Source of the DNA: Mariniflexile litorale | GTDB lineage: Bacteria; Bacteroidota; Bacteroidia; Flavobacteriales; Flavobacteriaceae | DNA: 64,000 bases | Reading direction: 5' to 3' | NCBI RefSeq assembly: GCF_031128465.2 | Contig: NZ_CP155618.1 | Span: 1,249,501 to 1,313,500 of the forward strand | The notes under the pieces: generated by a model | The model's input: only the letters and a program-made list of their open reading frames with translations | The model's database searches: none | What the model was told of the DNA's origin: nothing | Made by a program: the position numbers and the translations under genes | Shown here: positions 1-64,000 of the stretch, one piece after another | How the letters are laid out: each line of letters begins with the position of its first letter | How positions within the stretch are numbered: position 1 is the stretch's first letter

Positions 1-789
1 ACATTAACCTCATGGAATGCCCTCATGCTTAAAGCTTATGTGAATGCCTATAGTGTGTTTAATGCTAAAAGCTACCTACATGCTGCAGAAAAAAATGCTG
101 CTTTTATAAAAGAAAATCAACTTCGTAAAGACGGCGGATTAAATCATAGTTATAAAAACGGAAAAAGCACCATTAATGGCTATCTTGAAGATTATGCAGC
201 AACCATTGATGCTTATTTAGCACTTTATGAAATTACTCTAAGTGAAAAATGGTTAACCACGGCTAAAGACTTAACCGATTATACCTTCATTCATTTTTTT
301 GATAGCACTAGTAAAATGTTCTTTTTTACCTCCAATTTAGATAGTGATTTAGTTTCAAGAAGTATTGAATATCGTGACAATGTAATCCCTGCAAGCAATT
401 CTATTATGGCAAAAAATCTGTTTAAATTATCACATTATTTCGATAATGACCACTATAGAAATACTGCTGTAACTATTTTAAACAATGTAAAACCCGAAAT
501 ACAGGAGTCTCCTTCTGGTTATTCAAACTGGTTAGATTTAATGATGAATTACACCCACCCTTATTATGAAGTGGCAATTGTTGGAAAGGATGCAAAACAA
601 AAAATATTAGAATTAAATAAAACTTACTTACCCAATAAATTAATTGCTGGCAGTATCTCCGAAAATAATTTACCTCTGTTAGAAAACCGGTATAACCCAA
701 ATACCACTTTAATTTATGTTTGTGTAAACAGAGCTTGTAAACTACCTGTATCGGAAGTTAAGCAAGCTATTAAATTTTTAAAAGAATGA
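1..789 (+). CDS. YyaL/SPATA20-type thioredoxin-domain protein, C-terminal part (cut by window edge)
   Basis: The frame is open from base 1 (reading T-L-T-S-W-N-A-L before the first Met at 25), so this is the C-terminal third of a longer protein. Visible family marks are the helical-barrel motif YLEDYAATIDAYLALYE and a late 'CVNRACKLPV' segment, both typical of DUF255/YyaL proteins. These carry an N-terminal thioredoxin fold followed by an (alpha/alpha) barrel resembling N-acyl-glucosamine epimerases. Their cellular role is poorly defined. The thioredoxin domain with its CxxC lies outside the window, so redox activity cannot be judged. The stop overlaps the next start by 4 bp, suggesting co-translation. 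Confidence 0.85.
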   Translation, partial: TLTSWNALMLKAYVNAYSVFNAKSYLHAAEKNAAFIKENQLRKDGGLNHSYKNGKSTINGYLEDYAATIDAYLALYEITLSEKWLTTAKDLTDYTFIHFFDSTSKMFFFTSNLDSDLVSRSIEYRDNVIPASNSIMAKNLFKLSHYFDNDHYRNTAVTILNNVKPEIQESPSGYSNWLDLMMNYTHPYYEVAIVGKDAKQKILELNKTYLPNKLIAGSISENNLPLLENRYNPNTTLIYVCVNRACKLPVSEVKQAIKFLKE

Positions 790-1175
790 CATATTTAATA
801 ATCACTTTAATTGCTTTTGTAGCTTTAGAACACTTCTATTTTTTAATCTTAGAAATGTTTTTATGGACAAAACCCAAAGGCATGAAAGCATTTGGATTGA
901 AATCGAAACAATTTGCAGAAGACACTAAGGTTCTAGCTGCAAACCAAGGCCTGTATAATGGCTTTTTATCAGCAGGATTGGTGTTTTCAATCATTCAAAA
1001 AGATATTCAAACAGCTGCTTTTTTTCTTGTTTGTGTAATTATTGCTGGCATTTATGGAGCTTACTCTACAAAACAAATAAAACTATTTTATGTGCAAGCA
1101 GTTCCTGCCATCATCGCTTTAATTAGTTGTTTTTTTGTAAAACTTAACTTTTACTTTACTGCCGTTTGCGTTTAA
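786..1175 (+). CDS. DUF1304 family integral membrane protein
   Basis: A 129-residue protein with about four hydrophobic helices. The N-terminal 'ALEHFYFLILEMFLW' and the following 'F.L....AEDTKVLAANQGLYNGFLSAGL' pattern are the DUF1304 signature (a small inner-membrane family of unknown function). Length fits the family. The ATG overlaps the preceding stop (ATGA), so it probably shares a transcript with the upstream YyaL-type gene. No catalytic residues are recognisable, and no function is claimed beyond the family assignment. Confidence 0.85.
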   Translation: MTYLIITLIAFVALEHFYFLILEMFLWTKPKGMKAFGLKSKQFAEDTKVLAANQGLYNGFLSAGLVFSIIQKDIQTAAFFLVCVIIAGIYGAYSTKQIKLFYVQAVPAIIALISCFFVKLNFYFTAVCV

Positions 1176-1215
1176 AGTTTTTAACTTTAAACATTAATAA
1201 ATTATAAATACAATT

Positions 1216-2031
1216 ATGAAATTTGAAAACGTTGACACTGAAAAGTGGATTGAATTAGGAACAGAATATGGACTGAAAATAATTGGAGCTATAGCGATTT
1301 GGATTATTGGCTCGTGGATTATAAAAAAAATTCTGAAGGCTACCCGAAAAGTAATGACAAAAAGTAGCTATGAGGAAAGTCTTCAAAAATTTTTAATAAA
1401 TCTTCTAAGTTGGGGATTAAAAATATTGTTAATCATTACTCTTTTAGGCACTTTAGGCGTACCAACTACCTCGTTTGCTGCTATTATTGCCGCCGCAGGT
1501 TTAGCTATTGGTTTAGCTCTTCAAGGCTCTCTAGGAAATTTTGCTGGGGGTGTGTTAATTATGATTTTTAAGCCTTTTAAAATTGGCGATTTAATTGAAG
1601 CTCAAGGTGAAATTGGAGGTGTAAAACAAATAGACATTTTTACAACTAAATTAATTGGCTTGTCGAACAAAGAAATTATAATTCCTAATGGCGCTTTATC
1701 TAATGGTAATATTATTAATTATACCACCGAAGGCACACGCCGTGTCGATTTAGTTTTTGGAGTGAGTTATGATGCAGATATTAAGAAAACAAAAGAAGTT
1801 TTAATGCGTGTACTAACATCACATCCTAAAGTAATACAAACACCAGCACCTACGGTAAATGTTTTAGAGTTGGCAGATAGCTCTGTAAACTTTGCGGTAA
1901 GACCATGGTGTCATGCTGAAGATTATTGGACTGTGTATTTTGATGTTACAGAAAATACAAAAATAGCGCTTGATGCTGCTGGTATTGAAATTCCATACCC
2001 ACATCAAGTAGAAATACATAAACAAGGTTAA
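1216..2031 (+). CDS. Small-conductance mechanosensitive channel, MscS family
   Basis: A 271-residue inner-membrane protein of the short three-helix MscS type. Helices lie at about 17-37, 61-80 and 87-115. The third is the Gly/Ala-rich pore helix ('AAAGLAIGLALQGSLGNFAGG'-like) followed by 'KPFKIGD', the usual start of the beta domain. 'IIPNGALSNGNIINYT' and a C-terminal ferredoxin-like domain complete the family order. It is expected to open under membrane tension and release solutes during osmotic downshock. It stands alone on the plus strand; its stop directly abuts the stop of the convergent tsaB with no intervening bases. Confidence 0.95.
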   Translation: MKFENVDTEKWIELGTEYGLKIIGAIAIWIIGSWIIKKILKATRKVMTKSSYEESLQKFLINLLSWGLKILLIITLLGTLGVPTTSFAAIIAAAGLAIGLALQGSLGNFAGGVLIMIFKPFKIGDLIEAQGEIGGVKQIDIFTTKLIGLSNKEIIIPNGALSNGNIINYTTEGTRRVDLVFGVSYDADIKKTKEVLMRVLTSHPKVIQTPAPTVNVLELADSSVNFAVRPWCHAEDYWTVYFDVTENTKIALDAAGIEIPYPHQVEIHKQG

Positions 2032-2709
2032 TTATGATTTAGGCTTTGGTTTTAAAGCCACAAAGTCTTTTAAATAATAAGGTTCAAAATAAGCGACATC
2101 TTCAAAGTCGCTTATTTTGTATTTATTATAAGCCAAAACACCCATCTCGCTTGCCGATGGTAATTTGTCTTCAATAAAAATAGCGTTGGGATGATTGATT
2201 AATCCCTTAGTTTTTTCAACACCATTACCAACAAAATAGACTTTACTTTTATTTAAATATTCCGTATAAGCATTTTCATCCAAAATTTCTGCTTCAGTTT
2301 CTCTAATTTCATCATAATTTGAATTGAATAAAGCCGCATACACTTCTAAACGCCTAGCATCTAGCATAGCTACAATAACACCATCATTACAATCTACTTG
2401 ATGTGCTAAAGCTTCTAAAGTAGGTACAGATATTAAAGGTATATCTAAAGCAAAACAAAGTCCCTTAGCGGCAGAAACTCCTATACGCAACCCTGTATAA
2501 GAGCCAGGGCCTTTACTTATAGCAACAGCATCTAAATCTTTAGAAGTGATACCTGCTTCCTTTAAAATAACATTTATAAATACATGCAAATTTTCGGCAT
2601 GCGAATAGCTTTTACTGTTATCTTCCTTTAAAATTAAAGTTTCTCCGCTTTTTGAAAGTGACACCGAACAATTGGTTGTTGCGGTTTCTATGTTGAGTAT
2701 TATTGCCAA
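2032..2709 (-). CDS. tsaB: tRNA threonylcarbamoyladenosine biosynthesis protein TsaB
   Basis: 225 residues of the ASKHA-fold TsaB/YeaZ family. The N-terminal 'ILNIETATTNCSVSL' and 'AISKGPGSYTGLRIGVSAAKGL' are diagnostic. TsaB partners TsaD and TsaE in making the t6A37 modification of ANN-decoding tRNAs and lacks the metal site of TsaD. It is the last gene of a run of minus-strand exporter genes, one base after the TolC-like gene, so it probably rides on that transcript. This essential gene trailing an efflux operon is a positional oddity; nothing suggests a functional link. Confidence 0.95.
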   Translation of the reverse strand: MAIILNIETATTNCSVSLSKSGETLILKEDNSKSYSHAENLHVFINVILKEAGITSKDLDAVAISKGPGSYTGLRIGVSAAKGLCFALDIPLISVPTLEALAHQVDCNDGVIVAMLDARRLEVYAALFNSNYDEIRETEAEILDENAYTEYLNKSKVYFVGNGVEKTKGLINHPNAIFIEDKLPSASEMGVLAYNKYKISDFEDVAYFEPYYLKDFVALKPKPKS

Positions 2710-2710
2710 A

Positions 2711-4081
2711 TTAATTGGTTAAAGATTTTCCCATGTAAAAGTCTAAAACTTTTGTCTTAAAAACAAAATCATACTTAGCATTTATTAAAGATGCTTGTGA
2801 ATTCACTAAACGGATGCGTGCTTGGTCTAACTCAAACGACGTCATACTACCAATATTAAAGCGTTCTTGTGAATTTTCAAATGACAACTCTTGTGCGGCT
2901 AATGATTTTTTTGCAGCATCAAAAGCTTTAAATGCCGATTTAGCATCGGTAAATGCTCGCTGAATATTCGATTCTAAATTTAATTTGGCTTGGTCTAAAT
3001 TAAGTTTGCTATTTTCTTCTTGAATTTTAGATTTGGCTACTGCTGTTTTATTTTGGAATCTTGAAAAAATAGGAATATTTACATTCAAATTAAAACTATG
3101 TGATTTTTGATTATTTAACTGATCCAAAAAAGCTGCTTCATTTTGGGTTAAATTTGTATAAAAAGCATTGGTATTAAAACCATACCCCAACGAGACACTT
3201 GGCAAATAACCACTTTTAGAAATTTCAGTACTCAACTCTGCATTTTCAATGTTTTTTTCGGCAATTTTAATCTCGCTTCTGTTTTCTAATGCATAGTTTA
3301 AAACAGGTAAAACACTGTCATATAATAATACTTCAGAAGGATTTTCAATATTGATAACCTCTACATTAAATCCTTCAAAAGGCACTTGCAGTAATTGTGA
3401 CAAGGTTAATAAGGACAAAGTAACGTTATTTTCTGCTAAGGTTACACTCTGCGCATCGGCACTTAAGGTAGCTTCAGCATCATAGATATTTGCTCGAGGC
3501 TGTACGCCTGCATCAACCAAACTTTTTACTTGCTGTAATTGCTTATCACTAAACTCGTATTGTGCTTGGGCAGTGGATAAATTCTCTCTATTAAATAATA
3601 CATTTAAATAGGCATTTACCACGTTTAGAGAAATATCATCCTTAATTCTACTAAGTTCTAATTGGCTAGTTTCTAAATTTAATTTCGATTGCTTATAGAG
3701 ATTTGTTAATCGAAATCCATTAAATACTGTTTGGTTAGCCCCAATACCAAAACTCGAACTATGTGATGTTCTATCTACAATTACTTGGCTATCGCCAATA
3801 TCAATTCGTTGTGTACCAATTCCAATATTATGACCCGCACTAGCGCTAACTCCTGGTAAAAAATTCCCTTTTGCTGCAATTATATTTTGTTCGTTAGTAA
3901 GTAAAGCATTTTCGCCTTGTTGTATTGTAATATTATTTTCAAGAGCATAGTTTACACACTCTTCCAATGTCCATTTTTTTTGTTGAGAAAAAGATGATAT
4001 TACAAAAAATAAGACGCAAGCGAATAAACCATATTTCATATTGTTGTTACTAAAACTAGTTATTCTTTTTTTCATCTTCAT
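2711..4081 (-). CDS. TolC family outer-membrane efflux channel
   Basis: 456 residues with a signal peptide and two outer-membrane-efflux repeats, each rich in long helices. It should form the outer-membrane exit duct of the exporter encoded upstream. The longest frame starts at 4081 and overlaps the end of the membrane-fusion gene by 26 bp. An internal ATG at 4039 starts directly on a clean signal peptide (MKYGLFACVLFFVISSFS then Q) with no overlap and may be the true start. 'WTLEECVNYALENNITIQ' right after the signal is the usual mature N-terminus. It is fourth in order after ATPase, permeases and adaptor. Confidence 0.92.
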   Translation of the reverse strand: MKMKKRITSFSNNNMKYGLFACVLFFVISSFSQQKKWTLEECVNYALENNITIQQGENALLTNEQNIIAAKGNFLPGVSASAGHNIGIGTQRIDIGDSQVIVDRTSHSSSFGIGANQTVFNGFRLTNLYKQSKLNLETSQLELSRIKDDISLNVVNAYLNVLFNRENLSTAQAQYEFSDKQLQQVKSLVDAGVQPRANIYDAEATLSADAQSVTLAENNVTLSLLTLSQLLQVPFEGFNVEVINIENPSEVLLYDSVLPVLNYALENRSEIKIAEKNIENAELSTEISKSGYLPSVSLGYGFNTNAFYTNLTQNEAAFLDQLNNQKSHSFNLNVNIPIFSRFQNKTAVAKSKIQEENSKLNLDQAKLNLESNIQRAFTDAKSAFKAFDAAKKSLAAQELSFENSQERFNIGSMTSFELDQARIRLVNSQASLINAKYDFVFKTKVLDFYMGKSLTN

Positions 4082-5177
4082 TGTCTTTTGATGCTTTGTT
4101 CCACACTTTTATTTTATCTCCTTTTTTAACACCTTCGGTTATCTCAACATTTATACCATCTGATAAGCCTAAAGTTACATTTTGCTTTTTGTACTTACCT
4201 TCACTTTCTAATAGCTCAATAAAAGGTTTTTCTGTAATTCTGTTATATTGTAATAAGGCTTCTCTTATAGCTAAAACACTATCTTTCGCTTCGATATCTA
4301 TTTCAGCATTAGCGCTATAACCCGCTCTAATATTGGTTGTGTTATCTAGTGTCACATTAGCTTTAACTGTAAATTGAACCGCACCATTTTCTTCAACACC
4401 TCTAGGGGCAACAAAAGTTAGTTTTGCCGGGAATTCTTTTTCGTTAATGGCCCCCAAAATAACTTTGATCTCTTTACCTTCTTTTAATTTACCTACCTCA
4501 GCTTCATCTACTTTGCCTTCAAAGATCATGTGGCTCATATCGGCAATTATGGCAATCGTTGTTCCTGCATTGAAATTGTTACTTTGTATAACTTGATCGC
4601 CTTCACGTACAGGAATTTCTAAAATAGTACCCGCAATTTGTGCAATAATGTTGGTGTTTGCCGAACTACCACCAGAAATAGACCCACGCTTTATAATTTG
4701 ATAATCATTTTGCGCTTGGTTGAGTGTTTCTTTAGCTTGATTAAATGCTAATTCACTATTTTCAAAATCTTGTTTAGAAATAACCCCTTTTTCAAAAAGC
4801 GATTTATTTCTCTCATATAACACTTTAGCATTATCATATGACAACTTCGTTGAAGAAATTCGGCTGCTAGCACTAACCAAACTTTGCTCGTTTGGAACGA
4901 CTCTAATCTTAGCAATTAAATCACCTTTTTTAACCAAATCGCCTTCTTCAACAAAAATTTCATCTACAATACCAGAAATTTGAGGTTTTAATTCAATCTC
5001 TTCTTCAGGGTTTAATTTTCCTGTTGCTACTGCTTTGGTGCTTATTGATGTGTAAAAAGGTTCTTCAACTTTAAAATCTTCAATAGCTTTGGAGTTCGCA
5101 TCTTTAAAGTATTTTAATACAAATACGAGTAGTATTATAACGACTAATACTAAAATAATTTTTACAGTTTTGTTCAT
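4056..5177 (-). CDS. Periplasmic membrane-fusion (adaptor) subunit, MacA/HlyD type
   Basis: 373 residues. One N-terminal transmembrane helix (about 5-22) is followed by a lipoyl-like half ('VTGIVDEIFVEEGDLVKKGD' pattern, with 'SGIVDEIFVEEGDLVKKG' here), a coiled-coil hairpin and a beta-barrel domain ending in a highly charged Lys/Glu/Asn tail. It joins inner-membrane MacB-like permeases to a TolC channel. The gene sits between the second permease gene (18 bp gap) and the TolC-like gene (overlap or close spacing), which is the expected tripartite arrangement. The exported substrate cannot be read from sequence. Confidence 0.93.
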   Translation of the reverse strand: MNKTVKIILVLVVIILLVFVLKYFKDANSKAIEDFKVEEPFYTSISTKAVATGKLNPEEEIELKPQISGIVDEIFVEEGDLVKKGDLIAKIRVVPNEQSLVSASSRISSTKLSYDNAKVLYERNKSLFEKGVISKQDFENSELAFNQAKETLNQAQNDYQIIKRGSISGGSSANTNIIAQIAGTILEIPVREGDQVIQSNNFNAGTTIAIIADMSHMIFEGKVDEAEVGKLKEGKEIKVILGAINEKEFPAKLTFVAPRGVEENGAVQFTVKANVTLDNTTNIRAGYSANAEIDIEAKDSVLAIREALLQYNRITEKPFIELLESEGKYKKQNVTLGLSDGINVEITEGVKKGDKIKVWNKASKDNEDEKKNN

Positions 5178-5195
5178 TTTGGTTATACTTATTAT

Positions 5196-6440
5196 TTATT
5201 CTTCTCTTAATGCTTCAATTGGTTTGATGCTTGTGGCTTTAAATGCAGGAATCAAACCTATCAAGGTACCTAATATCACTAGTATAATAAGTGCTATAAA
5301 CACCACTGCGATAGATACAGATGCATTTACAATAGCTGCATCTGGACCTTGACCGAAAGCGGCATCTAAACCAATTAAAATCCATCCCCCAGTAATTATT
5401 CCAAAAACACCAGCTACTATGGTTAAAAACACAGCCTCAAGCACTATTTGACGTTTAATTTCAAAAGGTGTTGCTCCTAAAGCACGACGTATACCTATTT
5501 CTTTGGTACGTTCTTTTACCGTAATTAGCAATATATTTCCAATAGCAAATACGCCAGCTATTAAGGTGGCTATACCGACAAACCATGTTAAAAACTGCAT
5601 CCCTACTAAAAACCCTGTGACTTTAGCAAATTCTTTTCCTAAATTAAAACTCCCAAAAGCACGGGTATCTTCTGGGTGTACATTATTTAAATTCTTAAGT
5701 AATAATTTGGTATCTTCTTCTATTTGCTTAATATCGTATTCTGGCTTTCCAGTAATCATCATCCAGCCTATTCTATCACCTCGATTATATATTTGCTGAA
5801 AGGTTGTAAATGGAATATGGACATCAGTTGATGGTCCCATATTCATGTTGCTTACTTCAAAAACACCCACAACAATAAAATTAATACCATTAACTTCTAT
5901 ATATTTACCAATAGCATCTTCATTTTTTTCAAACAACTGCTTATAGGCATCTTCGGATATAACAGCTGTTTTTTTCTTATCATCAATATCATTCTGATTG
6001 ATAAACCTGCCATGAATAAGTTTCTTTTTTTGTAGTTGATCTAACAACGGATAATCGCCTGCCATTTGAAAACTTCCCGAAAGAAAATTTCTGGTAATAG
6101 TAACCGACTGTTGACTTCTAGGTAATACAAACTCAATACCTTCTATATTTTCTTCAACTTTTTTAGCATCTGTTAATGTGAGTCTTACTTGTTTTCCCTC
6201 TTGAAATCCTTTAAACGGCTTGCTTGTGTTTTGTCCCCATACAAATACACTATTAGTTGCAAAGCTACCAAACAGTCTATTAAACGAGTTCTCTAAACCT
6301 CTTGCAGAACCTAGCAAGCCAATTAATAATAAAATACCCCACCAAACACCTACCATAGTAAGTATAGACCTTAGTTTGTTTTTACTAAAGCTATCAAAAA
6401 CTTCTTGCCACGTATCTCTTTCAAATAAAAATTTAAACAT
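5196..6440 (-). CDS. MacB-like ABC exporter permease (second of two)
   Basis: 414 residues with the MacB/FtsX permease layout: one N-terminal helix (about 25-45), a large periplasmic MacB-PCD domain of roughly 230 residues, then three C-terminal helices. The segment 'VKERTKEIGIRRALGATP' before the second C-terminal helix and 'IKPIEALREE' at the end are standard for the family. It lacks its own ATPase domain. It follows the sister permease by one base and probably forms a heterodimer with it, powered by the separate ATPase gene at 7664-8365. Confidence 0.93.
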   Translation of the reverse strand: MFKFLFERDTWQEVFDSFSKNKLRSILTMVGVWWGILLLIGLLGSARGLENSFNRLFGSFATNSVFVWGQNTSKPFKGFQEGKQVRLTLTDAKKVEENIEGIEFVLPRSQQSVTITRNFLSGSFQMAGDYPLLDQLQKKKLIHGRFINQNDIDDKKKTAVISEDAYKQLFEKNEDAIGKYIEVNGINFIVVGVFEVSNMNMGPSTDVHIPFTTFQQIYNRGDRIGWMMITGKPEYDIKQIEEDTKLLLKNLNNVHPEDTRAFGSFNLGKEFAKVTGFLVGMQFLTWFVGIATLIAGVFAIGNILLITVKERTKEIGIRRALGATPFEIKRQIVLEAVFLTIVAGVFGIITGGWILIGLDAAFGQGPDAAIVNASVSIAVVFIALIILVILGTLIGLIPAFKATSIKPIEALREE

Positions 6441-6441
6441 G

Positions 6442-7671
6442 CTAGTCGTTTCTTAATGCTACAATTGGTTTAATTCTCGAGGCTTTTTTAGCTGGCAAAT
6501 AACCTGCAATAGCTCCTGCTGCTATTAGTGTGATGGTTGCTCCAATTATTAAACTATTACTTACACCTGGATCTTTAATAAAATAGTCTTTTAAAACAGG
6601 TTCTACAAGTTCAATAACGCCAACACCAATCAATAACCCTACATATCCTGCAATAGCGGTAACAATTACAGACTCTATTAAAATAATAGACACAATAGAT
6701 TTAGGTGTTGCTCCCAAAGCCTTTCGTATACCAATTTCTTTAGTCCGCTCTTTTACTATAAAAATCATAATATTACTAATGCCAACAACTCCTGCTATTA
6801 ATGTTCCAAAGCCAATAACTAGAATAATAACTGTTAAACCAAAAGTCATTTGGCTTACTGCTTTAGTTCCTTCTGCCATATTACGAACTCGTACCGCTCT
6901 TTGATCGCTATTGGCTACTGAAAAACGTTCTTTGAGCCTTTTCGTTAAGGTGTTACTAAAAGCCAATGCCTCATCATAATTCATTTCAGGATTGTAAGTC
7001 AGGTTTATTTGATCTATATAATCGTTATTACCATAAACTTGCTGCGCCGTGGTTACAGGCATGTACATAATACGTTCTTCGTTATCGCCTCCATCATCGG
7101 TAAATATACCAACCACTTTATAAGGTATGCCACTCAGGTTTATATATTTACCTAAAGCAGTGGTTTTCAAAAACAAATCTTCTTCAATTTTTCTGCCAAT
7201 AACAACTACTTTGGTTCTATTTTGTAAATCATTTTGATTGATATATCGACCTTCAATGACATTCGTTTTTTCAAGATATTGATGATCTGGATGTACACCC
7301 CTTAAACTATAACTGCTTTGTTCTCCTCGAAAAGAAGCTTGTATATTATTGTAAATTCGTGCCGTAATATATTCTACTTTGTTACCAAATTCGTCTTTTA
7401 TATAGTCGTAATCTTCATTTTTAAATTGAATTTGTCTTCCTGATTGTAATCCTTTATTGGCTTTGGTAGTTCTACCTGAATTTATGAAGATTGAATTGGT
7501 AGCATCATCAACAAACGCTTCTGCAAAAGTGTTTTGTAAGCCGTTAGCAATGCCAAATAGAATGGTAAATAGTAATATAGCAAATGCTACTGTAAACCCA
7601 GAAAGCAAACTCCGGGTTCGGTTTTTATTAATACTTTGAAAGATTTCTCGCCAAAGATCTAAATCAAACAT
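6442..7671 (-). CDS. MacB-like ABC exporter permease (first of two)
   Basis: 409 residues with the same four-helix MacB/FtsX layout as its downstream neighbour: N-terminal helix, MacB-PCD periplasmic domain, three C-terminal helices with 'VKERTKEIGIRKALGATP' and a final 'IKPIVALRND'. The two permeases share these motifs but diverge elsewhere, so they look like old paralogues forming a heterodimer rather than a recent duplication. The start overlaps the end of the ATPase gene by 8 bp, arguing for coupled translation. Confidence 0.93.
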   Translation of the reverse strand: MFDLDLWREIFQSINKNRTRSLLSGFTVAFAILLFTILFGIANGLQNTFAEAFVDDATNSIFINSGRTTKANKGLQSGRQIQFKNEDYDYIKDEFGNKVEYITARIYNNIQASFRGEQSSYSLRGVHPDHQYLEKTNVIEGRYINQNDLQNRTKVVVIGRKIEEDLFLKTTALGKYINLSGIPYKVVGIFTDDGGDNEERIMYMPVTTAQQVYGNNDYIDQINLTYNPEMNYDEALAFSNTLTKRLKERFSVANSDQRAVRVRNMAEGTKAVSQMTFGLTVIILVIGFGTLIAGVVGISNIMIFIVKERTKEIGIRKALGATPKSIVSIILIESVIVTAIAGYVGLLIGVGVIELVEPVLKDYFIKDPGVSNSLIIGATITLIAAGAIAGYLPAKKASRIKPIVALRND

Positions 7672-8365
7672 ACTGCTCTGCTCTTACTTGAATTACTTTT
7701 TCATCTTCAATAATAACACCATCTCGTAAACGTACAATACGTTTACACATATTAGCAATGTCTTCTTCGTGCGTTACCATTAATATGGTTTTACCTTCAT
7801 CGTTTAATTGCTGGATGAATGCCATAATTTCGTGTGAGGTTGTAGTATCTAAAGCTCCTGTAGGCTCATCGGCTAATAATAATTTAGGATTTGCTGCTAA
7901 AGCTCTAGCAATCGCCACGCGTTGATTTTGACCACCTGATAATTCTTTTGGTAAATGCTGCGCCCAATTAGCCAATCCTACTTTTTCTAAATGAAACATT
8001 GCAAGTTCTTGGCGCTCTTTACGTTTCATGCCTTGATAGTATAAAGGTAAGGCAACATTTTCAAGTGCATTTTTATAATTTATAAGGTTGAAAGATTGAA
8101 AGATAAAGCCTAAAAATTTATTTCTATAAACCGCTGCTTTTTTTTCTGTAAGGTTTTTAATAGGCAAACCATCTAAAATATAATCGCCCTCATCAGCTTC
8201 ATCTAACATGCCTATAATGTTAAGTAAAGTAGATTTTCCAGAACCAGAAGATCCCATAATGGCCACCATTTCTCCTTCTTCAACAGAAAGATCAATACCT
8301 TTTAAAACGTGTAAACTAGAGTCTCCAATAGGGTAAGATTTGTGAAGTTGTTTTATTTCTAACAT
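7664..8365 (-). CDS. ABC transporter ATPase, MacB/LolD family
   Basis: 233 residues, a single complete nucleotide-binding domain. Walker A reads GSSGSGKST, the Q-loop follows in 'FIFQSFNLI', the signature is LSGGQNQRVAIARAL, Walker B is LLLADEPTGALD, and the switch His lies in 'MVTHE'. The 'Q-x-QRVAIARA' and 'EPTGALD' forms place it with LolD/MacB/FtsE ATPases, which drive mechanotransmission exporters. First gene of the exporter operon (ATPase, permease, permease, adaptor, TolC, tsaB). I found no convincing TAnnTTTG-type box in the 140 bp upstream. Confidence 0.95.
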   Translation of the reverse strand: MLEIKQLHKSYPIGDSSLHVLKGIDLSVEEGEMVAIMGSSGSGKSTLLNIIGMLDEADEGDYILDGLPIKNLTEKKAAVYRNKFLGFIFQSFNLINYKNALENVALPLYYQGMKRKERQELAMFHLEKVGLANWAQHLPKELSGGQNQRVAIARALAANPKLLLADEPTGALDTTTSHEIMAFIQQLNDEGKTILMVTHEEDIANMCKRIVRLRDGVIIEDEKVIQVRAEQYV

Positions 8366-8508
8366 TGCTTTTTGATTGACGGTTAATACTTAGACTACAA
8401 GTAAACAGTTTTGTTACACTATACAGCCCAATAAAATGTTAAAATCTTTATTTTTTAGATAAACTATCTTTATAAGTAGCTTTAATTTATTTTAAAATAG
8501 CAGAAGGA

Positions 8509-9213
8509 TTAGTTAAGAATTGAATATTTACTAGATACATCACAATCTATAATTAACTTTTTACTTTTACTTGTTTGTAATTGAGCATTATTTGTAAGAA
8601 CCGCTTTGAATGTTTTTATATCATTTCTTCCCATAAAATATATTTTAGAATTATCTATATTCAATTTGATTGAATTAATATTCGATTGGTTTAAATACAT
8701 TTCAGATTTTTTATTTGCCTTAATCTCAACATAACCTATTAACTTATTCTTAATATTTCCATTAAGTTTACTACCAATAAGCGTTACCAATAAACTATCA
8801 CTATCAAAATTAATTAAATAAATGTTAGAATCTTTTTTTCCAACAATACTTTTTACAGACTTACATTTTATAATTGTGTTTGCAGATCCATTCGATTTTG
8901 AAACATATAATGTGTCATTTAATATTTTATACTCAGGTAATTTCAATATAGTATCTCTTTGAAAGAATAATGCAGACATTGTATTTACAGAATCGCTTTC
9001 AATTTGAATTTTAGCTTCAGGGTCTGCAACAATTACTGAAAAAGATTCTAGATTTACAGGTGGAATCAATTTTCCAGCAAAACTATAATTGTAATCTTTA
9101 GGATTGCCCGCTAGCCTAAGGGTGTATGCTTCTCTTGAATCTATGTATAACACGAGTGTCGCTATGGTTATAAATCCAAAAAAGGACAGTAATAGATATT
9201 GTGAAGTTTTCAT
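8509..9213 (-). CDS. Membrane-anchored protein with GIN/DUF2807-like beta-repeat region
   Basis: 234 residues, no confident family. A single N-terminal hydrophobic helix (about 5-23) is followed by a domain of alternating short beta strands ('YVEIKANKKSEMYLNQSNINSIKLNIDNSKIYF' pattern with Asn/Ser turns). This looks like the beta-helical GIN (DUF2807) domain seen in many Bacteroidetes envelope proteins. It lies between the MacAB-like exporter operon and the GntR/ABC operon on the same strand, 99 bp after the GntR gene, so it may be part of the GntR-controlled transcript. Function unknown; the GIN resemblance is by eye only. Confidence 0.7.
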   Translation of the reverse strand: MKTSQYLLLSFFGFITIATLVLYIDSREAYTLRLAGNPKDYNYSFAGKLIPPVNLESFSVIVADPEAKIQIESDSVNTMSALFFQRDTILKLPEYKILNDTLYVSKSNGSANTIIKCKSVKSIVGKKDSNIYLINFDSDSLLVTLIGSKLNGNIKNKLIGYVEIKANKKSEMYLNQSNINSIKLNIDNSKIYFMGRNDIKTFKAVLTNNAQLQTSKSKKLIIDCDVSSKYSILN

Positions 9214-9312
9214 CTGTTTATATTTATAGTTTTTTAATGGTTATATCACCTCGATGTTTAAATTAACATTCCTTGTGTGTTTTAAGATTATTTTAAAAAT
9301 CTCGGTTTCATA

Positions 9313-9678
9313 TTAGTCGTTATTTTTTATTTCAGAAATAATTTGTTGAAGATCTTTGCTATTCAATTTAAGTAAACGTATTTTTTCAAGTAAAAAGGGT
9401 TCTTCATTTTCAAAAAAATCCTTTTTCTCTTTTTCTTTAATTAATTGTAATGCCTTTTCTGCCACAAAAAAACCAACACCCCGCTTATTAATAAATATGT
9501 TTTCATCTTGCAAATAACTAAAGGTTCGCATCACAGTATTTCTATTAACTTCTAATTCTGAAGCTAAATCTCGTACAGAAGGTACACGCTCATTAGGAAG
9601 TAATTTGCCGTCGAGAATTTGATTACACAAACTATCTGCAATTTGTAAAAAAATACCTTTATTAGATTTAAATTCCAT
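9313..9678 (-). CDS. GntR family transcriptional regulator, YtrA type
   Basis: 121 residues: a winged helix-turn-helix at about 10-75 ('LLPNERVPSVRDLASELEVNRNTVMRTFSYLQDENIF' pattern, ending with the wing 'KRGVGFFV') plus a short C-terminal helical tail, with no large effector domain. This short form is the YtrA subfamily, whose members usually repress an adjacent ABC transporter operon and themselves. It is last of three tightly packed genes (ATPase, membrane protein, regulator; 1-3 bp gaps). The palindrome at 11335-11356, upstream of the operon, is the natural operator candidate. Confidence 0.92.
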   Translation of the reverse strand: MEFKSNKGIFLQIADSLCNQILDGKLLPNERVPSVRDLASELEVNRNTVMRTFSYLQDENIFINKRGVGFFVAEKALQLIKEKEKKDFFENEEPFLLEKIRLLKLNSKDLQQIISEIKNND

Positions 9679-9679
9679 A

Positions 9680-10495
9680 TTAAAGCTCTTTTTCTTTTAA
9701 TTTAAAATAAGCTAATGGCAATAAAAAGAAGCTAGATACTATACCCATTATATAAATGTATAATTGAATATTAATAAAGTGTTTAGAAATCCTATAATCT
9801 TCTAAATTAACAGGGCTTCTTCCAAGGTCAAATTTTTCTGGAAAAAAGAACATTGTACAAACCATAAAAAGTAAAAAAACAAAAGCAATTGTAGCACTAA
9901 AACTCAATATCGTTTTAAAAAGCGCATACTTTTTAAAATAAGTAGCTCCTGTAAATAAAAAGGCTGCTAGTGTAAACAATCCTCCTAACGCCGCTATTAA
10001 ATCAATCGCTTTTCTAAACCCATTATTACTGATCTTGAAAGCTTCAAATAATTCAAATTCTCCTACTTGTATTTTCAAACCCCATTCAAATAAGTTTGAA
10101 AAACTATCAGCTATTTTAAAATTAAGCCAAAATAAGGGTATAAAAAGTATCACAAAGCATACTATTCTAATTACAAACTGTATTAAAAATTTTTCAAACA
10201 CGGATGCTGGAAGCATTAAATAACTAATAGCACTTTTTTTATTTTTTAGTAATGGAAAACTCGTGCCAACAACAATAATAAGACCTACAATAAAAGTAAA
10301 ATAAAATAGCGGTAAATATTGATTAATTCCAAATCCATAACTTGAATTTGAGTTGGTTTTAATAAAAAAAAGATCGATACATATGAGTATTAAAAATAAA
10401 CCAATACAAAATGATAAATATGTTTTAGTATAAAGCTTAATATCATATCTAAAAGCATTATTAAACCGTTTAATGTTAAAATAATTTTGAAACAT
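9680..10495 (-). CDS. ABC transporter membrane subunit (predicted)
   Basis: 271 residues with about six hydrophobic helices (roughly 25-45, 62-82, 100-125, 160-180, 190-215, 240-262) and no family motif I can name. Its place between an ABC ATPase and a YtrA-type regulator, separated from each by 1-3 bp, makes it the likely permease partner of that ATPase, as in Bacillus ytr-like operons. The substrate is unknown; in the YtrA group such transporters are often tied to envelope stress or antibiotic response, but nothing here proves that. Confidence 0.75.
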   Translation of the reverse strand: MFQNYFNIKRFNNAFRYDIKLYTKTYLSFCIGLFLILICIDLFFIKTNSNSSYGFGINQYLPLFYFTFIVGLIIVVGTSFPLLKNKKSAISYLMLPASVFEKFLIQFVIRIVCFVILFIPLFWLNFKIADSFSNLFEWGLKIQVGEFELFEAFKISNNGFRKAIDLIAALGGLFTLAAFLFTGATYFKKYALFKTILSFSATIAFVFLLFMVCTMFFFPEKFDLGRSPVNLEDYRISKHFINIQLYIYIMGIVSSFFLLPLAYFKLKEKEL

Positions 10496-10498
10496 AAC

Positions 10499-11320
10499 CT
10501 AAAATATTATTTCTGTTTTGTTAGTAATAGCATTAAATAAAAGCTCTATATCAATACCTGTTTCCTCATCATTTTCAACAGGCAACATAACATTATACCC
10601 TTCAGGACATTTTTCATGATATAATACGTTGGAGAATGATAAGATGCTCGACACTTTTTTAAATTGAATTTTCTCTGTAATTTGAGTAATATCCTTTTCA
10701 AAAACAATATGACCTTGTTCTAAAACAACAATTCTATCAATAATAGTTTCTATATCTTTCACTTGATGCGTCGAGATAATTACTAATTGATTCTCTTCAA
10801 TAGAACTCACTAAAATTTTTCTAAAAACCCTTTTGGAAGGAATATCTAAACCATTTGTAGGTTCATCCAAGAGTAATATTTTACAATTGGTTGCTAGAGC
10901 AAATGCAATTATAAATTTTTTCTGTTGTCCGTGCGATAACTTATTTAATTTATCTTTTTCATCAAGTTCAAATTCTAACATGATAGCACGCATCTTTTCT
11001 ATATCAAAATTTTTATACAGCGGTACAAATGCTTGCATATAGGCATTAATAGTTAGTGATGGTAAAAACAATTCATCTGTAACTAAATAGATGTCCGATA
11101 AAAAATTGGGGTTTCGCTTAAAAGGCACATAGCCATTAACTTCTATATCTCCTTTTTTAGGACGCAATAAACCAGATATTAAATTTAGTAACGTTGACTT
11201 TCCTGCTCCATTTTTACCAAGCAAACCAACTATACTGCCTTCATTTTGTTGAAAGGTTAAATCTTTAAACAAACTTTTCTTCTTGCTATAAGAGTAAGAT
11301 ATATTTTTGGATTGAATCAT
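10499..11320 (-). CDS. ABC transporter ATPase (YtrB/CcmA-like)
   Basis: 273 residues. Walker A 'GLLGKNGAGKST', a Q-loop region, a degenerate signature 'KLSHGQQKKFIIAFAL' (SHGQ in place of SGGQ), Walker B 'ILLLDEPTNGLD' and the His switch 'IISTHQ' are all present. About 60 residues after the ATPase core form a non-motif C-terminal domain. First gene of the operon with the membrane subunit and GntR regulator. A -7-like box (CAAAAATA on the plus strand at 11356-11363) and a dyad operator candidate lie just upstream. Confidence 0.93.
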   Translation of the reverse strand: MIQSKNISYSYSKKKSLFKDLTFQQNEGSIVGLLGKNGAGKSTLLNLISGLLRPKKGDIEVNGYVPFKRNPNFLSDIYLVTDELFLPSLTINAYMQAFVPLYKNFDIEKMRAIMLEFELDEKDKLNKLSHGQQKKFIIAFALATNCKILLLDEPTNGLDIPSKRVFRKILVSSIEENQLVIISTHQVKDIETIIDRIVVLEQGHIVFEKDITQITEKIQFKKVSSILSFSNVLYHEKCPEGYNVMLPVENDEETGIDIELLFNAITNKTEIIF

Positions 11321-11334
11321 AGCTTAATGTATTA

Positions 11335-11356
11335 GTGTACTATTTAAGTATGACAC
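11335..11356 (-). promoter_or_regulatory. Candidate GntR (YtrA-type) operator
   Basis: A 22-bp imperfect dyad with ends GTGT and ACAC and a central TA-x-TTAA-x-TA core; 16 of 22 positions are symmetric. It sits 15 bp upstream of the ATPase start and touches the -7 box at 11356-11363, so it would overlap the transcription start. That position fits autorepression by the GntR protein encoded in the same operon. The pairing of regulator and site is inferred. Confidence 0.5.
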
Positions 11357-11363
11357 AAAAATA
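11356..11363 (-). promoter_or_regulatory. Bacteroidetes -7 box for the ABC/GntR operon
   Basis: Reads TATTTTTG on the minus strand, matching TAnnTTTG. No clear -33 TTG at the usual spacing, so this may be a weak or regulated promoter. The operator candidate adjoins it on the downstream side. Confidence 0.4.
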
Positions 11364-11405
11364 TAATTTTATTTTGAATAACCTAGAAATTAAATTAATA
11401 TTTTT

Positions 11406-11627
11406 CTAGTTACTCTTTAGTTTATTATACTTTTTATAAATAAAGAAACCAATACCTCCAACAAGAATGTAAGGTATAGCCATTAAGTAAACAATACCAT
11501 CGTTGATACCCTCTGCAGCCGTTTGTCCTTCTTCACTTTCTAAAACTGCACGACACATAGCACATTGTGCATTCGTTTCTAAGAAGAAAAGAACAGAAAA
11601 AAGAAAAAAGAGAATTTTTTGTTTCAT
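11406..11627 (-). CDS. Small secreted or membrane protein with a CxxC motif, linked to oxidase assembly genes
   Basis: 73 residues: an N-terminal signal-like segment (to about residue 20) ending '..ETNAQCAMCRAVLE', so the mature protein would begin almost on a C-A-M-C motif, followed by a short loop and one C-terminal helix (about 48-65). The Cys pair next to the predicted cleavage site suggests metal or redox handling on the periplasmic side. One base after the DUF420 gene and in line with SCO, it is likely a small accessory of cytochrome oxidase maturation; that role is inferred from position only. Confidence 0.75.
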   Translation of the reverse strand: MKQKILFFLFSVLFFLETNAQCAMCRAVLESEEGQTAAEGINDGIVYLMAIPYILVGGIGFFIYKKYNKLKSN

Positions 11628-11628
11628 T

Positions 11629-12165
11629 TTAAACGTAATATGGTGAGATCATAACATAAACAATAACACCTGTTACTGCAACATACAACCATAAAGGAAA
11701 GGTAATTCTTGCTATTTTTTTATGCTTCTCTATGTTATTAGTTATGGCCCTAACATAGGTAATTAACACAAACGGGATAACAATAATTGACAATAAGATA
11801 TGAGTTAATAAGATAAAATAATACACATATTTAATAGCTCCTTCACCTCCAAATTTGGTAGAATCGCTCGTCATGTGGTAAGCTACATACATCACCAAAA
11901 ATAACGCAGAACACCAAATGGCAGTCGTCATTAAATTTTCGTGAAGGACAATCTTTTTATTTTTAATAGCAATAAAGGCAATTATTAGAATAACAGCGGT
12001 TAGACCATTTATAGTTGCATAAATGGGTGGCAAAAATGATAAGGGCTCAACATTCGGTATTCTAACACCAAATAGGATGGCTACCACTACTGGTATTACT
12101 ATAGATAGTACTACAATTAACCTATTATATTTTTTATCGTCTAAAATCTCTCGTCCTTTATTCAT
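11629..12165 (-). CDS. DUF420 (CtaM/YozB-like) membrane protein, cytochrome oxidase maturation
   Basis: 178 residues with five hydrophobic helices. 'PPIYATINGLTAVIL', 'HENLMTTA', 'YHMTSDSTKF' and 'LTHILLSIIVIPFVL' carry the conserved His residues of the DUF420 family. The family's characterised member CtaM is needed for heme-A oxidase activity in Staphylococcus. The start overlaps the SCO stop by 8 bp, and the small CxxC gene follows, so this is a tight oxidase-assembly operon. Confidence 0.9.
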   Translation of the reverse strand: MNKGREILDDKKYNRLIVVLSIVIPVVVAILFGVRIPNVEPLSFLPPIYATINGLTAVILIIAFIAIKNKKIVLHENLMTTAIWCSALFLVMYVAYHMTSDSTKFGGEGAIKYVYYFILLTHILLSIIVIPFVLITYVRAITNNIEKHKKIARITFPLWLYVAVTGVIVYVMISPYYV

Positions 12166-12901
12166 TAAGCAATTTTTTAATATCCTCTTTTAAAGCACTT
12201 ATTTCTTCTACTGTACCGTCATCGTCTACTTTTTCAGATTCTGAAACAATCCCTCTATAATAAATAATCGGGTTTCCAAATTCATCTTTTCGTGAACGGA
12301 TAAATCCATCCTTATCTATTAATGCAAAATTCCCAGAATGTTCAAACCCACCAACAGCATCTTCTTCTTGGGCAGTGTAAAGATTAAAACCTTCGTTTGA
12401 CAATTTATAAATAGCATCTTTATCACCCGTCATTAAATTCCAATTCGGGTTAGTAACACCATAATGCTCTGCATATTCTTTAAGAATTTCAGAGGTATCA
12501 TAATCTGGATTTATAGTGAACGATGCCACTCCAAAGTTTTCAAAACCTTTGAATGCATTTTGAATTTGAATAAGGTTCGCATTCATTCTTGGACAAATGG
12601 TTGGGCAGGTTGTGAAAAAGAATTCTATAACATACACTTTCCCTTCATAATCTTGATTGGTGATTATTTTGCCATCTTGATTGATAAAAGAAAAGTTAGG
12701 CACTCTTTTAGCTGCTCCGTTTATTTCGATAAAAGATAAATCGGAAAGTTTTACTTTTTTACCGTTAGCAAAATCACTTCTACTCTCGTTTCTGGTGACA
12801 TCATCATTAGAAATTCTATCTACAATTTTTGGAATGAAAATGATACCAAAAACCAGAATTATAAATGCAATACCTATATATGAATAATTATCTTTCTTCA
12901 T
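12158..12901 (-). CDS. SCO1/SenC family copper chaperone for cytochrome c oxidase
   Basis: 247 residues: one N-terminal membrane anchor (about 9-25) then a thioredoxin-fold domain. The copper-binding Cys pair is C99 and C103 in 'TTCPTICPRMN', and the partner His occurs in 'GGFEHSGNFALIDKDG' near residue 193. SCO proteins deliver copper to the CuA site of oxidase subunit II. It overlaps DUF420 downstream by 8 bp and the thioredoxin-like gene upstream by 14 bp. No subunit I or II gene lies in this window. Confidence 0.95.
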   Translation of the reverse strand: MKKDNYSYIGIAFIILVFGIIFIPKIVDRISNDDVTRNESRSDFANGKKVKLSDLSFIEINGAAKRVPNFSFINQDGKIITNQDYEGKVYVIEFFFTTCPTICPRMNANLIQIQNAFKGFENFGVASFTINPDYDTSEILKEYAEHYGVTNPNWNLMTGDKDAIYKLSNEGFNLYTAQEEDAVGGFEHSGNFALIDKDGFIRSRKDEFGNPIIYYRGIVSESEKVDDDGTVEEISALKEDIKKLLNE

Positions 12902-13610
12902 CTTTACTATTTAAATCGTTTGCTCTTCTTGTTGACGAATCGAATTCACCCTTTCTTTTTTGTCTATATTCAGTAAATAAGATGCGTAAATCATCACTCA
13001 TCTTATTTTTTATTTCGGCTACTTCAATGCAATTGTAAGAACTCAAAAGATAAGGAGCAATTTTCTTTGAGATTTCATTATCGGTTCTATCATCTAATCT
13101 CCCTCTTTGGTTTAAATCTTTATCTATTATGAATACATCGTTCGTGGCTAAATCACTTGTTAAACCGGTTTTACTTTTTAAACTAGTAAATACATCCTCA
13201 ATAGCATCAGGTTCACCAAAAACAAAATGCCAAAACCTTAAATCTTCGTAACCACTAATTTCTGTTTTAAGTTTTTCAACAGCAACCTCTGTCCCTTTAG
13301 GCATTAAAATAACAATTTGAAATTTCTTAAAACCTTTAAAATTATCGTACACCAATTCTTTTAAATTAGAGGCTACAATACTATTATCTATGGGGTTTGA
13401 GCCTAAAAAACCAAGTATAGTAATATGGTCTTTTAAAACACTTTTTTCTTCGGACTCTGAAGTAAATTGATTAATTTCTAAAACCGATTGGTTTACGATA
13501 TCAAGCGGGGTATAGTTATGCGTTGCGGGGTATAAAAACAACAAAAAAGTAACAGGAAGAAAGAATAAAATTCCTAAAATTAAATACCGACCTGCTTTTT
13601 TATAGTTCAT
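12888..13610 (-). CDS. Membrane-anchored thioredoxin-like protein of the oxidase assembly operon
   Basis: 240 residues, no named family. An N-terminal helix (about 10-28) is followed by a soluble region whose order ('ITILGFLGSNP', 'FQIVILMPKG', 'NDVFIIDKDLNQRGRLDDR') resembles a thioredoxin/SCO fold without the CxxxC. The C-terminal tail is very charged and overlaps the SCO start by 14 bp. It may be a diverged, non-metal-binding SCO relative; that is inference. First gene after the terminator that closes the oxidase subunit operon. Confidence 0.75.
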   Translation of the reverse strand: MNYKKAGRYLILGILFFLPVTFLLFLYPATHNYTPLDIVNQSVLEINQFTSESEEKSVLKDHITILGFLGSNPIDNSIVASNLKELVYDNFKGFKKFQIVILMPKGTEVAVEKLKTEISGYEDLRFWHFVFGEPDAIEDVFTSLKSKTGLTSDLATNDVFIIDKDLNQRGRLDDRTDNEISKKIAPYLLSSYNCIEVAEIKNKMSDDLRILFTEYRQKRKGEFDSSTRRANDLNSKDEER

Positions 13611-13640
13611 TAAAAACCTGTTTTTAATTAAAGTGCAAAA

Positions 13641-13677
13641 ATATATAAAGGCGGTTTAAAAACCGCCTTTATATATT
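13641..13677 (-). terminator. Terminator of the ctaB-oxidase subunit operon
   Basis: A perfect 17-bp inverted repeat (centre GGCGGTTT/AAACCGCC) with a very short loop, followed on the minus strand by a T-rich run. It lies 44 bp beyond the subunit IV stop and just before the thioredoxin-like gene, dividing structural from assembly genes. Confidence 0.85.
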
Positions 13678-13721
13678 TATTTAACACTTCGACTCCACTA
13701 AGTGCAGTCTATTTTAACTAG

Positions 13722-14102
13722 CTAAAAGTCTCTTTTTATATAACCATTATCATATACATCAAAAACGTAACCGCCTTCTTGTAATAAAATAAACATTAAG
13801 TATAGAATTAAAAAAATAGCTGTCCAGACTACCATACGTCTTAATGCCTTGGTTTCATCACGCATGTGCATAAAATCCCAAGTAATATAATACGCTTTTA
13901 CTAAAGTAAGTATAATGAATATCCAGTTAAGAGCTTTCATTCCTAATACATGCCCCATTAAAACTTCTGGCTTATATATACCCAACACTACCTCTACTGC
14001 TGTAATAATGGTTAAAAAGATTAAAACACCCCAAATTTTTTGAGTATTTGATTTAAACTTTACTAAACCCCTAAATATTTCTAATTTATGTGCGTGTGCC
14101 AT
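13722..14102 (-). CDS. Cytochrome c oxidase subunit IV family protein
   Basis: 126 residues from the ATG at 14102; the longer frame to 14159 would add an atypical 19-residue lead that overlaps the subunit III gene, so the shorter start is preferred. Begins MAHAHKLEIFRGLVKFKS, then three helices (about 23-43, 52-72, 88-108). 'LNWIFIILTLVKAYYITWDFMHM' matches the CtaF/COX4-type small subunit of bacterial oxidases. Last of the ctaB, subunit III, subunit III, subunit IV set. Confidence 0.9.
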   Translation of the reverse strand: MAHAHKLEIFRGLVKFKSNTQKIWGVLIFLTIITAVEVVLGIYKPEVLMGHVLGMKALNWIFIILTLVKAYYITWDFMHMRDETKALRRMVVWTAIFLILYLMFILLQEGGYVFDVYDNGYIKRDF

Positions 14103-14122
14103 TTTTAATATATTATTCTTTA

Positions 14123-15103
14123 TTAAACTAGGTAGAAGAATGTAAATACAAATACCCAAACTAAATCTACAAAGTGCCAGTATAACCCCACTTTTTCAAC
14201 CATTTCGTAACTTTTTCGTTTTTCATAAGTTCCTAATATCACATTAAAGAAAATAATGATATTAATTATAACTCCTGAAAATACGTGAAAACCGTGAAAT
14301 CCTGTGATGAAGAAAAAGAAATCTGCAAATAATGGTGAGCCATATTCGTTTTCCTTTAAATTAGCCCCTTCAACCACGTGCTTTCCATTTGCTTTTAACT
14401 GCTTTAAAGATTCTGCTCTGGTAAGCACCGTTTTGTGACCATGCTCATTAAGTATTTGAGTTCTTACCAAAACATTCTCATGTTTCTCTAAACCATGAAT
14501 TACTTCTTCAACTGTATAAGTTGGCAAAGTTCCCTCTTTCACAAACCAAATACCATTTTTACGTTCTTGTTGTACACGTTCATGTTCTCCTACTTCAACA
14601 AAATCACGCAATGCTACGCGATGCCCTTCTGCATCTACAAATTGAAGAATATTTCCTCCTTTTGTTTGTACAGCTCCAAAATCTCCTTGTATGAATGTAG
14701 CCCATTCCCAAGCTTGAGACCCTACGAAAATTAAACCACCAATAATGGTTAAAAACATGTAAATAGTAACTTTAGCTTTGTTTAAGTGATGACCAGCATC
14801 TACCGCCAATACCATAGTTACAGACGACATGATAAGTACAAACGTCATAAACGCCACATAAATCATTGGCAATTCTTGACCGTGCAAAAACGGCACGTGT
14901 GTAAAGACCTCATCGGCAATTGGCCATGAATCAATAAATTTGAATCTTGAAAATCCGTAGGCTGCTAAAAAACCCGAAAAGGTTAAAGCATCAGAAACAA
15001 TGAAAAACCACATCATCATTTTACCGTAACTTGCTTTTAAAGGCTCGTTACCCCCTCCCCAAGTTTTAACTTCTGTTCCAGTGTTTGCAACTGTAGTACT
15101 CAT
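14123..15103 (-). CDS. Cytochrome c oxidase subunit III, long form with soluble insert
   Basis: 326 residues. Seven-helix subunit III core: 'KMMMWFFIVSDALTFSGFLAAYGFSRF', 'QAWEWATF' and the C-terminal 'FFFITGFHGFHVFSGVIINI' and 'YWHFVDLVWVFVFTFFYL' are conserved. A hydrophilic block of roughly 110 residues (about 140-250) interrupts the core between helices four and five; this long form is common in Bacteroidetes. It should sit in the inner membrane beside subunits I and II, which are encoded elsewhere. The shorter subunit III paralogue is directly upstream. Confidence 0.92.
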   Translation of the reverse strand: MSTTVANTGTEVKTWGGGNEPLKASYGKMMMWFFIVSDALTFSGFLAAYGFSRFKFIDSWPIADEVFTHVPFLHGQELPMIYVAFMTFVLIMSSVTMVLAVDAGHHLNKAKVTIYMFLTIIGGLIFVGSQAWEWATFIQGDFGAVQTKGGNILQFVDAEGHRVALRDFVEVGEHERVQQERKNGIWFVKEGTLPTYTVEEVIHGLEKHENVLVRTQILNEHGHKTVLTRAESLKQLKANGKHVVEGANLKENEYGSPLFADFFFFITGFHGFHVFSGVIINIIIFFNVILGTYEKRKSYEMVEKVGLYWHFVDLVWVFVFTFFYLV

Positions 15104-15149
15104 ATATATTGGTTGTTTTTTAAAAGTTGGACAAAAATAATCAATTTAT

Positions 15150-15731
15150 TTATCTTATAAAATATAAAAATAAAAAGAGATACACCCATAGGATGTCTAT
15201 AAAATGCCAAAAGGTCGCTGCAAGTTCAAAACCAAGCATTTTTGTTGATGTATACTTTTGTTTAAAATGATTATAAATTACCACCAATAAACAAATTAAC
15301 CCTACAACTACGTGCAAAATATGCACAATTGCTATTAAATAGATGTAAGACATGGTTACATTACTGGTTGGCCCCGTGAAATTATAACCTAAATCAATAA
15401 TATTTTGAAAGCCTAAAAATTGGAAATTAATAAAAAGAACGCCTAAAATTAGGGTGGTAACTAACCAAAGCATCGTCATCTTACTATTATTACTTTTTAA
15501 AGATCTTTTTGCTAAAATAAACGTTACACTACTTATCATAATTATAACTGTACTAATTATAAAAGCATTTGGCAATTGAAAATCTTTTAACCAATCAGGT
15601 CTAGAACTGCTTACTACAAAAGCACTCGTCCACCCCGCAAATGACATGATTAGTGAAATGATACCAAACCAAAGCATCATTTTTTTAGCTCTATTATGTT
15701 TTTCTTCTAAAGTACCTTGTGTTAAATCCAT
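15150..15731 (-). CDS. Cytochrome c oxidase subunit III-type protein, short form
   Basis: 193 residues with five helices. 'KMMLWFGIISLIMSFAGWTSAFVVSSSRPDW' near the N-terminus and 'ATFWHFIDILWVYLFLFLYFIR' at the end are subunit III marks, including the HxxD of the last helix. It lacks the long soluble insert of its neighbour. Bacteroidetes often encode such a short/long subunit III pair. Two bases after ctaB, so same transcript. Confidence 0.9.
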   Translation of the reverse strand: MDLTQGTLEEKHNRAKKMMLWFGIISLIMSFAGWTSAFVVSSSRPDWLKDFQLPNAFIISTVIIMISSVTFILAKRSLKSNNSKMTMLWLVTTLILGVLFINFQFLGFQNIIDLGYNFTGPTSNVTMSYIYLIAIVHILHVVVGLICLLVVIYNHFKQKYTSTKMLGFELAATFWHFIDILWVYLFLFLYFIR

Positions 15732-15733
15732 GA

Positions 15734-16627
15734 TTATCTAATAAATTTATCTATTACGTACACAATTTGCACCAATGTAATATATGAAACACTTGCTAAC
15801 ATAAGTTGTTTTGCTGCTTTCTCGGTCATGTCTTTAAACAATCGAATGGCGTAATACAACATGCCTAAACCTAATATAAAAACTAAAATGGCTGCAACTA
15901 TTGATAATTTTAAACTACCCGTAAATCCAAAAACGGGAATGATAGATACCAACAACGTCCAAATAGTATACATAATAGTTTGTACTGCCGTTCCTTTATC
16001 TTGTTTTCCTGTTGGCAACATAAAAAAACCACCTTTTTTATAATCTTCAAACAAAAACCAACCTATAGCCCAAAAATGCGGAAACTGCCAAAAAAATTGT
16101 AAGGCGAATAAAGTGCCTGGTTCTATACCAAAATCATCGGTAGCTGCTACCCAACCCAACATAAACGGAATAGCGCCAGGAATCGCCCCAACAAAAACAG
16201 ACAAAGGCGTCTTGGTTTTTAAAGGCGTATAAACACATGTGTATAAAAATATAGAAATAGCACCAAACATAGCCGTTTGCTTGTTGATAGTATATAAAAT
16301 AATTATACCTAAAAGTGTAAAAATTGATGCGATTATAAAGGCAGTGGTAACACTCATCCGTCCCGCAGGAATAGGTCTATTCTTAGTGCGATCCATTAAG
16401 GCATCCAAATCTTTTTCAATAATTTGGTTGAAGGCGTTTGATGCACCTACCATAAAGTAGCCGCCAAATGCGAGTAAAGTCAAAGTTTTAAAATCAACTG
16501 TATCAACACCCAATAAATATCCTGCAAGCGACGAAAACACCACACTTAATGCCAATCGCATTTTGGTGATTTCCTTAAAATCTGAAATTACAGAAGGTGC
16601 TGTTACCGACGTTTTTAAATTGCTCAA
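15734..16627 (-). CDS. ctaB: Heme O synthase (protoheme IX farnesyltransferase)
   Basis: 297 residues with about nine helices, UbiA superfamily. The two Asp-rich motifs are visible: 'NAFNQIIEKDLDALMDRTKNRPIP' and 'FFWQFPHFWAIGWFLFEDYKKGG'. The enzyme adds farnesyl to heme B on the way to heme A/O for the oxidase encoded downstream. The start is TTG at 16627; the next ATG (residue 23) would cut into the conserved 'ITKMRLALSVVFSS' lead, so the TTG start is preferred. A good promoter lies at 16663-16693. Confidence 0.95.
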   Translation of the reverse strand: MSNLKTSVTAPSVISDFKEITKMRLALSVVFSSLAGYLLGVDTVDFKTLTLLAFGGYFMVGASNAFNQIIEKDLDALMDRTKNRPIPAGRMSVTTAFIIASIFTLLGIIILYTINKQTAMFGAISIFLYTCVYTPLKTKTPLSVFVGAIPGAIPFMLGWVAATDDFGIEPGTLFALQFFWQFPHFWAIGWFLFEDYKKGGFFMLPTGKQDKGTAVQTIMYTIWTLLVSIIPVFGFTGSLKLSIVAAILVFILGLGMLYYAIRLFKDMTEKAAKQLMLASVSYITLVQIVYVIDKFIR

Positions 16628-16662
16628 TAGTATATTTACTTAACCGCTTAATATAGCGAGTG

Positions 16663-16693
16663 CAAAGATACTTTATTAAAGCATTTTGAGCAA
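16663..16693 (-). promoter_or_regulatory. Promoter of the ctaB-oxidase operon
   Basis: On the minus strand a TTG (16693-16691) is followed after 20 bp by TATCTTTG (16670-16663), a full match to the Bacteroidetes -33/-7 form. The TTG start codon lies about 36 bp downstream. Confidence 0.65.
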
Positions 16694-16738
16694 TGCTTTT
16701 TATTGGTAATTTATTTAAGAAATAAATACTGTTTATTT

Positions 16739-16823
16739 GGGCGTGCCCTTTACAGGTCGGGCTATTCGTTGCAAGTCCTCACTCCTTCGTCGTTGCGGGC
16801 TTTCCACTGCTATCCCTCACGCA
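16739..16823 (-). repeat. Dispersed GCGTTA element, copy A
   Basis: An 85-bp intergenic element between dnaE and ctaB. It shares blocks (GGAAAGCCC, GAGGACTTGCAACGA, TAGCCCGACC) with the copies at 27566, 47053 and 63174. Its outer ends read GCGTG and CACGC and pair perfectly, whereas other copies have GCGTTA and TAACGC, so the fifth pair changed from T-A to G-C on both sides. Confidence 0.8.
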
Positions 16824-16890
16824 AAAGCAGATTCAAATGAAATTTAATATCACAAACTCAATAAAGACGTACTGAGTGATTTTTTAAAGA

Positions 16891-19800
16891 CTAATTTAAC
16901 TTAAACCTGACATCTACGTTTGTTAATTCATTTAACAACTCTTGCGACACTCTTACCTTTTGCTTTCTGCTAGGCATTTGTAGTTTTATTTTTTCTTTAC
17001 TATCATAAACTACAAAATTAAGCATTTGGCTACCTGGATGCATGTGTAACAATTCATGAAGTTTTGCTATTTTTGATTCTTTTAAATCATTAATATCAAT
17101 TTGAATGGATAATTTTTTGGCATAATTCTCCATCACATCATGTAACAATTGGAAACTATTAAATTGCAGTCGTGGGTCACTTTTTTTACCTGTATCTTTA
17201 TTTACCCAACCTTCTCTTATAAACGATTTAACAAAAACGAAATTATTCTGCATTAAAAAATGCCTAAACTTTAGGTACTCTTCACCAAAAATGCGAAATT
17301 CAAAACTATCGGTATAATCTTCAACAGTAAACATAGCCCAACCTTTACCTTGTTTGCTCACACGATGCTGTACCTCGGTAACGACACCTCCAAAAACCAT
17401 TTCTCTATTAACATACATTTCCAAATCTCTAAATAATGCCAAATTTGCATTACAAAAAGTCGTCATTTCAATTTTAAAATCATCTAATGGATGCCCCGAG
17501 ATATAAATACCCACCACCTCTTTTTCGCGAGCTAATTTCCCCATAGTACCCCACTCTTCACATGGTGGCACTTCAGGCTCGGCTATTTGCACATCACTAG
17601 CGTCTCCAAACAGACTTACTTGCGCGGAGTTTTCATTTTCTTGATGTTTATTTCCATAGCGAATGGCTTTTTCTAAAAAAGTAATACCATCACCATCATC
17701 ATGAAAATATTGTGCACGGTGTGTTGTACCAAAACCATCAAACCCCCCTGCCAAAGCTAAATTTTCGAATGCTTTTTTATTTGCAGCTCGTAAATCAATA
17801 CGTTTCGCTAAATCGAAAATAGATTTATATGGACCATCTTTTTTTCGGTTATCAACTATAGTAATAACCGCTCCATGACCAACACCCTTTATAGCGCCCA
17901 TTCCAAAACGCACCGCATTATCTTTATTTACAGAAAACTTATAAAACGATTCATTCACATCAGGACCTAAAACATCCAGTTTCATACGTTTACATTCTTC
18001 CATAAAAAACGTTACCTGCTTGATATCGTTCATGTTATTAGAGAGCACAGCAGCCATATACTCTGCTGGATAATGCGCCTTTAAATAGGCTGTTTGGTAA
18101 GCAATCCAAGCATAGCATGTAGAATGCGATTTATTAAAGGCATAACTCGCAAAAGCTTCCCAATCTTTCCAGATTTTCTCTAGTATTTTAGCATCATGAC
18201 CATTAGCACTCGCCTGCTCCACAAATTTAGGTTTCATTTTATCGAGTACCGCAATTTGCTTTTTTCCCATCGCCTTTCTCAATACATCAGCTTCACCCTT
18301 TGTAAACCCTGCTAGTTTTTGAGATAATAACATCACCTGCTCTTGATACACCGTAATACCATAAGTTTCCTTCAGGTATTCTTCCATGGCATCTAAATCA
18401 TATTCTATAGGTTCATCTCCATGCTTTCGACGTGTAAAACTTGGAATATATTCCATAGGCCCTGGACGGTACAAAGCATTCATGGCAATTAAATCTTCAA
18501 AAACAGTAGGCTTTAATTCTTTAAGGTGTTTTTGCATCCCAGGCGATTCATATTGGAACACACCAACGGTTTCTCCTTTTTGAAATAACTCATACGTCTT
18601 TTCATCATCTAACGGAAAAGTATCGGGATCTAATAAAATATCATGTTTTGCTTTAACAATTTTAACAGTGTCTTTTATTAATGTTAATGTTTTTAACCCC
18701 AAGAAATCCATTTTCAATAACCCCGCTTCTTCGACCACCGAATTGTCGAATTGGGTCACATATAAATCGGAATCTTTAGCCGTCGCCACTGGCACAAACT
18801 TGGTGATATCATCTGGCGTAATGATAACTCCACATGCGTGGATACCTGTATTACGCACCGAACCCTCTAATATTCTTGCTAGGTTTACGGTTTCTGCTTC
18901 TAAATCGCTTCCTTCAGAAATATTTAAAAGCTGATTGACTTTTTCTAAATCTTCCGCTCTAAACTTACTCCCCAACTCCTTTTCACTTAAACCGAAAATT
19001 TTACTCAGTTTAGACATGGTTGGAATTAACTTCGCAATTCTATCGGCATCAAACAAAGGCAAATCCAAAACACGTGCGGTATCACGTATAGAAGATTTTG
19101 CAGCCATTGTACCATAGGTTATAATTTGTGCTACTTGATTACTTCCATATTTATTGATTACATAATCCATCACACGACTTCTGCCCTCGTCATCAAAATC
19201 GATATCAATATCGGGCATACTTACACGGTCTGGATTCAAAAAACGCTCAAAAAGTAAATCGTATTTAAGCGGATCTATATTGGTAATCCATAAACAGTAG
19301 GCCACTACGGAACCTGCCGCAGACCCACGACCAGGACCTACAGAAACATCCATATTCCGAGCTTCACGTATAAAATCTTCGACAATTAAAAAATAACCCG
19401 GATATCCTGTATTTTGAATAACATCTAACTCAAAATCTAAACGTTCTATAACTTCTTCTGAAAGTTCTTTGCCATAACGCTTTTTAGCCCCTTGATACGT
19501 TAAATGACGCAAATAGGCATTTTCACCACGTTTGCCACCATCTACTAAATCTTCTTCTTTTCTAAACTCATTTGGAATATCAAAAGCGGGTAATAAAACT
19601 TCACGGGCCAACTCGTAGGCTTCTACTTTATCAACCACTTCTTGAATATTACTTATCGCTTCTGGAACATCCTTGAAGAGTGATTTCATCTCTTCTGAAG
19701 ACTTAAAATAATAATCTTGATTAGGTAATCCGTATCGATATCCACGACCACGACCAATTGGTGTCGCTTGCTTTTCCCCATCTTTTACACAAAGCAAAAT

Positions 19801-21279
19801 ATCGTGTGCGTTGGCATCTTCTTTTTTACAATAATAAGTATTATTACTGGCGACTAATTTAACGTCATGTTTTTTTGAAAGTTCTATTAAAACAGGGTTT
19901 ACACGGTTTTCGTCTTCCTGATTATGTCGCATTAACTCAATATACAAATCGTCTCCAAACTGTTCTTTCCACCAAAGTAAAGCTTCTTCGGCTTGATTTT
20001 CACCTACATTTAAAACCTTACTTGGTACTTCTCCATATAAATTACCCGTTAGAACAATTAAATCTTCTTTATATTCTTCAATAAGTTTTTTATCGATTCT
20101 GGGTAGATAATAAAACCCATTAACAAAGGCATGAGAAGATAGTTTTGCCAAATTATGATAGCCATTTTTATTTTTAGCTAAAAACACAATCTGGTAACCA
20201 TTATCTTTTCTGGTTTTATCTGTATGATCTTCACAAACAAAAAATTCGCAACCAATGATTGGTTTAATTTCTACAGCAGTTGGCAACTCCCCTTTTTCAA
20301 TAGCTGCGTTATTTTTAGCTTTTACACCTCTGTTATGATTACTAACTGCTTTTACAAAATGAAAAGCCCCCATCATATTAGCATGATCTGTTAAAGCTAC
20401 TGCAGGCATGCGATGCTCTGCTGCCGAAGCGACCAAATCAGCAACACTAATAGTAGATTGTAATACCGAAAATTGTGAATGATTATGCAGATGCACAAAA
20501 TCAACTTCCTTTAAATCGGATATATTTTGTTTAATTTCTTCGGTAGAAATCACATCCTCTTGAACGTTTTTTATTCGTTCAAGAATTTTAGCACTTTCTT
20601 TTTTAAGGTTGATATGTTTTAAACCTATAAGCTGAATTTCCGTGGGATTCGCCTCTTTAAACGACTTAAAATAATCTGGCTGAACATCTAGCTCTTCTTT
20701 GGTGTATTCCTCTAAACGAATCAGTTCTAAAAAGCATCGAGTTGTTGCTTCCACATCGGCAGTGGCATTGTGCGCTTCAGAAAAAGGTACATTAAATAAA
20801 AATTGGTGTAACTCGGTAAGAGTAGGCAACTTAAATTTCCCATAACGGCCGCCTGGAATTTGGCATAAACTAGCTGTATGTTCAGTACAAGTATCTAAAA
20901 CTGGGAGTTCTTGCAATGGGTTTGCTACATCGCCACGTACAAATTCGGCTCCCATAATATTCAGGTCGAACTTCACATTTTGTCCCACAACAAATTTAGT
21001 TCTATTTAAAACCTCATTAAATTTTTCTAAAACTTCAGCCAATGGAATACCCTGTTCTTGCGCTAATTCGGTAGAAATACCATGAATTTTTTCAGCATCA
21101 TAAGGAATGTTAAATCCATCTGGTTGTACCAAATAATCTTGATGTTCTATATAATTTCCCAATCCATCGTGTAATTGCCATGCTATTTGAATACAACGAG
21201 GCCAATTATCGGTATCAGTTATGGGTGCATCCCAACGTTTCGGCAATCCAGTGGTTTCTGTATCGAAAATTAAGTACAT
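16891..21279 (-). CDS. dnaE: DNA polymerase III alpha subunit with fused N-terminal proofreading exonuclease
   Basis: 1462 residues. Residues 1-185 are a DnaQ-type DEDDh exonuclease with a full set of catalytic residues: D6 and E8 ('FDTETTG'), D105 ('VGQNVKFDLN'), H170 and D175 ('AHNATADVEAT'). A linker leads to the PHP domain (about 260, 'DFVHLHNHSQFSVL') and the C-family polymerase with the catalytic 'PDIDIDFDDEGR'. The tail holds helix-hairpin-helix and OB-fold ('VFGGVVTEVQHRVS') regions. This is the main replicase. The fusion is known in Bacteroidetes and departs from the separate DnaE/DnaQ of Proteobacteria. Single gene; no clear promoter box seen upstream. Confidence 0.97.
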   Translation of the reverse strand: MYLIFDTETTGLPKRWDAPITDTDNWPRCIQIAWQLHDGLGNYIEHQDYLVQPDGFNIPYDAEKIHGISTELAQEQGIPLAEVLEKFNEVLNRTKFVVGQNVKFDLNIMGAEFVRGDVANPLQELPVLDTCTEHTASLCQIPGGRYGKFKLPTLTELHQFLFNVPFSEAHNATADVEATTRCFLELIRLEEYTKEELDVQPDYFKSFKEANPTEIQLIGLKHINLKKESAKILERIKNVQEDVISTEEIKQNISDLKEVDFVHLHNHSQFSVLQSTISVADLVASAAEHRMPAVALTDHANMMGAFHFVKAVSNHNRGVKAKNNAAIEKGELPTAVEIKPIIGCEFFVCEDHTDKTRKDNGYQIVFLAKNKNGYHNLAKLSSHAFVNGFYYLPRIDKKLIEEYKEDLIVLTGNLYGEVPSKVLNVGENQAEEALLWWKEQFGDDLYIELMRHNQEDENRVNPVLIELSKKHDVKLVASNNTYYCKKEDANAHDILLCVKDGEKQATPIGRGRGYRYGLPNQDYYFKSSEEMKSLFKDVPEAISNIQEVVDKVEAYELAREVLLPAFDIPNEFRKEEDLVDGGKRGENAYLRHLTYQGAKKRYGKELSEEVIERLDFELDVIQNTGYPGYFLIVEDFIREARNMDVSVGPGRGSAAGSVVAYCLWITNIDPLKYDLLFERFLNPDRVSMPDIDIDFDDEGRSRVMDYVINKYGSNQVAQIITYGTMAAKSSIRDTARVLDLPLFDADRIAKLIPTMSKLSKIFGLSEKELGSKFRAEDLEKVNQLLNISEGSDLEAETVNLARILEGSVRNTGIHACGVIITPDDITKFVPVATAKDSDLYVTQFDNSVVEEAGLLKMDFLGLKTLTLIKDTVKIVKAKHDILLDPDTFPLDDEKTYELFQKGETVGVFQYESPGMQKHLKELKPTVFEDLIAMNALYRPGPMEYIPSFTRRKHGDEPIEYDLDAMEEYLKETYGITVYQEQVMLLSQKLAGFTKGEADVLRKAMGKKQIAVLDKMKPKFVEQASANGHDAKILEKIWKDWEAFASYAFNKSHSTCYAWIAYQTAYLKAHYPAEYMAAVLSNNMNDIKQVTFFMEECKRMKLDVLGPDVNESFYKFSVNKDNAVRFGMGAIKGVGHGAVITIVDNRKKDGPYKSIFDLAKRIDLRAANKKAFENLALAGGFDGFGTTHRAQYFHDDGDGITFLEKAIRYGNKHQENENSAQVSLFGDASDVQIAEPEVPPCEEWGTMGKLAREKEVVGIYISGHPLDDFKIEMTTFCNANLALFRDLEMYVNREMVFGGVVTEVQHRVSKQGKGWAMFTVEDYTDSFEFRIFGEEYLKFRHFLMQNNFVFVKSFIREGWVNKDTGKKSDPRLQFNSFQLLHDVMENYAKKLSIQIDINDLKESKIAKLHELLHMHPGSQMLNFVVYDSKEKIKLQMPSRKQKVRVSQELLNELTNVDVRFKLN

Positions 21280-21422
21280 TATTTTGCTTAGATGTTTGTT
21301 GTTAAGTCGTTTATAATTTTCAAACGAAGTTTATAAAAATACAGAATTATATCGCTTTTAAAAGTTAAAGTTACAAAGAGTTTTAAACAAAAAGTTAGTG
21401 ATTAAATTCATTAAAAAAATAC

Positions 21423-21430
21423 TATTTTTG
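21423..21430 (+). promoter_or_regulatory. Bacteroidetes -7 box before the lactonase-like gene
   Basis: TATTTTTG, 20 bp before the start codon at 21451. No TTG at ideal -33 spacing. Confidence 0.4.
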
Positions 21431-21450
21431 AATTTATTAAAATAGGTACT

Positions 21451-22512
21451 ATGAAAATCAGACTATTATCTCTAAGTTTTTCTTTCTGCTTCTTGAATTG
21501 CTTCGCACAAAATATCCCCCTGTATATTGGCACTTATACCGATGGTCACAGCGAAGGTATTTATAAGTTGCAATTCAATTTAAAAACAGGAGAGCTTAGC
21601 CGTTTACAATTAGCAATAGCCACTGAAAACCCTTCATTTATAACATACTCACCAAACAAAAAATATTTATACGCTGTTAGCGAAAGTCTTGGAGGCTCAG
21701 TTTCTTCTTTTAAAATTCAAGAAAATGGCTTGTTAAAATTTTTAAACAAAGTAAGTAGTAATGGAACGGGGCCTTGCCATATTTCATTAAATAAACAGGG
21801 AAACAAAGCTGTTGTTTCAAATTATAGAGGAGGTAGTGCATCCATTTATAGTATCGCTAGAGACGGAAAACTAAATGAAGCCTCTCAAATTTTTGATTAT
21901 AACACCACAGATATAATATCACATGCACATTCCGCACAATTTTTTAGAGACGAATTATATATAGCCGACCTAGGCATGAATGCTCTTTACCAATACAAAT
22001 TAAAAAACAACAATTATGAATTGGCAACGCCATCCATTTTTAAAACTACAGAAAACCTAGGGCCAAGGCATTTTGCTTTAACTAAAAACGGACAATTCAT
22101 TTATATTATTAATGAACACGGAAGCTCTGTGACTTCGGTTAAAAAAACAGCTTCTGGTTTTAAACAGATTGACTACGATTCTACTTTAGACGAAAATTAC
22201 CAAGGAAAAAATTCTTGTGCCGATATCCATTTATCTAAAAACGAACATTATTTATATGGCTCTAACCGCGGTGAAAATTCCATCGTCGTTTTTAAAAGAA
22301 ATAAATTTGATGGTACCATTGAAAAAATTCAAACAGTACCTGTTCATGGCGATTGGCCAAGAAACTTCACGCTAGATCCATCTGGAAAATTTTTATTAGT
22401 GGCCAATCAAAAAAGCCGAAATATTTCTGTTTTTAGCATTGATACTTCTTCAGGAACACTCACATTTTTACACGATGTAAAAGCACCCACACCTGTTTGT
22501 TTGCTGTTTTAA
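21451..22512 (+). CDS. Exported beta-propeller protein, 6-phosphogluconolactonase (Pgl/YbhE) family
   Basis: 353 residues. A signal peptide (to about 19, '..FLNCFAQ') precedes a seven-bladed propeller of the lactonase family: 'PLYIGTYTDGHSEGIYKLQFN', 'NPSFITYSPNKKYLYAVSE', 'GTGPCHISL', 'GPRHFALTKNGQFIYIINE' and 'WPRNFTLDPSGKFLLVANQ' are its repeat motifs. The cytosolic YbhE relative hydrolyses 6-phosphogluconolactone, but a secreted form would not meet that substrate, so the true substrate is uncertain. Stands alone between dnaE and rpsP. Confidence 0.88.
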   Translation: MKIRLLSLSFSFCFLNCFAQNIPLYIGTYTDGHSEGIYKLQFNLKTGELSRLQLAIATENPSFITYSPNKKYLYAVSESLGGSVSSFKIQENGLLKFLNKVSSNGTGPCHISLNKQGNKAVVSNYRGGSASIYSIARDGKLNEASQIFDYNTTDIISHAHSAQFFRDELYIADLGMNALYQYKLKNNNYELATPSIFKTTENLGPRHFALTKNGQFIYIINEHGSSVTSVKKTASGFKQIDYDSTLDENYQGKNSCADIHLSKNEHYLYGSNRGENSIVVFKRNKFDGTIEKIQTVPVHGDWPRNFTLDPSGKFLLVANQKSRNISVFSIDTSSGTLTFLHDVKAPTPVCLLF

Positions 22513-22541
22513 AAAATTCTATTTCAAAAGAAAATAAATCA

Positions 22542-22571
22542 TTGATAATTAGTAATAAAAGAGTATCTTTG
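22542..22571 (+). promoter_or_regulatory. rpsP promoter
   Basis: TTG (22542-22544), 19-bp spacer, TATCTTTG (22564-22571): a full match to the Bacteroidetes consensus. A short hairpin (GAGGT/ACCTC) follows in the leader around 22589-22603. Confidence 0.7.
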
Positions 22572-22618
22572 CGCCCTTATTAATAACCGAGGTCGAGAAC
22601 CTCATATAATTAATTATT

Positions 22619-23164
22619 ATGCCAGTAAAAATTAGATTACAAAGACATGGTAAAAAAGGGAAACCTTTTTACTGGATTGTTGCAGCCGATGTACGATCAA
22701 AAAGAGACGGTAAATACCTTGAAAAATTAGGTATCTACAATCCAAACACCAACCCAGCAACTATAGATTTAAATGTTGATGGTGCTGTACAATGGTTACA
22801 AAACGGTGCACAACCAACCGACACAGCTAAAGCTATTTTATCTTACAAAGGTGCTTTACTAAAAAATCACCTTGCAGGTGGTGTTAGAAAAGGTGCTTTA
22901 ACAGAAGAACAAGCTGAAGCTAAATTTACTGCTTGGTTAGAAGAAAAAGCTGGTAAAGTTGGTTCTAAAACTGACGGATTAGCTAAAGCACAAGCTGAAG
23001 CGAAAGCAAAAGCTTTAGAAGCTGAAAAAGCTGCTAACGAAGCTCGTGTTGCTGCTGCTGCTCCTGTTGTAGAAGAGGAAGTTGCAGAAGAAGTAGTTGC
23101 GGAAGAAACTGCTACAGAAGAAGCTCCTGCTGCTGAAGCAGAAGCACCTAAAGAAGAAGAATAA
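22619..23164 (+). CDS. rpsP: 30S ribosomal protein S16 with long Ala/Glu-rich C-terminal tail
   Basis: 181 residues. The first 80 or so are S16 ('MPVKIRLQRHGKKGKPFYWI', 'GRYLEKLG'-like 'KYLEKLGIYNPNTNPATI'). Usual S16 is 80-90 residues; here a low-complexity tail of roughly 90 residues rich in Ala, Glu, Lys and Val ('EEEVAEEVVAEETATEE') follows. Such tails are common in Bacteroidetes S16. The protein helps assemble the 30S body. A strong terminator separates it from rimM, although both act on 30S assembly. Confidence 0.97.
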   Translation: MPVKIRLQRHGKKGKPFYWIVAADVRSKRDGKYLEKLGIYNPNTNPATIDLNVDGAVQWLQNGAQPTDTAKAILSYKGALLKNHLAGGVRKGALTEEQAEAKFTAWLEEKAGKVGSKTDGLAKAQAEAKAKALEAEKAANEARVAAAAPVVEEEVAEEVVAEETATEEAPAAEAEAPKEEE

Positions 23165-23187
23165 AAAAAATTATTTTTTATACTTTT

Positions 23188-23216
23188 AAACTCCGATAAA
23201 ATTATCGGAGTTTTTT
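23188..23216 (+). terminator. rpsP terminator
   Basis: A perfect AAACTCCGATAA/TTATCGGAGTTT-type stem (about 12 bp, 2-base centre) followed by six T, 24 bp after the rpsP stop. Confidence 0.9.
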
Positions 23217-23241
23217 ATGCAAAAAAGTTTCATTTTTGCAT

Positions 23242-23308
23242 ATTCCTTTGAAGAAAGGAATCTCATTAAATGTAAACCAAAAGATTTTCGCCTTCGCGGA
23301 AATGACAA
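23242..23308. repeat. Double mini-palindrome, dispersed-repeat remnant
   Basis: Two small stem-loops side by side: ATTCCTTT-gaag-AAAGGAAT (23242-23261) and a TTTCGC-cttc-GCGGAAA-like unit ending in AATGACAA (about 23286-23308). The second motif resembles short palindromes at about 27697-27713. It lies in the rpsP-rimM gap just ahead of the rimM start. Repeat status is inferred from shape; genome-wide copy number is unknown. Confidence 0.45.
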
Positions 23309-23320
23309 TTATTGTAATTG

Positions 23321-23845
23321 ATGAAAAAAGAAGATTGTTTTTATTTAGGTAAAATTGTATCAAAATATAGTTTTAAAGGTGAACTTTTAATTAAATTGGA
23401 TACCGACCAACCTGACTTATACGAAAGTCTTGACGCCATTTTTATTGAAGTTCGAAATACATTAATTCCTTTTTTTATTGAACGCTCACAGCTTCATAAA
23501 TCCGATTTATTGCGTGTGCAGTTTGAAGATGTTACCAATGAAGCCGATGCCGATGTTTTAATAAAAAGTGACGTGTATTTACCTTTAGAATTTTTACCTA
23601 AACTAGAAGGTGATAAATTCTATTTTCACGAAGTTATTGGATTTACTGTTGAAGATGTAAACTATGGAAAAGTAGGTGTCATAGTTGGTATTAACGATTC
23701 AACCGCTCAAGCCTTATTTGAAATAGAAAATAATGGCAAAGAAATTCTTATCCCGATGAATGATGAATTTATTGAAAAAGTAGACAGAAAAGTAAAAACT
23801 ATTTTAGTTAAAACTCCCGAGGGGTTGATTGATTTGTATCTGTAG
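23321..23845 (+). CDS. rimM: Ribosome maturation factor RimM
   Basis: 174 residues from ATG 23321 (a TTG three bases earlier is not needed). N-terminal RimM domain 'YLGKIVSKYSFKGELLIKLDTD' and a C-terminal PRC barrel 'KFYFHEVIGFTVED' with 'ILIPMNDEFIEKVDRKVKTILV' follow the family order. RimM binds S19 and aids maturation of the 30S head. Follows rpsP, as in many bacteria, but after an intervening terminator and a palindromic repeat. Confidence 0.96.
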   Translation: MKKEDCFYLGKIVSKYSFKGELLIKLDTDQPDLYESLDAIFIEVRNTLIPFFIERSQLHKSDLLRVQFEDVTNEADADVLIKSDVYLPLEFLPKLEGDKFYFHEVIGFTVEDVNYGKVGVIVGINDSTAQALFEIENNGKEILIPMNDEFIEKVDRKVKTILVKTPEGLIDLYL

Positions 23846-23866
23846 TTTTCTAAATTATTAAAAAAA

Positions 23867-23900
23867 GAAAAGGCTGATTTTTATAAAAATCAGCCTTTTC
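23867..23900. terminator. Bidirectional terminator between rimM and the DUF2383 gene
   Basis: A 34-bp perfect palindrome (core AAAAGGCTGATT/AATCAGCCTTTT) with A-runs on one side and T-rich sequence on the other. It sits between convergent stops at 23845 and 23917 and can serve both. Confidence 0.9.
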
Positions 23901-23916
23901 TTCTGTTGTATCTATA

Positions 23917-24366
23917 TTACACAACAAACTCTTCTTGTCGCTTCATCGCATTCATATGACTATAAATACTATCGCGTTGTTTTACCAATAATTTGCAGGT
24001 AGATAATGGTAAATTAATTTCTCTTAACAGTTCGTTGTATTTTTCAATACTTGATCTTTTCAAACTATAAACTTCTTCTATTAAATCGTTTTCAATATTT
24101 AATAAAAAGTAATCTTTAAAATTCGTCAAAATTCTATCAAAATAACTACTTAACACCCCAAATTCTTTGGGTTTACCGTTTAATTTTACAATTTCTGCTC
24201 TCAACTGTCTACCGAATTCATTTCTCTCAAAACCTCTTTCTCTAAAAAATGCTTTTAAATTATCATCAGTAGCTAAATCAAGGGCCTCTAAATAAACTTT
24301 TTCAGTCTCATAGTTCATAAGTAATAAACCATTGAGCTTTCCTAAAATTTTTTCTGAAGACTTCAT
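23917..24366 (-). CDS. DUF2383/PA2169-type four-helix ferritin-like protein
   Basis: 149 residues from ATG 24366; the longer frame to 24426 adds 20 basic residues not typical of the family, so the inner start is preferred. The chain is almost wholly helical: 'EKILGKLNGLLLMNYETEKVYLEALDLA', 'FFRERGFERNEFGRQLRAEI', 'IENDLIEEVYSLKRSSIEKYNELL'. This suits a ferritin-like four-helix bundle of the PA2169/DUF2383 group, often stress-induced and of unknown function. The Glu/His ligands for a di-metal site are not all evident. Confidence 0.8.
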   Translation of the reverse strand: MKSSEKILGKLNGLLLMNYETEKVYLEALDLATDDNLKAFFRERGFERNEFGRQLRAEIVKLNGKPKEFGVLSSYFDRILTNFKDYFLLNIENDLIEEVYSLKRSSIEKYNELLREINLPLSTCKLLVKQRDSIYSHMNAMKRQEEFVV

Positions 24367-24490
24367 ACAAATAATCTTTAGCTTAGCACTTTCAATAAAT
24401 TTTTTTAAGATGCGTATTGTTTTCACATCTATACTACAAAATTAATAACGTAAATAACACAAACTTATTTTTTAACACAGTTTAGCATAT

Positions 24491-24508
24491 TAAGGTATTT
24501 ATACCTTA
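24491..24508. promoter_or_regulatory. Small perfect palindrome between divergent genes
   Basis: TAAGGTAT, two T, then ATACCTTA: an 18-bp dyad about 30 bp before the trmN6-like start and 125 bp from the divergent DUF2383 gene. It could be an operator. No regulator is assigned. Confidence 0.3.
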
Positions 24509-24536
24509 TTTTATTAAAATCATTATCACATCATAT

Positions 24537-25253
24537 ATGTCTAGCGAACCTTTCAAATTCAAACAATTTAAAATTCATCAAGATCAATGTGCCATGAAAA
24601 TTGGCACCGATGGTGTACTTCTTGGTGCTTGGGCCTCCATACAACAGAATCCATTTTCTATATTAGATATTGGAGCAGGTACGGGTATCATTTCGCTTAT
24701 GTTGGCACAACGTAGCAACGCTGAAGTTCTTGATGCCATTGAAATTGACGATAATGCATATGAACAATGTGTAAATAATTTTGAACAATCACCATGGGGA
24801 GATAGACTTTTTTGTTACCATGCGTCTTTAGATGAATTTGTTGAAGAAATTGAAGATCAATACGACCTTATTATATCAAATCCCCCATTTTATTCAGAGA
24901 ATTACAAGTCTGAAAACCAACAACGCGATTTAGCACGATTTAACGACGCTTTACCTTTTGACCACTTAATCGAAAGCGCCTCTAAATTATTATCTGAAAA
25001 TGGCACCTTCTCGGTTATCATTCCCTTTAAAGAAGAAGAAATCTTTATTAACCTAGCTGCTGCTTTTAATTTATTCCCAAACAGTATTTTACAGGTTAAA
25101 GGAAATCCAACTTCTGAAATTAAAAGAAGCCTTATCGAGTTCTCTTTTAGCGAAAGCGCTGTAAAAAAAGAAACTCTTATTATTGAAACGGGACGCCATG
25201 AATACACCGAAGACTACATACATTTGACAAAAGACTTTTATTTAAAAATGTAA
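24537..25253 (+). CDS. tRNA1(Val) (adenine-37-N6)-methyltransferase, TrmN6/YfiC family
   Basis: 238 residues. 'FKFKQFKIHQDQCAMKIGTDGVLLGAWA' at the N-terminus and the SAM site 'ILDIGAGTGIISLMLAQR' are typical of YfiC. The catalytic motif NPPF occurs in 'LIISNPPFYSEN', fitting an exocyclic N6-adenine methyltransferase. It should methylate A37 of tRNA-Val1. Single gene, with its own leader after the palindrome at 24491. Confidence 0.9.
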   Translation: MSSEPFKFKQFKIHQDQCAMKIGTDGVLLGAWASIQQNPFSILDIGAGTGIISLMLAQRSNAEVLDAIEIDDNAYEQCVNNFEQSPWGDRLFCYHASLDEFVEEIEDQYDLIISNPPFYSENYKSENQQRDLARFNDALPFDHLIESASKLLSENGTFSVIIPFKEEEIFINLAAAFNLFPNSILQVKGNPTSEIKRSLIEFSFSESAVKKETLIIETGRHEYTEDYIHLTKDFYLKM

Positions 25254-25369
25254 CAATAACATTGGAATTAATTAAATTTGAGACTATACAATGATAAATT
25301 CGTAAAAGAAATAAAGTATTTACTAATTATTTTCTTTTGAAATAATCATAAAACTCAAAAAATAATCAA

Positions 25370-26548
25370 ATGAAACCAGATTTATTCGAAGCACCAGATT
25401 ATTACAATCTGGATGATTTACTTTCCGAAGAGCATAAATTAGTTCGCGATACTGCTAGAACTTGGGTAAAACGTGAGGTTTCACCTATCATAGAAGACTA
25501 CGCACAAAAAGCAAAATTCCCTATGCAAATTATTAATGGTTTAGCAGGAATTGGTGCTTTTGCATCTTATATCCCCACAAAATATGGTGGTGCTGGTTTA
25601 GACCAAATTAGTTATGGTTTGATTATGCAGGAAATAGAACGTGGTGATTCTGGTATTCGTAGTACCGCATCAGTACAATCTAGCTTAGTGATGTATCCCA
25701 TTTGGAAATATGGTACCGAGAAGCAACGTCAAAAATATTTACCAAAATTAGCAAGTGGCGAATGGATGGGTTGCTTTGGTTTAACCGAACCCGACCACGG
25801 CAGTAACCCAAGTAGTATGGCAACCAACTTTAAAGACAAAGGAGACCACTACCTTTTAAACGGTGCAAAAATGTGGATAAGCAATGCGCCTTTTGCACAA
25901 GTAGCCGTTGTTTGGGCTAAAGATGAAAAAGAAAAAATACACGGCCTACTGGTTGAACGCGGTATGAAAGGCTTCACGACTCCAGAAATACACAATAAAT
26001 GGTCGCTTCGTGCATCTGCAACTGGCGAACTTATTTTTGATAACGTAAAAATACCTAAAGAAAATTTACTGCCAAACAAATCTGGATTGGGAGCAGCGTT
26101 AAGCTGTTTAGATTCTGCACGATATGGTATTGCTTGGGGTGCTATTGGTGCTGCCATGGATTGTTATGATACCGCATTACGCTACAGTAAAGAACGTATG
26201 CAATTTGGCAAACCTATTGGTCAATTTCAACTACAACAAAAAAAGTTAGCTGAAATGATTACTGAAATCACCAAAGCGCAACTTTTAACTTGGCGTCTTG
26301 GAGTTTTACGCAACGAAAACAAAGCAACCTCAGCACAAATATCGATGGCAAAACGCAACAATGTAGCTATGGCTATAACCATTGCCCGAGAAGCTAGACA
26401 AATTTTGGGAGCCATGGGTATAACAGGAGAATATTCCATTATGCGCCACTCTATGAATCTGGAAAGTGTGATTACTTATGAAGGCACGCACGACATTCAC
26501 CTACTAATTACAGGTTTAGATATTACAGGTTTAAACGCTTTTAAATAA
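25370..26548 (+). CDS. Acyl-CoA dehydrogenase, glutaryl-CoA dehydrogenase-like
   Basis: 392 residues with the full three-part acyl-CoA dehydrogenase fold: N-terminal helices, middle beta domain ('GCFGLTEPDHGSNPSSM', 'WISNAPFAQVAVVWAK') and C-terminal bundle. The catalytic Glu lies in 'VITYEGTHDIHLL' near the C-terminus, and the ending 'GLDITGLNAF' is the form seen in glutaryl-CoA dehydrogenases. It would oxidise and decarboxylate glutaryl-CoA in lysine/tryptophan breakdown, using FAD. No other gene of that pathway adjoins, so substrate choice is from family resemblance. Confidence 0.9.
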   Translation: MKPDLFEAPDYYNLDDLLSEEHKLVRDTARTWVKREVSPIIEDYAQKAKFPMQIINGLAGIGAFASYIPTKYGGAGLDQISYGLIMQEIERGDSGIRSTASVQSSLVMYPIWKYGTEKQRQKYLPKLASGEWMGCFGLTEPDHGSNPSSMATNFKDKGDHYLLNGAKMWISNAPFAQVAVVWAKDEKEKIHGLLVERGMKGFTTPEIHNKWSLRASATGELIFDNVKIPKENLLPNKSGLGAALSCLDSARYGIAWGAIGAAMDCYDTALRYSKERMQFGKPIGQFQLQQKKLAEMITEITKAQLLTWRLGVLRNENKATSAQISMAKRNNVAMAITIAREARQILGAMGITGEYSIMRHSMNLESVITYEGTHDIHLLITGLDITGLNAFK

Positions 26549-26639
26549 ACGGTTAAGTCGTTTTATGGTTATTTAAATTAAAATATGTGCTTCTCTTTAG
26601 GTGCATCTTTTTTATTGAAATTTATGTACATTTACTTCT

Positions 26640-27542
26640 ATGCTTTCAGCCAGAAAAAGATTAGACAACGCTTATAAAAATGCTAAAATCATCAACTTTG
26701 ATGATACAAGTAAATTTATATTATTCAGTGATTGCCACCGAGGCGATAATAGTTTTGCTGACGATTTTGCCAACAACAGAAATGTCTATTTTCACGCCTT
26801 AAAGCAATATTATGCTCAAGGTTTTCAATATTGTGAAATTGGGGATGGTGATGAGCTCTGGGAAAACCTCTCCTTCGAACCTATTTTTGAAGCTCATAAA
26901 AATGTGTATATGCTATTGAAGCAATTTCATAAAGAAAACAGATTACACATGATATGGGGAAATCACGACATGGTTTATAGAAACCCAAACTATGTAAAAA
27001 AACATTTATCCACATATTTTGATAAAACTTTAGGCATAGATGTGGATTTATTTCCGGGCATTGAATATCATGAAGGCATTATTTTAAGACATACCACATC
27101 GAACCAAGATCTATTTTTAACACATGGGCATCAAGCAGATTGGTGGAATTATTTATTTTGGAAATGGAGCCGATTTATGGTTAGAATACTTTGGAAACCA
27201 TTGAATGTTATGGGAATTGCCGACCCTACAAGTCCTGCAAAAAACTATAGTGAACTGATAAAAGTAGAGCGCAGAACCAAAAAATGGATTATTGAAAACA
27301 ATAATTTAATAACCATTGTTGGTCACACGCATCGTCCGCGTTTCCCAGAACCGGGTGACATTGCTTTTTTTAACGACGGAAGCTGTGTGCACCCGAGAAG
27401 CATTACAGGTATCGAGATTGAAAACGGGCAGATTTCACTTATTAAATGGTACATAGACACTAATGATGATGGTGTTCTTCAAATAGTAAGAGTATTGCTT
27501 GAAGGCCCTAAAAAGTTGATTGATTATAAAACAAATTCCTAG
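26640..27542 (+). CDS. Calcineurin-like metallophosphoesterase
   Basis: 300 residues. The metal-site motifs occur in order: 'LFSDCHRGDN' (D-x-H), 'EIGDGDELWEN' (GDxxD), 'WGNHDMV' (GNHD), 'LTHGHQADWW' and 'IVGHTHRPRF' (GHxH). These are all needed for a di-metal phosphatase. No lipid-A (LpxH) context is present, and no signal peptide, so it is probably cytosolic. Substrate unknown. Copy B of the dispersed element lies 23 bp after the stop. Confidence 0.88.
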   Translation: MLSARKRLDNAYKNAKIINFDDTSKFILFSDCHRGDNSFADDFANNRNVYFHALKQYYAQGFQYCEIGDGDELWENLSFEPIFEAHKNVYMLLKQFHKENRLHMIWGNHDMVYRNPNYVKKHLSTYFDKTLGIDVDLFPGIEYHEGIILRHTTSNQDLFLTHGHQADWWNYLFWKWSRFMVRILWKPLNVMGIADPTSPAKNYSELIKVERRTKKWIIENNNLITIVGHTHRPRFPEPGDIAFFNDGSCVHPRSITGIEIENGQISLIKWYIDTNDDGVLQIVRVLLEGPKKLIDYKTNS

Positions 27543-27565
27543 AAATGAAAAAGCAGTTGATTTAT

Positions 27566-27660
27566 TGCGTTAGGGATAGCAGTGGAAAGCCCACAGCGAC
27601 CCCGCCTTTTCGGGGGAGCGAGGACTTGGAACGTATAGCCCGACCCTTGTGGTAACGCCC
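27566..27660 (+). repeat. Dispersed GCGTTA element, copy B
   Basis: A 95-bp element between convergent genes. Ends GCGTTA and TAACGC pair. Internal order: GGGATAGCAGTGGAAAGCCC, a hairpin CCCCG-cctttt-CGGGG flanked by two tandem G-A mismatches, then GAGCGAGGACTTGGAACG and AGCCCGACCCTTGTGG. It shares this order with copy D and, on the opposite strand, with copy A. Confidence 0.85.
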
Positions 27661-27721
27661 TAATTATTCTAATAAAATTTAGATTATTTGATTATGAAAT
27701 TCTTGCTTTCGCAGAAATTAA

Positions 27722-28054
27722 TTAACTCTCTGGAGCCAATTCTACTTCAAGTCCGTTCATATCTGGAGTCATTTGAATTTGACATCCTAAACGGCTATTA
27801 TCTTTTACGTCAAAAGCTTCAGAAAGCATAGCTTCTTCGTCGTCACTCATTTCAGGTAATGTCGTATCGCTCAAAACATAACACTGACAAGAGGCACACA
27901 TAGCCATACCGCCGCAGATACCGATGGTACCCTCTGGAGCTAGCTCGTAACTACGCACTACTTCCATTAAATTCATAGCCATATCTGTTGGTGCCACTAC
28001 CTCATGAGTAACTCCGTCTCTATCTGTGATTTTTATAGTAATATCTTGATCCAT
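27722..28054 (-). CDS. [2Fe-2S] ferredoxin, adrenodoxin/Isc type
   Basis: 110 residues. Cluster ligands are in 'GICGGMAMCASCQCYV' (C-x5-C-x2-C) and a fourth Cys in 'SRLGCQIQMTP'. This spacing is the vertebrate-type/Isc ferredoxin pattern. It donates electrons, probably for Fe-S cluster building, given NifU and Mrp genes immediately upstream on the same strand. It has its own promoter at 28108-28136. Confidence 0.95.
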   Translation of the reverse strand: MDQDITIKITDRDGVTHEVVAPTDMAMNLMEVVRSYELAPEGTIGICGGMAMCASCQCYVLSDTTLPEMSDDEEAMLSEAFDVKDNSRLGCQIQMTPDMNGLEVELAPES

Positions 28055-28107
28055 AATCGTAATTTAATAACATGACAAGTGCTGTAGCACCCTTGACAAA
28101 TGCATTG

Positions 28108-28136
28108 CAAAAATAATGTTATTTGTATATTTTCAA
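28108..28136 (-). promoter_or_regulatory. Ferredoxin gene promoter
   Basis: Minus strand TTG (28136-28134), 18-bp spacer, TATTTTTG (28115-28108): full Bacteroidetes form, between the NifU stop and the ferredoxin start. Confidence 0.6.
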
Positions 28137-28154
28137 TTGAATTTAAGAGGTATT

Positions 28155-28400
28155 TTAAGATTGAATATTAAGAACTTGCTCTATTTGTGGCACATATTTC
28201 TTAATAGTCATTTCAACACCCGATTTAAGCGTCATTTGGTTTACGGTACAACCAACGCAAGCGCCTTGTAACTGTACCTTTACCAAGGTATCGTTATTTT
28301 CTATAGATAACAATGAGATATCACCGCCATCACTTTGCAAAAATGGACGAATTTCATCTAATGCTTTCTCGACATTTAGTCTAACTTCTTCTGACGTCAT
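28155..28400 (-). CDS. NifU C-terminal-domain Fe-S scaffold protein
   Basis: 81 residues, only the NifU C-terminal domain (Nfu type). The CxxC cluster site is in 'LQGACVGCTVNQMTLKSGVE', preceded by 'ALDEIRPFLQSDGGDISLL'. Such proteins carry and hand on [4Fe-4S] clusters. Its start directly follows the Mrp stop (no gap), and the ferredoxin is next, making an Fe-S handling group. Confidence 0.95.
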   Translation of the reverse strand: MTSEEVRLNVEKALDEIRPFLQSDGGDISLLSIENNDTLVKVQLQGACVGCTVNQMTLKSGVEMTIKKYVPQIEQVLNIQS

Positions 28401-29540
28401 TTATTTCTTTTTAACTGCTGAACATCCAGCCATGGTTGTGATTTTTATTGCTTCGGTAGGTGGTAAATTATCATTACGTCTCACTACTTCTTGTACAACA
28501 TTTTGTGTTATTTTTTCAAATGCTTGTTCTAACTCGGTAGCAGTTTGTAATGCTGCTGGTCTGCCCACATCGCCTGCTTCTCGAATGCTTTGTACCAAAG
28601 GTAGTTCCCCTAAAAATGGTACTTGTAAATCTTCTGCTAAATTTTTAGCACCCTCTTTTCCAAAGATATAATATTTATTATTGGGAAGTTCTGCTGGTGT
28701 AAAGTATGCCATATTTTCTATAATTCCTAATACAGGCACATCAATACTTTCTTGTTGAAACATGGCAACACCTTTACGTGCATCAGCTAAAGCCACATTC
28801 TGTGGTGTACTAACAACTACTGCTCCTGTTATTGGAAGTGATTGCATGATACTTAAATGAATATCACCGGTTCCTGGCGGCAAATCAATTAACATAAAAT
28901 CTAATTCACCCCAATGAGCATCAAAAATCATTTGGTTTAAAGCTTTTGCTGCCATAGGCCCTCTCCAAACAACTGCTTGATTAGGCTGAGTAAAAAATCC
29001 AATAGATAGTACTTTTACACCGTAATTCTCAACAGGCTTCATTTTAGATTTTCCTTCAATATTAACTGCTAAAGGTTTTTCAGCTTCAACATCGAACATA
29101 ATAGGAATGGATGGCCCATAAATATCGGCATCCAAAACACCAACTTTAAAACCCATTTTGGCTAAAGTTACTGCTAAATTTGCGGTAACTGTAGATTTTC
29201 CTACTCCTCCTTTACCAGAAGCTACTGCAACTATATTTTGAATACCCGGAATTGGGTTTCCTTTTACAACATTTACTTTTGGTTTTGCTGGCGCATCAAC
29301 TTTTACGTTAATGGTTATTTTAGCTTTTTCGTAAACTTGTTCGTGAATGGTTTTTAAAATATCGACTTCGGTACGTTTTTTAGCTTGAAGGCTTGGGTTT
29401 TTTATAGTAATATCTACAATAACCTCATCACCAAAAGTCACTACATTGGTTACAGCACCGCTTTCAACCATGTTTTGCCCTTCTCCAACTACTGTAATAG
29501 ATTCTAACGCTTTAAGTATATCTTGTTTGTTCAGCTTCAT
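28401..29540 (-). CDS. Mrp/NBP35 family P-loop ATPase, Fe-S carrier (ApbC-like)
   Basis: 379 residues from ATG 29540; the longer frame adds ten residues not typical of the family. An N-terminal DUF59/MIP18 domain (1-80, 'ILKALESITVVGEG') precedes the ATPase with the deviant Walker A 'ASGKGGVGKST' (108-117) and 'LIDLPPGTGDIHL'. Mrp proteins load Fe-S clusters onto targets. The CxxC that normally follows 'ENM' is absent: here 'ENMAYFTPAELPNNKYYIFG' holds no Cys, and the only Cys in the protein is near the C-terminus (AGCSAV). It is first of the Mrp, NifU, ferredoxin group. Confidence 0.93.
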   Translation of the reverse strand: MKLNKQDILKALESITVVGEGQNMVESGAVTNVVTFGDEVIVDITIKNPSLQAKKRTEVDILKTIHEQVYEKAKITINVKVDAPAKPKVNVVKGNPIPGIQNIVAVASGKGGVGKSTVTANLAVTLAKMGFKVGVLDADIYGPSIPIMFDVEAEKPLAVNIEGKSKMKPVENYGVKVLSIGFFTQPNQAVVWRGPMAAKALNQMIFDAHWGELDFMLIDLPPGTGDIHLSIMQSLPITGAVVVSTPQNVALADARKGVAMFQQESIDVPVLGIIENMAYFTPAELPNNKYYIFGKEGAKNLAEDLQVPFLGELPLVQSIREAGDVGRPAALQTATELEQAFEKITQNVVQEVVRRNDNLPPTEAIKITTMAGCSAVKKK

Positions 29541-29567
29541 TGCACTATTTAGATTTATTCTAAAACG

Positions 29568-29575
29568 CAAAGATA
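29568..29575 (-). promoter_or_regulatory. -7 box before mrp-like gene
   Basis: TATCTTTG on the minus strand, 28 bp before the ATG at 29540. This placement supports the shorter Mrp start, as the longer frame would begin only 5 bp or less from the box. Confidence 0.5.
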
Positions 29576-29683
29576 CTGTGAATTATTTAAAATTTAAAGC
29601 GATTGAATTGAAATGATTTATGCGGATATTGGCTTTACTTATAAATGGAGATAATTGTAAATTTTTATGAAATTAGGAAATAA

Positions 29684-30013
29684 TTACAAATTCTCAGAAG
29701 GATTCCAAAACACCTTGTCAAAATCTTGAATTTGGTTTTCAACGACTTTAACACCTTCACTTTCTAAAAGCTGCTGCATTAAATTTGTACCATCAAAATG
29801 ATGCTTACCTGTTAATAAGCCTTTTCTATTAACCACACGGTGTGCTGGCACATCTTTAGCTACCGAACCATTCATAGCATATCCAACCATACGAGCACTT
29901 CTTGCAGCACCAAGATAGATGGCTATCGCACCATAACTAGTCACTCTTCCGTAAGGGATTTGTTTAGCAACCTCATAAACTTTGTCAAAAAAATTCAATG
30001 TGTCTTGTTGCAT
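29684..30013 (-). CDS. Alkyltransferase-like protein (ATL), MGMT family without catalytic Cys
   Basis: 109 residues, the DNA-binding domain only of the O6-alkylguanine transferase family. 'IPYGRVTSYGAIAIYLG' and 'ARMVGYAMN' (arginine finger and helix-turn-helix) are intact, but the PCHRV active site reads 'VPAHRVVNRKG', with Ala57 in place of Cys. It therefore cannot accept alkyl groups. ATL proteins instead flag alkylated bases for nucleotide-excision repair. It lies two bases after the LysE-type gene. Confidence 0.92.
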   Translation of the reverse strand: MQQDTLNFFDKVYEVAKQIPYGRVTSYGAIAIYLGAARSARMVGYAMNGSVAKDVPAHRVVNRKGLLTGKHHFDGTNLMQQLLESEGVKVVENQIQDFDKVFWNPSENL

Positions 30014-30015
30014 AC

Positions 30016-30645
30016 CTACATTTCTTTGATAATATTAATTAAGGTGATTATTGAAATCATACCAGTAACAGCTCCTATAAGGTAATTCATGCTTTTTTGC
30101 GACGTAATAGACTTATTCTTTATTCTATCGAAAAAAAACATATACACATACAGCATAACGAAAGTCCCCATGGCGGCTCCTGCCACATACGAAATGATAC
30201 TAATTTGATGAAAATCCAACCATCCAAACGATGCGATGGTAATCGTCATATACGCTTGATAGGGAATGGGAAACACATTAATACTTGACATAAAAACACC
30301 TTGAAAAAAGCGGCTTTTTTTACTGCGTATTTCAGGTTCTGCAACTTCTTTAGGTTCCTTTTTTGATATAAATAAAAAGTAGATTGTTATAAGAACAAAA
30401 ATAACGAATGCCACCCGTTGAAGTATGTCTACAATTTCGGAATGATGACTTAAATAACTTGCAAAAATAGCAGCCACATAAGTTTGTATTAGCACAATGG
30501 CGCAAACTCCCATAGAAAAAACAACACCTCTAGTATGTCCTTCTTTTAAGCTTATTTTTGCTGCAGTCATGTTTAATAAACCTGGAGGAACAACACCTAC
30601 TAAAGCTATAATCAAACCTAAAAAAAAGATAATGGTTATATTCAC
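30016..30645 (-). CDS. LysE family exporter
   Basis: 209 residues, six helices. The N-terminal 'VGVVPPGLLNMTAAKISLKEGHTRGVVFSMG' is the LysE/RhtB signature (PGP replaced by PPG form common in Bacteroidetes). Such carriers export amino acids or other small polar compounds. The start is GTG at 30645, two bases after the trmB stop; the next ATG (residue 26) would remove the first helix. Confidence 0.9.
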   Translation of the reverse strand: MNITIIFFLGLIIALVGVVPPGLLNMTAAKISLKEGHTRGVVFSMGVCAIVLIQTYVAAIFASYLSHHSEIVDILQRVAFVIFVLITIYFLFISKKEPKEVAEPEIRSKKSRFFQGVFMSSINVFPIPYQAYMTITIASFGWLDFHQISIISYVAGAAMGTFVMLYVYMFFFDRIKNKSITSQKSMNYLIGAVTGMISIITLINIIKEM

Positions 30646-30647
30646 AA

Positions 30648-31322
30648 CTATTTAATTTTAAACCGAATATACGTTATTGGTTTATTTTGTTCCAAATACT
30701 GCGATTCGTAAAAGGTTTGAATACTTGTAACTTCTTCTGGACTGCCTTCTTGTTTGTAAACATTATGGTTAGCGTATAAAACCTCATGTCCCGCACCATG
30801 CAACAACCCTAAAGTGTAGCCATGCATAAATTCACTATCGGTTTTTAGGTTTACAATACCATTTTCTTTTAAGATTATTTTATAACGTTTTAAAAACTCG
30901 GCATTCGTCATGCGGTGTTTGGTACGTTTGTATTTTATTTGAGGGTCTGGGAAGGTAATCCAAATTTCATCAACCTCATTAGCTCCAAATGCATGATCTA
31001 TAAGTTCTATTTGTGTACGCAAAAATGCCACATTTGAAATATTTTCTGCTACAGCTGTTTTTGCACCTCGCCAAAAACGGGCACCTTTTATATCGATTCC
31101 AATAAAATTTTTATTAGGATATTTTTTAGCTAATGCAACCGAATATTCTCCTTTACCACAGCCTAATTCTAACACCAATGGATTGTTGTTTTTAAAAACC
31201 GATCTATTCCAGTTTCCTTTTAAAGCAAACATTTTATTAACCAACGCATCTCTTGTTGGTTGGTATACGTTATCAAACGTTTCGTTTTCTCTAAATCTCT
31301 TTAGTTTATTTTTACTTCCCAA
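30648..31322 (-). CDS. trmB: tRNA (guanine-46-N7)-methyltransferase
   Basis: 224 residues. SAM site 'LVLELGCGKGEYSVALAKK', 'NFIGIDIKGARFWRGAKTA', and the family's 'EIWITFPDPQIKYKRTKHRMTN' (FPDPxxKxxHxxRR-type) are all present. It makes m7G46 in tRNA. The start is TTG at 31322 (MGSKNKLKRF is the usual Bacteroidetes N-terminus). Followed by LysE and ATL genes at 2-bp spacing. Confidence 0.95.
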   Translation of the reverse strand: MGSKNKLKRFRENETFDNVYQPTRDALVNKMFALKGNWNRSVFKNNNPLVLELGCGKGEYSVALAKKYPNKNFIGIDIKGARFWRGAKTAVAENISNVAFLRTQIELIDHAFGANEVDEIWITFPDPQIKYKRTKHRMTNAEFLKRYKIILKENGIVNLKTDSEFMHGYTLGLLHGAGHEVLYANHNVYKQEGSPEEVTSIQTFYESQYLEQNKPITYIRFKIK

Positions 31323-31352
31323 AGTTTATTAACTATTTCTTATTAATTATTT

Positions 31353-31360
31353 TATTTTTG
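31353..31360 (+). promoter_or_regulatory. -7 box, plus strand, upstream of small ORF and glycosyltransferase
   Basis: TATTTTTG in the trmB-glycosyltransferase gap. It would give a leader of about 210 bases before the glycosyltransferase start, spanning the 32-codon ORF and the decayed repeat copy. No good -33 TTG. Confidence 0.35.
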
Positions 31361-31392
31361 GTAAAATTACGGAAATATACGAGAGAGTATAT

Positions 31393-31491
31393 ATGCTTAT
31401 CTTTGATTTTGCTTTAAATATTATGCTAGGGATTACAGCAACATACTTTTTAGCAAAGTTTATTAAACAAAAAAATCCTTTTTTTTGTTAA
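31393..31491 (+). CDS. Possible 32-residue hydrophobic peptide
   Basis: A short frame, MLIFDFALNIMLGITATYFL then a basic tail (AKFIKQKNPFFC), about 33 bp after a -7-like box. It would make one transmembrane helix with a positive cytosolic end. No homologue is recognised and no ribosome-binding signal decides it; it may be chance. Kept because the start, promoter box and one-helix layout agree. Confidence 0.25.
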   Translation: MLIFDFALNIMLGITATYFLAKFIKQKNPFFC

Positions 31492-31540
31492 AATAATACA
31501 AAAACAAACAAGGAGTCACTTTTTTAAAAAGATATATCAA

Positions 31541-31564
31541 AAGCCCAACTCTTGGGGTAACACC
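31541..31564 (+). repeat. Decayed end of the dispersed GCGTTA element (fragment E)
   Basis: Matches the last block of the element (AGCCCGACCCTTGTGGTAAC, then GCC) with four changes: AGCCCAACTCTTGGGGTAAC then ACC. The rest of the element is not recognisable upstream. It ends 11 bp before the glycosyltransferase start. Confidence 0.6.
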
Positions 31565-31575
31565 TTAAAAAAAAT

Positions 31576-32631
31576 ATGAAAAAACGTATTTTAATAGCAC
31601 CTTTAAATTGGGGTTTAGGACATGCTGCACGATGCATTCCTATTATAAATGCACTCATAATAAACGACTTTGAGCCCATCATTGCTAGCGATGGCGTGGC
31701 ACTTAAACTATTACAAAAAGAGTTCCCAAGATTATCATCGGTTGAATTACCATCTTACAATATTACTTATGCTAAAAACGGCAAGTTTTTAAAATTAAAA
31801 TTGCTCACAGATTCTCCCAAATTACTAAAAGCTATTAAAGCCGAAAAAAAAGCTACTAAAAATATTATTGAAAATAATAATGTTTCAGGGATTATTTCGG
31901 ATAATAGATTAGGAGTTTATAGCAAAAAAGTACCATCGGTTTTTATTACCCATCAATTGAAGGTTTTAAGTGGTACTACTACTTGGTTTAGCACTAAAAT
32001 TCATGAGAAATTTATTAAAAAATTTGATGTTTGTTGGGTTCCTGATGTTGAATCCAGCATAAATCTAAGCGGAAAATTGGGACATCCAGATACTTTTGAA
32101 ATACCAACAAGGTATATGGGTCCTTTAAGCAGATTTGAAAAACGGTACGCAACTATTGTAAACGACATTATGGTTTTACTATCTGGTCCTGAGCCCCAAC
32201 GTACCATACTTGAAAACAAACTTTTAAGTGAGTTAAAAAACTACTCAGGTAAAGTGGTTTTTGTAAAAGGTATTATGGAAAAAGAACAAACTATTCAGAT
32301 AATGGGTAACATAACCTTTTATAATTTTATGACGTCTAATTTGTTGGAAAAAACGATTAATGAAAGTGCTGTAGTTATATCACGATCAGGCTACACTACT
32401 GTTATGGATTTAGCTAAACTTAATAAAAAGGCTTTTTTAATACCAACACCTGGACAATTTGAACAAGAATATTTAGCGGCTAGACTTACGGAATTAAATT
32501 TAGCACCTAGTTGCAATCAACAAATTTTCACGTTAGATAAATTAAAAGTATTGAAGGATTTTACAGGTTTGAAATCTTTTGATTACGAAACCGATTTTAA
32601 AAAATTATTCAGCCTTTTCGAGCGTAAATGA
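31576..32631 (+). CDS. GT-B fold glycosyltransferase (MurG-like)
   Basis: 351 residues. 'RILIAPLNWGLGHAARCIPIINAL' at the N-terminus and a late 'VVISRSGYTTVMDLAKLNKKAFLIPTPGQFEQEYLA' are the acceptor and UDP-sugar sides of MurG-type GT-B enzymes. 'FITHQLKVL' and 'WVPD' are conserved in a Bacteroidetes family often near envelope genes. Acceptor and sugar are unknown. Its 3' end overlaps the convergent phoR-like gene by 27 bp. Confidence 0.85.
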   Translation: MKKRILIAPLNWGLGHAARCIPIINALIINDFEPIIASDGVALKLLQKEFPRLSSVELPSYNITYAKNGKFLKLKLLTDSPKLLKAIKAEKKATKNIIENNNVSGIISDNRLGVYSKKVPSVFITHQLKVLSGTTTWFSTKIHEKFIKKFDVCWVPDVESSINLSGKLGHPDTFEIPTRYMGPLSRFEKRYATIVNDIMVLLSGPEPQRTILENKLLSELKNYSGKVVFVKGIMEKEQTIQIMGNITFYNFMTSNLLEKTINESAVVISRSGYTTVMDLAKLNKKAFLIPTPGQFEQEYLAARLTELNLAPSCNQQIFTLDKLKVLKDFTGLKSFDYETDFKKLFSLFERK

Positions 32632-33648
32632 AAATTCACTTCCAACACCAAATTCACTCTCTACATATATTTTTTCATGATGAGCTTCAATAATATGCTT
32701 CACTATGGAAAGCCCTAAACCAGAACCACCTTCTTTTCGTGAACCACTTTTATCGACTCTATAAAACCGCTCGAATATACGTGCCAAATCCTTTTTTTCA
32801 ATACCCTCCCCATTATCGGTAACCCTTACAATAACTTTGTTTTTTATAAGGTTCTCAATACTTATTTCGGTGGTGCCTTTTTCTCTTCCGTATTTTATTG
32901 AGTTTACAATAAGGTTTGCCAATACTTGTTGAATACGTTCTTTATCGGCATTCACTAAAATGGGTTTTGAATAATCCGTGTCAAACGTAAGTGTGATTCT
33001 TTTTTTAGCTGCCTTCATTTCAAGCATATCAAACACATTTTCAACCAATTCTACAATATTAAAAATTTCAGGATTCAAACTTAAATCACCCACTTCTAGT
33101 TTGGTTATCATGTCTAAATCTTTCACGATATAACCGAGTCTTTCTACGCCTTTACTTGCCCGCTCTAAATATTTTTCTCTCAGGTTTTTATCGTTCATAG
33201 CACCATCAAGCAATGTTAAAATATAACCTTGAACGGTAAATAGGGGGGTTTTTAATTCGTGCGACACGTTGCCCAAAAATTCTTTTCTATACTGCTCCTT
33301 AACCTTAAGCGATTCAATTTCTATCTTTTTATCGCGCGCAAACTTATCGATTTCTTGCGTTAGGGTTTTCATATCAGTAGTTATAGTACCTTTTGTTATA
33401 CTTGTTGATTCTAAAAGTGTCAAATCATCGTATATTTTTTTTACGCGTTTATAAATAAACCGTTCTACCCTAAATTGAATTACAATAAAAGAAAATAGAT
33501 AGGTACTAATGGCCAGCAATAATATATACCCGAAATTAAAAGAATAAAAAACGTATAAAAAAACACTCGATAAGAGCGTTACATATATAGTTATATAAAG
33601 CGATGTTTTTATAGCAAACTTATATGATTTTTTAAATTTTGGTTGCAT
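32605..33648 (-). CDS. Sensor histidine kinase, PhoR-like
   Basis: 347 residues. Two N-terminal helices with almost no periplasmic loop (about 13-33 and 36-55), a linker, then HisKA ('FLGNVSHELKTPLFTVQGYI', phospho-His in SHELKTP) and HATPase domains (N box 'VNSIKYG', G1 'DNGEGIE', F box 'FERFYRVDKSG', G2 'GGSGLGLSIV'). Pairs with the response regulator just upstream (1-bp overlap). The short sensor resembles PhoR, which senses phosphate through Pst/PhoU; no pst genes are here, so the stimulus is unproven. Confidence 0.93.
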   Translation of the reverse strand: MQPKFKKSYKFAIKTSLYITIYVTLLSSVFLYVFYSFNFGYILLLAISTYLFSFIVIQFRVERFIYKRVKKIYDDLTLLESTSITKGTITTDMKTLTQEIDKFARDKKIEIESLKVKEQYRKEFLGNVSHELKTPLFTVQGYILTLLDGAMNDKNLREKYLERASKGVERLGYIVKDLDMITKLEVGDLSLNPEIFNIVELVENVFDMLEMKAAKKRITLTFDTDYSKPILVNADKERIQQVLANLIVNSIKYGREKGTTEISIENLIKNKVIVRVTDNGEGIEKKDLARIFERFYRVDKSGSRKEGGSGLGLSIVKHIIEAHHEKIYVESEFGVGSEFSFTLEKAE

Positions 33649-34328
33649 TATTCTACAAACTTATAACCAACCCCTTTAATGGTTTTAAAGCTTTCGTCTC
33701 CAATTTTTTCGCGAAGTTTACGTATGTGCACATCTATGGTTCTACCTCCAACTACCACTTCGTTACCCCAAACACTATCAAGTATTTCATCGCGTTTAAA
33801 AACTTTCCCAGGTTTTGATGCTAATAAGGATAACAATTCAAACTCCTTTCTTGGTAAGATAATTTCTTTTCCTTTTGAAGTTATTTTATACTCGTCTCTA
33901 TTAATTTCCAAGCTACCAATTTTAAATGAATCAACAGCTTCATCTTCTTTAAAGCGTCTTAATAACGCCTTAACCTTACTCACCAATACTTTAGGCTTTA
34001 TTGGTTTAGTAATATAATCATCGGCACCTGCATCAAAACCAGCCACTTGCGAATAATCTTCACCTCTAGCCGTTAGAAACACAATAAGAGTATTTTGTAA
34101 ATCTGGATTTTTTCTAATTAATTCGCACGCTTCAATGCCATCCATTTCTGGCATCATCACATCCAGAATAATTAAGTTTGGAAGTTCTTTTTTTGCTTTT
34201 TTAACGCCCTCACTACCATTTTCGGCAGTAATTACTTGATAACCTTCATTAGATAAATTATAACCAACTATTTCTAAAATATCTGGTTCATCATCTACTA
34301 ATAATATTTTAATATCTTTCTTTTTCAT
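33648..34328 (-). CDS. OmpR/PhoB-type response regulator
   Basis: 226 residues: receiver domain ('ILLVDDEPDILEIVGYN', phospho-Asp in 'LIILDVMMPEMDG', switch Thr in 'FLTARGE', Lys in 'DYITKPIKP') and a winged-helix output domain ('LPRKEFELLSLLASKPGKVFKRDEIL', 'VVGGRTIDVHIRKLREKIG'). It overlaps the kinase gene by one base, so the pair is co-translated. The form matches PhoB/PhoP of Bacteroidetes. Confidence 0.94.
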   Translation of the reverse strand: MKKKDIKILLVDDEPDILEIVGYNLSNEGYQVITAENGSEGVKKAKKELPNLIILDVMMPEMDGIEACELIRKNPDLQNTLIVFLTARGEDYSQVAGFDAGADDYITKPIKPKVLVSKVKALLRRFKEDEAVDSFKIGSLEINRDEYKITSKGKEIILPRKEFELLSLLASKPGKVFKRDEILDSVWGNEVVVGGRTIDVHIRKLREKIGDESFKTIKGVGYKFVE

Positions 34329-34540
34329 TCTTTAAAACAAATAAACGTTGTTTTCTTGAAGTAAAGATAAAACTAATAACAAGAATTTATTGAAATTTAT
34401 TAATTAACTCAGATTAATAACATTAAGATAACAAACAAGTTACAGTAATTTAAACTTTCGTTAAAACACACATATCTTTAACAGTTTTTTGGCATCAAAT
34501 TTGTTGTAATTTAGTACTTTTATAGCATTGGACGGAACTT

Positions 34541-34882
34541 ATGAAAAAAAACTACATTTTAACTTTATTTTTTGCATTAGTATTTTTTACAACCCTCTCG
34601 GGGTTTAGTCAAAATAATGCAAACAATACTACGATTGAACAAAGCATAGAAGACTTATCTATCTATCCCAACCCTGTTACTAACGGTAAAACCTTTATAT
34701 ATATTACATCTAAACTTAATTTAACGAAAAAAATTGAGTTTTACGATGTTTTAGGTAAACAAATTTTCAGCATAGTTTTAACTGGTAAGGAATTAAATAT
34801 TTCCAACTTAAGTAAAGGTGTTTATATTTTAAAGATCACTGAAAATAATATAAGCGAAACAAGAAAATTAGTAATAAAGTAA
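34541..34882 (+). CDS. Signal peptide plus T9SS type A sorting domain, no cargo
   Basis: 113 residues. A signal peptide (1-23, '..TTLSGFSQ') and a short Asn/Thr-rich linker lead directly to a type A C-terminal sorting domain: 'SIYPNPVTNGKTFIY', 'IEFYDVLGKQIFS', 'ISNLSKGVYILKI', 'TRKLVIK'. Normally this roughly 75-residue domain sends a large cargo through the type IX system to the cell surface; here no cargo domain remains. It may be a stand-alone surface peptide or the remnant of a bigger gene. It ends in a good terminator. Confidence 0.85.
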   Translation: MKKNYILTLFFALVFFTTLSGFSQNNANNTTIEQSIEDLSIYPNPVTNGKTFIYITSKLNLTKKIEFYDVLGKQIFSIVLTGKELNISNLSKGVYILKITENNISETRKLVIK

Positions 34883-34905
34883 TGAAATACCCTTTATAAA
34901 TTTTT

Positions 34906-34934
34906 AAAGCGTTACCATTTGGTAGCGCTTTTTT
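34906..34934 (+). terminator. Terminator of the T9SS-domain gene
   Basis: An 11-bp stem (AAAGCGTTACC with GGTAGCGCTTT, one G-T pair), ATTT loop, then a T-run, 23 bp after the stop. Its loop also holds the -33 TTTG of the next gene's promoter. Confidence 0.88.
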
Positions 34935-34950
34935 ATTTTATCTACTTTTG
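34918..34950 (+). promoter_or_regulatory. Promoter of the LuxE-like gene, overlapping a terminator
   Basis: TTTG (34918-34921), 21-bp spacer, TACTTTTG (34943-34950). The ATG at 34955 follows only 4 bp later, so transcription would start at or next to the start codon (leaderless or nearly so). Confidence 0.5.
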
Positions 34951-34954
34951 TCAT

Positions 34955-35935
34955 ATGATAAATACGGATGCTATTTTTAATATACAATCGGAAACCCAAT
35001 TTAATGAATTGGCATTAAAAATTTTTAAATATCAATTTGAAAACAATCGTGTTTACAGATCATTTTGCGATTTATTATACAAACACCCCAGCGATGTAAA
35101 AACCATGCAAGAGATTCCGTTTTTACCAATTCAATTTTTCAAAACACATGATATTGTAAGTTCAACCGAACCTATTCAAAGCACTTTTACCAGTTCTGGA
35201 ACTACAGGAAGCATTACAAGTAAACATTTGGTTACTAATTTAGAAATCTATAAAGAAAGCTTCAATAAAGGATTTCAAAAATTCTATAGTAACATTGAAG
35301 ATTATATAGTTTTAGCATTACTACCATCTTACCTAGAGCGTGAGGGATCTTCTTTAATATACATGGTTGATGCTTTAATTAAACAATCTAAGCATTCAGG
35401 AAGCGGGTTTTATTTAAATAATATTTCAGAATTAAAAGACAAATTAATACGTTTAGATTCTGAAGGAAAAAAAGTACTATTAATAGGTGTTTCTTTTGCT
35501 TTGTTAGATTTAGTTGAAACACATCAGTTCAACTTAAAACATACTATTGTAATGGAAACTGGCGGTATGAAGGGACGTAGAAAAGAATTGATTCGTGAAG
35601 AATTACACCTCCAATTAAAACAAGGTTTTGGCGTAACATCTATTCATAGTGAATATGGCATGACCGAGTTACTAAGTCAAGCCTACTCTAAAGGCAATGG
35701 TGTTTTTAACACTCCAAACTGGATGCGTATTTTAACCCGAGATACCGAGGACGCTCTAAGCATTCAACCCAAAGGTAAAGCAGGTGGTATTAATGTGATT
35801 GATTTAGCTAATATTAATTCTTGCTCCTTTATTGCTACTCAAGATTTGGGTAAGGTTTATGAAAATGGTTCTTTTGAAATTATTGGACGTTTTGATGATT
35901 CTGATATACGTGGTTGTAACCTTATGGTGCTATAA
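34955..35935 (+). CDS. LuxE-like acyl-protein synthetase / acyltransferase
   Basis: 326 residues from ATG 34955; a 12-residue extension begins at a non-ATG codon inside the preceding terminator and is rejected. 'FLPIQFFKTHDIVS' and the AMP-loop 'TFTSSGTTGSITSKH' match the LuxE / acyl-protein synthetase group, with 'GFGVTSIHSEYGMTELLSQAY' later. LuxE activates a fatty acid as acyl-AMP and transfers it to its own Cys. No lux genes are here, so the role is probably in another acyl transfer (for example polyketide or exopolysaccharide decoration); that is a guess. Confidence 0.85.
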   Translation: MINTDAIFNIQSETQFNELALKIFKYQFENNRVYRSFCDLLYKHPSDVKTMQEIPFLPIQFFKTHDIVSSTEPIQSTFTSSGTTGSITSKHLVTNLEIYKESFNKGFQKFYSNIEDYIVLALLPSYLEREGSSLIYMVDALIKQSKHSGSGFYLNNISELKDKLIRLDSEGKKVLLIGVSFALLDLVETHQFNLKHTIVMETGGMKGRRKELIREELHLQLKQGFGVTSIHSEYGMTELLSQAYSKGNGVFNTPNWMRILTRDTEDALSIQPKGKAGGINVIDLANINSCSFIATQDLGKVYENGSFEIIGRFDDSDIRGCNLMVL

Positions 35936-35974
35936 GTTACAAACTGCTTTCCAACTTATTGTAAAACCAACTTT

Positions 35975-36431
35975 ATGAAAAGTCTAATCCCTTTACCTAA
36001 TCCCTTTATATTTACTTTACGCCATTATAAGCTTCTCACAAATTATTGATTACAACATAAATAAAGGATTTGCAGTAGATGGTTACGATGTGGTTGCTTA
36101 TTCTAACAATCAAGCAATGGAAGGCAACAATATTTCATTACAAAATTTGATGGTGTAAACTACAAATTCGTTTCTAAAGAAAATTTAAATTTACTTAAGA
36201 AGACCCTTCAAAAATATTTACCTCAATATGGAGGCTATTGTGCTTATGCCAGGTACAAAAAGAGACAAAGTAGGTATAAACCCTGAAACTTTTGAAATAA
36301 ATGATGGCAAACTCTACTTGTTTTATAATCCTTGGGGAACAAACACCTTCAAATTATGGAAAAACGAAAGCCCTGAAATATTAAAACAAAAAGCAGATAA
36401 AAATTGGGAACAAATAAAATTTAAAAAATAA
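35975..36431 (+). pseudogene. YHS-domain protein, disrupted by at least three frame changes
   Basis: Joining frames gives a recognisable exported YHS protein: a signal-like start at 35975, then 'QIIDYNINKGFAVDGYDVVAY' in a second frame from about 36030, then 'YFITKFDGVNYKFVSKENL..QYGGYCAYA' in a third from about 36130, and from about 36245 'PGTKRDKVGINPETFEINDG' to 'LYLFYNPWGTNTFKLW' and the stop. Each switch breaks the frame, so no full product can be made. Family members bind metal or act as small accessory domains in Bacteroidetes. The reading frames still lack internal stops within each piece, so the loss looks recent, or the breaks are sequencing errors. Confidence 0.8.
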
Positions 36432-36518
36432 TTTATTTATAATGTAAGTTTTAAAATTGAAATACGACTATTTATAAACTATGAAAAAGAAATATTAAAG
36501 TTTTTGGTTGGTTATTTT

Positions 36519-36544
36519 AAAGCCTGAGCTCTCGCTCAGGCTTT
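36519..36544. terminator. Terminator downstream of tyrS
   Basis: A perfect 11-bp stem AAAGCCTGAGC/GCTCAGGCTTT with a TCTC loop, 9 bp past the tyrS stop. It may also end any read-through from the broken YHS gene. Confidence 0.8.
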
Positions 36545-36552
36545 AATGTTTT

Positions 36553-37848
36553 TTATACAATTCTTAAAATAAAATAATTCTTTTTACCACGTTGTAACAA
36601 TACAAATTTATTATTAATTAAGTCTGTTGAAGTAATTACATAATCGTCTTTTACTTTTTCTTTATTTACCGATATAGAGTTTTCCTTTAAAGCACGACGC
36701 GCTTCACCATTCGATTTTAAAAACCCTCCTTTTTCAGCTAAAGCAGCAATAATATCTAATCCAGATTCTATATCTGCAAGGGCTATTTCAGTTAAAGGCA
36801 CGCCATCAAAAACATCTAAAAATGTTTTCTCATTCAATTGTTTTAAATCATCACCTGTCGAGTTTCCAAAAAGTATTTCACTTGCTTTAATGGCATTTTC
36901 TAATTCTTCTTTAGAATGTACCATCGTAGTTATTTCTTCTGCCAAACGCTTTTGTAAAACACGCAAATGTGGTGCTTCATTATGTTCTTTAATTAAACTT
37001 TCTATGTCTTCACGGGTTAGAAAAGTGAAAATTTTAATATATTTTTCAGCATCAACATCGCTTGTATTTAACCAATATTGATAAAATTTATAAGGCGAGG
37101 TTCTTTCGGTATCTAACCAAATATTTCCCCCCTCAGTTTTACCAAATTTAGTACCATCTGCTTTTGTGATTAATGGCCATGTTAAGGCATATCCCTTTCC
37201 TGCATCTACACGACGTATTAACTCGGTACCTGTAGTGATGTTCCCCCACTGGTCACTTCCTCCCATTTGTAATGTACATTGCTTATTTCGATACAAATGC
37301 AAAAAATCATAGCCCTGTACTAATTGATAGGTAAACTCTGTAAAACTCATTCCTACTGCAGACTCTGAAGACAAACGTTTTTTAACCGAATCTTTAGCCA
37401 TCATATAATTTACCGTAATATGCTTACCAACATCGCGAATAAACTCTAAAAACGAAAAGTTTTTCATCCAATCGTAATTATTCACAATAATAGCAGCATT
37501 TTCAGCATCACTATCAAAATCTAAAAAGCGTGATAATTGTTCCTTAAGCGCATCTTGATTATGTCTTAATGTTTTTTCGTCAAGCAAATTACGCTCAGAC
37601 GATTTTCCTGATGGATCTCCAATCATTCCTGTTGCACCTCCAACAAGGGCTACGGGCTTATGTCCTGCCAATTGGAAATGTTTAAGTCCCATAACACCAA
37701 CTAAATGGCCAATATGCAATGAGTCGGCTGTTGGATCAATACCTACATATGCCAAACGCATAGCTTCCATCAAGTGTTCTTCGGTTCCTGGCATGCTATC
37801 CTGTATCATACCGCGCCACGTTAATTCTTCTACAAAATTCTTTTTCAT
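36553..37848 (-). CDS. tyrS: Tyrosyl-tRNA synthetase
   Basis: 431 residues from ATG 37848 (the longer form begins with TTG). HIGH motif '[14 protein letters not shown]', tyrosine pocket '[13 protein letters not shown]', '[11 protein letters not shown]', and the KMSKS equivalent '[13 protein letters not shown]' are present, followed by a C-terminal S4 domain. It charges tRNA-Tyr. A -7 box lies at 37875-37882. Single gene. Confidence 0.97.
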
Positions 37849-37874
37849 TTTTTTCAATTTTCACAAAACTAGGG

Positions 37875-37882
37875 CAAAGATA
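37875..37882 (-). promoter_or_regulatory. -7 box of tyrS
   Basis: TATCTTTG on the minus strand, 27 bp before the ATG at 37848; no ideally spaced -33 TTG. Confidence 0.45.
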
Positions 37883-37988
37883 AAAATCAATGTATAATTC
37901 TTTGGTTTTAAAGATGAAAGTTTTAATGTTTAGAAGAAACGCTAAGCAAAAACCATTGACAAGACTAAATATTTACTATTTTAGTCGT

Positions 37989-38996
37989 ATGATTTTAGTA
38001 ACAGGAAGTACTGGTTTAGTCGGTTCGCATTTGCTTTACAGTCTAGTAAGTAATAACGAAAAAGTGCGGGCTATTTACAGAAGTAAACGCAAGCTAGATC
38101 AAGTTAAAAATGTTTTTGCTACTTATACAAGTGACTACACAACGCTTTTTGAATCTATTGAATGGGTACAAGCCGATATTTTAGATATTCCTGCATTAAC
38201 TGAGGCGTTTAATGGTGTAACTTATGTATATCATTGTGCTGCTTTTGTATCTTTTGAACCCGACAAATACCATCTTTTAAGAAAAACAAATATTGAAGGT
38301 ACCGCCAATATTATCAACTTTTGTATTTCAAATAATATAAAAAAACTTTGTCATGTTAGTTCGATTGCTACATTAGGAAAAACTCTTAATAATAATCCTA
38401 TTACTGAAGAAACCGTTTGGAATCCAGAAGACGATAACAACGTGTATGCTATTACCAAATATGGTGCAGAAATGGAGGTTTGGCGCGGTACACAAGAAGG
38501 CTTAAACGCTGTAATTATAAATCCAGGCGTTATTTTAGGTGCTGGCATTTGGAGTTTTGGCTCTGGTAGTTTGTTCAAAAAAGCGCATAAAGGTTTAAAT
38601 TATTATACCTCTGGTACTATTGGACTTATTGCTGTTAAAGATGTAGTAACGGTCATGATTCGTTTAATGAAAAGTAATATTATAAATGAACGCTTCGTGT
38701 TAGTTGCAGAAAATTGGACTTACAAACACTTTTTGCAAACTTTAGCACTCTCGGTAAAAGCAACACCACCAAAGAAACTAGCAGGTTCATTTTTGTTAAG
38801 TTTAGGTTGGAGGTTAGATTGGTTAAATCACCAATTAACTGGAAAAAGGAGACAATTAACAAAACAACTTACAACTTCTTTAATGTCTGAAACAAATCAT
38901 AACAGCCAGAAACTTAAAACCGCTTTAAATTTCAATTTTAAAGATATAAAAGAAACTATTTTCGAGATCGGCGATTCTTATGTGAAACAGGATTAA
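37989..38996 (+). CDS. NAD(P)-dependent epimerase/dehydratase (extended SDR)
   Basis: 335 residues from ATG 37989, which starts right at 'MILVTGSTGLVGSHLLYSL' (Rossmann GxxGxxG); the longer frame adds 33 non-family residues. 'YVYHCAAFVSF' and the catalytic YxxxK in 'VYAITKYGAEMEVWRG' place it with extended short-chain dehydrogenases. Such Bacteroidetes proteins are annotated as sugar epimerases or flavonol-reductase-like enzymes; the substrate is unknown. Its end overlaps the DUF4296 gene by 41 bp tail to tail. Confidence 0.88.
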   Translation: MILVTGSTGLVGSHLLYSLVSNNEKVRAIYRSKRKLDQVKNVFATYTSDYTTLFESIEWVQADILDIPALTEAFNGVTYVYHCAAFVSFEPDKYHLLRKTNIEGTANIINFCISNNIKKLCHVSSIATLGKTLNNNPITEETVWNPEDDNNVYAITKYGAEMEVWRGTQEGLNAVIINPGVILGAGIWSFGSGSLFKKAHKGLNYYTSGTIGLIAVKDVVTVMIRLMKSNIINERFVLVAENWTYKHFLQTLALSVKATPPKKLAGSFLLSLGWRLDWLNHQLTGKRRQLTKQLTTSLMSETNHNSQKLKTALNFNFKDIKETIFEIGDSYVKQD

Positions 38997-39489
38997 TTAA
39001 AACACCCTCTTCTTCTTTAATTTTCTTCTTCAATAAATCTTCAGTTAAAGTATCCTTTTTTATGCTTATATCAAGCGAATCTTTCACTTTCAATGCATTA
39101 ATGGAATCTTCTACTCTTTTTTTCTGTTTTTCTTCTTCTTCTAATTTCCTTTCGTTTAAAACTGTTTTTAGCTTTTCTAAACTGTCTGAAATGGTATTAT
39201 AGATTTCTTCGTAATCTTTTATATGGTAGGCATAATATGAATTACTTAAAGCAAATTGCAAGCTATCTATACCGTATTTTTCAAAAACGTAGCTATCAAA
39301 CTCAATTCCCCGCTCTTGCATTTTTTGTTTATAGGCATGTGTAGCCGACCCCATTAATCTGGCATCAATTAAAATGTTTACCATCATTTTTTTGGAAATC
39401 AAATTATTTGGTTTTTTGGGACCACCAAAATTATTACATGCTACAACAAGTAAAACAAAGCTTAAATAGGGTATAAAACGTTTTATCAT
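38956..39489 (-). CDS. DUF4296 lipoprotein
   Basis: 177 residues. A lipoprotein signal with lipobox '..LLVVACNNF' (Cys18), then 'KMMVNILIDARLMGSATHAYKQ' and 'YGIDSLQFALSNSYYAYHIKDYEEIY', the DUF4296 core of a Bacteroidetes-only family of unknown role. The C-terminal half is a Lys/Glu coiled coil. It shares an ATGA overlap with pyrC upstream, so it is the tail of the DPM-like, pyrC, DUF4296 operon. Confidence 0.88.
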   Translation of the reverse strand: MIKRFIPYLSFVLLVVACNNFGGPKKPNNLISKKMMVNILIDARLMGSATHAYKQKMQERGIEFDSYVFEKYGIDSLQFALSNSYYAYHIKDYEEIYNTISDSLEKLKTVLNERKLEEEEKQKKRVEDSINALKVKDSLDISIKKDTLTEDLLKKKIKEEEGVLINPVSHKNRRSRK

Positions 39490-40835
39490 GATCTGTTAAA
39501 GGTTAATCTTTTAGCAGCTTTCACATCAATAAATTTAGAATTTTGATATACCAAACTACCATTTACAAAAGTATGTGTAATTCGTGATCGAAATGTAGTC
39601 CCTTCAAATGGAGACCAGCCACATTTGTATAAAATATTATCTTTATTTACTGTCCATGGATTATTTAAATCTACTAAAACTAAATCGGCAAAATAACCTT
39701 CTTTTATATAACCTCGTTTTTCAACCTGAAATAAAATAGCTGGGTTATGGCACATCTTTTCTACTATTTTTTCTATTGAAATTTTACCTTTATGATGCAT
39801 TTCTAACATAGCAGGCAAAGCGTGTTGTACCAAAGGTCCTCCAGAAGGCGCCTTAGTATAAACGTTACTTTTCTCTTCTAAAGTATGTGGCGCATGGTCT
39901 GTTGCAATAACATCAATCCGATCATCTAGCAAGGCTTCCCATAATTTCTCCCTGTCTTCTTCTGTCTTTACTGCCGGATTCCATTTAATTAGTGTTCCCT
40001 TTTTATCATAATCTTTATCGGAAAACCATAAATGATGAATACAAACCTCAGCTGTAATTTTTTTATCTTTTAAAGGAATTTTATTGCTAAATAATTTTGT
40101 TTCCTTTCCTGTTGAAAGATGAAACACATGTAATCTTGCCCCTGTTTTTTCGGCTAATTTAATAGCTTTTGAAGATGATAAATAGCAAGCTTCTTGACTT
40201 CTAATTAGAGGATGGTATTTTATAGGAATATCATCTCCGAACTTATCTAAATACTCTTCAAAATTCTTTTTTATAGTAGCTTCATCTTCGCAATGCACAG
40301 AAATAAGCAACTTAGTACTTTTAAAAATTTTCTCCAGTACAGCTGTATCATCAACCAACATATTTCCTGTTGAAGATCCTAAAAATAATTTTAACCCTGC
40401 AACGTTATGAGCATCTACTTTTAAAATTTCTTCTAAATTATCATTTGTTCCGCCAAACATAAACGAATAGTTTGCTGATGATGTTTTAGATGCTATATCA
40501 AATTTTTCTTCTAATTTGTCAATAGTTGTAGTTTGCGGATAGGTATTAGGCATTTCAATAAACGAAGTAATACCACCAGCAATAGCTGCTTTACTTTCTG
40601 ATTCAATAGTTGCTTTTTGTGTTAACCCTGGCTCTCTGAAATGTACTTGATCATCAATAGCACCAGGTAACAAATATTTCCCTTCTGCATCAATAACATG
40701 TACATCGGAAGATTTAGCACTTATTGAGTCGCTAACTTCTTTAATATACTCTCCTTCAATTAATATATCGCCATTAAAAATAGCCCCATCATTAACAATA
40801 TGAGCATTTTTAATAAGTATGATTTTTGGTTTCAT
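39486..40835 (-). CDS. pyrC: Dihydroorotase
   Basis: 449 residues of the amidohydrolase fold. 'IDDQVHFREPGLTQKATI' is the metal-site strand; the first His of the usual HxH is Gln63, His65 is kept. 'EMPNTYPQT', carboxylated-Lys region 'GLKLFLGSSTG', 'HCEDE', 'HVFHLST' and 'ATDHAPHTLEEK' follow. It closes carbamoyl-aspartate to dihydroorotate in pyrimidine synthesis. The DDQ form recurs in Bacteroidetes PyrC, so it is a lineage trait. Middle gene of the operon. Confidence 0.94.
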   Translation of the reverse strand: MKPKIILIKNAHIVNDGAIFNGDILIEGEYIKEVSDSISAKSSDVHVIDAEGKYLLPGAIDDQVHFREPGLTQKATIESESKAAIAGGITSFIEMPNTYPQTTTIDKLEEKFDIASKTSSANYSFMFGGTNDNLEEILKVDAHNVAGLKLFLGSSTGNMLVDDTAVLEKIFKSTKLLISVHCEDEATIKKNFEEYLDKFGDDIPIKYHPLIRSQEACYLSSSKAIKLAEKTGARLHVFHLSTGKETKLFSNKIPLKDKKITAEVCIHHLWFSDKDYDKKGTLIKWNPAVKTEEDREKLWEALLDDRIDVIATDHAPHTLEEKSNVYTKAPSGGPLVQHALPAMLEMHHKGKISIEKIVEKMCHNPAILFQVEKRGYIKEGYFADLVLVDLNNPWTVNKDNILYKCGWSPFEGTTFRSRITHTFVNGSLVYQNSKFIDVKAAKRLTFNRS

Positions 40836-40855
40836 TTGTTTATTTTTTTATCTAT

Positions 40856-41578
40856 TTACTTCTTAAATAGACTTTTTATTTTCATTGAAATAACTCCAAA
40901 AATAGCTTCAGATATTATTCCTGAACTTAATTTTGACTCTCCTAATGTTCTATCTGTAAAAATTACAGGCACTTCTGTTATTTCAAACCCTTTTAAATAA
41001 GCTTTAAATTTCATTTCTATTTGAAAGGCATAACCAATAAACTTAATAGTGTCTAAATTTATCGTTTCTAATACTTTACGTTTATAACAAACAAAACCAG
41101 CCGTTGTATCGTGTATCCTCATACCCGTAATAATACGCACATAACGCGATGCAAAATACGACATAAGTACGCGACTCATAGGCCAGTTAACCACATTAAC
41201 GCCCGTTACATAACGCGAACCTATAGCTAAATCGGCTTCTTGTACATGACACGCATGATGTAATTTTATTAAATCGTTTGGGTCATGTGAAAAATCGGCA
41301 TCCATTTCAAAAATATATTGATAACTTTTTTTTAAGCACCATTTAAATCCATGAATATAAGCTGTTCCCAACCCAGATTTTAATTTTCTAACTTCTAAAT
41401 ACAACCTGTCTGGAAACTCTTTTTGGAGTTCCCTTACTTTTAAACTCGTTAAATCTGGCGAGTTATCATCAACTACAAGAACATGTATAGCATCCGACTG
41501 AGAAAATACCGCTTTTATTATAGCTTCAATATTTTCTATTTCATTGTATGTGGGAATGATAACAACCGTATCAGTCAT
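40856..41578 (-). CDS. Polyprenol-phosphate mannosyltransferase-like GT2 (DPM1-like)
   Basis: 240 residues. GT2 motifs 'VVIIPTYNEIENIEAII', 'LVVDDNSPDLTSLKVRELQ', 'FEMDADFSHDP', and 'GSRYVTGVNVVNWPMSR' are those of dolichol/polyprenol phosphate mannose synthases. It lacks a C-terminal GtrA-type anchor, so it is a soluble or peripheral enzyme giving lipid-linked sugar for glycosylation. First gene of the operon with pyrC and DUF4296; -7 box at 41612-41619. Confidence 0.93.
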   Translation of the reverse strand: MTDTVVIIPTYNEIENIEAIIKAVFSQSDAIHVLVVDDNSPDLTSLKVRELQKEFPDRLYLEVRKLKSGLGTAYIHGFKWCLKKSYQYIFEMDADFSHDPNDLIKLHHACHVQEADLAIGSRYVTGVNVVNWPMSRVLMSYFASRYVRIITGMRIHDTTAGFVCYKRKVLETINLDTIKFIGYAFQIEMKFKAYLKGFEITEVPVIFTDRTLGESKLSSGIISEAIFGVISMKIKSLFKK

Positions 41579-41611
41579 TCTTTAATTTTAATGAAAATGG
41601 GTTAATTTTTG

Positions 41612-41619
41612 CAAATGTA
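41612..41619 (-). promoter_or_regulatory. -7 box of the GT2-pyrC-DUF4296 operon
   Basis: TACATTTG on the minus strand, 33 bp before the GT2 start. No clear -33 TTG. Confidence 0.45.
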
Positions 41620-41698
41620 CATTATTAACAGTTTATTTATTTTAAATATTCCTTAATAATTAAATCATCTTCTAATATATTTATAATAATTTTACAGT

Positions 41699-42346
41699 AT
41701 GCTTAGGGAAACAATATCAAACGATTTTTTTACTATCATGCTTGTGGTGGGGCTTATACTTATTGCTAGCGCTAAATTAACAGCTCCTAGACGGTTTAAT
41801 GATTTTATTTCTGTAATAGGAAACTCGAAGTATCTAAAAATTTATTCACGAGAGCAAAAGTTTTTTGACAAATTTGATGCTTTATTGTTCACAAATCTTA
41901 TCATTTCTCTGTCTCTTTTTTGTTTTATTTCCTTTAAATTTTTCACAAGTTCAAATACCATATCATCAGATATCATGTTTAAAACTTCTTTTGGTATTAG
42001 CATGTTTATTTTAATAAAAGTGTTTATTGAACGTCTAATTGGAAGTCTTTTTGAAATTGATACTATGATAGACCAATATCTTTTTCAAAAAATAAGTTAC
42101 AAAAATTATTTAGGACTCGTACTCATACCCATCAACGCCTTATTGTTGTTTAGTTTTAAGCCTACATTAACCTTTTTTTACATAATTGTTTTTTTATTGC
42201 TTGTGGTGGTCTTAATCGGCCTATTTACTTCTTTCAAAGCCCATCAAACTTTAATAAAATACAACTTTTTTTATTTTATTTTATATCTTTGCGCACTTGA
42301 AATTGCACCGTGTATCATTTTGTACAAAGTAATCATTTCAAAATAG
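41699..42346 (+). CDS. DUF4271 membrane protein
   Basis: 215 residues, about six helices, matching the Bacteroidetes DUF4271 family by layout ('FRFNDFISVIGNSKYLKIYSRE'-like N-terminus and 'YLCALEIAPCIILYKVI' end). It almost always precedes hemD in this phylum, as here, but has no known activity. A box matching TAnnTTTG (TATCTTTG, 42284-42291) sits in its last codons. Confidence 0.88.
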   Translation: MLRETISNDFFTIMLVVGLILIASAKLTAPRRFNDFISVIGNSKYLKIYSREQKFFDKFDALLFTNLIISLSLFCFISFKFFTSSNTISSDIMFKTSFGISMFILIKVFIERLIGSLFEIDTMIDQYLFQKISYKNYLGLVLIPINALLLFSFKPTLTFFYIIVFLLLVVVLIGLFTSFKAHQTLIKYNFFYFILYLCALEIAPCIILYKVIISK

Positions 42347-42366
42347 AAGAATTAACTACTGCGCCT

Positions 42367-43116
42367 ATGAAAGTGAAAACCATTTTAGTATCTCAACCAG
42401 AACCTAAAATAGAGAACTCGCCTTATTTCGATTTAATAGAAAAACAAAAAGTAAAAATAGATTTTAGGCCTTTCATTCACGTTGAAGGAGTTTCTGCAAA
42501 AGAAATTAGACAACAAAAAGTTGACCTGAATAATTATACTGCTATCATTTTAACTAGTAGAAATGCTATAGACCACTTTTTTAGAGTTGCCGAAGAAATG
42601 CGATTTAAAGTACCCGACACCATGAAATATTTTTGTCAGTCTGAAGCAGTTGCTTTTTATCTTCAAAAATATGTGGTGTACAGAAAACGTAAAATTTATG
42701 TTGGAAAACGCAGCTTTTCGGAATTATCACCTTTAATTAAGAAATATAAAGAAGAAAAGTTCTTACTCCCTAACACCGATAAAGTGAAGGATGAAGTGCC
42801 AGATACTTTGAATGCTTTGGGTGTAGATTGGAAACAAGCTACTTTTTACAAAACTGTTATTAGCGACCTTTCAGATTTAGCTAATGTTTCTTATGATATA
42901 TTAGTGTTTTTCAGTCCTTCTGGTATTGATTCATTATTTCATAATTTCCCAGATTTCAAACAAAACGAAACACGTATAGCTGTATTTGGAGATACTACAA
43001 TAAAAGCTGTTGAGGAAAGAGGATTGCGTGTAGATGTTGCTGCACCAACCCCAGAAACACCTTCTATGACTATGGCCTTAGAAAAATATATTGAAAAGAT
43101 AAATAAAGCAAAATAA
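42367..43116 (+). CDS. hemD: Uroporphyrinogen-III synthase
   Basis: 249 residues from ATG 42367; the longer frame starts at GTG within DUF4271 and is less likely. The two-lobed HemD pattern is visible: 'ILVSQPEPKIENSPYFDLIEK', 'AIILTSRNAIDHFFRV', 'FLLPNTDKVKDEVPDTL' and 'ILVFFSPSGIDSLF'. It cyclises hydroxymethylbilane to the III isomer in heme synthesis. It follows DUF4271 by 20 bp and may have its own promoter inside that gene. Confidence 0.9.
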   Translation: MKVKTILVSQPEPKIENSPYFDLIEKQKVKIDFRPFIHVEGVSAKEIRQQKVDLNNYTAIILTSRNAIDHFFRVAEEMRFKVPDTMKYFCQSEAVAFYLQKYVVYRKRKIYVGKRSFSELSPLIKKYKEEKFLLPNTDKVKDEVPDTLNALGVDWKQATFYKTVISDLSDLANVSYDILVFFSPSGIDSLFHNFPDFKQNETRIAVFGDTTIKAVEERGLRVDVAAPTPETPSMTMALEKYIEKINKAK

Positions 43117-43135
43117 AAAATATATAAGCTTATAA

Positions 43136-43168
43136 GAAAGGGATGATTTATTTTAAATCATCCCTTTC
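43136..43168. terminator. Bidirectional terminator, hemD / pckA
   Basis: A perfect 15-bp stem (GAAAGGGATGATTTA and its complement), three-base loop, T-runs on the plus side and A-rich on the other, between convergent stops. Confidence 0.9.
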
Positions 43169-43179
43169 TATTTTTAATA

Positions 43180-44796
43180 TTAAAATGCATAGCGTTGTGG
43201 GCCACCACGTCTAATTTCTTCACTAGCAAAAGATTCAAATTTTTTGAAATTTTCACGAAATGCATTGGTTAATTTAAAAGCTGTAGTATAATATGCTTCA
43301 TCATCGTTCCACGTCGCTCTTGGGCTTAACACACTTGTTGGAACACCTGGGCATTCCCTAGGTTGCGCTACCCCAAACACAGAATGTATGTGATAATCAT
43401 CGTAGTTATACAAGCCTAAATCGCCGTTTAAAACGGCATTAATCATGGCTCGGGTATATTTTAGTTTCATACGTGTTCCAACACCATAAGAACCTCCTGT
43501 CCAACCTGTATTTACTAACCACACATTAACACCAGAATCTTTCATTTTCTTACTTAGCATTTCTGCATATTTTGTGGGGTGTAAAGGCATAAAAGGCGCG
43601 CCAAAACAAGCTGAAAAATTAGGGGTTGGTTCTAAAACACCTGCCTCCGTTCCTGCTACTTTAGCTGTATAACCCGATATAAAATGGTAAGCAGCCTGAT
43701 TTGGCGTCAATTTAGAAATGGGAGGCAATACACCAAAAGCATCGGCCGTTAAAAAGAAAATATTTTTTGGATTTTCCCCAATAGAAGGTACTTGGATATT
43801 ATCAATATGAGTAAGTGGGTAACTAACCCTTGTATTTTGTGTAATAGAAGTATCTTCAAACTTTACAGCACCATTTTCATCTAAAATTACATTTTCAAGA
43901 ATCGCTCCTTTTTTTATGGCGTCATAAATTTCAGGCTCGCTATCTCTTGAAAGATTAATAACTTTAGCATAACAGCCACCTTCAAAATTAAACACGGTAT
44001 TTTCTGCCGTCCAACCATGTTCGTCGTCCCCAATTAAGCTTCTATTGGGATCGGTAGAAAGGGTAGTTTTTCCTGTACCCGATAATCCGAAAAAAATAGC
44101 CGTATCACCTCCTTTCCCTACATTAGCACTGCAATGCATTGGCAATGTATTTTTATATACTGGAAGAATAAAATTTAATGCAGAAAAAATACCTTTTTTA
44201 ATTTCTCCAGTATAACCAGTACCTCCAATAAGCGCTATTTTTTTTGTAAAGTTTAAAATAGCAAAGTTATGCTGTCGCGTGCCATCCACTTCAGGATTAG
44301 CCATAAACCCAGGAGCATTAACTACAGTCCATTCTGATTCAAAATTTTTTAATTCCGCATCTGTGGGTCGTAAAAACATATTATAAGCAAACTGATTACT
44401 CCAAGGATATTCATTAATAACTCTAATATTCAATTTGTAATCATCATCGGCACACGCATAACAATCTCTAACAAAAATCTCCTTATTAGATAAATAGTCC
44501 GCTACTTTATCATATAAAGCATCAAACTTGGCTGCATCAAATGGTATGTTGATGTTTCCCCACCACACCTTGTCTTTCGTAATAGCATCTTCTACAATAA
44601 ATCGGTCTTTTGGAGAACGCCCTGTAAATTCACCTGTATTAACCGCAAGAGCTCCAGAAGAAGCTTCAACAGCTTGACCTTTTTCTATCGCAATGTCATG
44701 AAGTTGTTCAGGGGCTAATTGATACTTAATTTTAGCATTTTTTATTCCATATTTTTCCAACGAAATTGTCTTTGAAATCTGGTTATAGTTTGTCAT
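43180..44796 (-). CDS. pckA: Phosphoenolpyruvate carboxykinase (ATP)
   Basis: 538 residues. The ATP-type kinase motifs 'FFGLSGTGKTTLSTDPNRSLIGDDEHGW' run in one stretch (P-loop GLSGTGKTT plus the metal-binding Asp pair), with 'GEFTGRSPKDRFIV', 'NVGKGGDTAIFFG' and 'WLVNTGWTGGSYGVG' around them. It converts oxaloacetate to PEP for gluconeogenesis. Single gene with a -7 box just upstream at 44823-44830. Confidence 0.97.
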   Translation of the reverse strand: MTNYNQISKTISLEKYGIKNAKIKYQLAPEQLHDIAIEKGQAVEASSGALAVNTGEFTGRSPKDRFIVEDAITKDKVWWGNINIPFDAAKFDALYDKVADYLSNKEIFVRDCYACADDDYKLNIRVINEYPWSNQFAYNMFLRPTDAELKNFESEWTVVNAPGFMANPEVDGTRQHNFAILNFTKKIALIGGTGYTGEIKKGIFSALNFILPVYKNTLPMHCSANVGKGGDTAIFFGLSGTGKTTLSTDPNRSLIGDDEHGWTAENTVFNFEGGCYAKVINLSRDSEPEIYDAIKKGAILENVILDENGAVKFEDTSITQNTRVSYPLTHIDNIQVPSIGENPKNIFFLTADAFGVLPPISKLTPNQAAYHFISGYTAKVAGTEAGVLEPTPNFSACFGAPFMPLHPTKYAEMLSKKMKDSGVNVWLVNTGWTGGSYGVGTRMKLKYTRAMINAVLNGDLGLYNYDDYHIHSVFGVAQPRECPGVPTSVLSPRATWNDDEAYYTTAFKLTNAFRENFKKFESFASEEIRRGGPQRYAF

Positions 44797-44822
44797 AATA
44801 GTAATTAAAATTATGTATTACG

Positions 44823-44830
44823 CAAAATTA
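44823..44830 (-). promoter_or_regulatory. -7 box of pckA
   Basis: TAATTTTG on the minus strand, 27 bp before the pckA start. No clear -33 TTG. Confidence 0.4.
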
Positions 44831-44857
44831 ATATATTATTTTTATATTTTTCTTATT

Positions 44858-45244
44858 TTAATGTTTAATTTTTAAGAAATTAACAAAAAGTATTACCCAT
44901 GACATTATCAAAAGCAAACCCCCTATAGGTGTAATAAAACCAATTATTTTAAAATCAAAAGCTGTTAAAGCATTTGTTGCTAAGCCATAAATGGACCCAG
45001 AAAATAACAAAACACCTATTAAGGTTAAATAATAAATTCTCTTTTTATTTTTTTGTCTAATAAGCACTGTACTGCCTACAAACAATAATAAAATAGCATG
45101 GTACATTTGGTAGCGAACCCCAGTCTCAAAGGTTTGTTGTGCTTCTATAGAAATTAATTCTTTTAAACCATGTGCACCAAAGGCGCCTAAAATAATACCT
45201 ATGATCCCTAAAATGGAAGCTGTAACTAATATTGCTTTGTTCAT
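44858..45244 (-). CDS. DUF423 membrane protein
   Basis: 128 residues from ATG 45244, where the family begins ('AILVTASILGIIGIILGAFGAHGLKELI'); the longer frame adds 41 unrelated residues crossing toward the glyS terminator. Four helices with 'FETGVRYQMYHAILLLFVG' and 'SGSIYGLA' are the DUF423/YwdK signature. Inner-membrane protein of unknown role. It lies between pckA and glyS on the same strand. Confidence 0.92.
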   Translation of the reverse strand: MNKAILVTASILGIIGIILGAFGAHGLKELISIEAQQTFETGVRYQMYHAILLLFVGSTVLIRQKNKKRIYYLTLIGVLLFSGSIYGLATNALTAFDFKIIGFITPIGGLLLIMSWVILFVNFLKIKH

Positions 45245-45375
45245 ATGAATGTGTTGTTTATATACTAAATTGCTTATGATTTGAATTAATTTCTGCGTAA
45301 TTACTTTATAAATATGCTTTTCCAAAGATTTTGATGAATGGTTCTGCAAAATCTGGTTAAGCATCACAATAACAA

Positions 45376-45401
45376 AAAACCCAAGCGTAGGCTTGGGTTT
45401 T
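45376..45401 (-). terminator. glyS terminator
   Basis: A perfect 11-bp stem AAAACCCAAGC/GCTTGGGTTTT with GTAG loop, 33 bp beyond the glyS stop, followed on the minus strand by a T-run. Confidence 0.9.
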
Positions 45402-45433
45402 TGATAAATGATATTTCTACTTTCGCCAGAATA

Positions 45434-46975
45434 TTACATTTTCATTAACCAAGTACGCACATCAACTTCTTGCTTAATAATATTTCTTAAATCTTCAATT
45501 TTCACACGTTCTTGTTCCATAGAATCTCTATGACGAATAGTAACGGTGTTATTTTCTAAAGTATCATGATCTACAGTAATACAAAATGGTGTACCATTGG
45601 CATCTTGCCTTCTGTAACGGCGTCCTACAGCATCTTTTTCATCATAGTCTACATTGAAATCCCATTTTAAATCGTCTACAATTTGTTTTGCGATTTCTGG
45701 CAAACCATCTTTCTTAACCAATGGCAACACTGCTGCTTTAATAGGAGCCAAAACTGCTGGCAGTTTTAAAACGGTTCGTGTGGTATTATTTTCAAGCTCT
45801 TCTTCAACTAATGAATTAGAAAAAACAGCTAAAAACATACGATCTAAACCTATAGATGTTTCTAAAACATATGGTGTATAGCTTGCATTTGCTTCATGAT
45901 CAAAATACTGTAATTTTTTACCTGAGAATTTTTCATGTTGCGATAAATCGAAATCGGTGCGCGAGTGAATACCTTCTAGTTCTTTAAACCCGAACGGGAA
46001 TTTAAATTCGATATCGGTGGCTGCATCGGCATAATGTGCTAATTTTTCATGGTCGTGAAAACGGTAATTTTCGGTTCCCAAACCTAAACTTAAATGCCAT
46101 TTCATTCGGGCTTCTTTCCAATGCTCAAACCATTCTTTTTGAGTGCCTGGTTTGATAAAAAACTGCATTTCCATTTGTTCAAACTCACGCATTCTAAAAA
46201 TAAATTGTCTTGCAACAATTTCGTTTCTAAAAGCTTTACCTGTTTGTGCTATTCCGAAAGGAATTTTTAAACGTCCTGTTTTTTGAACATTTAAAAAGTT
46301 TACAAAAATACCTTGAGCCGTTTCAGGACGTAAGTATAAATCCATTGCACTTTCGGCAGAAGCCCCTAATTTAGTACCAAACATTAAGTTAAACTGCTTA
46401 ACATCGGTCCAGTTTCTGCTCCCAGTTAATGGGTCGGCAATTTCTAACTCTTCGATGAGTGCTTTAACGTCAGCCAAATCTTCGTTTTCTAAAGATTTTG
46501 CCATACGCGAAAGCGTGGTCTTTATTTTTTCTTGGTATTCTACAACACGGGTATTGGTTGTAAGAAATTCTTCTTTATTAAAAGCATCACCAAAACGTTT
46601 CGCTGCTTTATCGACTTCTTTATCAATTTTTGCTTCAATTTTAGCACAATAGTCTTCAATTAAAACATCGGCTCTATAACGCTTTTTCGAATCTTTGTTA
46701 TCAATTAAAGGGTCGTTAAATGCATCAACGTGTCCTGAGGCTTTCCAAGTAGTTGGATGCATAAATATTGCAGCATCAATACCTACAATATTATCGTTCA
46801 TCTGCACCATGGCTTTCCACCAGTAGTCACGTATGTTCTTCTTTAATTCTGCACCATTTTGTGCGTAGTCGTAAACTGCACTTAATCCATCGTAGATTTC
46901 ACTACTTTGAAACACGTAACCATACTCCTTTGCATGAGAGATTACTTTTTTAAATTGATCGTCGTTATTTGCCAT
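45434..46975 (-). CDS. glyS: Glycyl-tRNA synthetase, dimeric (alpha2) class II type
   Basis: 513 residues of the single-chain GlyRS also found in eukaryotes, Gram-positives and Bacteroidetes (E. coli has the alpha/beta form). Motifs: 'YVFQSSEIYDGLSAVYDY', 'LYLRPETAQGIFVNF', motif 2 'AFRNEIVARQFIFRMREFEQMEMQFF', and motif 3 'ETSIGLDRMFLAVF'. The C-terminal anticodon-binding domain starts about 415 ('KLPAVLAPIKAAVLPL'). Charges tRNA-Gly. A -7 box directly precedes it. Confidence 0.97.
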   Translation of the reverse strand: MANNDDQFKKVISHAKEYGYVFQSSEIYDGLSAVYDYAQNGAELKKNIRDYWWKAMVQMNDNIVGIDAAIFMHPTTWKASGHVDAFNDPLIDNKDSKKRYRADVLIEDYCAKIEAKIDKEVDKAAKRFGDAFNKEEFLTTNTRVVEYQEKIKTTLSRMAKSLENEDLADVKALIEELEIADPLTGSRNWTDVKQFNLMFGTKLGASAESAMDLYLRPETAQGIFVNFLNVQKTGRLKIPFGIAQTGKAFRNEIVARQFIFRMREFEQMEMQFFIKPGTQKEWFEHWKEARMKWHLSLGLGTENYRFHDHEKLAHYADAATDIEFKFPFGFKELEGIHSRTDFDLSQHEKFSGKKLQYFDHEANASYTPYVLETSIGLDRMFLAVFSNSLVEEELENNTTRTVLKLPAVLAPIKAAVLPLVKKDGLPEIAKQIVDDLKWDFNVDYDEKDAVGRRYRRQDANGTPFCITVDHDTLENNTVTIRHRDSMEQERVKIEDLRNIIKQEVDVRTWLMKM

Positions 46976-46979
46976 AGTG

Positions 46980-46987
46980 CAAAAATA
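46980..46987 (-). promoter_or_regulatory. -7-like box of glyS
   Basis: TATTTTTG on the minus strand, only 5 bp before the ATG, so transcription would begin at or near the start codon. Confidence 0.35.
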
Positions 46988-47052
46988 AAAAACCGTACCA
47001 AACTAAATGCCTTCTTTGTTAAAAATTAAGTGTGAATTTGCTTATTTTTAAA

Positions 47053-47144
47053 TGCGTTAGGGATTGAAGCAATTGTTTGAGCTCTTTTTGCGACGGAAGA
47101 AGCAAAAAAGCGAGTGCGTAAAGCCCGACCCTTGTGGTAACGCC
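47053..47144 (+). repeat. Dispersed GCGTTA element, copy C
   Basis: A 92-bp element between divergent glyS and comF. It keeps the GCGTTA/TAACGC ends, GGGATTGAAGC, GCGAG and AAAGCCCGACCCTTGTGG blocks, but its inner arm is different: CTTTTTGC pairs with GCAAAAAAG, in place of the CCCCG/CGGGG arm of copies B and D. It ends 19 bp before the comF start. Confidence 0.85.
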
Positions 47145-47163
47145 AAAAATTATTATTGATTTT

Positions 47164-47841
47164 ATGCTTAAACCCATAATTGATTTGTTATTCCCAAAAG
47201 TATGCTACGCATGCCTGAACTTACTAAATGATAATGAAGATACTATTTGCGTAAACTGCCGACATGATTTACCTGTAACTAATTTTCATTTAGATAATGA
47301 TGACACCGTTAAAAAAGTGCTTTATGGACGTGCAAATATTGAAAACGCCACCGCACTTTTTAGATTTGAGAAAAAAGGGCTCGTACAGCAGCTTATTCAT
47401 GGATTGAAATACAAAGGTTATGAAACTATTGGTTATTCTCTAGGAAATTGGCTCGGTGGCGAGTTAAAAACCCTTGATAATTATAAAACGGTAGATGTGG
47501 TGATACCTGTGCCTTTACACAAAAAGAAGCTTATTAAGCGAGGTTATAATCAAGTTGAAAAATTTGGACAACAAATTGCTGAAGCTTTAGAAGTTGATTA
47601 TAAAGACGATATTCTTATAAAAGTAACCAACACCAGCTCGCAAACTATTAAAAACAGATTATCTCGCTGGAACGATACTAATGAATTATTCGCTATAAAA
47701 AACTTAGATGCCATTGAAAACAAACACATTCTTTTAGTTGATGATATTATAACTACAGGTGCAACTTTAGAGGCTTGTATAAACGTGTTAAACAACGCAA
47801 AAAACATAAAAATAAGTATTGCCACCATAGCAATAGCCTAA
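47164..47841 (+). CDS. ComF family phosphoribosyltransferase-like protein
   Basis: 225 residues from ATG 47164; a GTG at 47134 lies inside the dispersed element and is rejected. A Cys4 zinc ribbon ('VCYACLNLL..DTICVNC') leads to a PRTase domain with the PRPP loop 'HILLVDDIITTGATLEAC'. 'PVPLHKKKLIKRGYNQVEKFGQQIA' is the ComF hallmark. ComF acts in DNA uptake or recombination in naturally competent bacteria; many Bacteroidetes carry it without known competence. Confidence 0.93.
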   Translation: MLKPIIDLLFPKVCYACLNLLNDNEDTICVNCRHDLPVTNFHLDNDDTVKKVLYGRANIENATALFRFEKKGLVQQLIHGLKYKGYETIGYSLGNWLGGELKTLDNYKTVDVVIPVPLHKKKLIKRGYNQVEKFGQQIAEALEVDYKDDILIKVTNTSSQTIKNRLSRWNDTNELFAIKNLDAIENKHILLVDDIITTGATLEACINVLNNAKNIKISIATIAIA

Positions 47842-47871
47842 AGAGTTAACCGTTATATCTTTAAAATTATG

Positions 47872-47879
47872 TAGGTTTG
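47872..47879 (+). promoter_or_regulatory. -7 box of the Ig-like lipoprotein gene
   Basis: TAGGTTTG, 19 bp before the ATG at 47899. Confidence 0.4.
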
Positions 47880-47898
47880 TAAAAAATTAAAATTGGTG

Positions 47899-49512
47899 AT
47901 GAACAAAACCCTTTCAAGTTTTATTTTATTGATTTTTTTAGGCCTTGTTTTTGTAAACTGTGCCAACAGAGGAACACCTGATGGTGGACCAAAAGATGAA
48001 ATGCCTCCTAAAATTGTAGAAGAACTTCCAAAGAATTATAATACTAATTTTAAAGGCAAGATTATTAAAATTTATTTTGATGAGTATGTTAAAATTAAAG
48101 ACATACAAAAACAACTCATTATTTCTCCTCCAATGACTTACCCTCCAGAAATTACGCCGCTTGGAGGTGCTAGCAAATACATTACTATTAAAATTTTTGA
48201 TACGCTACAACCTAATACCACCTATGCGTTTAATTTTGGAAACAGTATTACGGATAATAATGAAGGCAACCCCTATCCGTACTACCGATATGTGTTTTCC
48301 ACGGGGAGTTATATCGATTCACTAAGTGTAAAAGGGACTATTGTTGATGCTTTAAAAAGACAACCCGAAACATTTGTAAATGTGGCACTTTACGAAGTAG
48401 ATTCAACATTTACCGATTCTATTATTTATAAAAACCCACCTAAATACATTACCAATACACTCGATAGTGTCACTACATTTTCTATTGAAAACATTAAAGC
48501 TGGCAAGTATATGCTCATGGCTTTAAAAGATGGAAATGCCGACAATAAGTTTCAACAAAAAACCGATCAAATAGCCTATTACAAAAGCTTTATTACTGTA
48601 CCCACCGATACTCTTTACACACTTAAGTTATTTAAGGAAGAACTCGATTTTAAAGCAGTACGACCGGCTTTGGTAGCGACCCAAAAAATAGCTATTGGCT
48701 ATGAAGGTGATTATAGTAAAATGAAAATTAATGTAAAGTCTGAAACACCTCCCGATTTTGAACACCGCATTACTAAAGATGAAAAAACAGACACCCTTTA
48801 CTACTGGTATAAACCCAAATTTGAAGCCGATTCTCTTATTTTAAACGTTTCTCATGCCAATTTTAATTTTGATAAAGACTATACTGTAAAAATTAGAAAA
48901 CAAAAAAAAGATTCGCTAACTATTAAAACCATTTCATCTGGAGTTATAGGTCTAGAACAACCGTTTAAAATTCGCGGAAGCATTCCTTTTGTTAGTTTTG
49001 ACACCTCCAAAGTTAATCTTATTGATAAAGACTCAACAAAAGTTAGTTTCGCTACTGAATTTGATTCTATTAACAATACTTACGCTTTCAACTTTAAGAA
49101 AACAGAAGCGAATAGTTATAAAATGCTTGTACTACCAGAAGCTTTTACTGATTTTTTTGATAACAAAAGTGATACTCTAAAATTTAATTTAAGCACGGGA
49201 AAAGCATCGGATTTTGGTTTTGTCCGTTTTACCCTAGTTAATGCAAACTACCCACTTATTGTACAATTAACTAATGAAAAAGGCGATGTAAGAGCTGAAA
49301 AATACACTACAAAACCAGAAACTATCGACTTCTTAAATTTACAACCAAGTACTTATTATATTAGAGTGATTCATGATGCTAACGGCAATGGCATATACGA
49401 CACGGGTAGTTATCTTAAAAAAATACAAGCTGAACGGGTTAGTCACTTTAAAGAAATAGAAGTCCGTGCTGATTGGGGTTATCCAGAAACCCTTGAGTTT
49501 ACTTCAGAGTAA
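47899..49512 (+). CDS. Large lipoprotein with N-terminal bacterial Ig-like (SbsA-type) domain
   Basis: 537 residues from ATG 47899 (TTG and GTG just upstream ignored). Lipobox '..GLVFVNCANRG' makes it a likely lipoprotein. 'GGPKDEMPPKIVEELPKNYNTNFKGK' and 'IKIYFDEYVKIKDIQKQLIISPPM' are the SbsA Ig-like start used in a Bacteroidetes family; the C-terminal 'YYIRVIHDANGNGIYDTGSYLKK' with 'ERVSHFKEIEVRADWGYPETLEF' recurs there too. Role unknown, perhaps envelope or gliding associated. Tail-to-tail overlap of 14 bp with the nitrilase gene. Confidence 0.85.
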   Translation: MNKTLSSFILLIFLGLVFVNCANRGTPDGGPKDEMPPKIVEELPKNYNTNFKGKIIKIYFDEYVKIKDIQKQLIISPPMTYPPEITPLGGASKYITIKIFDTLQPNTTYAFNFGNSITDNNEGNPYPYYRYVFSTGSYIDSLSVKGTIVDALKRQPETFVNVALYEVDSTFTDSIIYKNPPKYITNTLDSVTTFSIENIKAGKYMLMALKDGNADNKFQQKTDQIAYYKSFITVPTDTLYTLKLFKEELDFKAVRPALVATQKIAIGYEGDYSKMKINVKSETPPDFEHRITKDEKTDTLYYWYKPKFEADSLILNVSHANFNFDKDYTVKIRKQKKDSLTIKTISSGVIGLEQPFKIRGSIPFVSFDTSKVNLIDKDSTKVSFATEFDSINNTYAFNFKKTEANSYKMLVLPEAFTDFFDNKSDTLKFNLSTGKASDFGFVRFTLVNANYPLIVQLTNEKGDVRAEKYTTKPETIDFLNLQPSTYYIRVIHDANGNGIYDTGSYLKKIQAERVSHFKEIEVRADWGYPETLEFTSE

Positions 49513-50278
49513 ACTTGTCTTTATCATCCAAAAACTTAAGTTTATTTCGATAAAAATTAATGTGATTCCGGTCTAAAGTAACCACCTCCACCTGCTCTCT
49601 ATTTGGTTTTATGGTGGTTATGGCATTACCCAACACATCATAAACAGCCGAGTTACCTGAGTATTCATTTTGTTCTTCATCCAGTCCCACCCTATTTACA
49701 CCAATAGTATAGCATATATTTTCAATGGCTCGTGCTTTTAGTAAAGTATCCCATGCTAAAACCCTAGGCTTGGGCCAATTAGCAACATATAACAGTGCGT
49801 CGTAATTTTCTACATTTCTCGCCCAAACAGGAAAGCGTAAATCGTAACAAATCAAAGGACAAATTTTCCAACCTTTATAGTTTATAATTATTTTTTCGAT
49901 ACCTGCTGAATATACCTTATCTTCACCTGCAAGCGTGAAGGTGTGTCTTTTATCATAAGTAGTAATGGCACCCGATGGTTCTACAAAAATCAGACGATTA
50001 TAATATGCATTGTCTTCAGAAATAATAAGACTCCCAACCATTGCAGCACCTACTTTTGATGCTTGTTTTTGCATCCAAGCTACAGTTTTACCATCCATGG
50101 TTTCAGCAACTGTTTCGGCATTCATTGTAAAACCTGTTGTAAACATTTCAGGCAACACAATAACATCTACTTCTTTTAAAATATTATCAATTTTCTCTGA
50201 AAAATTTTTACGGTTTTGTTTAGGGTTTTCCCAAACCAGATCCGATTGTATTAAGGCTACTTTTAGTTGGTCTTGCAT
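49499..50278 (-). CDS. Omega-amidase (nitrilase superfamily, YafV type)
   Basis: 259 residues. The Glu-Lys-Cys triad is visible: E in 'DVIVLPEMFTTGF', K in 'TYDKRHTF', C in 'CPLICYDLRFPVWARN'. 'CYDLRFP' is the form of YafV omega-amidases, which hydrolyse alpha-ketoglutaramate to alpha-ketoglutarate. It lies near a methionine aminotransferase gene on the same strand, as expected for methionine salvage. A small coiled-coil gene lies between them. Confidence 0.9.
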   Translation of the reverse strand: MQDQLKVALIQSDLVWENPKQNRKNFSEKIDNILKEVDVIVLPEMFTTGFTMNAETVAETMDGKTVAWMQKQASKVGAAMVGSLIISEDNAYYNRLIFVEPSGAITTYDKRHTFTLAGEDKVYSAGIEKIIINYKGWKICPLICYDLRFPVWARNVENYDALLYVANWPKPRVLAWDTLLKARAIENICYTIGVNRVGLDEEQNEYSGNSAVYDVLGNAITTIKPNREQVEVVTLDRNHINFYRNKLKFLDDKDKFTLK

Positions 50279-50298
50279 ATATCGATTAAAGGTTGGAG

Positions 50299-50766
50299 CT
50301 AAAGTTTTCTTTTTGTTTTATCAACATCATCTTTTAAATTTTGTATTTTTTTCAACCATTTGGTTTCATCATTAGGCGATAATTTACCTTTCTTTTTTAA
50401 CTTTTCGAACTTCGCTACGGCATCTTCATAATCTTCACTAACATCTTCAAATTTAGACCGTACTTTTTCTTTAGCTTTTAATTCTTTTTCAGCTTTTTTC
50501 TGTTTCTTTTCAGCTTTTTTTTGCTCTTTTTCGGCTTTTTTTAAGGCTTTACTAGCTTCCATTCGTTCTTCATCTAAGGCCTTTTGCTTATTAAAAGCTT
50601 CCCATACACCTTTTTGGTCCTTAACCGAAAGCGTTGTGGTTACATCTGCTTTATCTAGTAAGATCGTTTTTCCTTTAATTTTGTAAGTTATTCCATTAAA
50701 ACTGACTTCTTGAGCTTGGGCGCTTACAACTAAGCCTAAATATAATAATACTGTTAATAATTTCAT
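50299..50766 (-). CDS. Secreted Lys/Glu-rich coiled-coil protein
   Basis: 155 residues, not assigned to a family. Signal peptide (1-18, '..GLVVSAQA'), a short beta-like segment ('VSFNGITYKIKGKTILLD'), then a long coiled coil of Lys/Glu/Ala heptads (about 75-150). It sits 20 bp upstream of the omega-amidase gene and downstream of the aminotransferase. It may be a periplasmic structural or chaperone-like protein; no evidence beyond layout. Confidence 0.7.
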   Translation of the reverse strand: MKLLTVLLYLGLVVSAQAQEVSFNGITYKIKGKTILLDKADVTTTLSVKDQKGVWEAFNKQKALDEERMEASKALKKAEKEQKKAEKKQKKAEKELKAKEKVRSKFEDVSEDYEDAVAKFEKLKKKGKLSPNDETKWLKKIQNLKDDVDKTKRKL

Positions 50767-50902
50767 TTGCTTTTTTATTTGTTTTTTAATGGAACTTTGT
50801 TAGAATCGTTCTTGAAATAGAATATTTATTTTGAATGTTTCATACTTTTGCACTTAAAACATTGTATTAGTCTAGATTTTTAAATGCACAAAAAGGTACG
50901 CA

Positions 50903-52048
50903 TTAAATTTTACTTAATATCTCTGCTGCTTGTTTTAAAGTGTCATCTGTTTTTGCAAAACAAAAGCGAAGTACTTTATTATCTAAATTATCGCTATTGA
51001 AAACTGACAAAGGGATGGAAGCTACACCATATTCCATAGTTAACAGCTTCGCAAAATCAACATCGTATTCTTGGGTTATTTCAGAATAATCTAACACCTG
51101 AAAATACGTACCTGTTGATGGCGTAAATTTAAACCTCGAATCTTTGATTAAATGTAGAAATAAATTCCGTTTCTTTTGATAAAAATCTGATAATTCTAAA
51201 TAATGTTTTGGTTCCTGCATATAATCTGCAATGCCCTTTTGAGTGGGATGGTGAATGCAAAACACATTAAACTGATGCACCTTAATAAACTCCTGTATCA
51301 ATTCCTTTGGTGCACAACAATAACCAATGCGCCAACCTGTGTTATGAAAGGTTTTACAAAAAGAACCAACAACAAAAGTTCGCGACTTTAAATCGGGAAA
51401 CAAACACGCACTTTGATGGGATTCGCCATCATAAATCATGTGCTCGTAAACCTCGTCACTTAACACAATAATATTGGTGTTTCTGGTTAAATTTTCCAAC
51501 TGAAGCATATCGTTTTTTGAAAAAACGGAGCCTGTTGGATTGTGAGGCGAATTGATAATAATCATTTTAGTTCGACTATTAATCTTCTCCTTCACTTCTT
51601 GCCAATTCACTTTAAAATTAAGAGCTGCATACAGTTGAATGGCCACTACTTTTCCACCATTTAATTCTACATTTGGTTCGTAACTATCATACGCTGGTTT
51701 AAAAATAATAACTTCATCATGCTGGTTTATAAAGGTTGAAATAATGGTAAAAATAGCCTGAGTTGCACCGGCAGTAACGGCTATTTCATTTTCAGGATGG
51801 TAAGCTATAGCATGAAGTAACTCGTATTTTTTAGCAATGGCTTTACGAAGTTCTAAATTGCCAAGCATCGGCGCATATTGGTTGTAACCGGAATTCATCG
51901 CCTTAGAAACTAAATCGATTAGCTTTTGATCACTTTTAAAATTAGGAAAACCCTGAGATAAATTAATAGCATTGTGTTTAGTAGCCAAACTACTCATTAC
52001 TGAAAAAATGGTAGTCCCTACGTTCGGTAGTTTCGATTGGTGTTGCAT
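50903..52048 (-). CDS. Methionine aminotransferase (PLP fold type I, YbdL/MsaT-like)
   Basis: 381 residues. 'KLPNVGTTIFSVMSSLATKHNAINLSQGFPNF' is the signature of the kynurenine/methionine aminotransferase group; the PLP Lys is in 'GSFCKTFHNTGWRIGYC', with 'INSPHNPTGSVF' and 'LSDEVYEHM'. It would transaminate 4-methylthio-2-oxobutyrate to methionine, using glutamine. The omega-amidase gene downstream would remove the other product, alpha-ketoglutaramate, pulling the reaction forward. Confidence 0.93.
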   Translation of the reverse strand: MQHQSKLPNVGTTIFSVMSSLATKHNAINLSQGFPNFKSDQKLIDLVSKAMNSGYNQYAPMLGNLELRKAIAKKYELLHAIAYHPENEIAVTAGATQAIFTIISTFINQHDEVIIFKPAYDSYEPNVELNGGKVVAIQLYAALNFKVNWQEVKEKINSRTKMIIINSPHNPTGSVFSKNDMLQLENLTRNTNIIVLSDEVYEHMIYDGESHQSACLFPDLKSRTFVVGSFCKTFHNTGWRIGYCCAPKELIQEFIKVHQFNVFCIHHPTQKGIADYMQEPKHYLELSDFYQKKRNLFLHLIKDSRFKFTPSTGTYFQVLDYSEITQEYDVDFAKLLTMEYGVASIPLSVFNSDNLDNKVLRFCFAKTDDTLKQAAEILSKI

Positions 52049-52095
52049 TTATCTTGGTTTTCAGGTTTTGATATTGGGTTTTAGGTGCTTCTAAA

Positions 52096-53868
52096 CTATA
52101 CAATATTCATCTTCTTTAATAAAAAAGAAGCATTCATATTTTTACAAATGCCTTGTTTCAATTTGTAATCAAAATAAAGCTCATCATTAATAATTTCAGC
52201 ATCAAAATAATAGTTTTTCACATCGTCTAATTCCTTTTCAATTTCGCACAAACTTAAATCGTGTGTGGCAATAATACCTGTAGCATTTGAAGCCACTAGT
52301 TTTTCGACAAACTTTCTAGAACCAATAGCTTTATCGGTACTGTTAGTACCTTTTAAAATTTCATCTAAAATGATAAAATAAGGTTCTTCAATAATAGCAT
52401 CAACAATATATTTTAAACGTATTAATTCTGAAAAGAAATACGAACTATCATCGGTCAATGAGTCGGTAGTACGCATGCTCGTTATAAGCTTTACTGGCGA
52501 ATAACTACTGGATTTAGCACAAACCGGCAAACCTACATTTGCCATCACAATATGCAAAGACACCGTTCTTAAAAATGTACTTTTCCCTGCCATATTTGCA
52601 CCTGTAACTATAAAAAACTGCTCGTTTTCTATAATTAAATCACTATCAACGCGCTTATTTTTATTTAATAATGGATGCCCTAAACCTTCCGCTTTTATAA
52701 CCGCTCCTTTTTCTTCGATTGCTGGAAACACAAAATCTGGATGATTAAATACAAAATTTCCTAAAGAATTATAAGCATCAAAAAAGGACACCACTTCAAA
52801 CCAATCGGCAACTTTATTAGCATGTTGTACTATCCATCGCTCTATATGGTAACTATTTTTTATATCCGACAGAAAAAAACCATTTCCAAAGATGGCACCT
52901 ATAAGATTGTTTCGATTGTCTAAGGCATCTAAGGTTTTAGATAGGTCTTTAAAAATTACAGAAGCTTTTTTTCCTTCTTCCTGAATTTGCTGTTGTTTTT
53001 GTTTTAATAATTCAGAAGAAAACGATTCTCTTTCAATCAAATCTAAAAGAGATGCATATTGGCGAAATGTTTCTTTAACCTTATCGGTGTTTGAAGATAA
53101 CAGGTTTATTTTTTTTACATACATACCCGAAATACCTAAACCGATAAGTAACCAATAACCAATAAAACTAGGATTTATAACACCGAAAAAACCTAATCCG
53201 AAAATGAGAACTGAAATAATTGAAAAGGCTAAAGGAAGCCTTTTTGTCGCTTTAGGCAAGAATATCTGATACTTCTGCAACCAATTTATAATTTGGTTTG
53301 CCGGTGTTTCAATAGTTACTAAACTAGATGTTGCCGAATAATGTTGACGCCATTGTGGTTTTTCATCCAACTCTTTAATAGCCTCTTGTCTTAAAACAAT
53401 ACCTTCAATATGATTTGCTTTTAAAGCATCGGCTAATTTTTGTGCTCCTTCTTTTGTTGTCGATCTATTTATAAATTGAAAAAAAGATCCTCTTCCAAAT
53501 AAATCGATATCTAAGCTATAAAAATGATTAGGGTCTTGAAATTGCAACCCCGCATCTCTATGATGAAAATCGCCCGAAGCTATTTTTATTTCATCTTGAT
53601 TGATAACTGCTAAGGCCTCATTAAACTGTTTTTTTGCTTTCACATCATTGTATTTTGACAATAAATACAAGAAAATAACAATACCAATAATGCCTATAAG
53701 TACTGCTAGTTGCCAATTTTCAAACAAAAGATAAATACCAAATCCCGTTATTGCAAAAACCAACATACGATAAATACTTAAAGCCGTCATCTTTTTATAT
53801 AGACGATGGGCTTCTGTTTTGTAAATTTCTAAATGCTTTTGATAATATGCTAACGGATTATTCATCAT
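52096..53868 (-). CDS. Membrane-anchored MutS-like ATPase
   Basis: 590 residues. Unlike MutS it begins with helices 33-50 and 54-70, then another pair 211-232 and 236-252, and lacks the mismatch-recognition domain. The C-terminal MutS ATPase is intact: Walker A 'TGANMAGKST' (422-431), 'DSLTDDSSYFFSELIRL', Walker B 'YFIILDEILKGTNSTDK' and 'IIATHDLSLCEIE'. Such membrane MutS relatives are widespread in Bacteroidetes; whether they touch DNA at all is not established. Two start Mets are adjacent (53868 or 53865). Confidence 0.9.
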   Translation of the reverse strand: MMNNPLAYYQKHLEIYKTEAHRLYKKMTALSIYRMLVFAITGFGIYLLFENWQLAVLIGIIGIVIFLYLLSKYNDVKAKKQFNEALAVINQDEIKIASGDFHHRDAGLQFQDPNHFYSLDIDLFGRGSFFQFINRSTTKEGAQKLADALKANHIEGIVLRQEAIKELDEKPQWRQHYSATSSLVTIETPANQIINWLQKYQIFLPKATKRLPLAFSIISVLIFGLGFFGVINPSFIGYWLLIGLGISGMYVKKINLLSSNTDKVKETFRQYASLLDLIERESFSSELLKQKQQQIQEEGKKASVIFKDLSKTLDALDNRNNLIGAIFGNGFFLSDIKNSYHIERWIVQHANKVADWFEVVSFFDAYNSLGNFVFNHPDFVFPAIEEKGAVIKAEGLGHPLLNKNKRVDSDLIIENEQFFIVTGANMAGKSTFLRTVSLHIVMANVGLPVCAKSSSYSPVKLITSMRTTDSLTDDSSYFFSELIRLKYIVDAIIEEPYFIILDEILKGTNSTDKAIGSRKFVEKLVASNATGIIATHDLSLCEIEKELDDVKNYYFDAEIINDELYFDYKLKQGICKNMNASFLLKKMNIV

Positions 53869-53896
53869 TAATTTTATTGAAAAAGTAAAGAAACAA

Positions 53897-53924
53897 AAAA
53901 GCCCTGAAATTTATCAGAGCTTTT
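53897..53924 (-). terminator. Terminator of the Bax-inhibitor-like gene
   Basis: An 11-bp stem with one mismatch (AAAAGCCCTGA/TCAGAGCTTTT), followed on the minus strand by a T-run, 20 bp past that gene's stop. Confidence 0.85.
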
Positions 53925-53943
53925 AGTTTATATTATGTAGTTT

Positions 53944-54648
53944 TTAGTCTCTAGACATAAAAATACTAAGCACATACCAAAACAGCAACATTAATGAGGC
54001 AAATAAGCCCAATGCTGCTGGAATATATTGATCGTCTGAATATTTATTTACCAAATTTGAGGTTTGATATAAGATAGCTCCCGCAGCTAGTACACACATA
54101 CCAACCGAAAACCAAAGTCCTAAATTAAAACCAAATAATGTACCTGCTAGAATTAACCCAATGGCAATAAAAAAGCCAACGGTTAAACCCGCTTTTAAAA
54201 AAGAAAAATCTTTTTTAGTTACAAAAACGATGGCTGATAATCCTGTAAATAACGCCAAAGTTACTATCGCTGCTTGATTTAAAATTTCTGGACCAGATTC
54301 CATATAAAAAGCTGCAATGTAAATAAGCGGAACAAAAATGAACGCTTCAGCAAGAATATAAACACCAAACGCCAGATACTGTTTGTTTTTATCTGGTGTT
54401 TTTAAGGTCATTCTTTCAGCATAATTGGTTATAAACATAAAACCACCGAGCATAATTAACCAACGCCAGCCATCAATCATCGATAATGCGAAATTCACAA
54501 TCATTTCGCTTTGAAGCAAAAGATATTCAAAAAGAATAAATACCAACACGCCACCCGCTACATGCGAATAGGTTTTTTTATAAAAAGCAACCTTATCAAC
54601 TTCAGACAGTTCGCTTACCATTAATTTGTTTTCAACTAAATTTTCCAT
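53944..54648 (-). CDS. Bax inhibitor-1 / YccA family membrane protein
   Basis: 234 residues from ATG 54648 ('MENLVENKLMVSELSEVDKV'); the longer frame adds 21 residues that run through the zinc-protease terminator. Seven helices with 'FYKKTYSHVAGGVLVFILFEYLL' and a late 'LGLFASLMLLFWYVLSIFM' fit the BI-1/YbhL-YccA family, whose members act as calcium leak channels or modulate FtsH. Its exact role here is unknown. Confidence 0.88.
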   Translation of the reverse strand: MENLVENKLMVSELSEVDKVAFYKKTYSHVAGGVLVFILFEYLLLQSEMIVNFALSMIDGWRWLIMLGGFMFITNYAERMTLKTPDKNKQYLAFGVYILAEAFIFVPLIYIAAFYMESGPEILNQAAIVTLALFTGLSAIVFVTKKDFSFLKAGLTVGFFIAIGLILAGTLFGFNLGLWFSVGMCVLAAGAILYQTSNLVNKYSDDQYIPAALGLFASLMLLFWYVLSIFMSRD

Positions 54649-54688
54649 AAATAATACTCTGGTTAAGATTTGTAAATTAAAGATATAA

Positions 54689-54733
54689 AAAAGAACCGAA
54701 TTCTCACACAAAAGTTAAGAATTCGGTTCTTTT
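54689..54733 (-). terminator. Terminator of the zinc metallopeptidase gene
   Basis: A perfect 16-bp stem (core AAGAACCGAATTC) with a 13-base loop and T-run on the minus strand, 17 bp past the stop and just upstream of the Bax-inhibitor-like gene. Confidence 0.88.
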
Positions 54734-54749
54734 ATTATTTTATTTAAAA

Positions 54750-55448
54750 TTAATCTCTAGAGCCTCCAAATACTTGAAGCGCCCAATATACTAAAGAGGC
54801 TAATGCGCCAATTGCAGCAACTAAATAGGTTCTCGCTGCCCATTTTAGTGCATCTTCAGAACCTGCATATTCTTGTTGAGACACCATGTTTTTATTTTTC
54901 AACCAAGCTAACGCACGGTTACTCGCATCGTACTCTACTGGCAATGTTATAAAACTAAATAAAGTTGCAAACCCCATCATAACCAAACCTGCGATAGCTA
55001 CATAATAGCCAATTCCAAGACCTGCAGCAGCACCTAACATCAAGCCACCAATTACAACCCATTGAGACATTCCTGAAGTTACACTAACAACAGGTACCAA
55101 TGCCGAACGCATTTTTAACCATTCGTAGGCTTGCGCATGTTGTACGGCATGCCCACATTCGTGAGCAGCTACAGCAGCAGCAGCAGCGTTACGCTGGTTA
55201 TAAACTGATTCACTTAAATTTACTGTTTTATTTTTTGGGTTGTAATGGTCGGTTAATTGCCCAGGTGTTGAAATAACCTCAACATCGGTAATACCGTGGT
55301 CAGCCAACATTTTTTCAGCAATTTCGGCACCACTCATACCATTGCGTAATTGTACTTTAGAATATTTTTCAAACTTTTTCTTCAACGTTCTACTCACTAA
55401 CCAACTTACAAGTGCTATGGCTCCTAATAATATATAATATCCAATCAT
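54750..55448 (-). CDS. Zinc-dependent membrane metallopeptidase (YugP type)
   Basis: 232 residues. The zinc site HExxH appears as 'VAAHECGHAVQHAQAYEW', after 'ITDVEVISTPGQLTDHYNPKNKTVNLSE', the family signature. Three to four helices surround it (N-terminal one at 3-17). These Zn-proteases (DUF2201/YugP) cleave unknown membrane substrates. Ends with a strong terminator; a -7 box lies at 55481-55488. Confidence 0.92.
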   Translation of the reverse strand: MIGYYILLGAIALVSWLVSRTLKKKFEKYSKVQLRNGMSGAEIAEKMLADHGITDVEVISTPGQLTDHYNPKNKTVNLSESVYNQRNAAAAAVAAHECGHAVQHAQAYEWLKMRSALVPVVSVTSGMSQWVVIGGLMLGAAAGLGIGYYVAIAGLVMMGFATLFSFITLPVEYDASNRALAWLKNKNMVSQQEYAGSEDALKWAARTYLVAAIGALASLVYWALQVFGGSRD

Positions 55449-55480
55449 TATTTTAAATTTTAATTTCGAAATAAATATAA

Positions 55481-55488
55481 CAAAAATA
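55481..55488 (-). promoter_or_regulatory. -7 box of the zinc metallopeptidase gene
   Basis: TATTTTTG on the minus strand, 33 bp before the start. No ideal -33 TTG. Confidence 0.4.
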
Positions 55489-55540
55489 ACGCCAAATTAT
55501 TATGAATGATATTCTGTCAGTAAAAAAACTTTAAACTAAA

Positions 55541-55567
55541 AAACCCCTAGAGAATCTCTTGGGGTTT
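55541..55567 (-). terminator. Terminator of ald
   Basis: AAACCCC and GGGGTTT arms around an inner AGAG/CTCT pair; T-rich on the minus side, 24 bp past the ald stop. Confidence 0.85.
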
Positions 55568-55590
55568 AAGTACTTGATATCTTATTATTT

Positions 55591-56691
55591 TTATACGTCT
55601 GCAAACTCTAAATCAAATGCTTCGGCTATTTCTTTATAAACAATATCTCCTTTTACAATATTTAATCCTTTGGCTAGAGACGGACTATTTTCACAAGCTT
55701 TTTCCCAACCTTGATTTGCCAGTTTCACAACATAAGGCAACGTGACATTCGTTAACGCCATGGTAGATGTATAAGGCACAGCACCAGGCATATTAGCCAC
55801 ACTGTAATGCACCACTTCATCAATAATATAAGTGGGATCTTGGTGTGTGGTTGGTCTAGTGGTTTCAAAACAGCCACCTTGGTCTACCGCCACATCAACC
55901 ATTACAGTTCCAGGGCGCATGTCTTTAAGCATATCTCTTGTAATTAATTTAGGTGCCTTAGCGCCCTTTATAAGTACACCTCCAATAATTAAATCGGAAT
56001 CTTTAATATGTTTTCTTATGTTATATTCACTTGAAAATTCACTAACAACGTTATTCGGCATCGAATCACTCACATAACGTAGGGCTTTCATATTAATATC
56101 TAAAATATGTACGCTCGCTCCTAAACCTGATGCCATTTTTGCGGCTTGATACCCTACAACACCAGCACCTAAAATTAATACTTTAGCTGGAGGCACTCCC
56201 GGAACCCCACCAAGTAAAATACCGCGTCCCATAATAGGTTTTTCAAGATATTTGGCGCCTTGTTGCACAGACATTCTGCCTGCTACTTCAGACATGGGGA
56301 TTAAAAGCGGCAATGTACCATCAGCATCTTCAACGGTTTCGTATGCAATACAAATTGATTTACTTTTTATCATAGCATTTGTAAGCACTTCACTAGAAGC
56401 AAAATGAAAATAAGTAAAAACGATTTGATCTGGTTTTATTAAACTGTATTCGTGTTCAATAGGTTCTTTCACCTTTACAATCATTTCAGCAATAGCGTAA
56501 ACATCTTCAATAGTTTCAAGAATGGTTGCACCAGCACCAGTATAATCTTCGTCTAAAAAACCACTATTAAATCCAGCATTTTTTTGAACATATACTGTAT
56601 GATTTCTTTTAGTAAGTTCGAATACTCCAGAGGGTGTCATCCCTACTCTGTTTTCATTGTTTTTAATTTCTATTGGAACACCAATTTTCAT
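55591..56691 (-). CDS. ald: Alanine dehydrogenase
   Basis: 366 residues from ATG 56691 ('MKIGVPIEIKNNENRVGMTP'); the longer frame adds 12 residues with no family match. NAD-binding 'KVLILGAGVVGYQAAKMASGLGASVHILD', 'VMVDVAVDQGGCFETTRPTTH' and 'NMPGAVPYTST' are diagnostic. It interconverts alanine with pyruvate and ammonia. Single gene closed by a terminator; the roughly 600 bp upstream are non-coding or decayed. Confidence 0.95.
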   Translation of the reverse strand: MKIGVPIEIKNNENRVGMTPSGVFELTKRNHTVYVQKNAGFNSGFLDEDYTGAGATILETIEDVYAIAEMIVKVKEPIEHEYSLIKPDQIVFTYFHFASSEVLTNAMIKSKSICIAYETVEDADGTLPLLIPMSEVAGRMSVQQGAKYLEKPIMGRGILLGGVPGVPPAKVLILGAGVVGYQAAKMASGLGASVHILDINMKALRYVSDSMPNNVVSEFSSEYNIRKHIKDSDLIIGGVLIKGAKAPKLITRDMLKDMRPGTVMVDVAVDQGGCFETTRPTTHQDPTYIIDEVVHYSVANMPGAVPYTSTMALTNVTLPYVVKLANQGWEKACENSPSLAKGLNIVKGDIVYKEIAEAFDLEFADV

Positions 56692-56916
56692 AGTATGATA
56701 TTTTAAGTTAGTCAAAAACCTATGCAATATTAAAACAATAGATTGAAAAAAAGTTTAAAAACACCATTTTTGATAAATAATTTTCATCAAATTTAACTTA
56801 TTTTTAGGAATTAAATAAAACATATGGATTTAATAGGAAATAACAAGCACTTATAAAAAAAGAATATTTATAAAAAACAAAGTCTTATTCTAACTACTTT
56901 TTGTCGTACTTAATTT

Positions 56917-57152
56917 TTAAAATATACCAAAAAAAGCTGACAAAACAGATGTTGCATTAGCTAAAATCATAGACAGACTTTCTTTACAAACGGCATAAAC
57001 CAACCATAAAAAACACCAATGAAAAACATGAGCAACATGAGTAAAGACACGCTCGAAATATTTTTAGTTTTTCATGTTTTATAAACTTAAAGTAAAAAGA
57101 CTGCAGCGGTTAAAATGGCGGCTGGAAAACTAATAATTTCGGTATAATCCAT
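56917..57152 (-). pseudogene. Possible decayed small membrane-protein gene
   Basis: Between ald and leuS, the minus strand reads as a hydrophobic chain only if frames are changed twice or more: 'MDYTEIISFPAAILTAAVFLL' from 57152, then 'KFIKHEKLKIFR', 'SLLMLLMFFIGVFYGWFMPF' and 'LSMILANATSVLSAFFGIF' to a stop at 56917-56919. The pieces follow each other without gaps and look like a protein of two or three helices, so this may be a dead gene. It could also be chance in A+T-rich DNA. Outside this stretch the 56692-57290 gap holds only the palindrome at 57195-57277. Confidence 0.3.
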
Positions 57153-57194
57153 TTAGTGTGATTTTTTGTTAAAAAGCTAAAGCTAATTATTTGT

Positions 57195-57277
57195 TATGTC
57201 GAAATGAGGTACGATTGAGACATCACATAATGAATTAAATGATTCTTGTTATGTGATGTCTCCTATCGTCTACATGA
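57195..57277. repeat. Long palindromic repeat near the leuS 3' end
   Basis: A perfect 14-bp stem (GAGACATCACATAA with its complement, 57217-57230 and 57249-57262), extended outward imperfectly through ACGAT on both sides, with an 18-base loop. It lies 14 bp past the leuS stop and could end leuS transcription, but has no T-run. One arm, read as GTCATGTAGACGATAGGAGA, resembles the repeat block inside leuS. Confidence 0.6.
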
Positions 57278-57290
57278 CTAGTCGCTAACG

Positions 57291-60281
57291 CTAGCCTACA
57301 ATATTTACAATTTTACCTGGCACGATAATCACTTTTTTCGGGGTTCTACCTGCCAATTGTTCTTGAGTTTTTTCGTGTGCCATCACTACTTTTTCAATAT
57401 CATCTTTACTCATATCTAGTGGCAATTCTAGAGTAAAACGCATTTTTCCGTTGAAAGAAATAGGATAGTTTTTACTGCTTTCTACCAAATGACTGGCATC
57501 AAATTTCGGAAATGGCGCTGTGGAAATGGATTCGTTATGTCCTAATTGACTCCATAGTTCTTCAGCGATATGTGGCGCATACGGTGATAACAATACCAAT
57601 AAGGGTTCTAAAATTTCTTTAGAGGTGCATTTTTGAGCTGTTAATTCATTCACCGCAATCATAAAAGTTGACACCGACGTATTGAAAGAGAAATTCTCTA
57701 TATCTTCCTGTACTTTTTTGATGGTTTTATGAAGTGTTTTTAAAGCCTCCCCTAACCCCTCCGAAGGAGGAGAACTCGTTACGTAAAAAGTTTCATTTTC
57801 TCCTTGGTGGTATAATCTCCATAATTTTTTAAGGAAACCGTGTACACCTGTAATACCAGCGGTATTCCAAGGTTTGTATTGCTCTAAGGGGCCTAAAAAC
57901 ATTTCGTAAAGACGCAAACTGTCTGCACCGTAATCAACACAAATTTGGTCTGGATTGACTACGTTGTATTTGGATTTGGACATTTTTTCGACATCTCGTC
58001 CTACTTTGTAAACACCATTATCACCATCGATAATTTCTCCTTTTTCACCTATAAATATAGCATCTTTATATTCAGGTCTCCATTTTTTAAATCCTTCAAC
58101 ATCTAACTCATCGGAAGAATTCACTAAAGATACATCTGCATGCATCAAAGCTATATCCATATCATAATCAATATAAGGCAAATAAGATTTTTCACTTTCC
58201 TTATGAATCTCTTCTAATTTGGTATGAACTAAACTAACATCGTCCTTATACATTTTGTAATATGATTCCGAAATAAATAAATTAGGAAATCTATTTGACC
58301 CAAAAAACTTATAAACAAAAGCACTAGTCCCCAAAATCATCCCTTGGTTAATCAGTTTTTTAGCAAACTCATCAACGGGTACTTCTCCTTTATCGAATAA
58401 GAATTTTTGCCAAAAACGTGAGTACAATAAATGTCCCGTGGCATGCTCGCTGCCTCCAATGTATAAATCGACGTCTTTCCAATAATTAAGCGCTTCTTTA
58501 CTAGCAAATTCTTCTGTGTTTGTAGAATCCATATAGCGGTTAAAATACCAAGAACTTCCTGCCCAACCTGGCATCGTATTTAACTCTAAAGGATGAATGG
58601 TTGTGTTGTTTATTTTATCGTTTGAAACTACTTCATTCGTATTGGTGTCCCAAGCCCAAACGGTGGCGTTACCTAATGGTGGTTCACCGGTTTCGGTTGG
58701 TAAATATTTTTCAACTTCTGGCAAACGTATTGGTAAATGTTTCGCATCAATCATTTGTGGCATGCCATTTACATAATACACTGGGAATGGTTCACCCCAA
58801 TAACGTTGACGACTAAAAACAGCATCGCGCAAACGGTAATTGGTTTTCCCTTCACCTTGACCTAATTTCTCTAAAGCTTCAATGACTTTTTTAGTGGCTT
58901 CTTTGTATGATAAACCATTTAAAAAATCACTGTTCCCAATTGTCACATTATCTTTTGAAGCATAGGCTTCTTTAGAAATATCAACCCCTTCAAAAATATT
59001 TGGAATGGGGATATTGAAATGCTTTGCAAAATCGTAATCGCGTTGGTCGCCACACGGAACGGACATCACCGCACCTGTTCCGTAACCTGCTAAAACAAAA
59101 TCGCCAATCCAAACTGGAATAGGCTGTTTAGTAAACGGATGTTGGGCATAGGCGCCTGTAAAAACTCCTGAAATGGTTTTTACATCGGCCATTCTATCAC
59201 GTTCGCTACGCTTCGCGGTTGCTGAAATATAGGCTTCCACTTGGTCTTTTTGTGCTGGGGTTGTTATATGAGAAACTAACTCGTGTTCTGGAGCAAGGGT
59301 CATAAAAGACACTCCAAAAATAGTATCGGGTCTTGTAGTAAATACATCAATAATGTGAGATGCTTCGACAAGCTCAGCATGACTTCCGTTTTCATTATTG
59401 GCTAAAACCTTGAATGATACAGCAGCTCCAACCGATTTCCCAATCCAGTTACGCTGACTTTCCTTTAAAGAATCTGTCCAATCTATTTTATTTAACCCTT
59501 GAAGTAAACGCTCAGCATACGCCGAAATACGCATACTCCATTGTGTCATTTTCTTTCTCATAACAGTGTGACCTCCACGTTCGGAAACACCATTTACAAT
59601 TTCATCATTAGCCAACACCGTTCCTAATGCAGGACACCAGTTTACTTCGGTTTCTGCTAAATAAGTTAATCTATATTGTAATAATATTTGTTGTTGTTTT
59701 TTGGAATCAAAGGCATTCCAATCTTCAGCAGAAAACATTTCAACATTATCATCACAAACGGCTTCCACTGCTAAATTTCCTTCTTTTTCAAATACATCCA
59801 CTAATTCGGAAATGGCAAAAGCTTTATCGGTATGTTTGCAATACCAAGATTCAAACAATTGAATAAAAATCCACTGTGTCCATTTATAATAACTTGGGTC
59901 GGAGGTACGAACTTCACGAGACCAATCGAATGAAAAACCAATTTGATCTAATTGACGTCTGTAAGTTTTTATGTTTTCAGCTGTAGTTATTGCAGGATGT
60001 TGCCCCGTTTGAATCGCATATTGTTCAGCTGGCAAACCAAAGCTATCATACCCTTGTGGATGCAATACATTAAACCCTTGATGACGTTTGTAACGCGCAT
60101 AAATATCAGACGCGATATAACCCAACGGATGTCCAACGTGTAAGCCTGCACCACTTGGATACGGAAACATGTCTAATACATAAAATTTTGGTTTTTCTGA
60201 ATTATTCTCAGCTTTAAACGTTTGGTTTTTTGCCCAATAGTCTTGCCACTTTTTCTCGATTTGATTGAAATCGTACGTCAT
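57291..60281 (-). CDS. leuS: Leucyl-tRNA synthetase
   Basis: 996 residues from ATG 60281 ('MTYDFNQIEKKWQDYWAKNQ'); the longer frame adds nine hydrophobic residues. Class I motifs: 'PYPSGAGLHVGHPLGY' (HIGH) and 'VEKMSKSKYNVVNPD' (KMSKS); 'FTTRPDTIFGVSFMTLAPEH' is the editing domain. It is longer than the roughly 860 residues of E. coli, partly from a large insert before KMSKS ('QGMILGTSAFVYKF' onward). Two short stretches, around residues 299-309 and 836-846, look like repeat DNA read in frame. Charges tRNA-Leu. Confidence 0.97.
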   Translation of the reverse strand: MTYDFNQIEKKWQDYWAKNQTFKAENNSEKPKFYVLDMFPYPSGAGLHVGHPLGYIASDIYARYKRHQGFNVLHPQGYDSFGLPAEQYAIQTGQHPAITTAENIKTYRRQLDQIGFSFDWSREVRTSDPSYYKWTQWIFIQLFESWYCKHTDKAFAISELVDVFEKEGNLAVEAVCDDNVEMFSAEDWNAFDSKKQQQILLQYRLTYLAETEVNWCPALGTVLANDEIVNGVSERGGHTVMRKKMTQWSMRISAYAERLLQGLNKIDWTDSLKESQRNWIGKSVGAAVSFKVLANNENGSHAELVEASHIIDVFTTRPDTIFGVSFMTLAPEHELVSHITTPAQKDQVEAYISATAKRSERDRMADVKTISGVFTGAYAQHPFTKQPIPVWIGDFVLAGYGTGAVMSVPCGDQRDYDFAKHFNIPIPNIFEGVDISKEAYASKDNVTIGNSDFLNGLSYKEATKKVIEALEKLGQGEGKTNYRLRDAVFSRQRYWGEPFPVYYVNGMPQMIDAKHLPIRLPEVEKYLPTETGEPPLGNATVWAWDTNTNEVVSNDKINNTTIHPLELNTMPGWAGSSWYFNRYMDSTNTEEFASKEALNYWKDVDLYIGGSEHATGHLLYSRFWQKFLFDKGEVPVDEFAKKLINQGMILGTSAFVYKFFGSNRFPNLFISESYYKMYKDDVSLVHTKLEEIHKESEKSYLPYIDYDMDIALMHADVSLVNSSDELDVEGFKKWRPEYKDAIFIGEKGEIIDGDNGVYKVGRDVEKMSKSKYNVVNPDQICVDYGADSLRLYEMFLGPLEQYKPWNTAGITGVHGFLKKLWRLYHQGENETFYVTSSPPSEGLGEALKTLHKTIKKVQEDIENFSFNTSVSTFMIAVNELTAQKCTSKEILEPLLVLLSPYAPHIAEELWSQLGHNESISTAPFPKFDASHLVESSKNYPISFNGKMRFTLELPLDMSKDDIEKVVMAHEKTQEQLAGRTPKKVIIVPGKIVNIVG
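57745..57774. repeat. Repeat-like block in frame within leuS (second)
   Basis: A C/G-rich block with CCTCC-gaa-GGAGG stem and flanking TTAGGGGAGG, unlike its A+T-rich surroundings. It encodes 'SSPPSEGLGEAL' just before the conserved 'KTLHKTIKK', a place where other LeuS sequences are shorter. Resembles dispersed C/G-rich Flavobacteria repeats; copy number unknown. Confidence 0.5.
59355..59387. repeat. Repeat-like block in frame within leuS (first)
   Basis: Reads, on the coding strand, AGTCATGCTGAGCTTGTCGA then AGCATCTCA, a sequence I recognise as a common dispersed intergenic repeat in Bacteroidetes genomes. Here it encodes 'SHAELVEASH' at the entry of the editing domain, just before 'IDVFTTRPD'. 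Frame is preserved. Confidence 0.6.
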
Positions 60282-60323
60282 CCTTCTTATTATAAATATT
60301 AACATCATTGCTAAGGTTATTGA

Positions 60324-60343
60324 GATTAAAATATATTTTAATC
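60324..60343. promoter_or_regulatory. Perfect 20-bp A+T palindrome upstream of leuS
   Basis: GATTAAAATA followed by its exact complement, 43 bp before the leuS ATG. It may be a protein-binding site or cruciform-prone DNA; no regulator assigned. Confidence 0.3.
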
Positions 60344-60344
60344 G

Positions 60345-60436
60345 AAAATACCTAAGCGGAGCTTACGACTGTGGGAATCTAGTCAATATAACATTATATA
60401 TTTAACAGGTTCCCACGCTTCGCTCGTAATGACGAA
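60345..60436. repeat. Palindromic repeat between leuS and the EamA gene
   Basis: Inverted arms with GTGGGAA (60371-60377) and TTCCCAC (60410-60416), extended by related GAGC/GCTTCGCTC flanks and ending in AATGACGA. The ending 'TAATGACGA' type is common to Flavobacteria palindromic repeats. No T-run, so not an obvious terminator. Lies between divergent genes. Confidence 0.5.
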
Positions 60437-60530
60437 TTGGAAAGCGCAAATTTACGCATTCTATAGAAAATTGAAAGCGTTTGCCTCTATATATCATTAA
60501 ATATAACAGCTATTTAAGGTTTTGTTAGGA

Positions 60531-61481
60531 ATGCAATTTGTAATTTCGCCGCTTAAACATTCTTTTGGTTTGATAAAAAACACTACCAAAGCCCATTTGG
60601 CCCTGCTAGGCGCCAACATAATATATGGCGCAAACTACATTATTGCTAAAGGCATCATGCCTAATAAAATTGGCCCCACTGCTTTTGTTTTTATTCGGCT
60701 TTCTTGTTGTGTCCTGCTTTTTTGGACTATTAAACTTTTGTTTGTTAAAGAAAAAGTTGAAAAGAAAGATCTATTAATGCTAGCACTTTGTGGTCTTTTT
60801 GGTGGTGCCGCCAACCAATTGTTGTTTTTTCATGGGATTAATTTAACATCACCTATTGATGCGTCAATAATCACAACCACCACTCCTGTTATAGTTTTAA
60901 TTTTTAGTTATCTTATTTTAAAAGAACGTATTACTCAAAATAAACTATTAGGCATCACATTGGGTGCTATTGGTGCTATATTTTTAATTGTATATGGGAA
61001 TAAAGCGATTGGAACAAGTTCGTTTACGGGAAATTTGTTTGTTCTACTAAATGCTTGTAGTTATGGATTGTACCTTGTTCTGGCAAAAACATTAATGAAA
61101 AAATACCACGCCATTACCGTAGTTAGTTGGATATTTTTATTTGGTTTCCTGTATGTATTTCCTTTTGGAGTATCAGATTTTTTAAACACCAATTTTGAAG
61201 CCTTTACTACTAGTACTTATTTAACTATTGGTTATGTGGTTTTATTTACCACCTTTTTTGCATACTTATTTAATATTTATGCGCTTAATCATTTAGCGCC
61301 TTCTGTAACCAGTAGCTATGTTTATTTACAACCTGTGGTTAGCTTTATTTTGGTTAGTGTATTGGCGTTTGTTTTTATGCAAAGTCAATACGGGCAAGAC
61401 ATTAACTTAATTAAAATATTAAGTTGCTTGCTTGTTGCTGTAGGTGTCTATTTAATTAGCAAACCACAAAAGAATAAATGA
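60531..61481 (+). CDS. EamA family (DMT) transporter
   Basis: 316 residues from ATG 60531 (TTG nine bases earlier not used). Ten helices in two EamA repeats: 'HLALLGANIIYGANYIIAKGIM' and 'FTGNLFVLLNACSYGLYLVLAKTLMKKY', each ending with 'LTSPIDASIITTTTPVIVLIF' or 'LAPSVTSSYVYLQPVVSFIL'. Drug/metabolite exporter or amino-acid exporter class; substrate unknown. Single gene, divergent from leuS. Confidence 0.92.
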   Translation: MQFVISPLKHSFGLIKNTTKAHLALLGANIIYGANYIIAKGIMPNKIGPTAFVFIRLSCCVLLFWTIKLLFVKEKVEKKDLLMLALCGLFGGAANQLLFFHGINLTSPIDASIITTTTPVIVLIFSYLILKERITQNKLLGITLGAIGAIFLIVYGNKAIGTSSFTGNLFVLLNACSYGLYLVLAKTLMKKYHAITVVSWIFLFGFLYVFPFGVSDFLNTNFEAFTTSTYLTIGYVVLFTTFFAYLFNIYALNHLAPSVTSSYVYLQPVVSFILVSVLAFVFMQSQYGQDINLIKILSCLLVAVGVYLISKPQKNK

Positions 61482-61515
61482 TAAATCCAATCTTTCTTTA
61501 TTTAAATTATAGATC

Positions 61516-62088
61516 TTAAAACTTGTGTCCTATTGAGAGTTGCAATACTCCATTTTTTATGTCTGGATTTTCACTAATAGTTGTTATACCAAAACTGTAG
61601 CGCACTTGGGAAAACCATTTCTCACTAATATTAATGCCAATGCCAGTATTTATAGCAAATTCAAAAGTACTAGCATCGGTATCAAATTTTGCGGCATCAT
61701 CATCATTAAACTTAGCTATATCATTTATTAAAAACCCAAATTGCGGACCAACATCTACACTCAGTTTATCGACTAAGTAAAATTTAGCCATAATTGGAAT
61801 GATTATATAATCTAATCTAAATTTTACAACATTCTCTTCTTCTACTCCAACCCTAGAATACAATAATTCGGGCTGTAAAGCAAAGAAATCACTTATGCGT
61901 GCCTCTGCAATAAATCCTGCATGAACACCTACCAAACTATTTCTATCAATAGGGTTACTTGACCTGTTGCCGTGGAAGGTAGATATATTCACCCCTGCTT
62001 TAGCTCCGAAATTAACTGTTTGTGCATGGGTGTTTTTAAAAAATGTACCAATTACTATAACACTTAAAATAAAAATTTTTTTCATCAT
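61516..62088 (-). CDS. Outer-membrane beta-barrel protein (porin-like, OMP_b-brl_2 type)
   Basis: 190 residues. Signal peptide (to about 22, '..TFFKNTHA') then an eight-strand-like barrel: 'VNFGAKAGVNISTFHG', 'VGVHAGFIAEARISDFFALQPELLYSRVG', 'YIIIPIMAKFYLVDKLSVDVGPQFGFLIND' and a terminal aromatic 'LSIGHKF'. This matches the small PorT-like OmpA/OmpX-type barrels of Bacteroidetes. Adjacent start Mets (62088 or 62085). Role unknown. Confidence 0.9.
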   Translation of the reverse strand: MMKKIFILSVIVIGTFFKNTHAQTVNFGAKAGVNISTFHGNRSSNPIDRNSLVGVHAGFIAEARISDFFALQPELLYSRVGVEEENVVKFRLDYIIIPIMAKFYLVDKLSVDVGPQFGFLINDIAKFNDDDAAKFDTDASTFEFAINTGIGINISEKWFSQVRYSFGITTISENPDIKNGVLQLSIGHKF

Positions 62089-62293
62089 AATTTATTTATT
62101 CTAGTTACATCTTTAAAATATTTTCAACAATTATACCAATTCTAACAAAAATTTAAAACTAATCATTTGCTATATAAAGAACAACAATTTTAATTAAGGT
62201 AAGTTATTGTAATAACAGGCTGTATGAATGCTTTAATTAAATTATCCTTTTTACTATATCTTTTACTATTTTTACACCGTTAATCCTATATTT

Positions 62294-63172
62294 ATGAGTT
62301 CCTCTTTTGAAAAAGACCAAAAACGCCGACTTATTTCCTCATACTTTTCAGTGGTATTGAGCATTGCTCTCGTCCTATTTTTATTAGGTTTGTTGGGCAT
62401 GCTGGTTTTAAATGCCAAAAAAGTATCCGACCATTTTAAAGAACAAGTGGTTGTTACTATTTATTTAAAAGACACTGCCAAAGAAGTTGAAATTAAACAA
62501 CTTGAAAAAAGTTTAGCTATGGCCGATTACGTAAAATCTATTGAATACGTATCGAAAGAAGAGGCTGCCGAATTTTTAAAAGCAGATAACGGTGAAGATT
62601 TCATGGATTTTGTAGGTTATAACCCGTTGCAAAACTCTATTGATGTACACTTAAAAGCCGATTTTGTAACCTCTGAACATCTTGAAAAAATATCAGACGA
62701 AGCAACCTCCAAAAATTTTGTAGACGAAGTAACTTACGACAATGATTTGGTAAACCTCATGAACGAAAATGTTAAGAAAATAAGTTTCTGGGTATTGGTT
62801 ATCAGTACCATTTTTACACTAATTGCCGTATTATTGATTAACAGTTCTATAAGACTTGCCGTTTATTCAAAACGATTCACCATAAAAACCATGCAAATGG
62901 TGGGGGCTACGAAACAATTTATACGTCGCCCATTTGTTTGGAAAAGTGTTCGCTTAGGTATTATTGGAGCTATATTAGCCCTCATAGGCATGGGTATTGT
63001 GTTATATTACATTAATAAAACCTTCCCTGAATTAGGCTTGCTAAGCACCCCTTTTTTAGTTGTTTTGCTTTTTGTTATTATATTTACTTTAGGTGTTACT
63101 ATTACATGGATAAGTACCCATATTGCCACACAGCGTTTCTTAAATTTAAGAACGGACGAATTATATTATTAG
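62294..63172 (+). CDS. ftsX: Cell-division ABC permease FtsX
   Basis: 292 residues. One N-terminal helix (about 22-43), a small extracytoplasmic domain ('VVVTIYLKDTAKEVEIKQLEKSL', 'VKSIEYVSKEEAAEFLKAD'), then three helices with 'KTMQMVGATKQFIRRPFVWKS', the FtsX signature. With FtsE (not in this window) it activates wall hydrolases at the septum. It is followed by copy D and DUF3098, a typical Bacteroidetes order. Confidence 0.95.
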   Translation: MSSSFEKDQKRRLISSYFSVVLSIALVLFLLGLLGMLVLNAKKVSDHFKEQVVVTIYLKDTAKEVEIKQLEKSLAMADYVKSIEYVSKEEAAEFLKADNGEDFMDFVGYNPLQNSIDVHLKADFVTSEHLEKISDEATSKNFVDEVTYDNDLVNLMNENVKKISFWVLVISTIFTLIAVLLINSSIRLAVYSKRFTIKTMQMVGATKQFIRRPFVWKSVRLGIIGAILALIGMGIVLYYINKTFPELGLLSTPFLVVLLFVIIFTLGVTITWISTHIATQRFLNLRTDELYY

Positions 63173-63173
63173 G

Positions 63174-63269
63174 TTGGGCGTTACCCAAGGGTCGGGTTTT
63201 TCGTTGCAAGTCCTCGCTCCCCCGAAGTGTCGGGGTCACTGCGGGCTTTCCACTTCAACCCCTAACGCA
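63174..63269 (-). repeat. Dispersed GCGTTA element, copy D
   Basis: A 96-bp element in the ftsX-DUF3098 gap, oriented against the flanking genes. Ends GCGTTA and TAACGC; inner arm CCCCGA/TCGGGG; blocks GGAAAGCCC, GAGCGAGGACTTGCAACGA and CCCGACCC shared with copies A and B. Begins 2 bp after the ftsX stop. Confidence 0.85.
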
Positions 63270-63367
63270 AAACTATAACTAATAGCATATATCTAGTAAT
63301 TTATAATAGCGTTAACGTATAGTTTTTAATTATTTATGTTAATTTGCACCAATACTTTTTAGCAATC

Positions 63368-63622
63368 ATGGGAGAACAAAAACAAAAAGAAGCTTCAAAA
63401 TCCGTTTTTATATTTGGGAAGAAAAACTATAAATTTATGTTTATAGGTTTAGCTTGTATCGCCTTAGGTTTTATTTTAATGTCTGGTGGTGGTAGCGACG
63501 ATCCTAATGTTTTTAATCCAGACATCTTTAGTTGGAGACGTATTCGTTTAGCACCCATGCTCGTGCTTTTAGGTTTTGGTATTGAAATTTATGCGATCCT
63601 GCTAAACCCAGGTAAAAAGTAA
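63368..63622 (+). CDS. DUF3098 membrane protein
   Basis: 84 residues from ATG 63368 (an upstream eight-residue extension is not family-like). Two helices: about 24-40 ('KFMFIGLACIALGFILMSGGG') and 60-77, separated by 'DPNVFNPDIFSWRRIRLAP', the DUF3098 hallmark. It sits after ftsX in many Bacteroidetes and probably acts with it in division or envelope upkeep; that is inference. Its stop abuts the convergent glycerate kinase end. Confidence 0.92.
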   Translation: MGEQKQKEASKSVFIFGKKNYKFMFIGLACIALGFILMSGGGSDDPNVFNPDIFSWRRIRLAPMLVLLGFGIEIYAILLNPGKK

Positions 63623-64000
63623 TTATCTCTTAATTTTTTGAGTAAACTTAGATGCTATATCTACAAGATATTTATAGCTATTTCGCATTGCATCTTCTAG
63701 GTTTTTAGCTTTATTCATGATGGCATCGGTATAATAAACACCAAAATGGCTAGCTTCATCAATAGAAAGTGATACACTTCCACAAAAAGCAGCCACTGGA
63801 ATATTATATTTTTTAGCAGATGCTATAACGCCATCAATGGTTTTACCTGAAAGTGTTTGAGAATCGAGTTTGCCTTCACCTGTAATAATAAAATCAGCAT
63901 GTTTAATTTTAGTATCAAAATCCACTAAACCTTTGACTAAGTCAATACCTGATTTCAATTCAGCATTAAAAAAAACCAAAGTTCCCGCTCCCATACCCCC
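63623..64000 (-). CDS. Glycerate kinase, C-terminal part (cut by window edge)
   Basis: 126 codons, open to the right edge. 'GAGTLVFFNAELKSGIDLVKGL', 'ADFIITGEGKLDSQTLSGKT' and 'NIPVAAFCGSVSL' are the GarK/GlxK glycerate-2-kinase motifs of its second half. The enzyme phosphorylates D-glycerate in glyoxylate or serine-related breakdown. The N-terminal half lies beyond base 64000. Confidence 0.9.
   Translation of the reverse strand, partial: GGMGAGTLVFFNAELKSGIDLVKGLVDFDTKIKHADFIITGEGKLDSQTLSGKTIDGVIASAKKYNIPVAAFCGSVSLSIDEASHFGVYYTDAIMNKAKNLEDAMRNSYKYLVDIASKFTQKIKR

Follow-up and report, generated by a model that had tools for sequence, protein, structure and literature searches.

Short folded repeats of the Flavo-1 superfamily in Mariniflexile litorale behave more like an old mobile element than a small RNA gene

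What are the short, similar sequences that recur in the gaps between genes of Mariniflexile litorale: mobile elements, sites kept by the host, or small RNA genes? The question arises in the window, by which we mean the whole stretch of 64,000 nucleotides analysed here (1249501-1313500 of a 4.52-Mb single-contig genome), where an earlier note made from the sequence alone had described four copies and a remnant and had read them as a mobile or REP/MITE-like element. A covariance model, R1, was built from c1, c2 and c4, with c3 left out. R1 recovered all four copies in the window, including c3 from outside the model, and the remnant also proved to lie where it had been placed:

c1, 16739 to 16822, minus strand: R1 score 84 bits, B-type tip, closing stem GCGTG/CACGC.
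c2, 27567 to 27660, plus strand: R1 score 112.2 bits, B-type tip with a CCCCG/CGGGG stem.
c3, 47054 to 47145, plus strand: R1 score 40.9 bits, E 2.2e-8, same frame with another tip (TTGTTTGAGCTC...GCGAG).
c4, 63176 to 63268, minus strand: R1 score 114.1 bits, B-type tip.
Remnant, about 31425 to 31562, plus strand: a decayed copy, marked by the direct repeat D3 and by sequence.

The ordered blocks that were said to be common to all four copies align along the full length of c1, c2 and c4, and c3 shares only their outer frame, its tip being different. The decayed fifth copy is real: both outer ends are kept (ATGCTAGGGATTACAGC on the left and AAAGCCCAACTCTTGGGGTAACACC on the right), the centre has been replaced, and intact counterparts exist in two relatives. 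Mechanical ORF calls agree that all four copies are intergenic, in the four different neighbour arrangements that had been listed. Copy c1 lies upstream of a UbiA-family gene (15737-16627), c3 is flanked by divergent genes, of which the right-hand one encodes a phosphoribosyltransferase domain, and the right end of c4 is 4 nucleotides past the stop codon of ftsX (FtsX by Pfam).

These copies are members of a large family of short repeats that fold and that are dispersed over the genomes of Bacteroidota. R1 gave 41 matches in the source genome, 36 with E no higher than 0.001, so the resemblance goes beyond chance. The Rfam model Flavo-1 (RF01705), for which 150 of 908 candidates were scored, gave at least 43 matches at E up to 10 and at least 21 at its gathering score. 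The union of both searches comprises 55 places, of which about 51 were kept after four Flavo-1-only matches below 20 bits were dropped; 49 of those kept are intergenic by mechanical ORF calls. One dropped match, at 938812, adjoins a left-arm variant. Many further copies were found beyond this genome, with 19 to 51 R1 matches per genome in the six genomes of the genus (E up to 0.001). With the threshold at E 1e-4, R1 matched 111 of the 199 Flavobacteriaceae genomes searched, leaving 88 with none, and 59 of the 392 from Bacteroidota. Since limited candidates were scored per genome in the family and phylum searches, copy counts from them are lower bounds. Similar DNA is also present in 62 of 72,556 plasmid records (44 from Bacteroides, 9 from Parabacteroides, 8 from Phocaeicola and 1 from Capnocytophaga), and in 37 of these a single place matches 80% or more of the query. 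Three fetched plasmid stretches include the frame in full and end on the right in CGCCCAAA or CGCCCTAT. One record in a phage collection matches over 47% of the query, and four contigs of a viral collection carry the B-type pattern.

The family has a common frame, YGCGTTAGGGATTG ... AAAGCCCGACC ... GGTAACGCCCAAA, in most copies, and a rod whose tip differs between copies. The Flavo-1 tip, GGCATCCTTTTT...AAAAAGATATAG, defines type A; type B, carried by c1, c2 and c4, is GGAAAGCCC...GAGGACTTG; type D is GAGCTC...GCGACT, with c3 as a longer relative; and type C comprises long copies of about 150 bp with additional sequence at the tip. Lengths range from 61 to 173 bp, with a median of 85, among the 188 of 220 copies kept by the pairing filters, and 177 copies at 128 sites with at least seven of ten Watson-Crick pairs entered the pair table.

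The closing stem and the rod covary across copies. Watson-Crick pairing holds at P1a to P2f in 95-99% of the 177 copies, percentages somewhat raised because copies failing the filters had been removed, and once the partners are shuffled the variable pairs P1d, P1e, P2b, P2e and P2f fall to 50-83%. For example, P2e is TA in 103 copies, AT in 66 and GC in 3, and P1e is TA in 153, GC in 12 and AT in 8. Two 3x3 loops, each a GNA opposite a GNA, interrupt the rod; both Gs are kept in 155 and both As in 162 of the 177 copies in the outer loop, and in 133 and 139 in the inner one. The side hairpin, P3, showed no covariation above shuffles in the same 177 copies and is supported by its near-invariance and by a small number of long hairpins. 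The three-way junction that the 5-bp closing stem, rod and side hairpin together suggest is therefore, as a whole, a reading.

The earlier note had raised a possible kinship with the Rfam family Flavo-1, and the comparison supports it. The spaced short helices and 3x3 loops of the Flavo-1 rod are present in the copies, as judged from alignments and the pair table, and the window copies are kin of RF01705 that fall below its gathering threshold of 42 bits (c1 34.7, c2 33.7 and c4 17.9; c3 is absent among the Flavo-1 matches listed). B-type copies score under the cut-off that at least 21 other copies in the genome pass. Unlike the element, the Rfam model (76 positions) has neither closing stem nor side hairpin in its structure line. 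Yet an exact 5-bp closing stem, in six different sequences, accompanies 19 of the 21 listed gathering-level matches in the source genome, one or two of which could be chance because any downstream position within the fetched piece was allowed for the partner; the two matches without it are L053 and L076. The element is thus larger than the Rfam model, and is a variant, with fuller anatomy, of the Flavo-1 superfamily.

Rfam files Flavo-1 as 'Gene; sRNA', and the covarying fold would suit a small RNA gene. So would an excess of G-U over A-C mismatches (47 versus 22 site-pair cells, each site and pair counted once, p 0.004). That excess, however, comes from the inner rod (31 versus 4), with none in P1a-P2f (11 versus 13), and is a weak sign of strand-specific folding that does not prove an RNA. 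The flavobacterial promoter consensus is TAnnTTTG. It occupies no fixed place upstream in 177 flanks, occurring 18 times on the element strand and 23 times on the other. By eye, the copy before a sigma-factor gene, which we take to be rpoD, seems to sit between a terminator and the next promoter (L184, L185). As far as the accessible text of the published work goes, Weinberg et al. (2010; PMC2864571) listed Flavo-1 as a probable RNA of Bacteroidetes that is not cis-regulatory, and a review table places it among the most abundant bacterial sRNA families and gives no function (PMC9029176). The consulted portion of an RNA-seq study of Flavobacterium psychrophilum (PMC9723704) reports matches 'indistinctly' sense or antisense, many of them outside transcribed regions, and no consistent transcription. 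Nothing in the present data shows a gene, and we regard it as improbable that each copy is one.

Copies on both strands and mixed neighbours speak against a cis-regulator of one gene class, as the earlier note had argued. Not every copy is intergenic, since 14 of the 159 with enough flank lie inside mechanical ORFs. Among the 145 intergenic copies the strand is unbiased relative to genes: 50 are sense and 41 antisense to both neighbours, 32 lie between convergent and 22 between divergent genes. A preference seen in the source genome, 24 antisense/antisense against 11 sense/sense, thus vanished in the larger set. What does differ is the distance to stop codons, with a median of 20 nucleotides from the right end and 83.5 from the left (p 7e-9, orthologous copies included).

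The element's edges are sharp. Position -1 is T in 68% and C in 28% of 177 flanks (T or C in 96%), and the right end reads CAAA, with an A/T-rich stretch after it whatever the gene context. The terminal inverted repeats GCGTT/AACGC, paired in 96-98% of the 177 filtered copies, are the same bases as the closing stem. With an A/T target, such ends recall a classical MITE moved by the DDE-type transposase of a full-length insertion sequence, and three copies unrelated to one another (L087, L104, L118) among 59 have a 5-bp match between their flanks, where 0.15 were expected. That figure followed 384 combinations of offset and length, however, and none of 115 further copies has the match (0.26 expected), although old copies may have lost a duplication; no consistent target-site duplication, proposed earlier as a check, was seen in these copies. 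Elements of that class have no need of the strand-specific conserved loops described above, and we give this origin the least credence of all. Integron attC sites have outer boxes ordered ..AAC ... GTT.. and were rejected, because the ends here run GTT ... AAC on both strands, the wrong box order.

The mover proposed earlier was a REP-associated tyrosine transposase, supposed to act from elsewhere in the genome. As far as the text of two sources describes them (PMC2817692, PMC3733652), REP/REPIN repeats and RAYTs offer a likeness: their repeats, too, are palindromic, fold, lie between genes and come close to stop codons or touch them. The present element differs in being longer, in its apparent three-way junction and in reaching high copy in genomes without a Y1_Tnp match. 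The source genome has seven such matches, none inside the window, so that the absence of a transposase there holds as to Y1_Tnp alone; the match at 2419324 is about 1.2 kb from a copy. Five of the six genus genomes have matches, and across the family Y1_Tnp is commoner in genomes with any R1 match (58 of 111 versus 25 of 88, p 0.0009), which, with the folded single strand, speaks for movement by a RAYT or IS200-like enzyme. Yet at E 0.001 Y1_Tnp has no match in G001, a genus genome that carries 42 copies by R1, and among high-copy Flavobacteriaceae genomes 15 of 26 have one and 11 do not, including G020, G067, G142, G150 and G182 (high copy against Y1_Tnp, p 0.09). No pair of elements flanks any of the 12 Y1_Tnp loci fetched, with 1.5-kb flanks, from 16 matches; about 0.8 kb from one of these loci (L157) lies a single element. 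Because of these genomes and unflanked loci, such a transposase is not needed for persistence, contrary to the earlier proposal, and we think it very unlikely that one moves the element. The Y1_Tnp profile search of genus and family genomes thus found no mover; an extinct or different one is possible.

How the sites fare in relatives bears on the age of the copies. At the c1 site an element lies at the UbiA-family gene in all five other genus genomes, eroded in G003 and interrupted in G004; the two flanks lie apart in G001, G003 and G004 and on different contigs in G002 and G005. The c2 site, compared in G001, G002, G004 and G005, has an element in G005, a long element near the right-hand gene in G002, a scar-like junction, ACGTTAGGGGGTTAC, in G004 and no element seen in G001. 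All six genus genomes have an element at the c3 site, a diverged one in G003; tips are alike in the source genome, G004 and G005, and those of G001 and G002 are longer and of another kind. At the c4 site the source genome has a B tip and M. gromovii (G002) an A tip, the element is absent from G001, G003 and G004, and other DNA stands there in G005. The remnant site has intact versions in G005 and G003, a left part with a D-like tip in G001, an eroded copy in G002 and little left in G004. Absence was thus seen among the relatives compared, yet the empty site that the earlier note had hoped for was never obtained as a base-exact filled and empty pair.

Sites are shared well beyond the genus. Of 90 copies from foreign genera, 23 map by both flanks into fetched stretches of the source genome, and 21 of these fall on occupied sites, against 50 occupied among 180 gaps (p 3e-10); counted as distinct sites, 10 of 12 are occupied (p 1e-4). 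One of the two empty sites is in the window, which the count of 180 gaps leaves out. Of 31 mapped copies of other species (six fetched by design), 30 are on occupied sites. With genus copies included, 28 of the 30 occupied pairs agree in orientation and 16 have unlike tip classes (the same six pairs included), a comparison in which fetched foreign copies lean to the B tip because R1 was built on B-type tips. One shared site is reversed, L087 having the opposite orientation to L173 and L246, and the site before the gene starting MKIENTKAQMRK is common to six genera. A recent burst is not indicated, because many sites are old and common to several genera and because no two copies compared within one genome are more than 96% identical.

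Occupied sites far beyond chance also fit long maintenance by the host. The copies could be ancient intergenic folds kept by selection, for example through binding by a conserved Bacteroidota protein, with tips that recombine and with mobility long past. The agreement of site and orientation, the site common to six genera and the fold left intact at old sites all favour such structural sites. Host-maintained sites are harder to reconcile with mixed nameable neighbours, the flipped site, copies on plasmids, the many family genomes without a match and the scattered occupancy at ftsX. We consider host-maintained sites a credible alternative, close behind the old, slow mobility that we prefer.

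The ftsX gene was surveyed in 80 named loci and the window. Four of the 81 genes bear an element 4-9 nucleotides past the stop codon, all in one orientation: those of the source genome (B tip), M. gromovii (A), a metagenome-assembled genome (MAG L291; A) and Hyunsoonleella jejuensis (D). Three other Hyunsoonleella have an element 118-121 nucleotides past the stop. On the ftsX tree the four bearers account for four parsimony changes and belong to three supported clades, with three tip classes, and their grouping as one clade is rejected (p-AU 1.2e-8). The simplest reading is repeated gain at a preferred spot, but old presence followed by many losses could produce the same pattern.

Taken together, we assign a probability of roughly one half to the reading that the element is a mobile repeat of the Flavo-1 superfamily, old, non-autonomous and dependent on structure, which enters A/T tracts beside genes. 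It behaves more like such a repeat than like a small RNA gene, and the mobile half of the original reading survives in the dispersed copies, the defined ends, the scatter at the 3' end of ftsX and the presence on plasmids; what fell away was the need for a REP transposase. The fold of one strand comprises a closing stem of 5 bp, a long rod that holds two GNA/GNA loops, and a side hairpin. A trans-acting enzyme may recognise that folded strand, as RNA or as single-stranded DNA, and would join the strand's right end to an A/T tract next to the end of a gene. Once inserted, copies would be inherited over long times, and their tips would be replaced either through renewed insertion at the same favoured position or when copies recombine with one another.

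Pneumococcal BOX elements are dispersed, modular and intergenic, with constant outer and exchangeable inner parts, like the present element. They differ, as far as the source's accessible text describes them (PMC3049150), in an unrelated sequence, in that the inner parts here are alternative rod tips, and in that the present element is found across a phylum and on plasmids. The parts of open-licence papers retrieved by a literature search contained no description of Flavo-1, or of such repeats, as a mobile element. A bolder version of the mobile reading is tentative and on balance rather doubtful: Flavo-1 would be the rod of a phylum-wide transposable element with a three-way junction, and this element would move as a folded single strand through the action of some enzyme, enter the same spots beside gene ends repeatedly and in the same orientation, and exchange its rod tips.

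If this covarying structure is really that of a DNA element, mobile or chromosomal, then many repeats are being labelled as RNA genes by annotation pipelines. Such a result would also define a structure-dependent element that targets the 3' ends of genes in a fixed orientation, and high-copy genomes without Y1 transposases would be a direct place to look for its enzyme.

Synteny with relatives is broken at c1, the element copy at 16739-16822 (minus strand) upstream of a UbiA-family gene. In relatives this UbiA-family neighbour stays with the element, and the other flank is located elsewhere. Along the 4.52-Mb genome, 36 of the 55 places matched by the Rfam Flavo-1 model, by R1 (the covariance model built from three window copies) or by both lie, as a raw count, between 1.0 and 3.0 Mb, and none of the 55 falls in the first 476 kb.

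A search of the same genome allowing up to three mismatches placed GAAATCGTGAATRCTYNGYATTTGC-like sequence at five positions (476835, 938791, 1106014, 3472454 and 4334728). Four of these are within or adjoining element matches, and the sequence therefore seems to be a variant of the element's left arm with an additional hairpin.

Three Y1_Tnp genes of this genome, at 2.45, 2.91 and 2.95 Mb, share the same score and length and are probably identical IS200-like copies. In two of the six Mariniflexile genomes (loci L157 and L154), a coproporphyrinogen III oxidase (PF01218) carries an in-frame N-terminal Y1_Tnp-like stretch, and the linkers of both fusions contain repeated LQGFENLAG-like motifs. 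A ribosomal protein leader in the window directly precedes the ORF at 22619.

Y1_Tnp-like/PF01218 fusions and the ribosomal protein leader
L157, 1477-3009: fusion; PF01218 445 bits, Y1_Tnp 20.9 (below the Pfam cut-off)
L154, 1477-3003: fusion; PF01218 449 bits, Y1_Tnp 24.2 (above the Pfam cut-off)
Window, 22579-22614: RF03138, the S16-Flavobacteria ribosomal protein leader, scoring 56.2 bits

Four copies of about 150 bp in the M. litorale genome (L047, L063, L068 and L084) contain a further palindrome-like stretch within the rod tip, terminating in AATGAC, CTATGACG or CCATGACG; these tip palindromes are apparently a second repeat family, nested within the element. Because the side hairpin P3 is enlarged by other palindromes in some copies (L119, L122, L106, L325 and L331), the hairpin tips of the element seem to be landing places that tolerate insertion.
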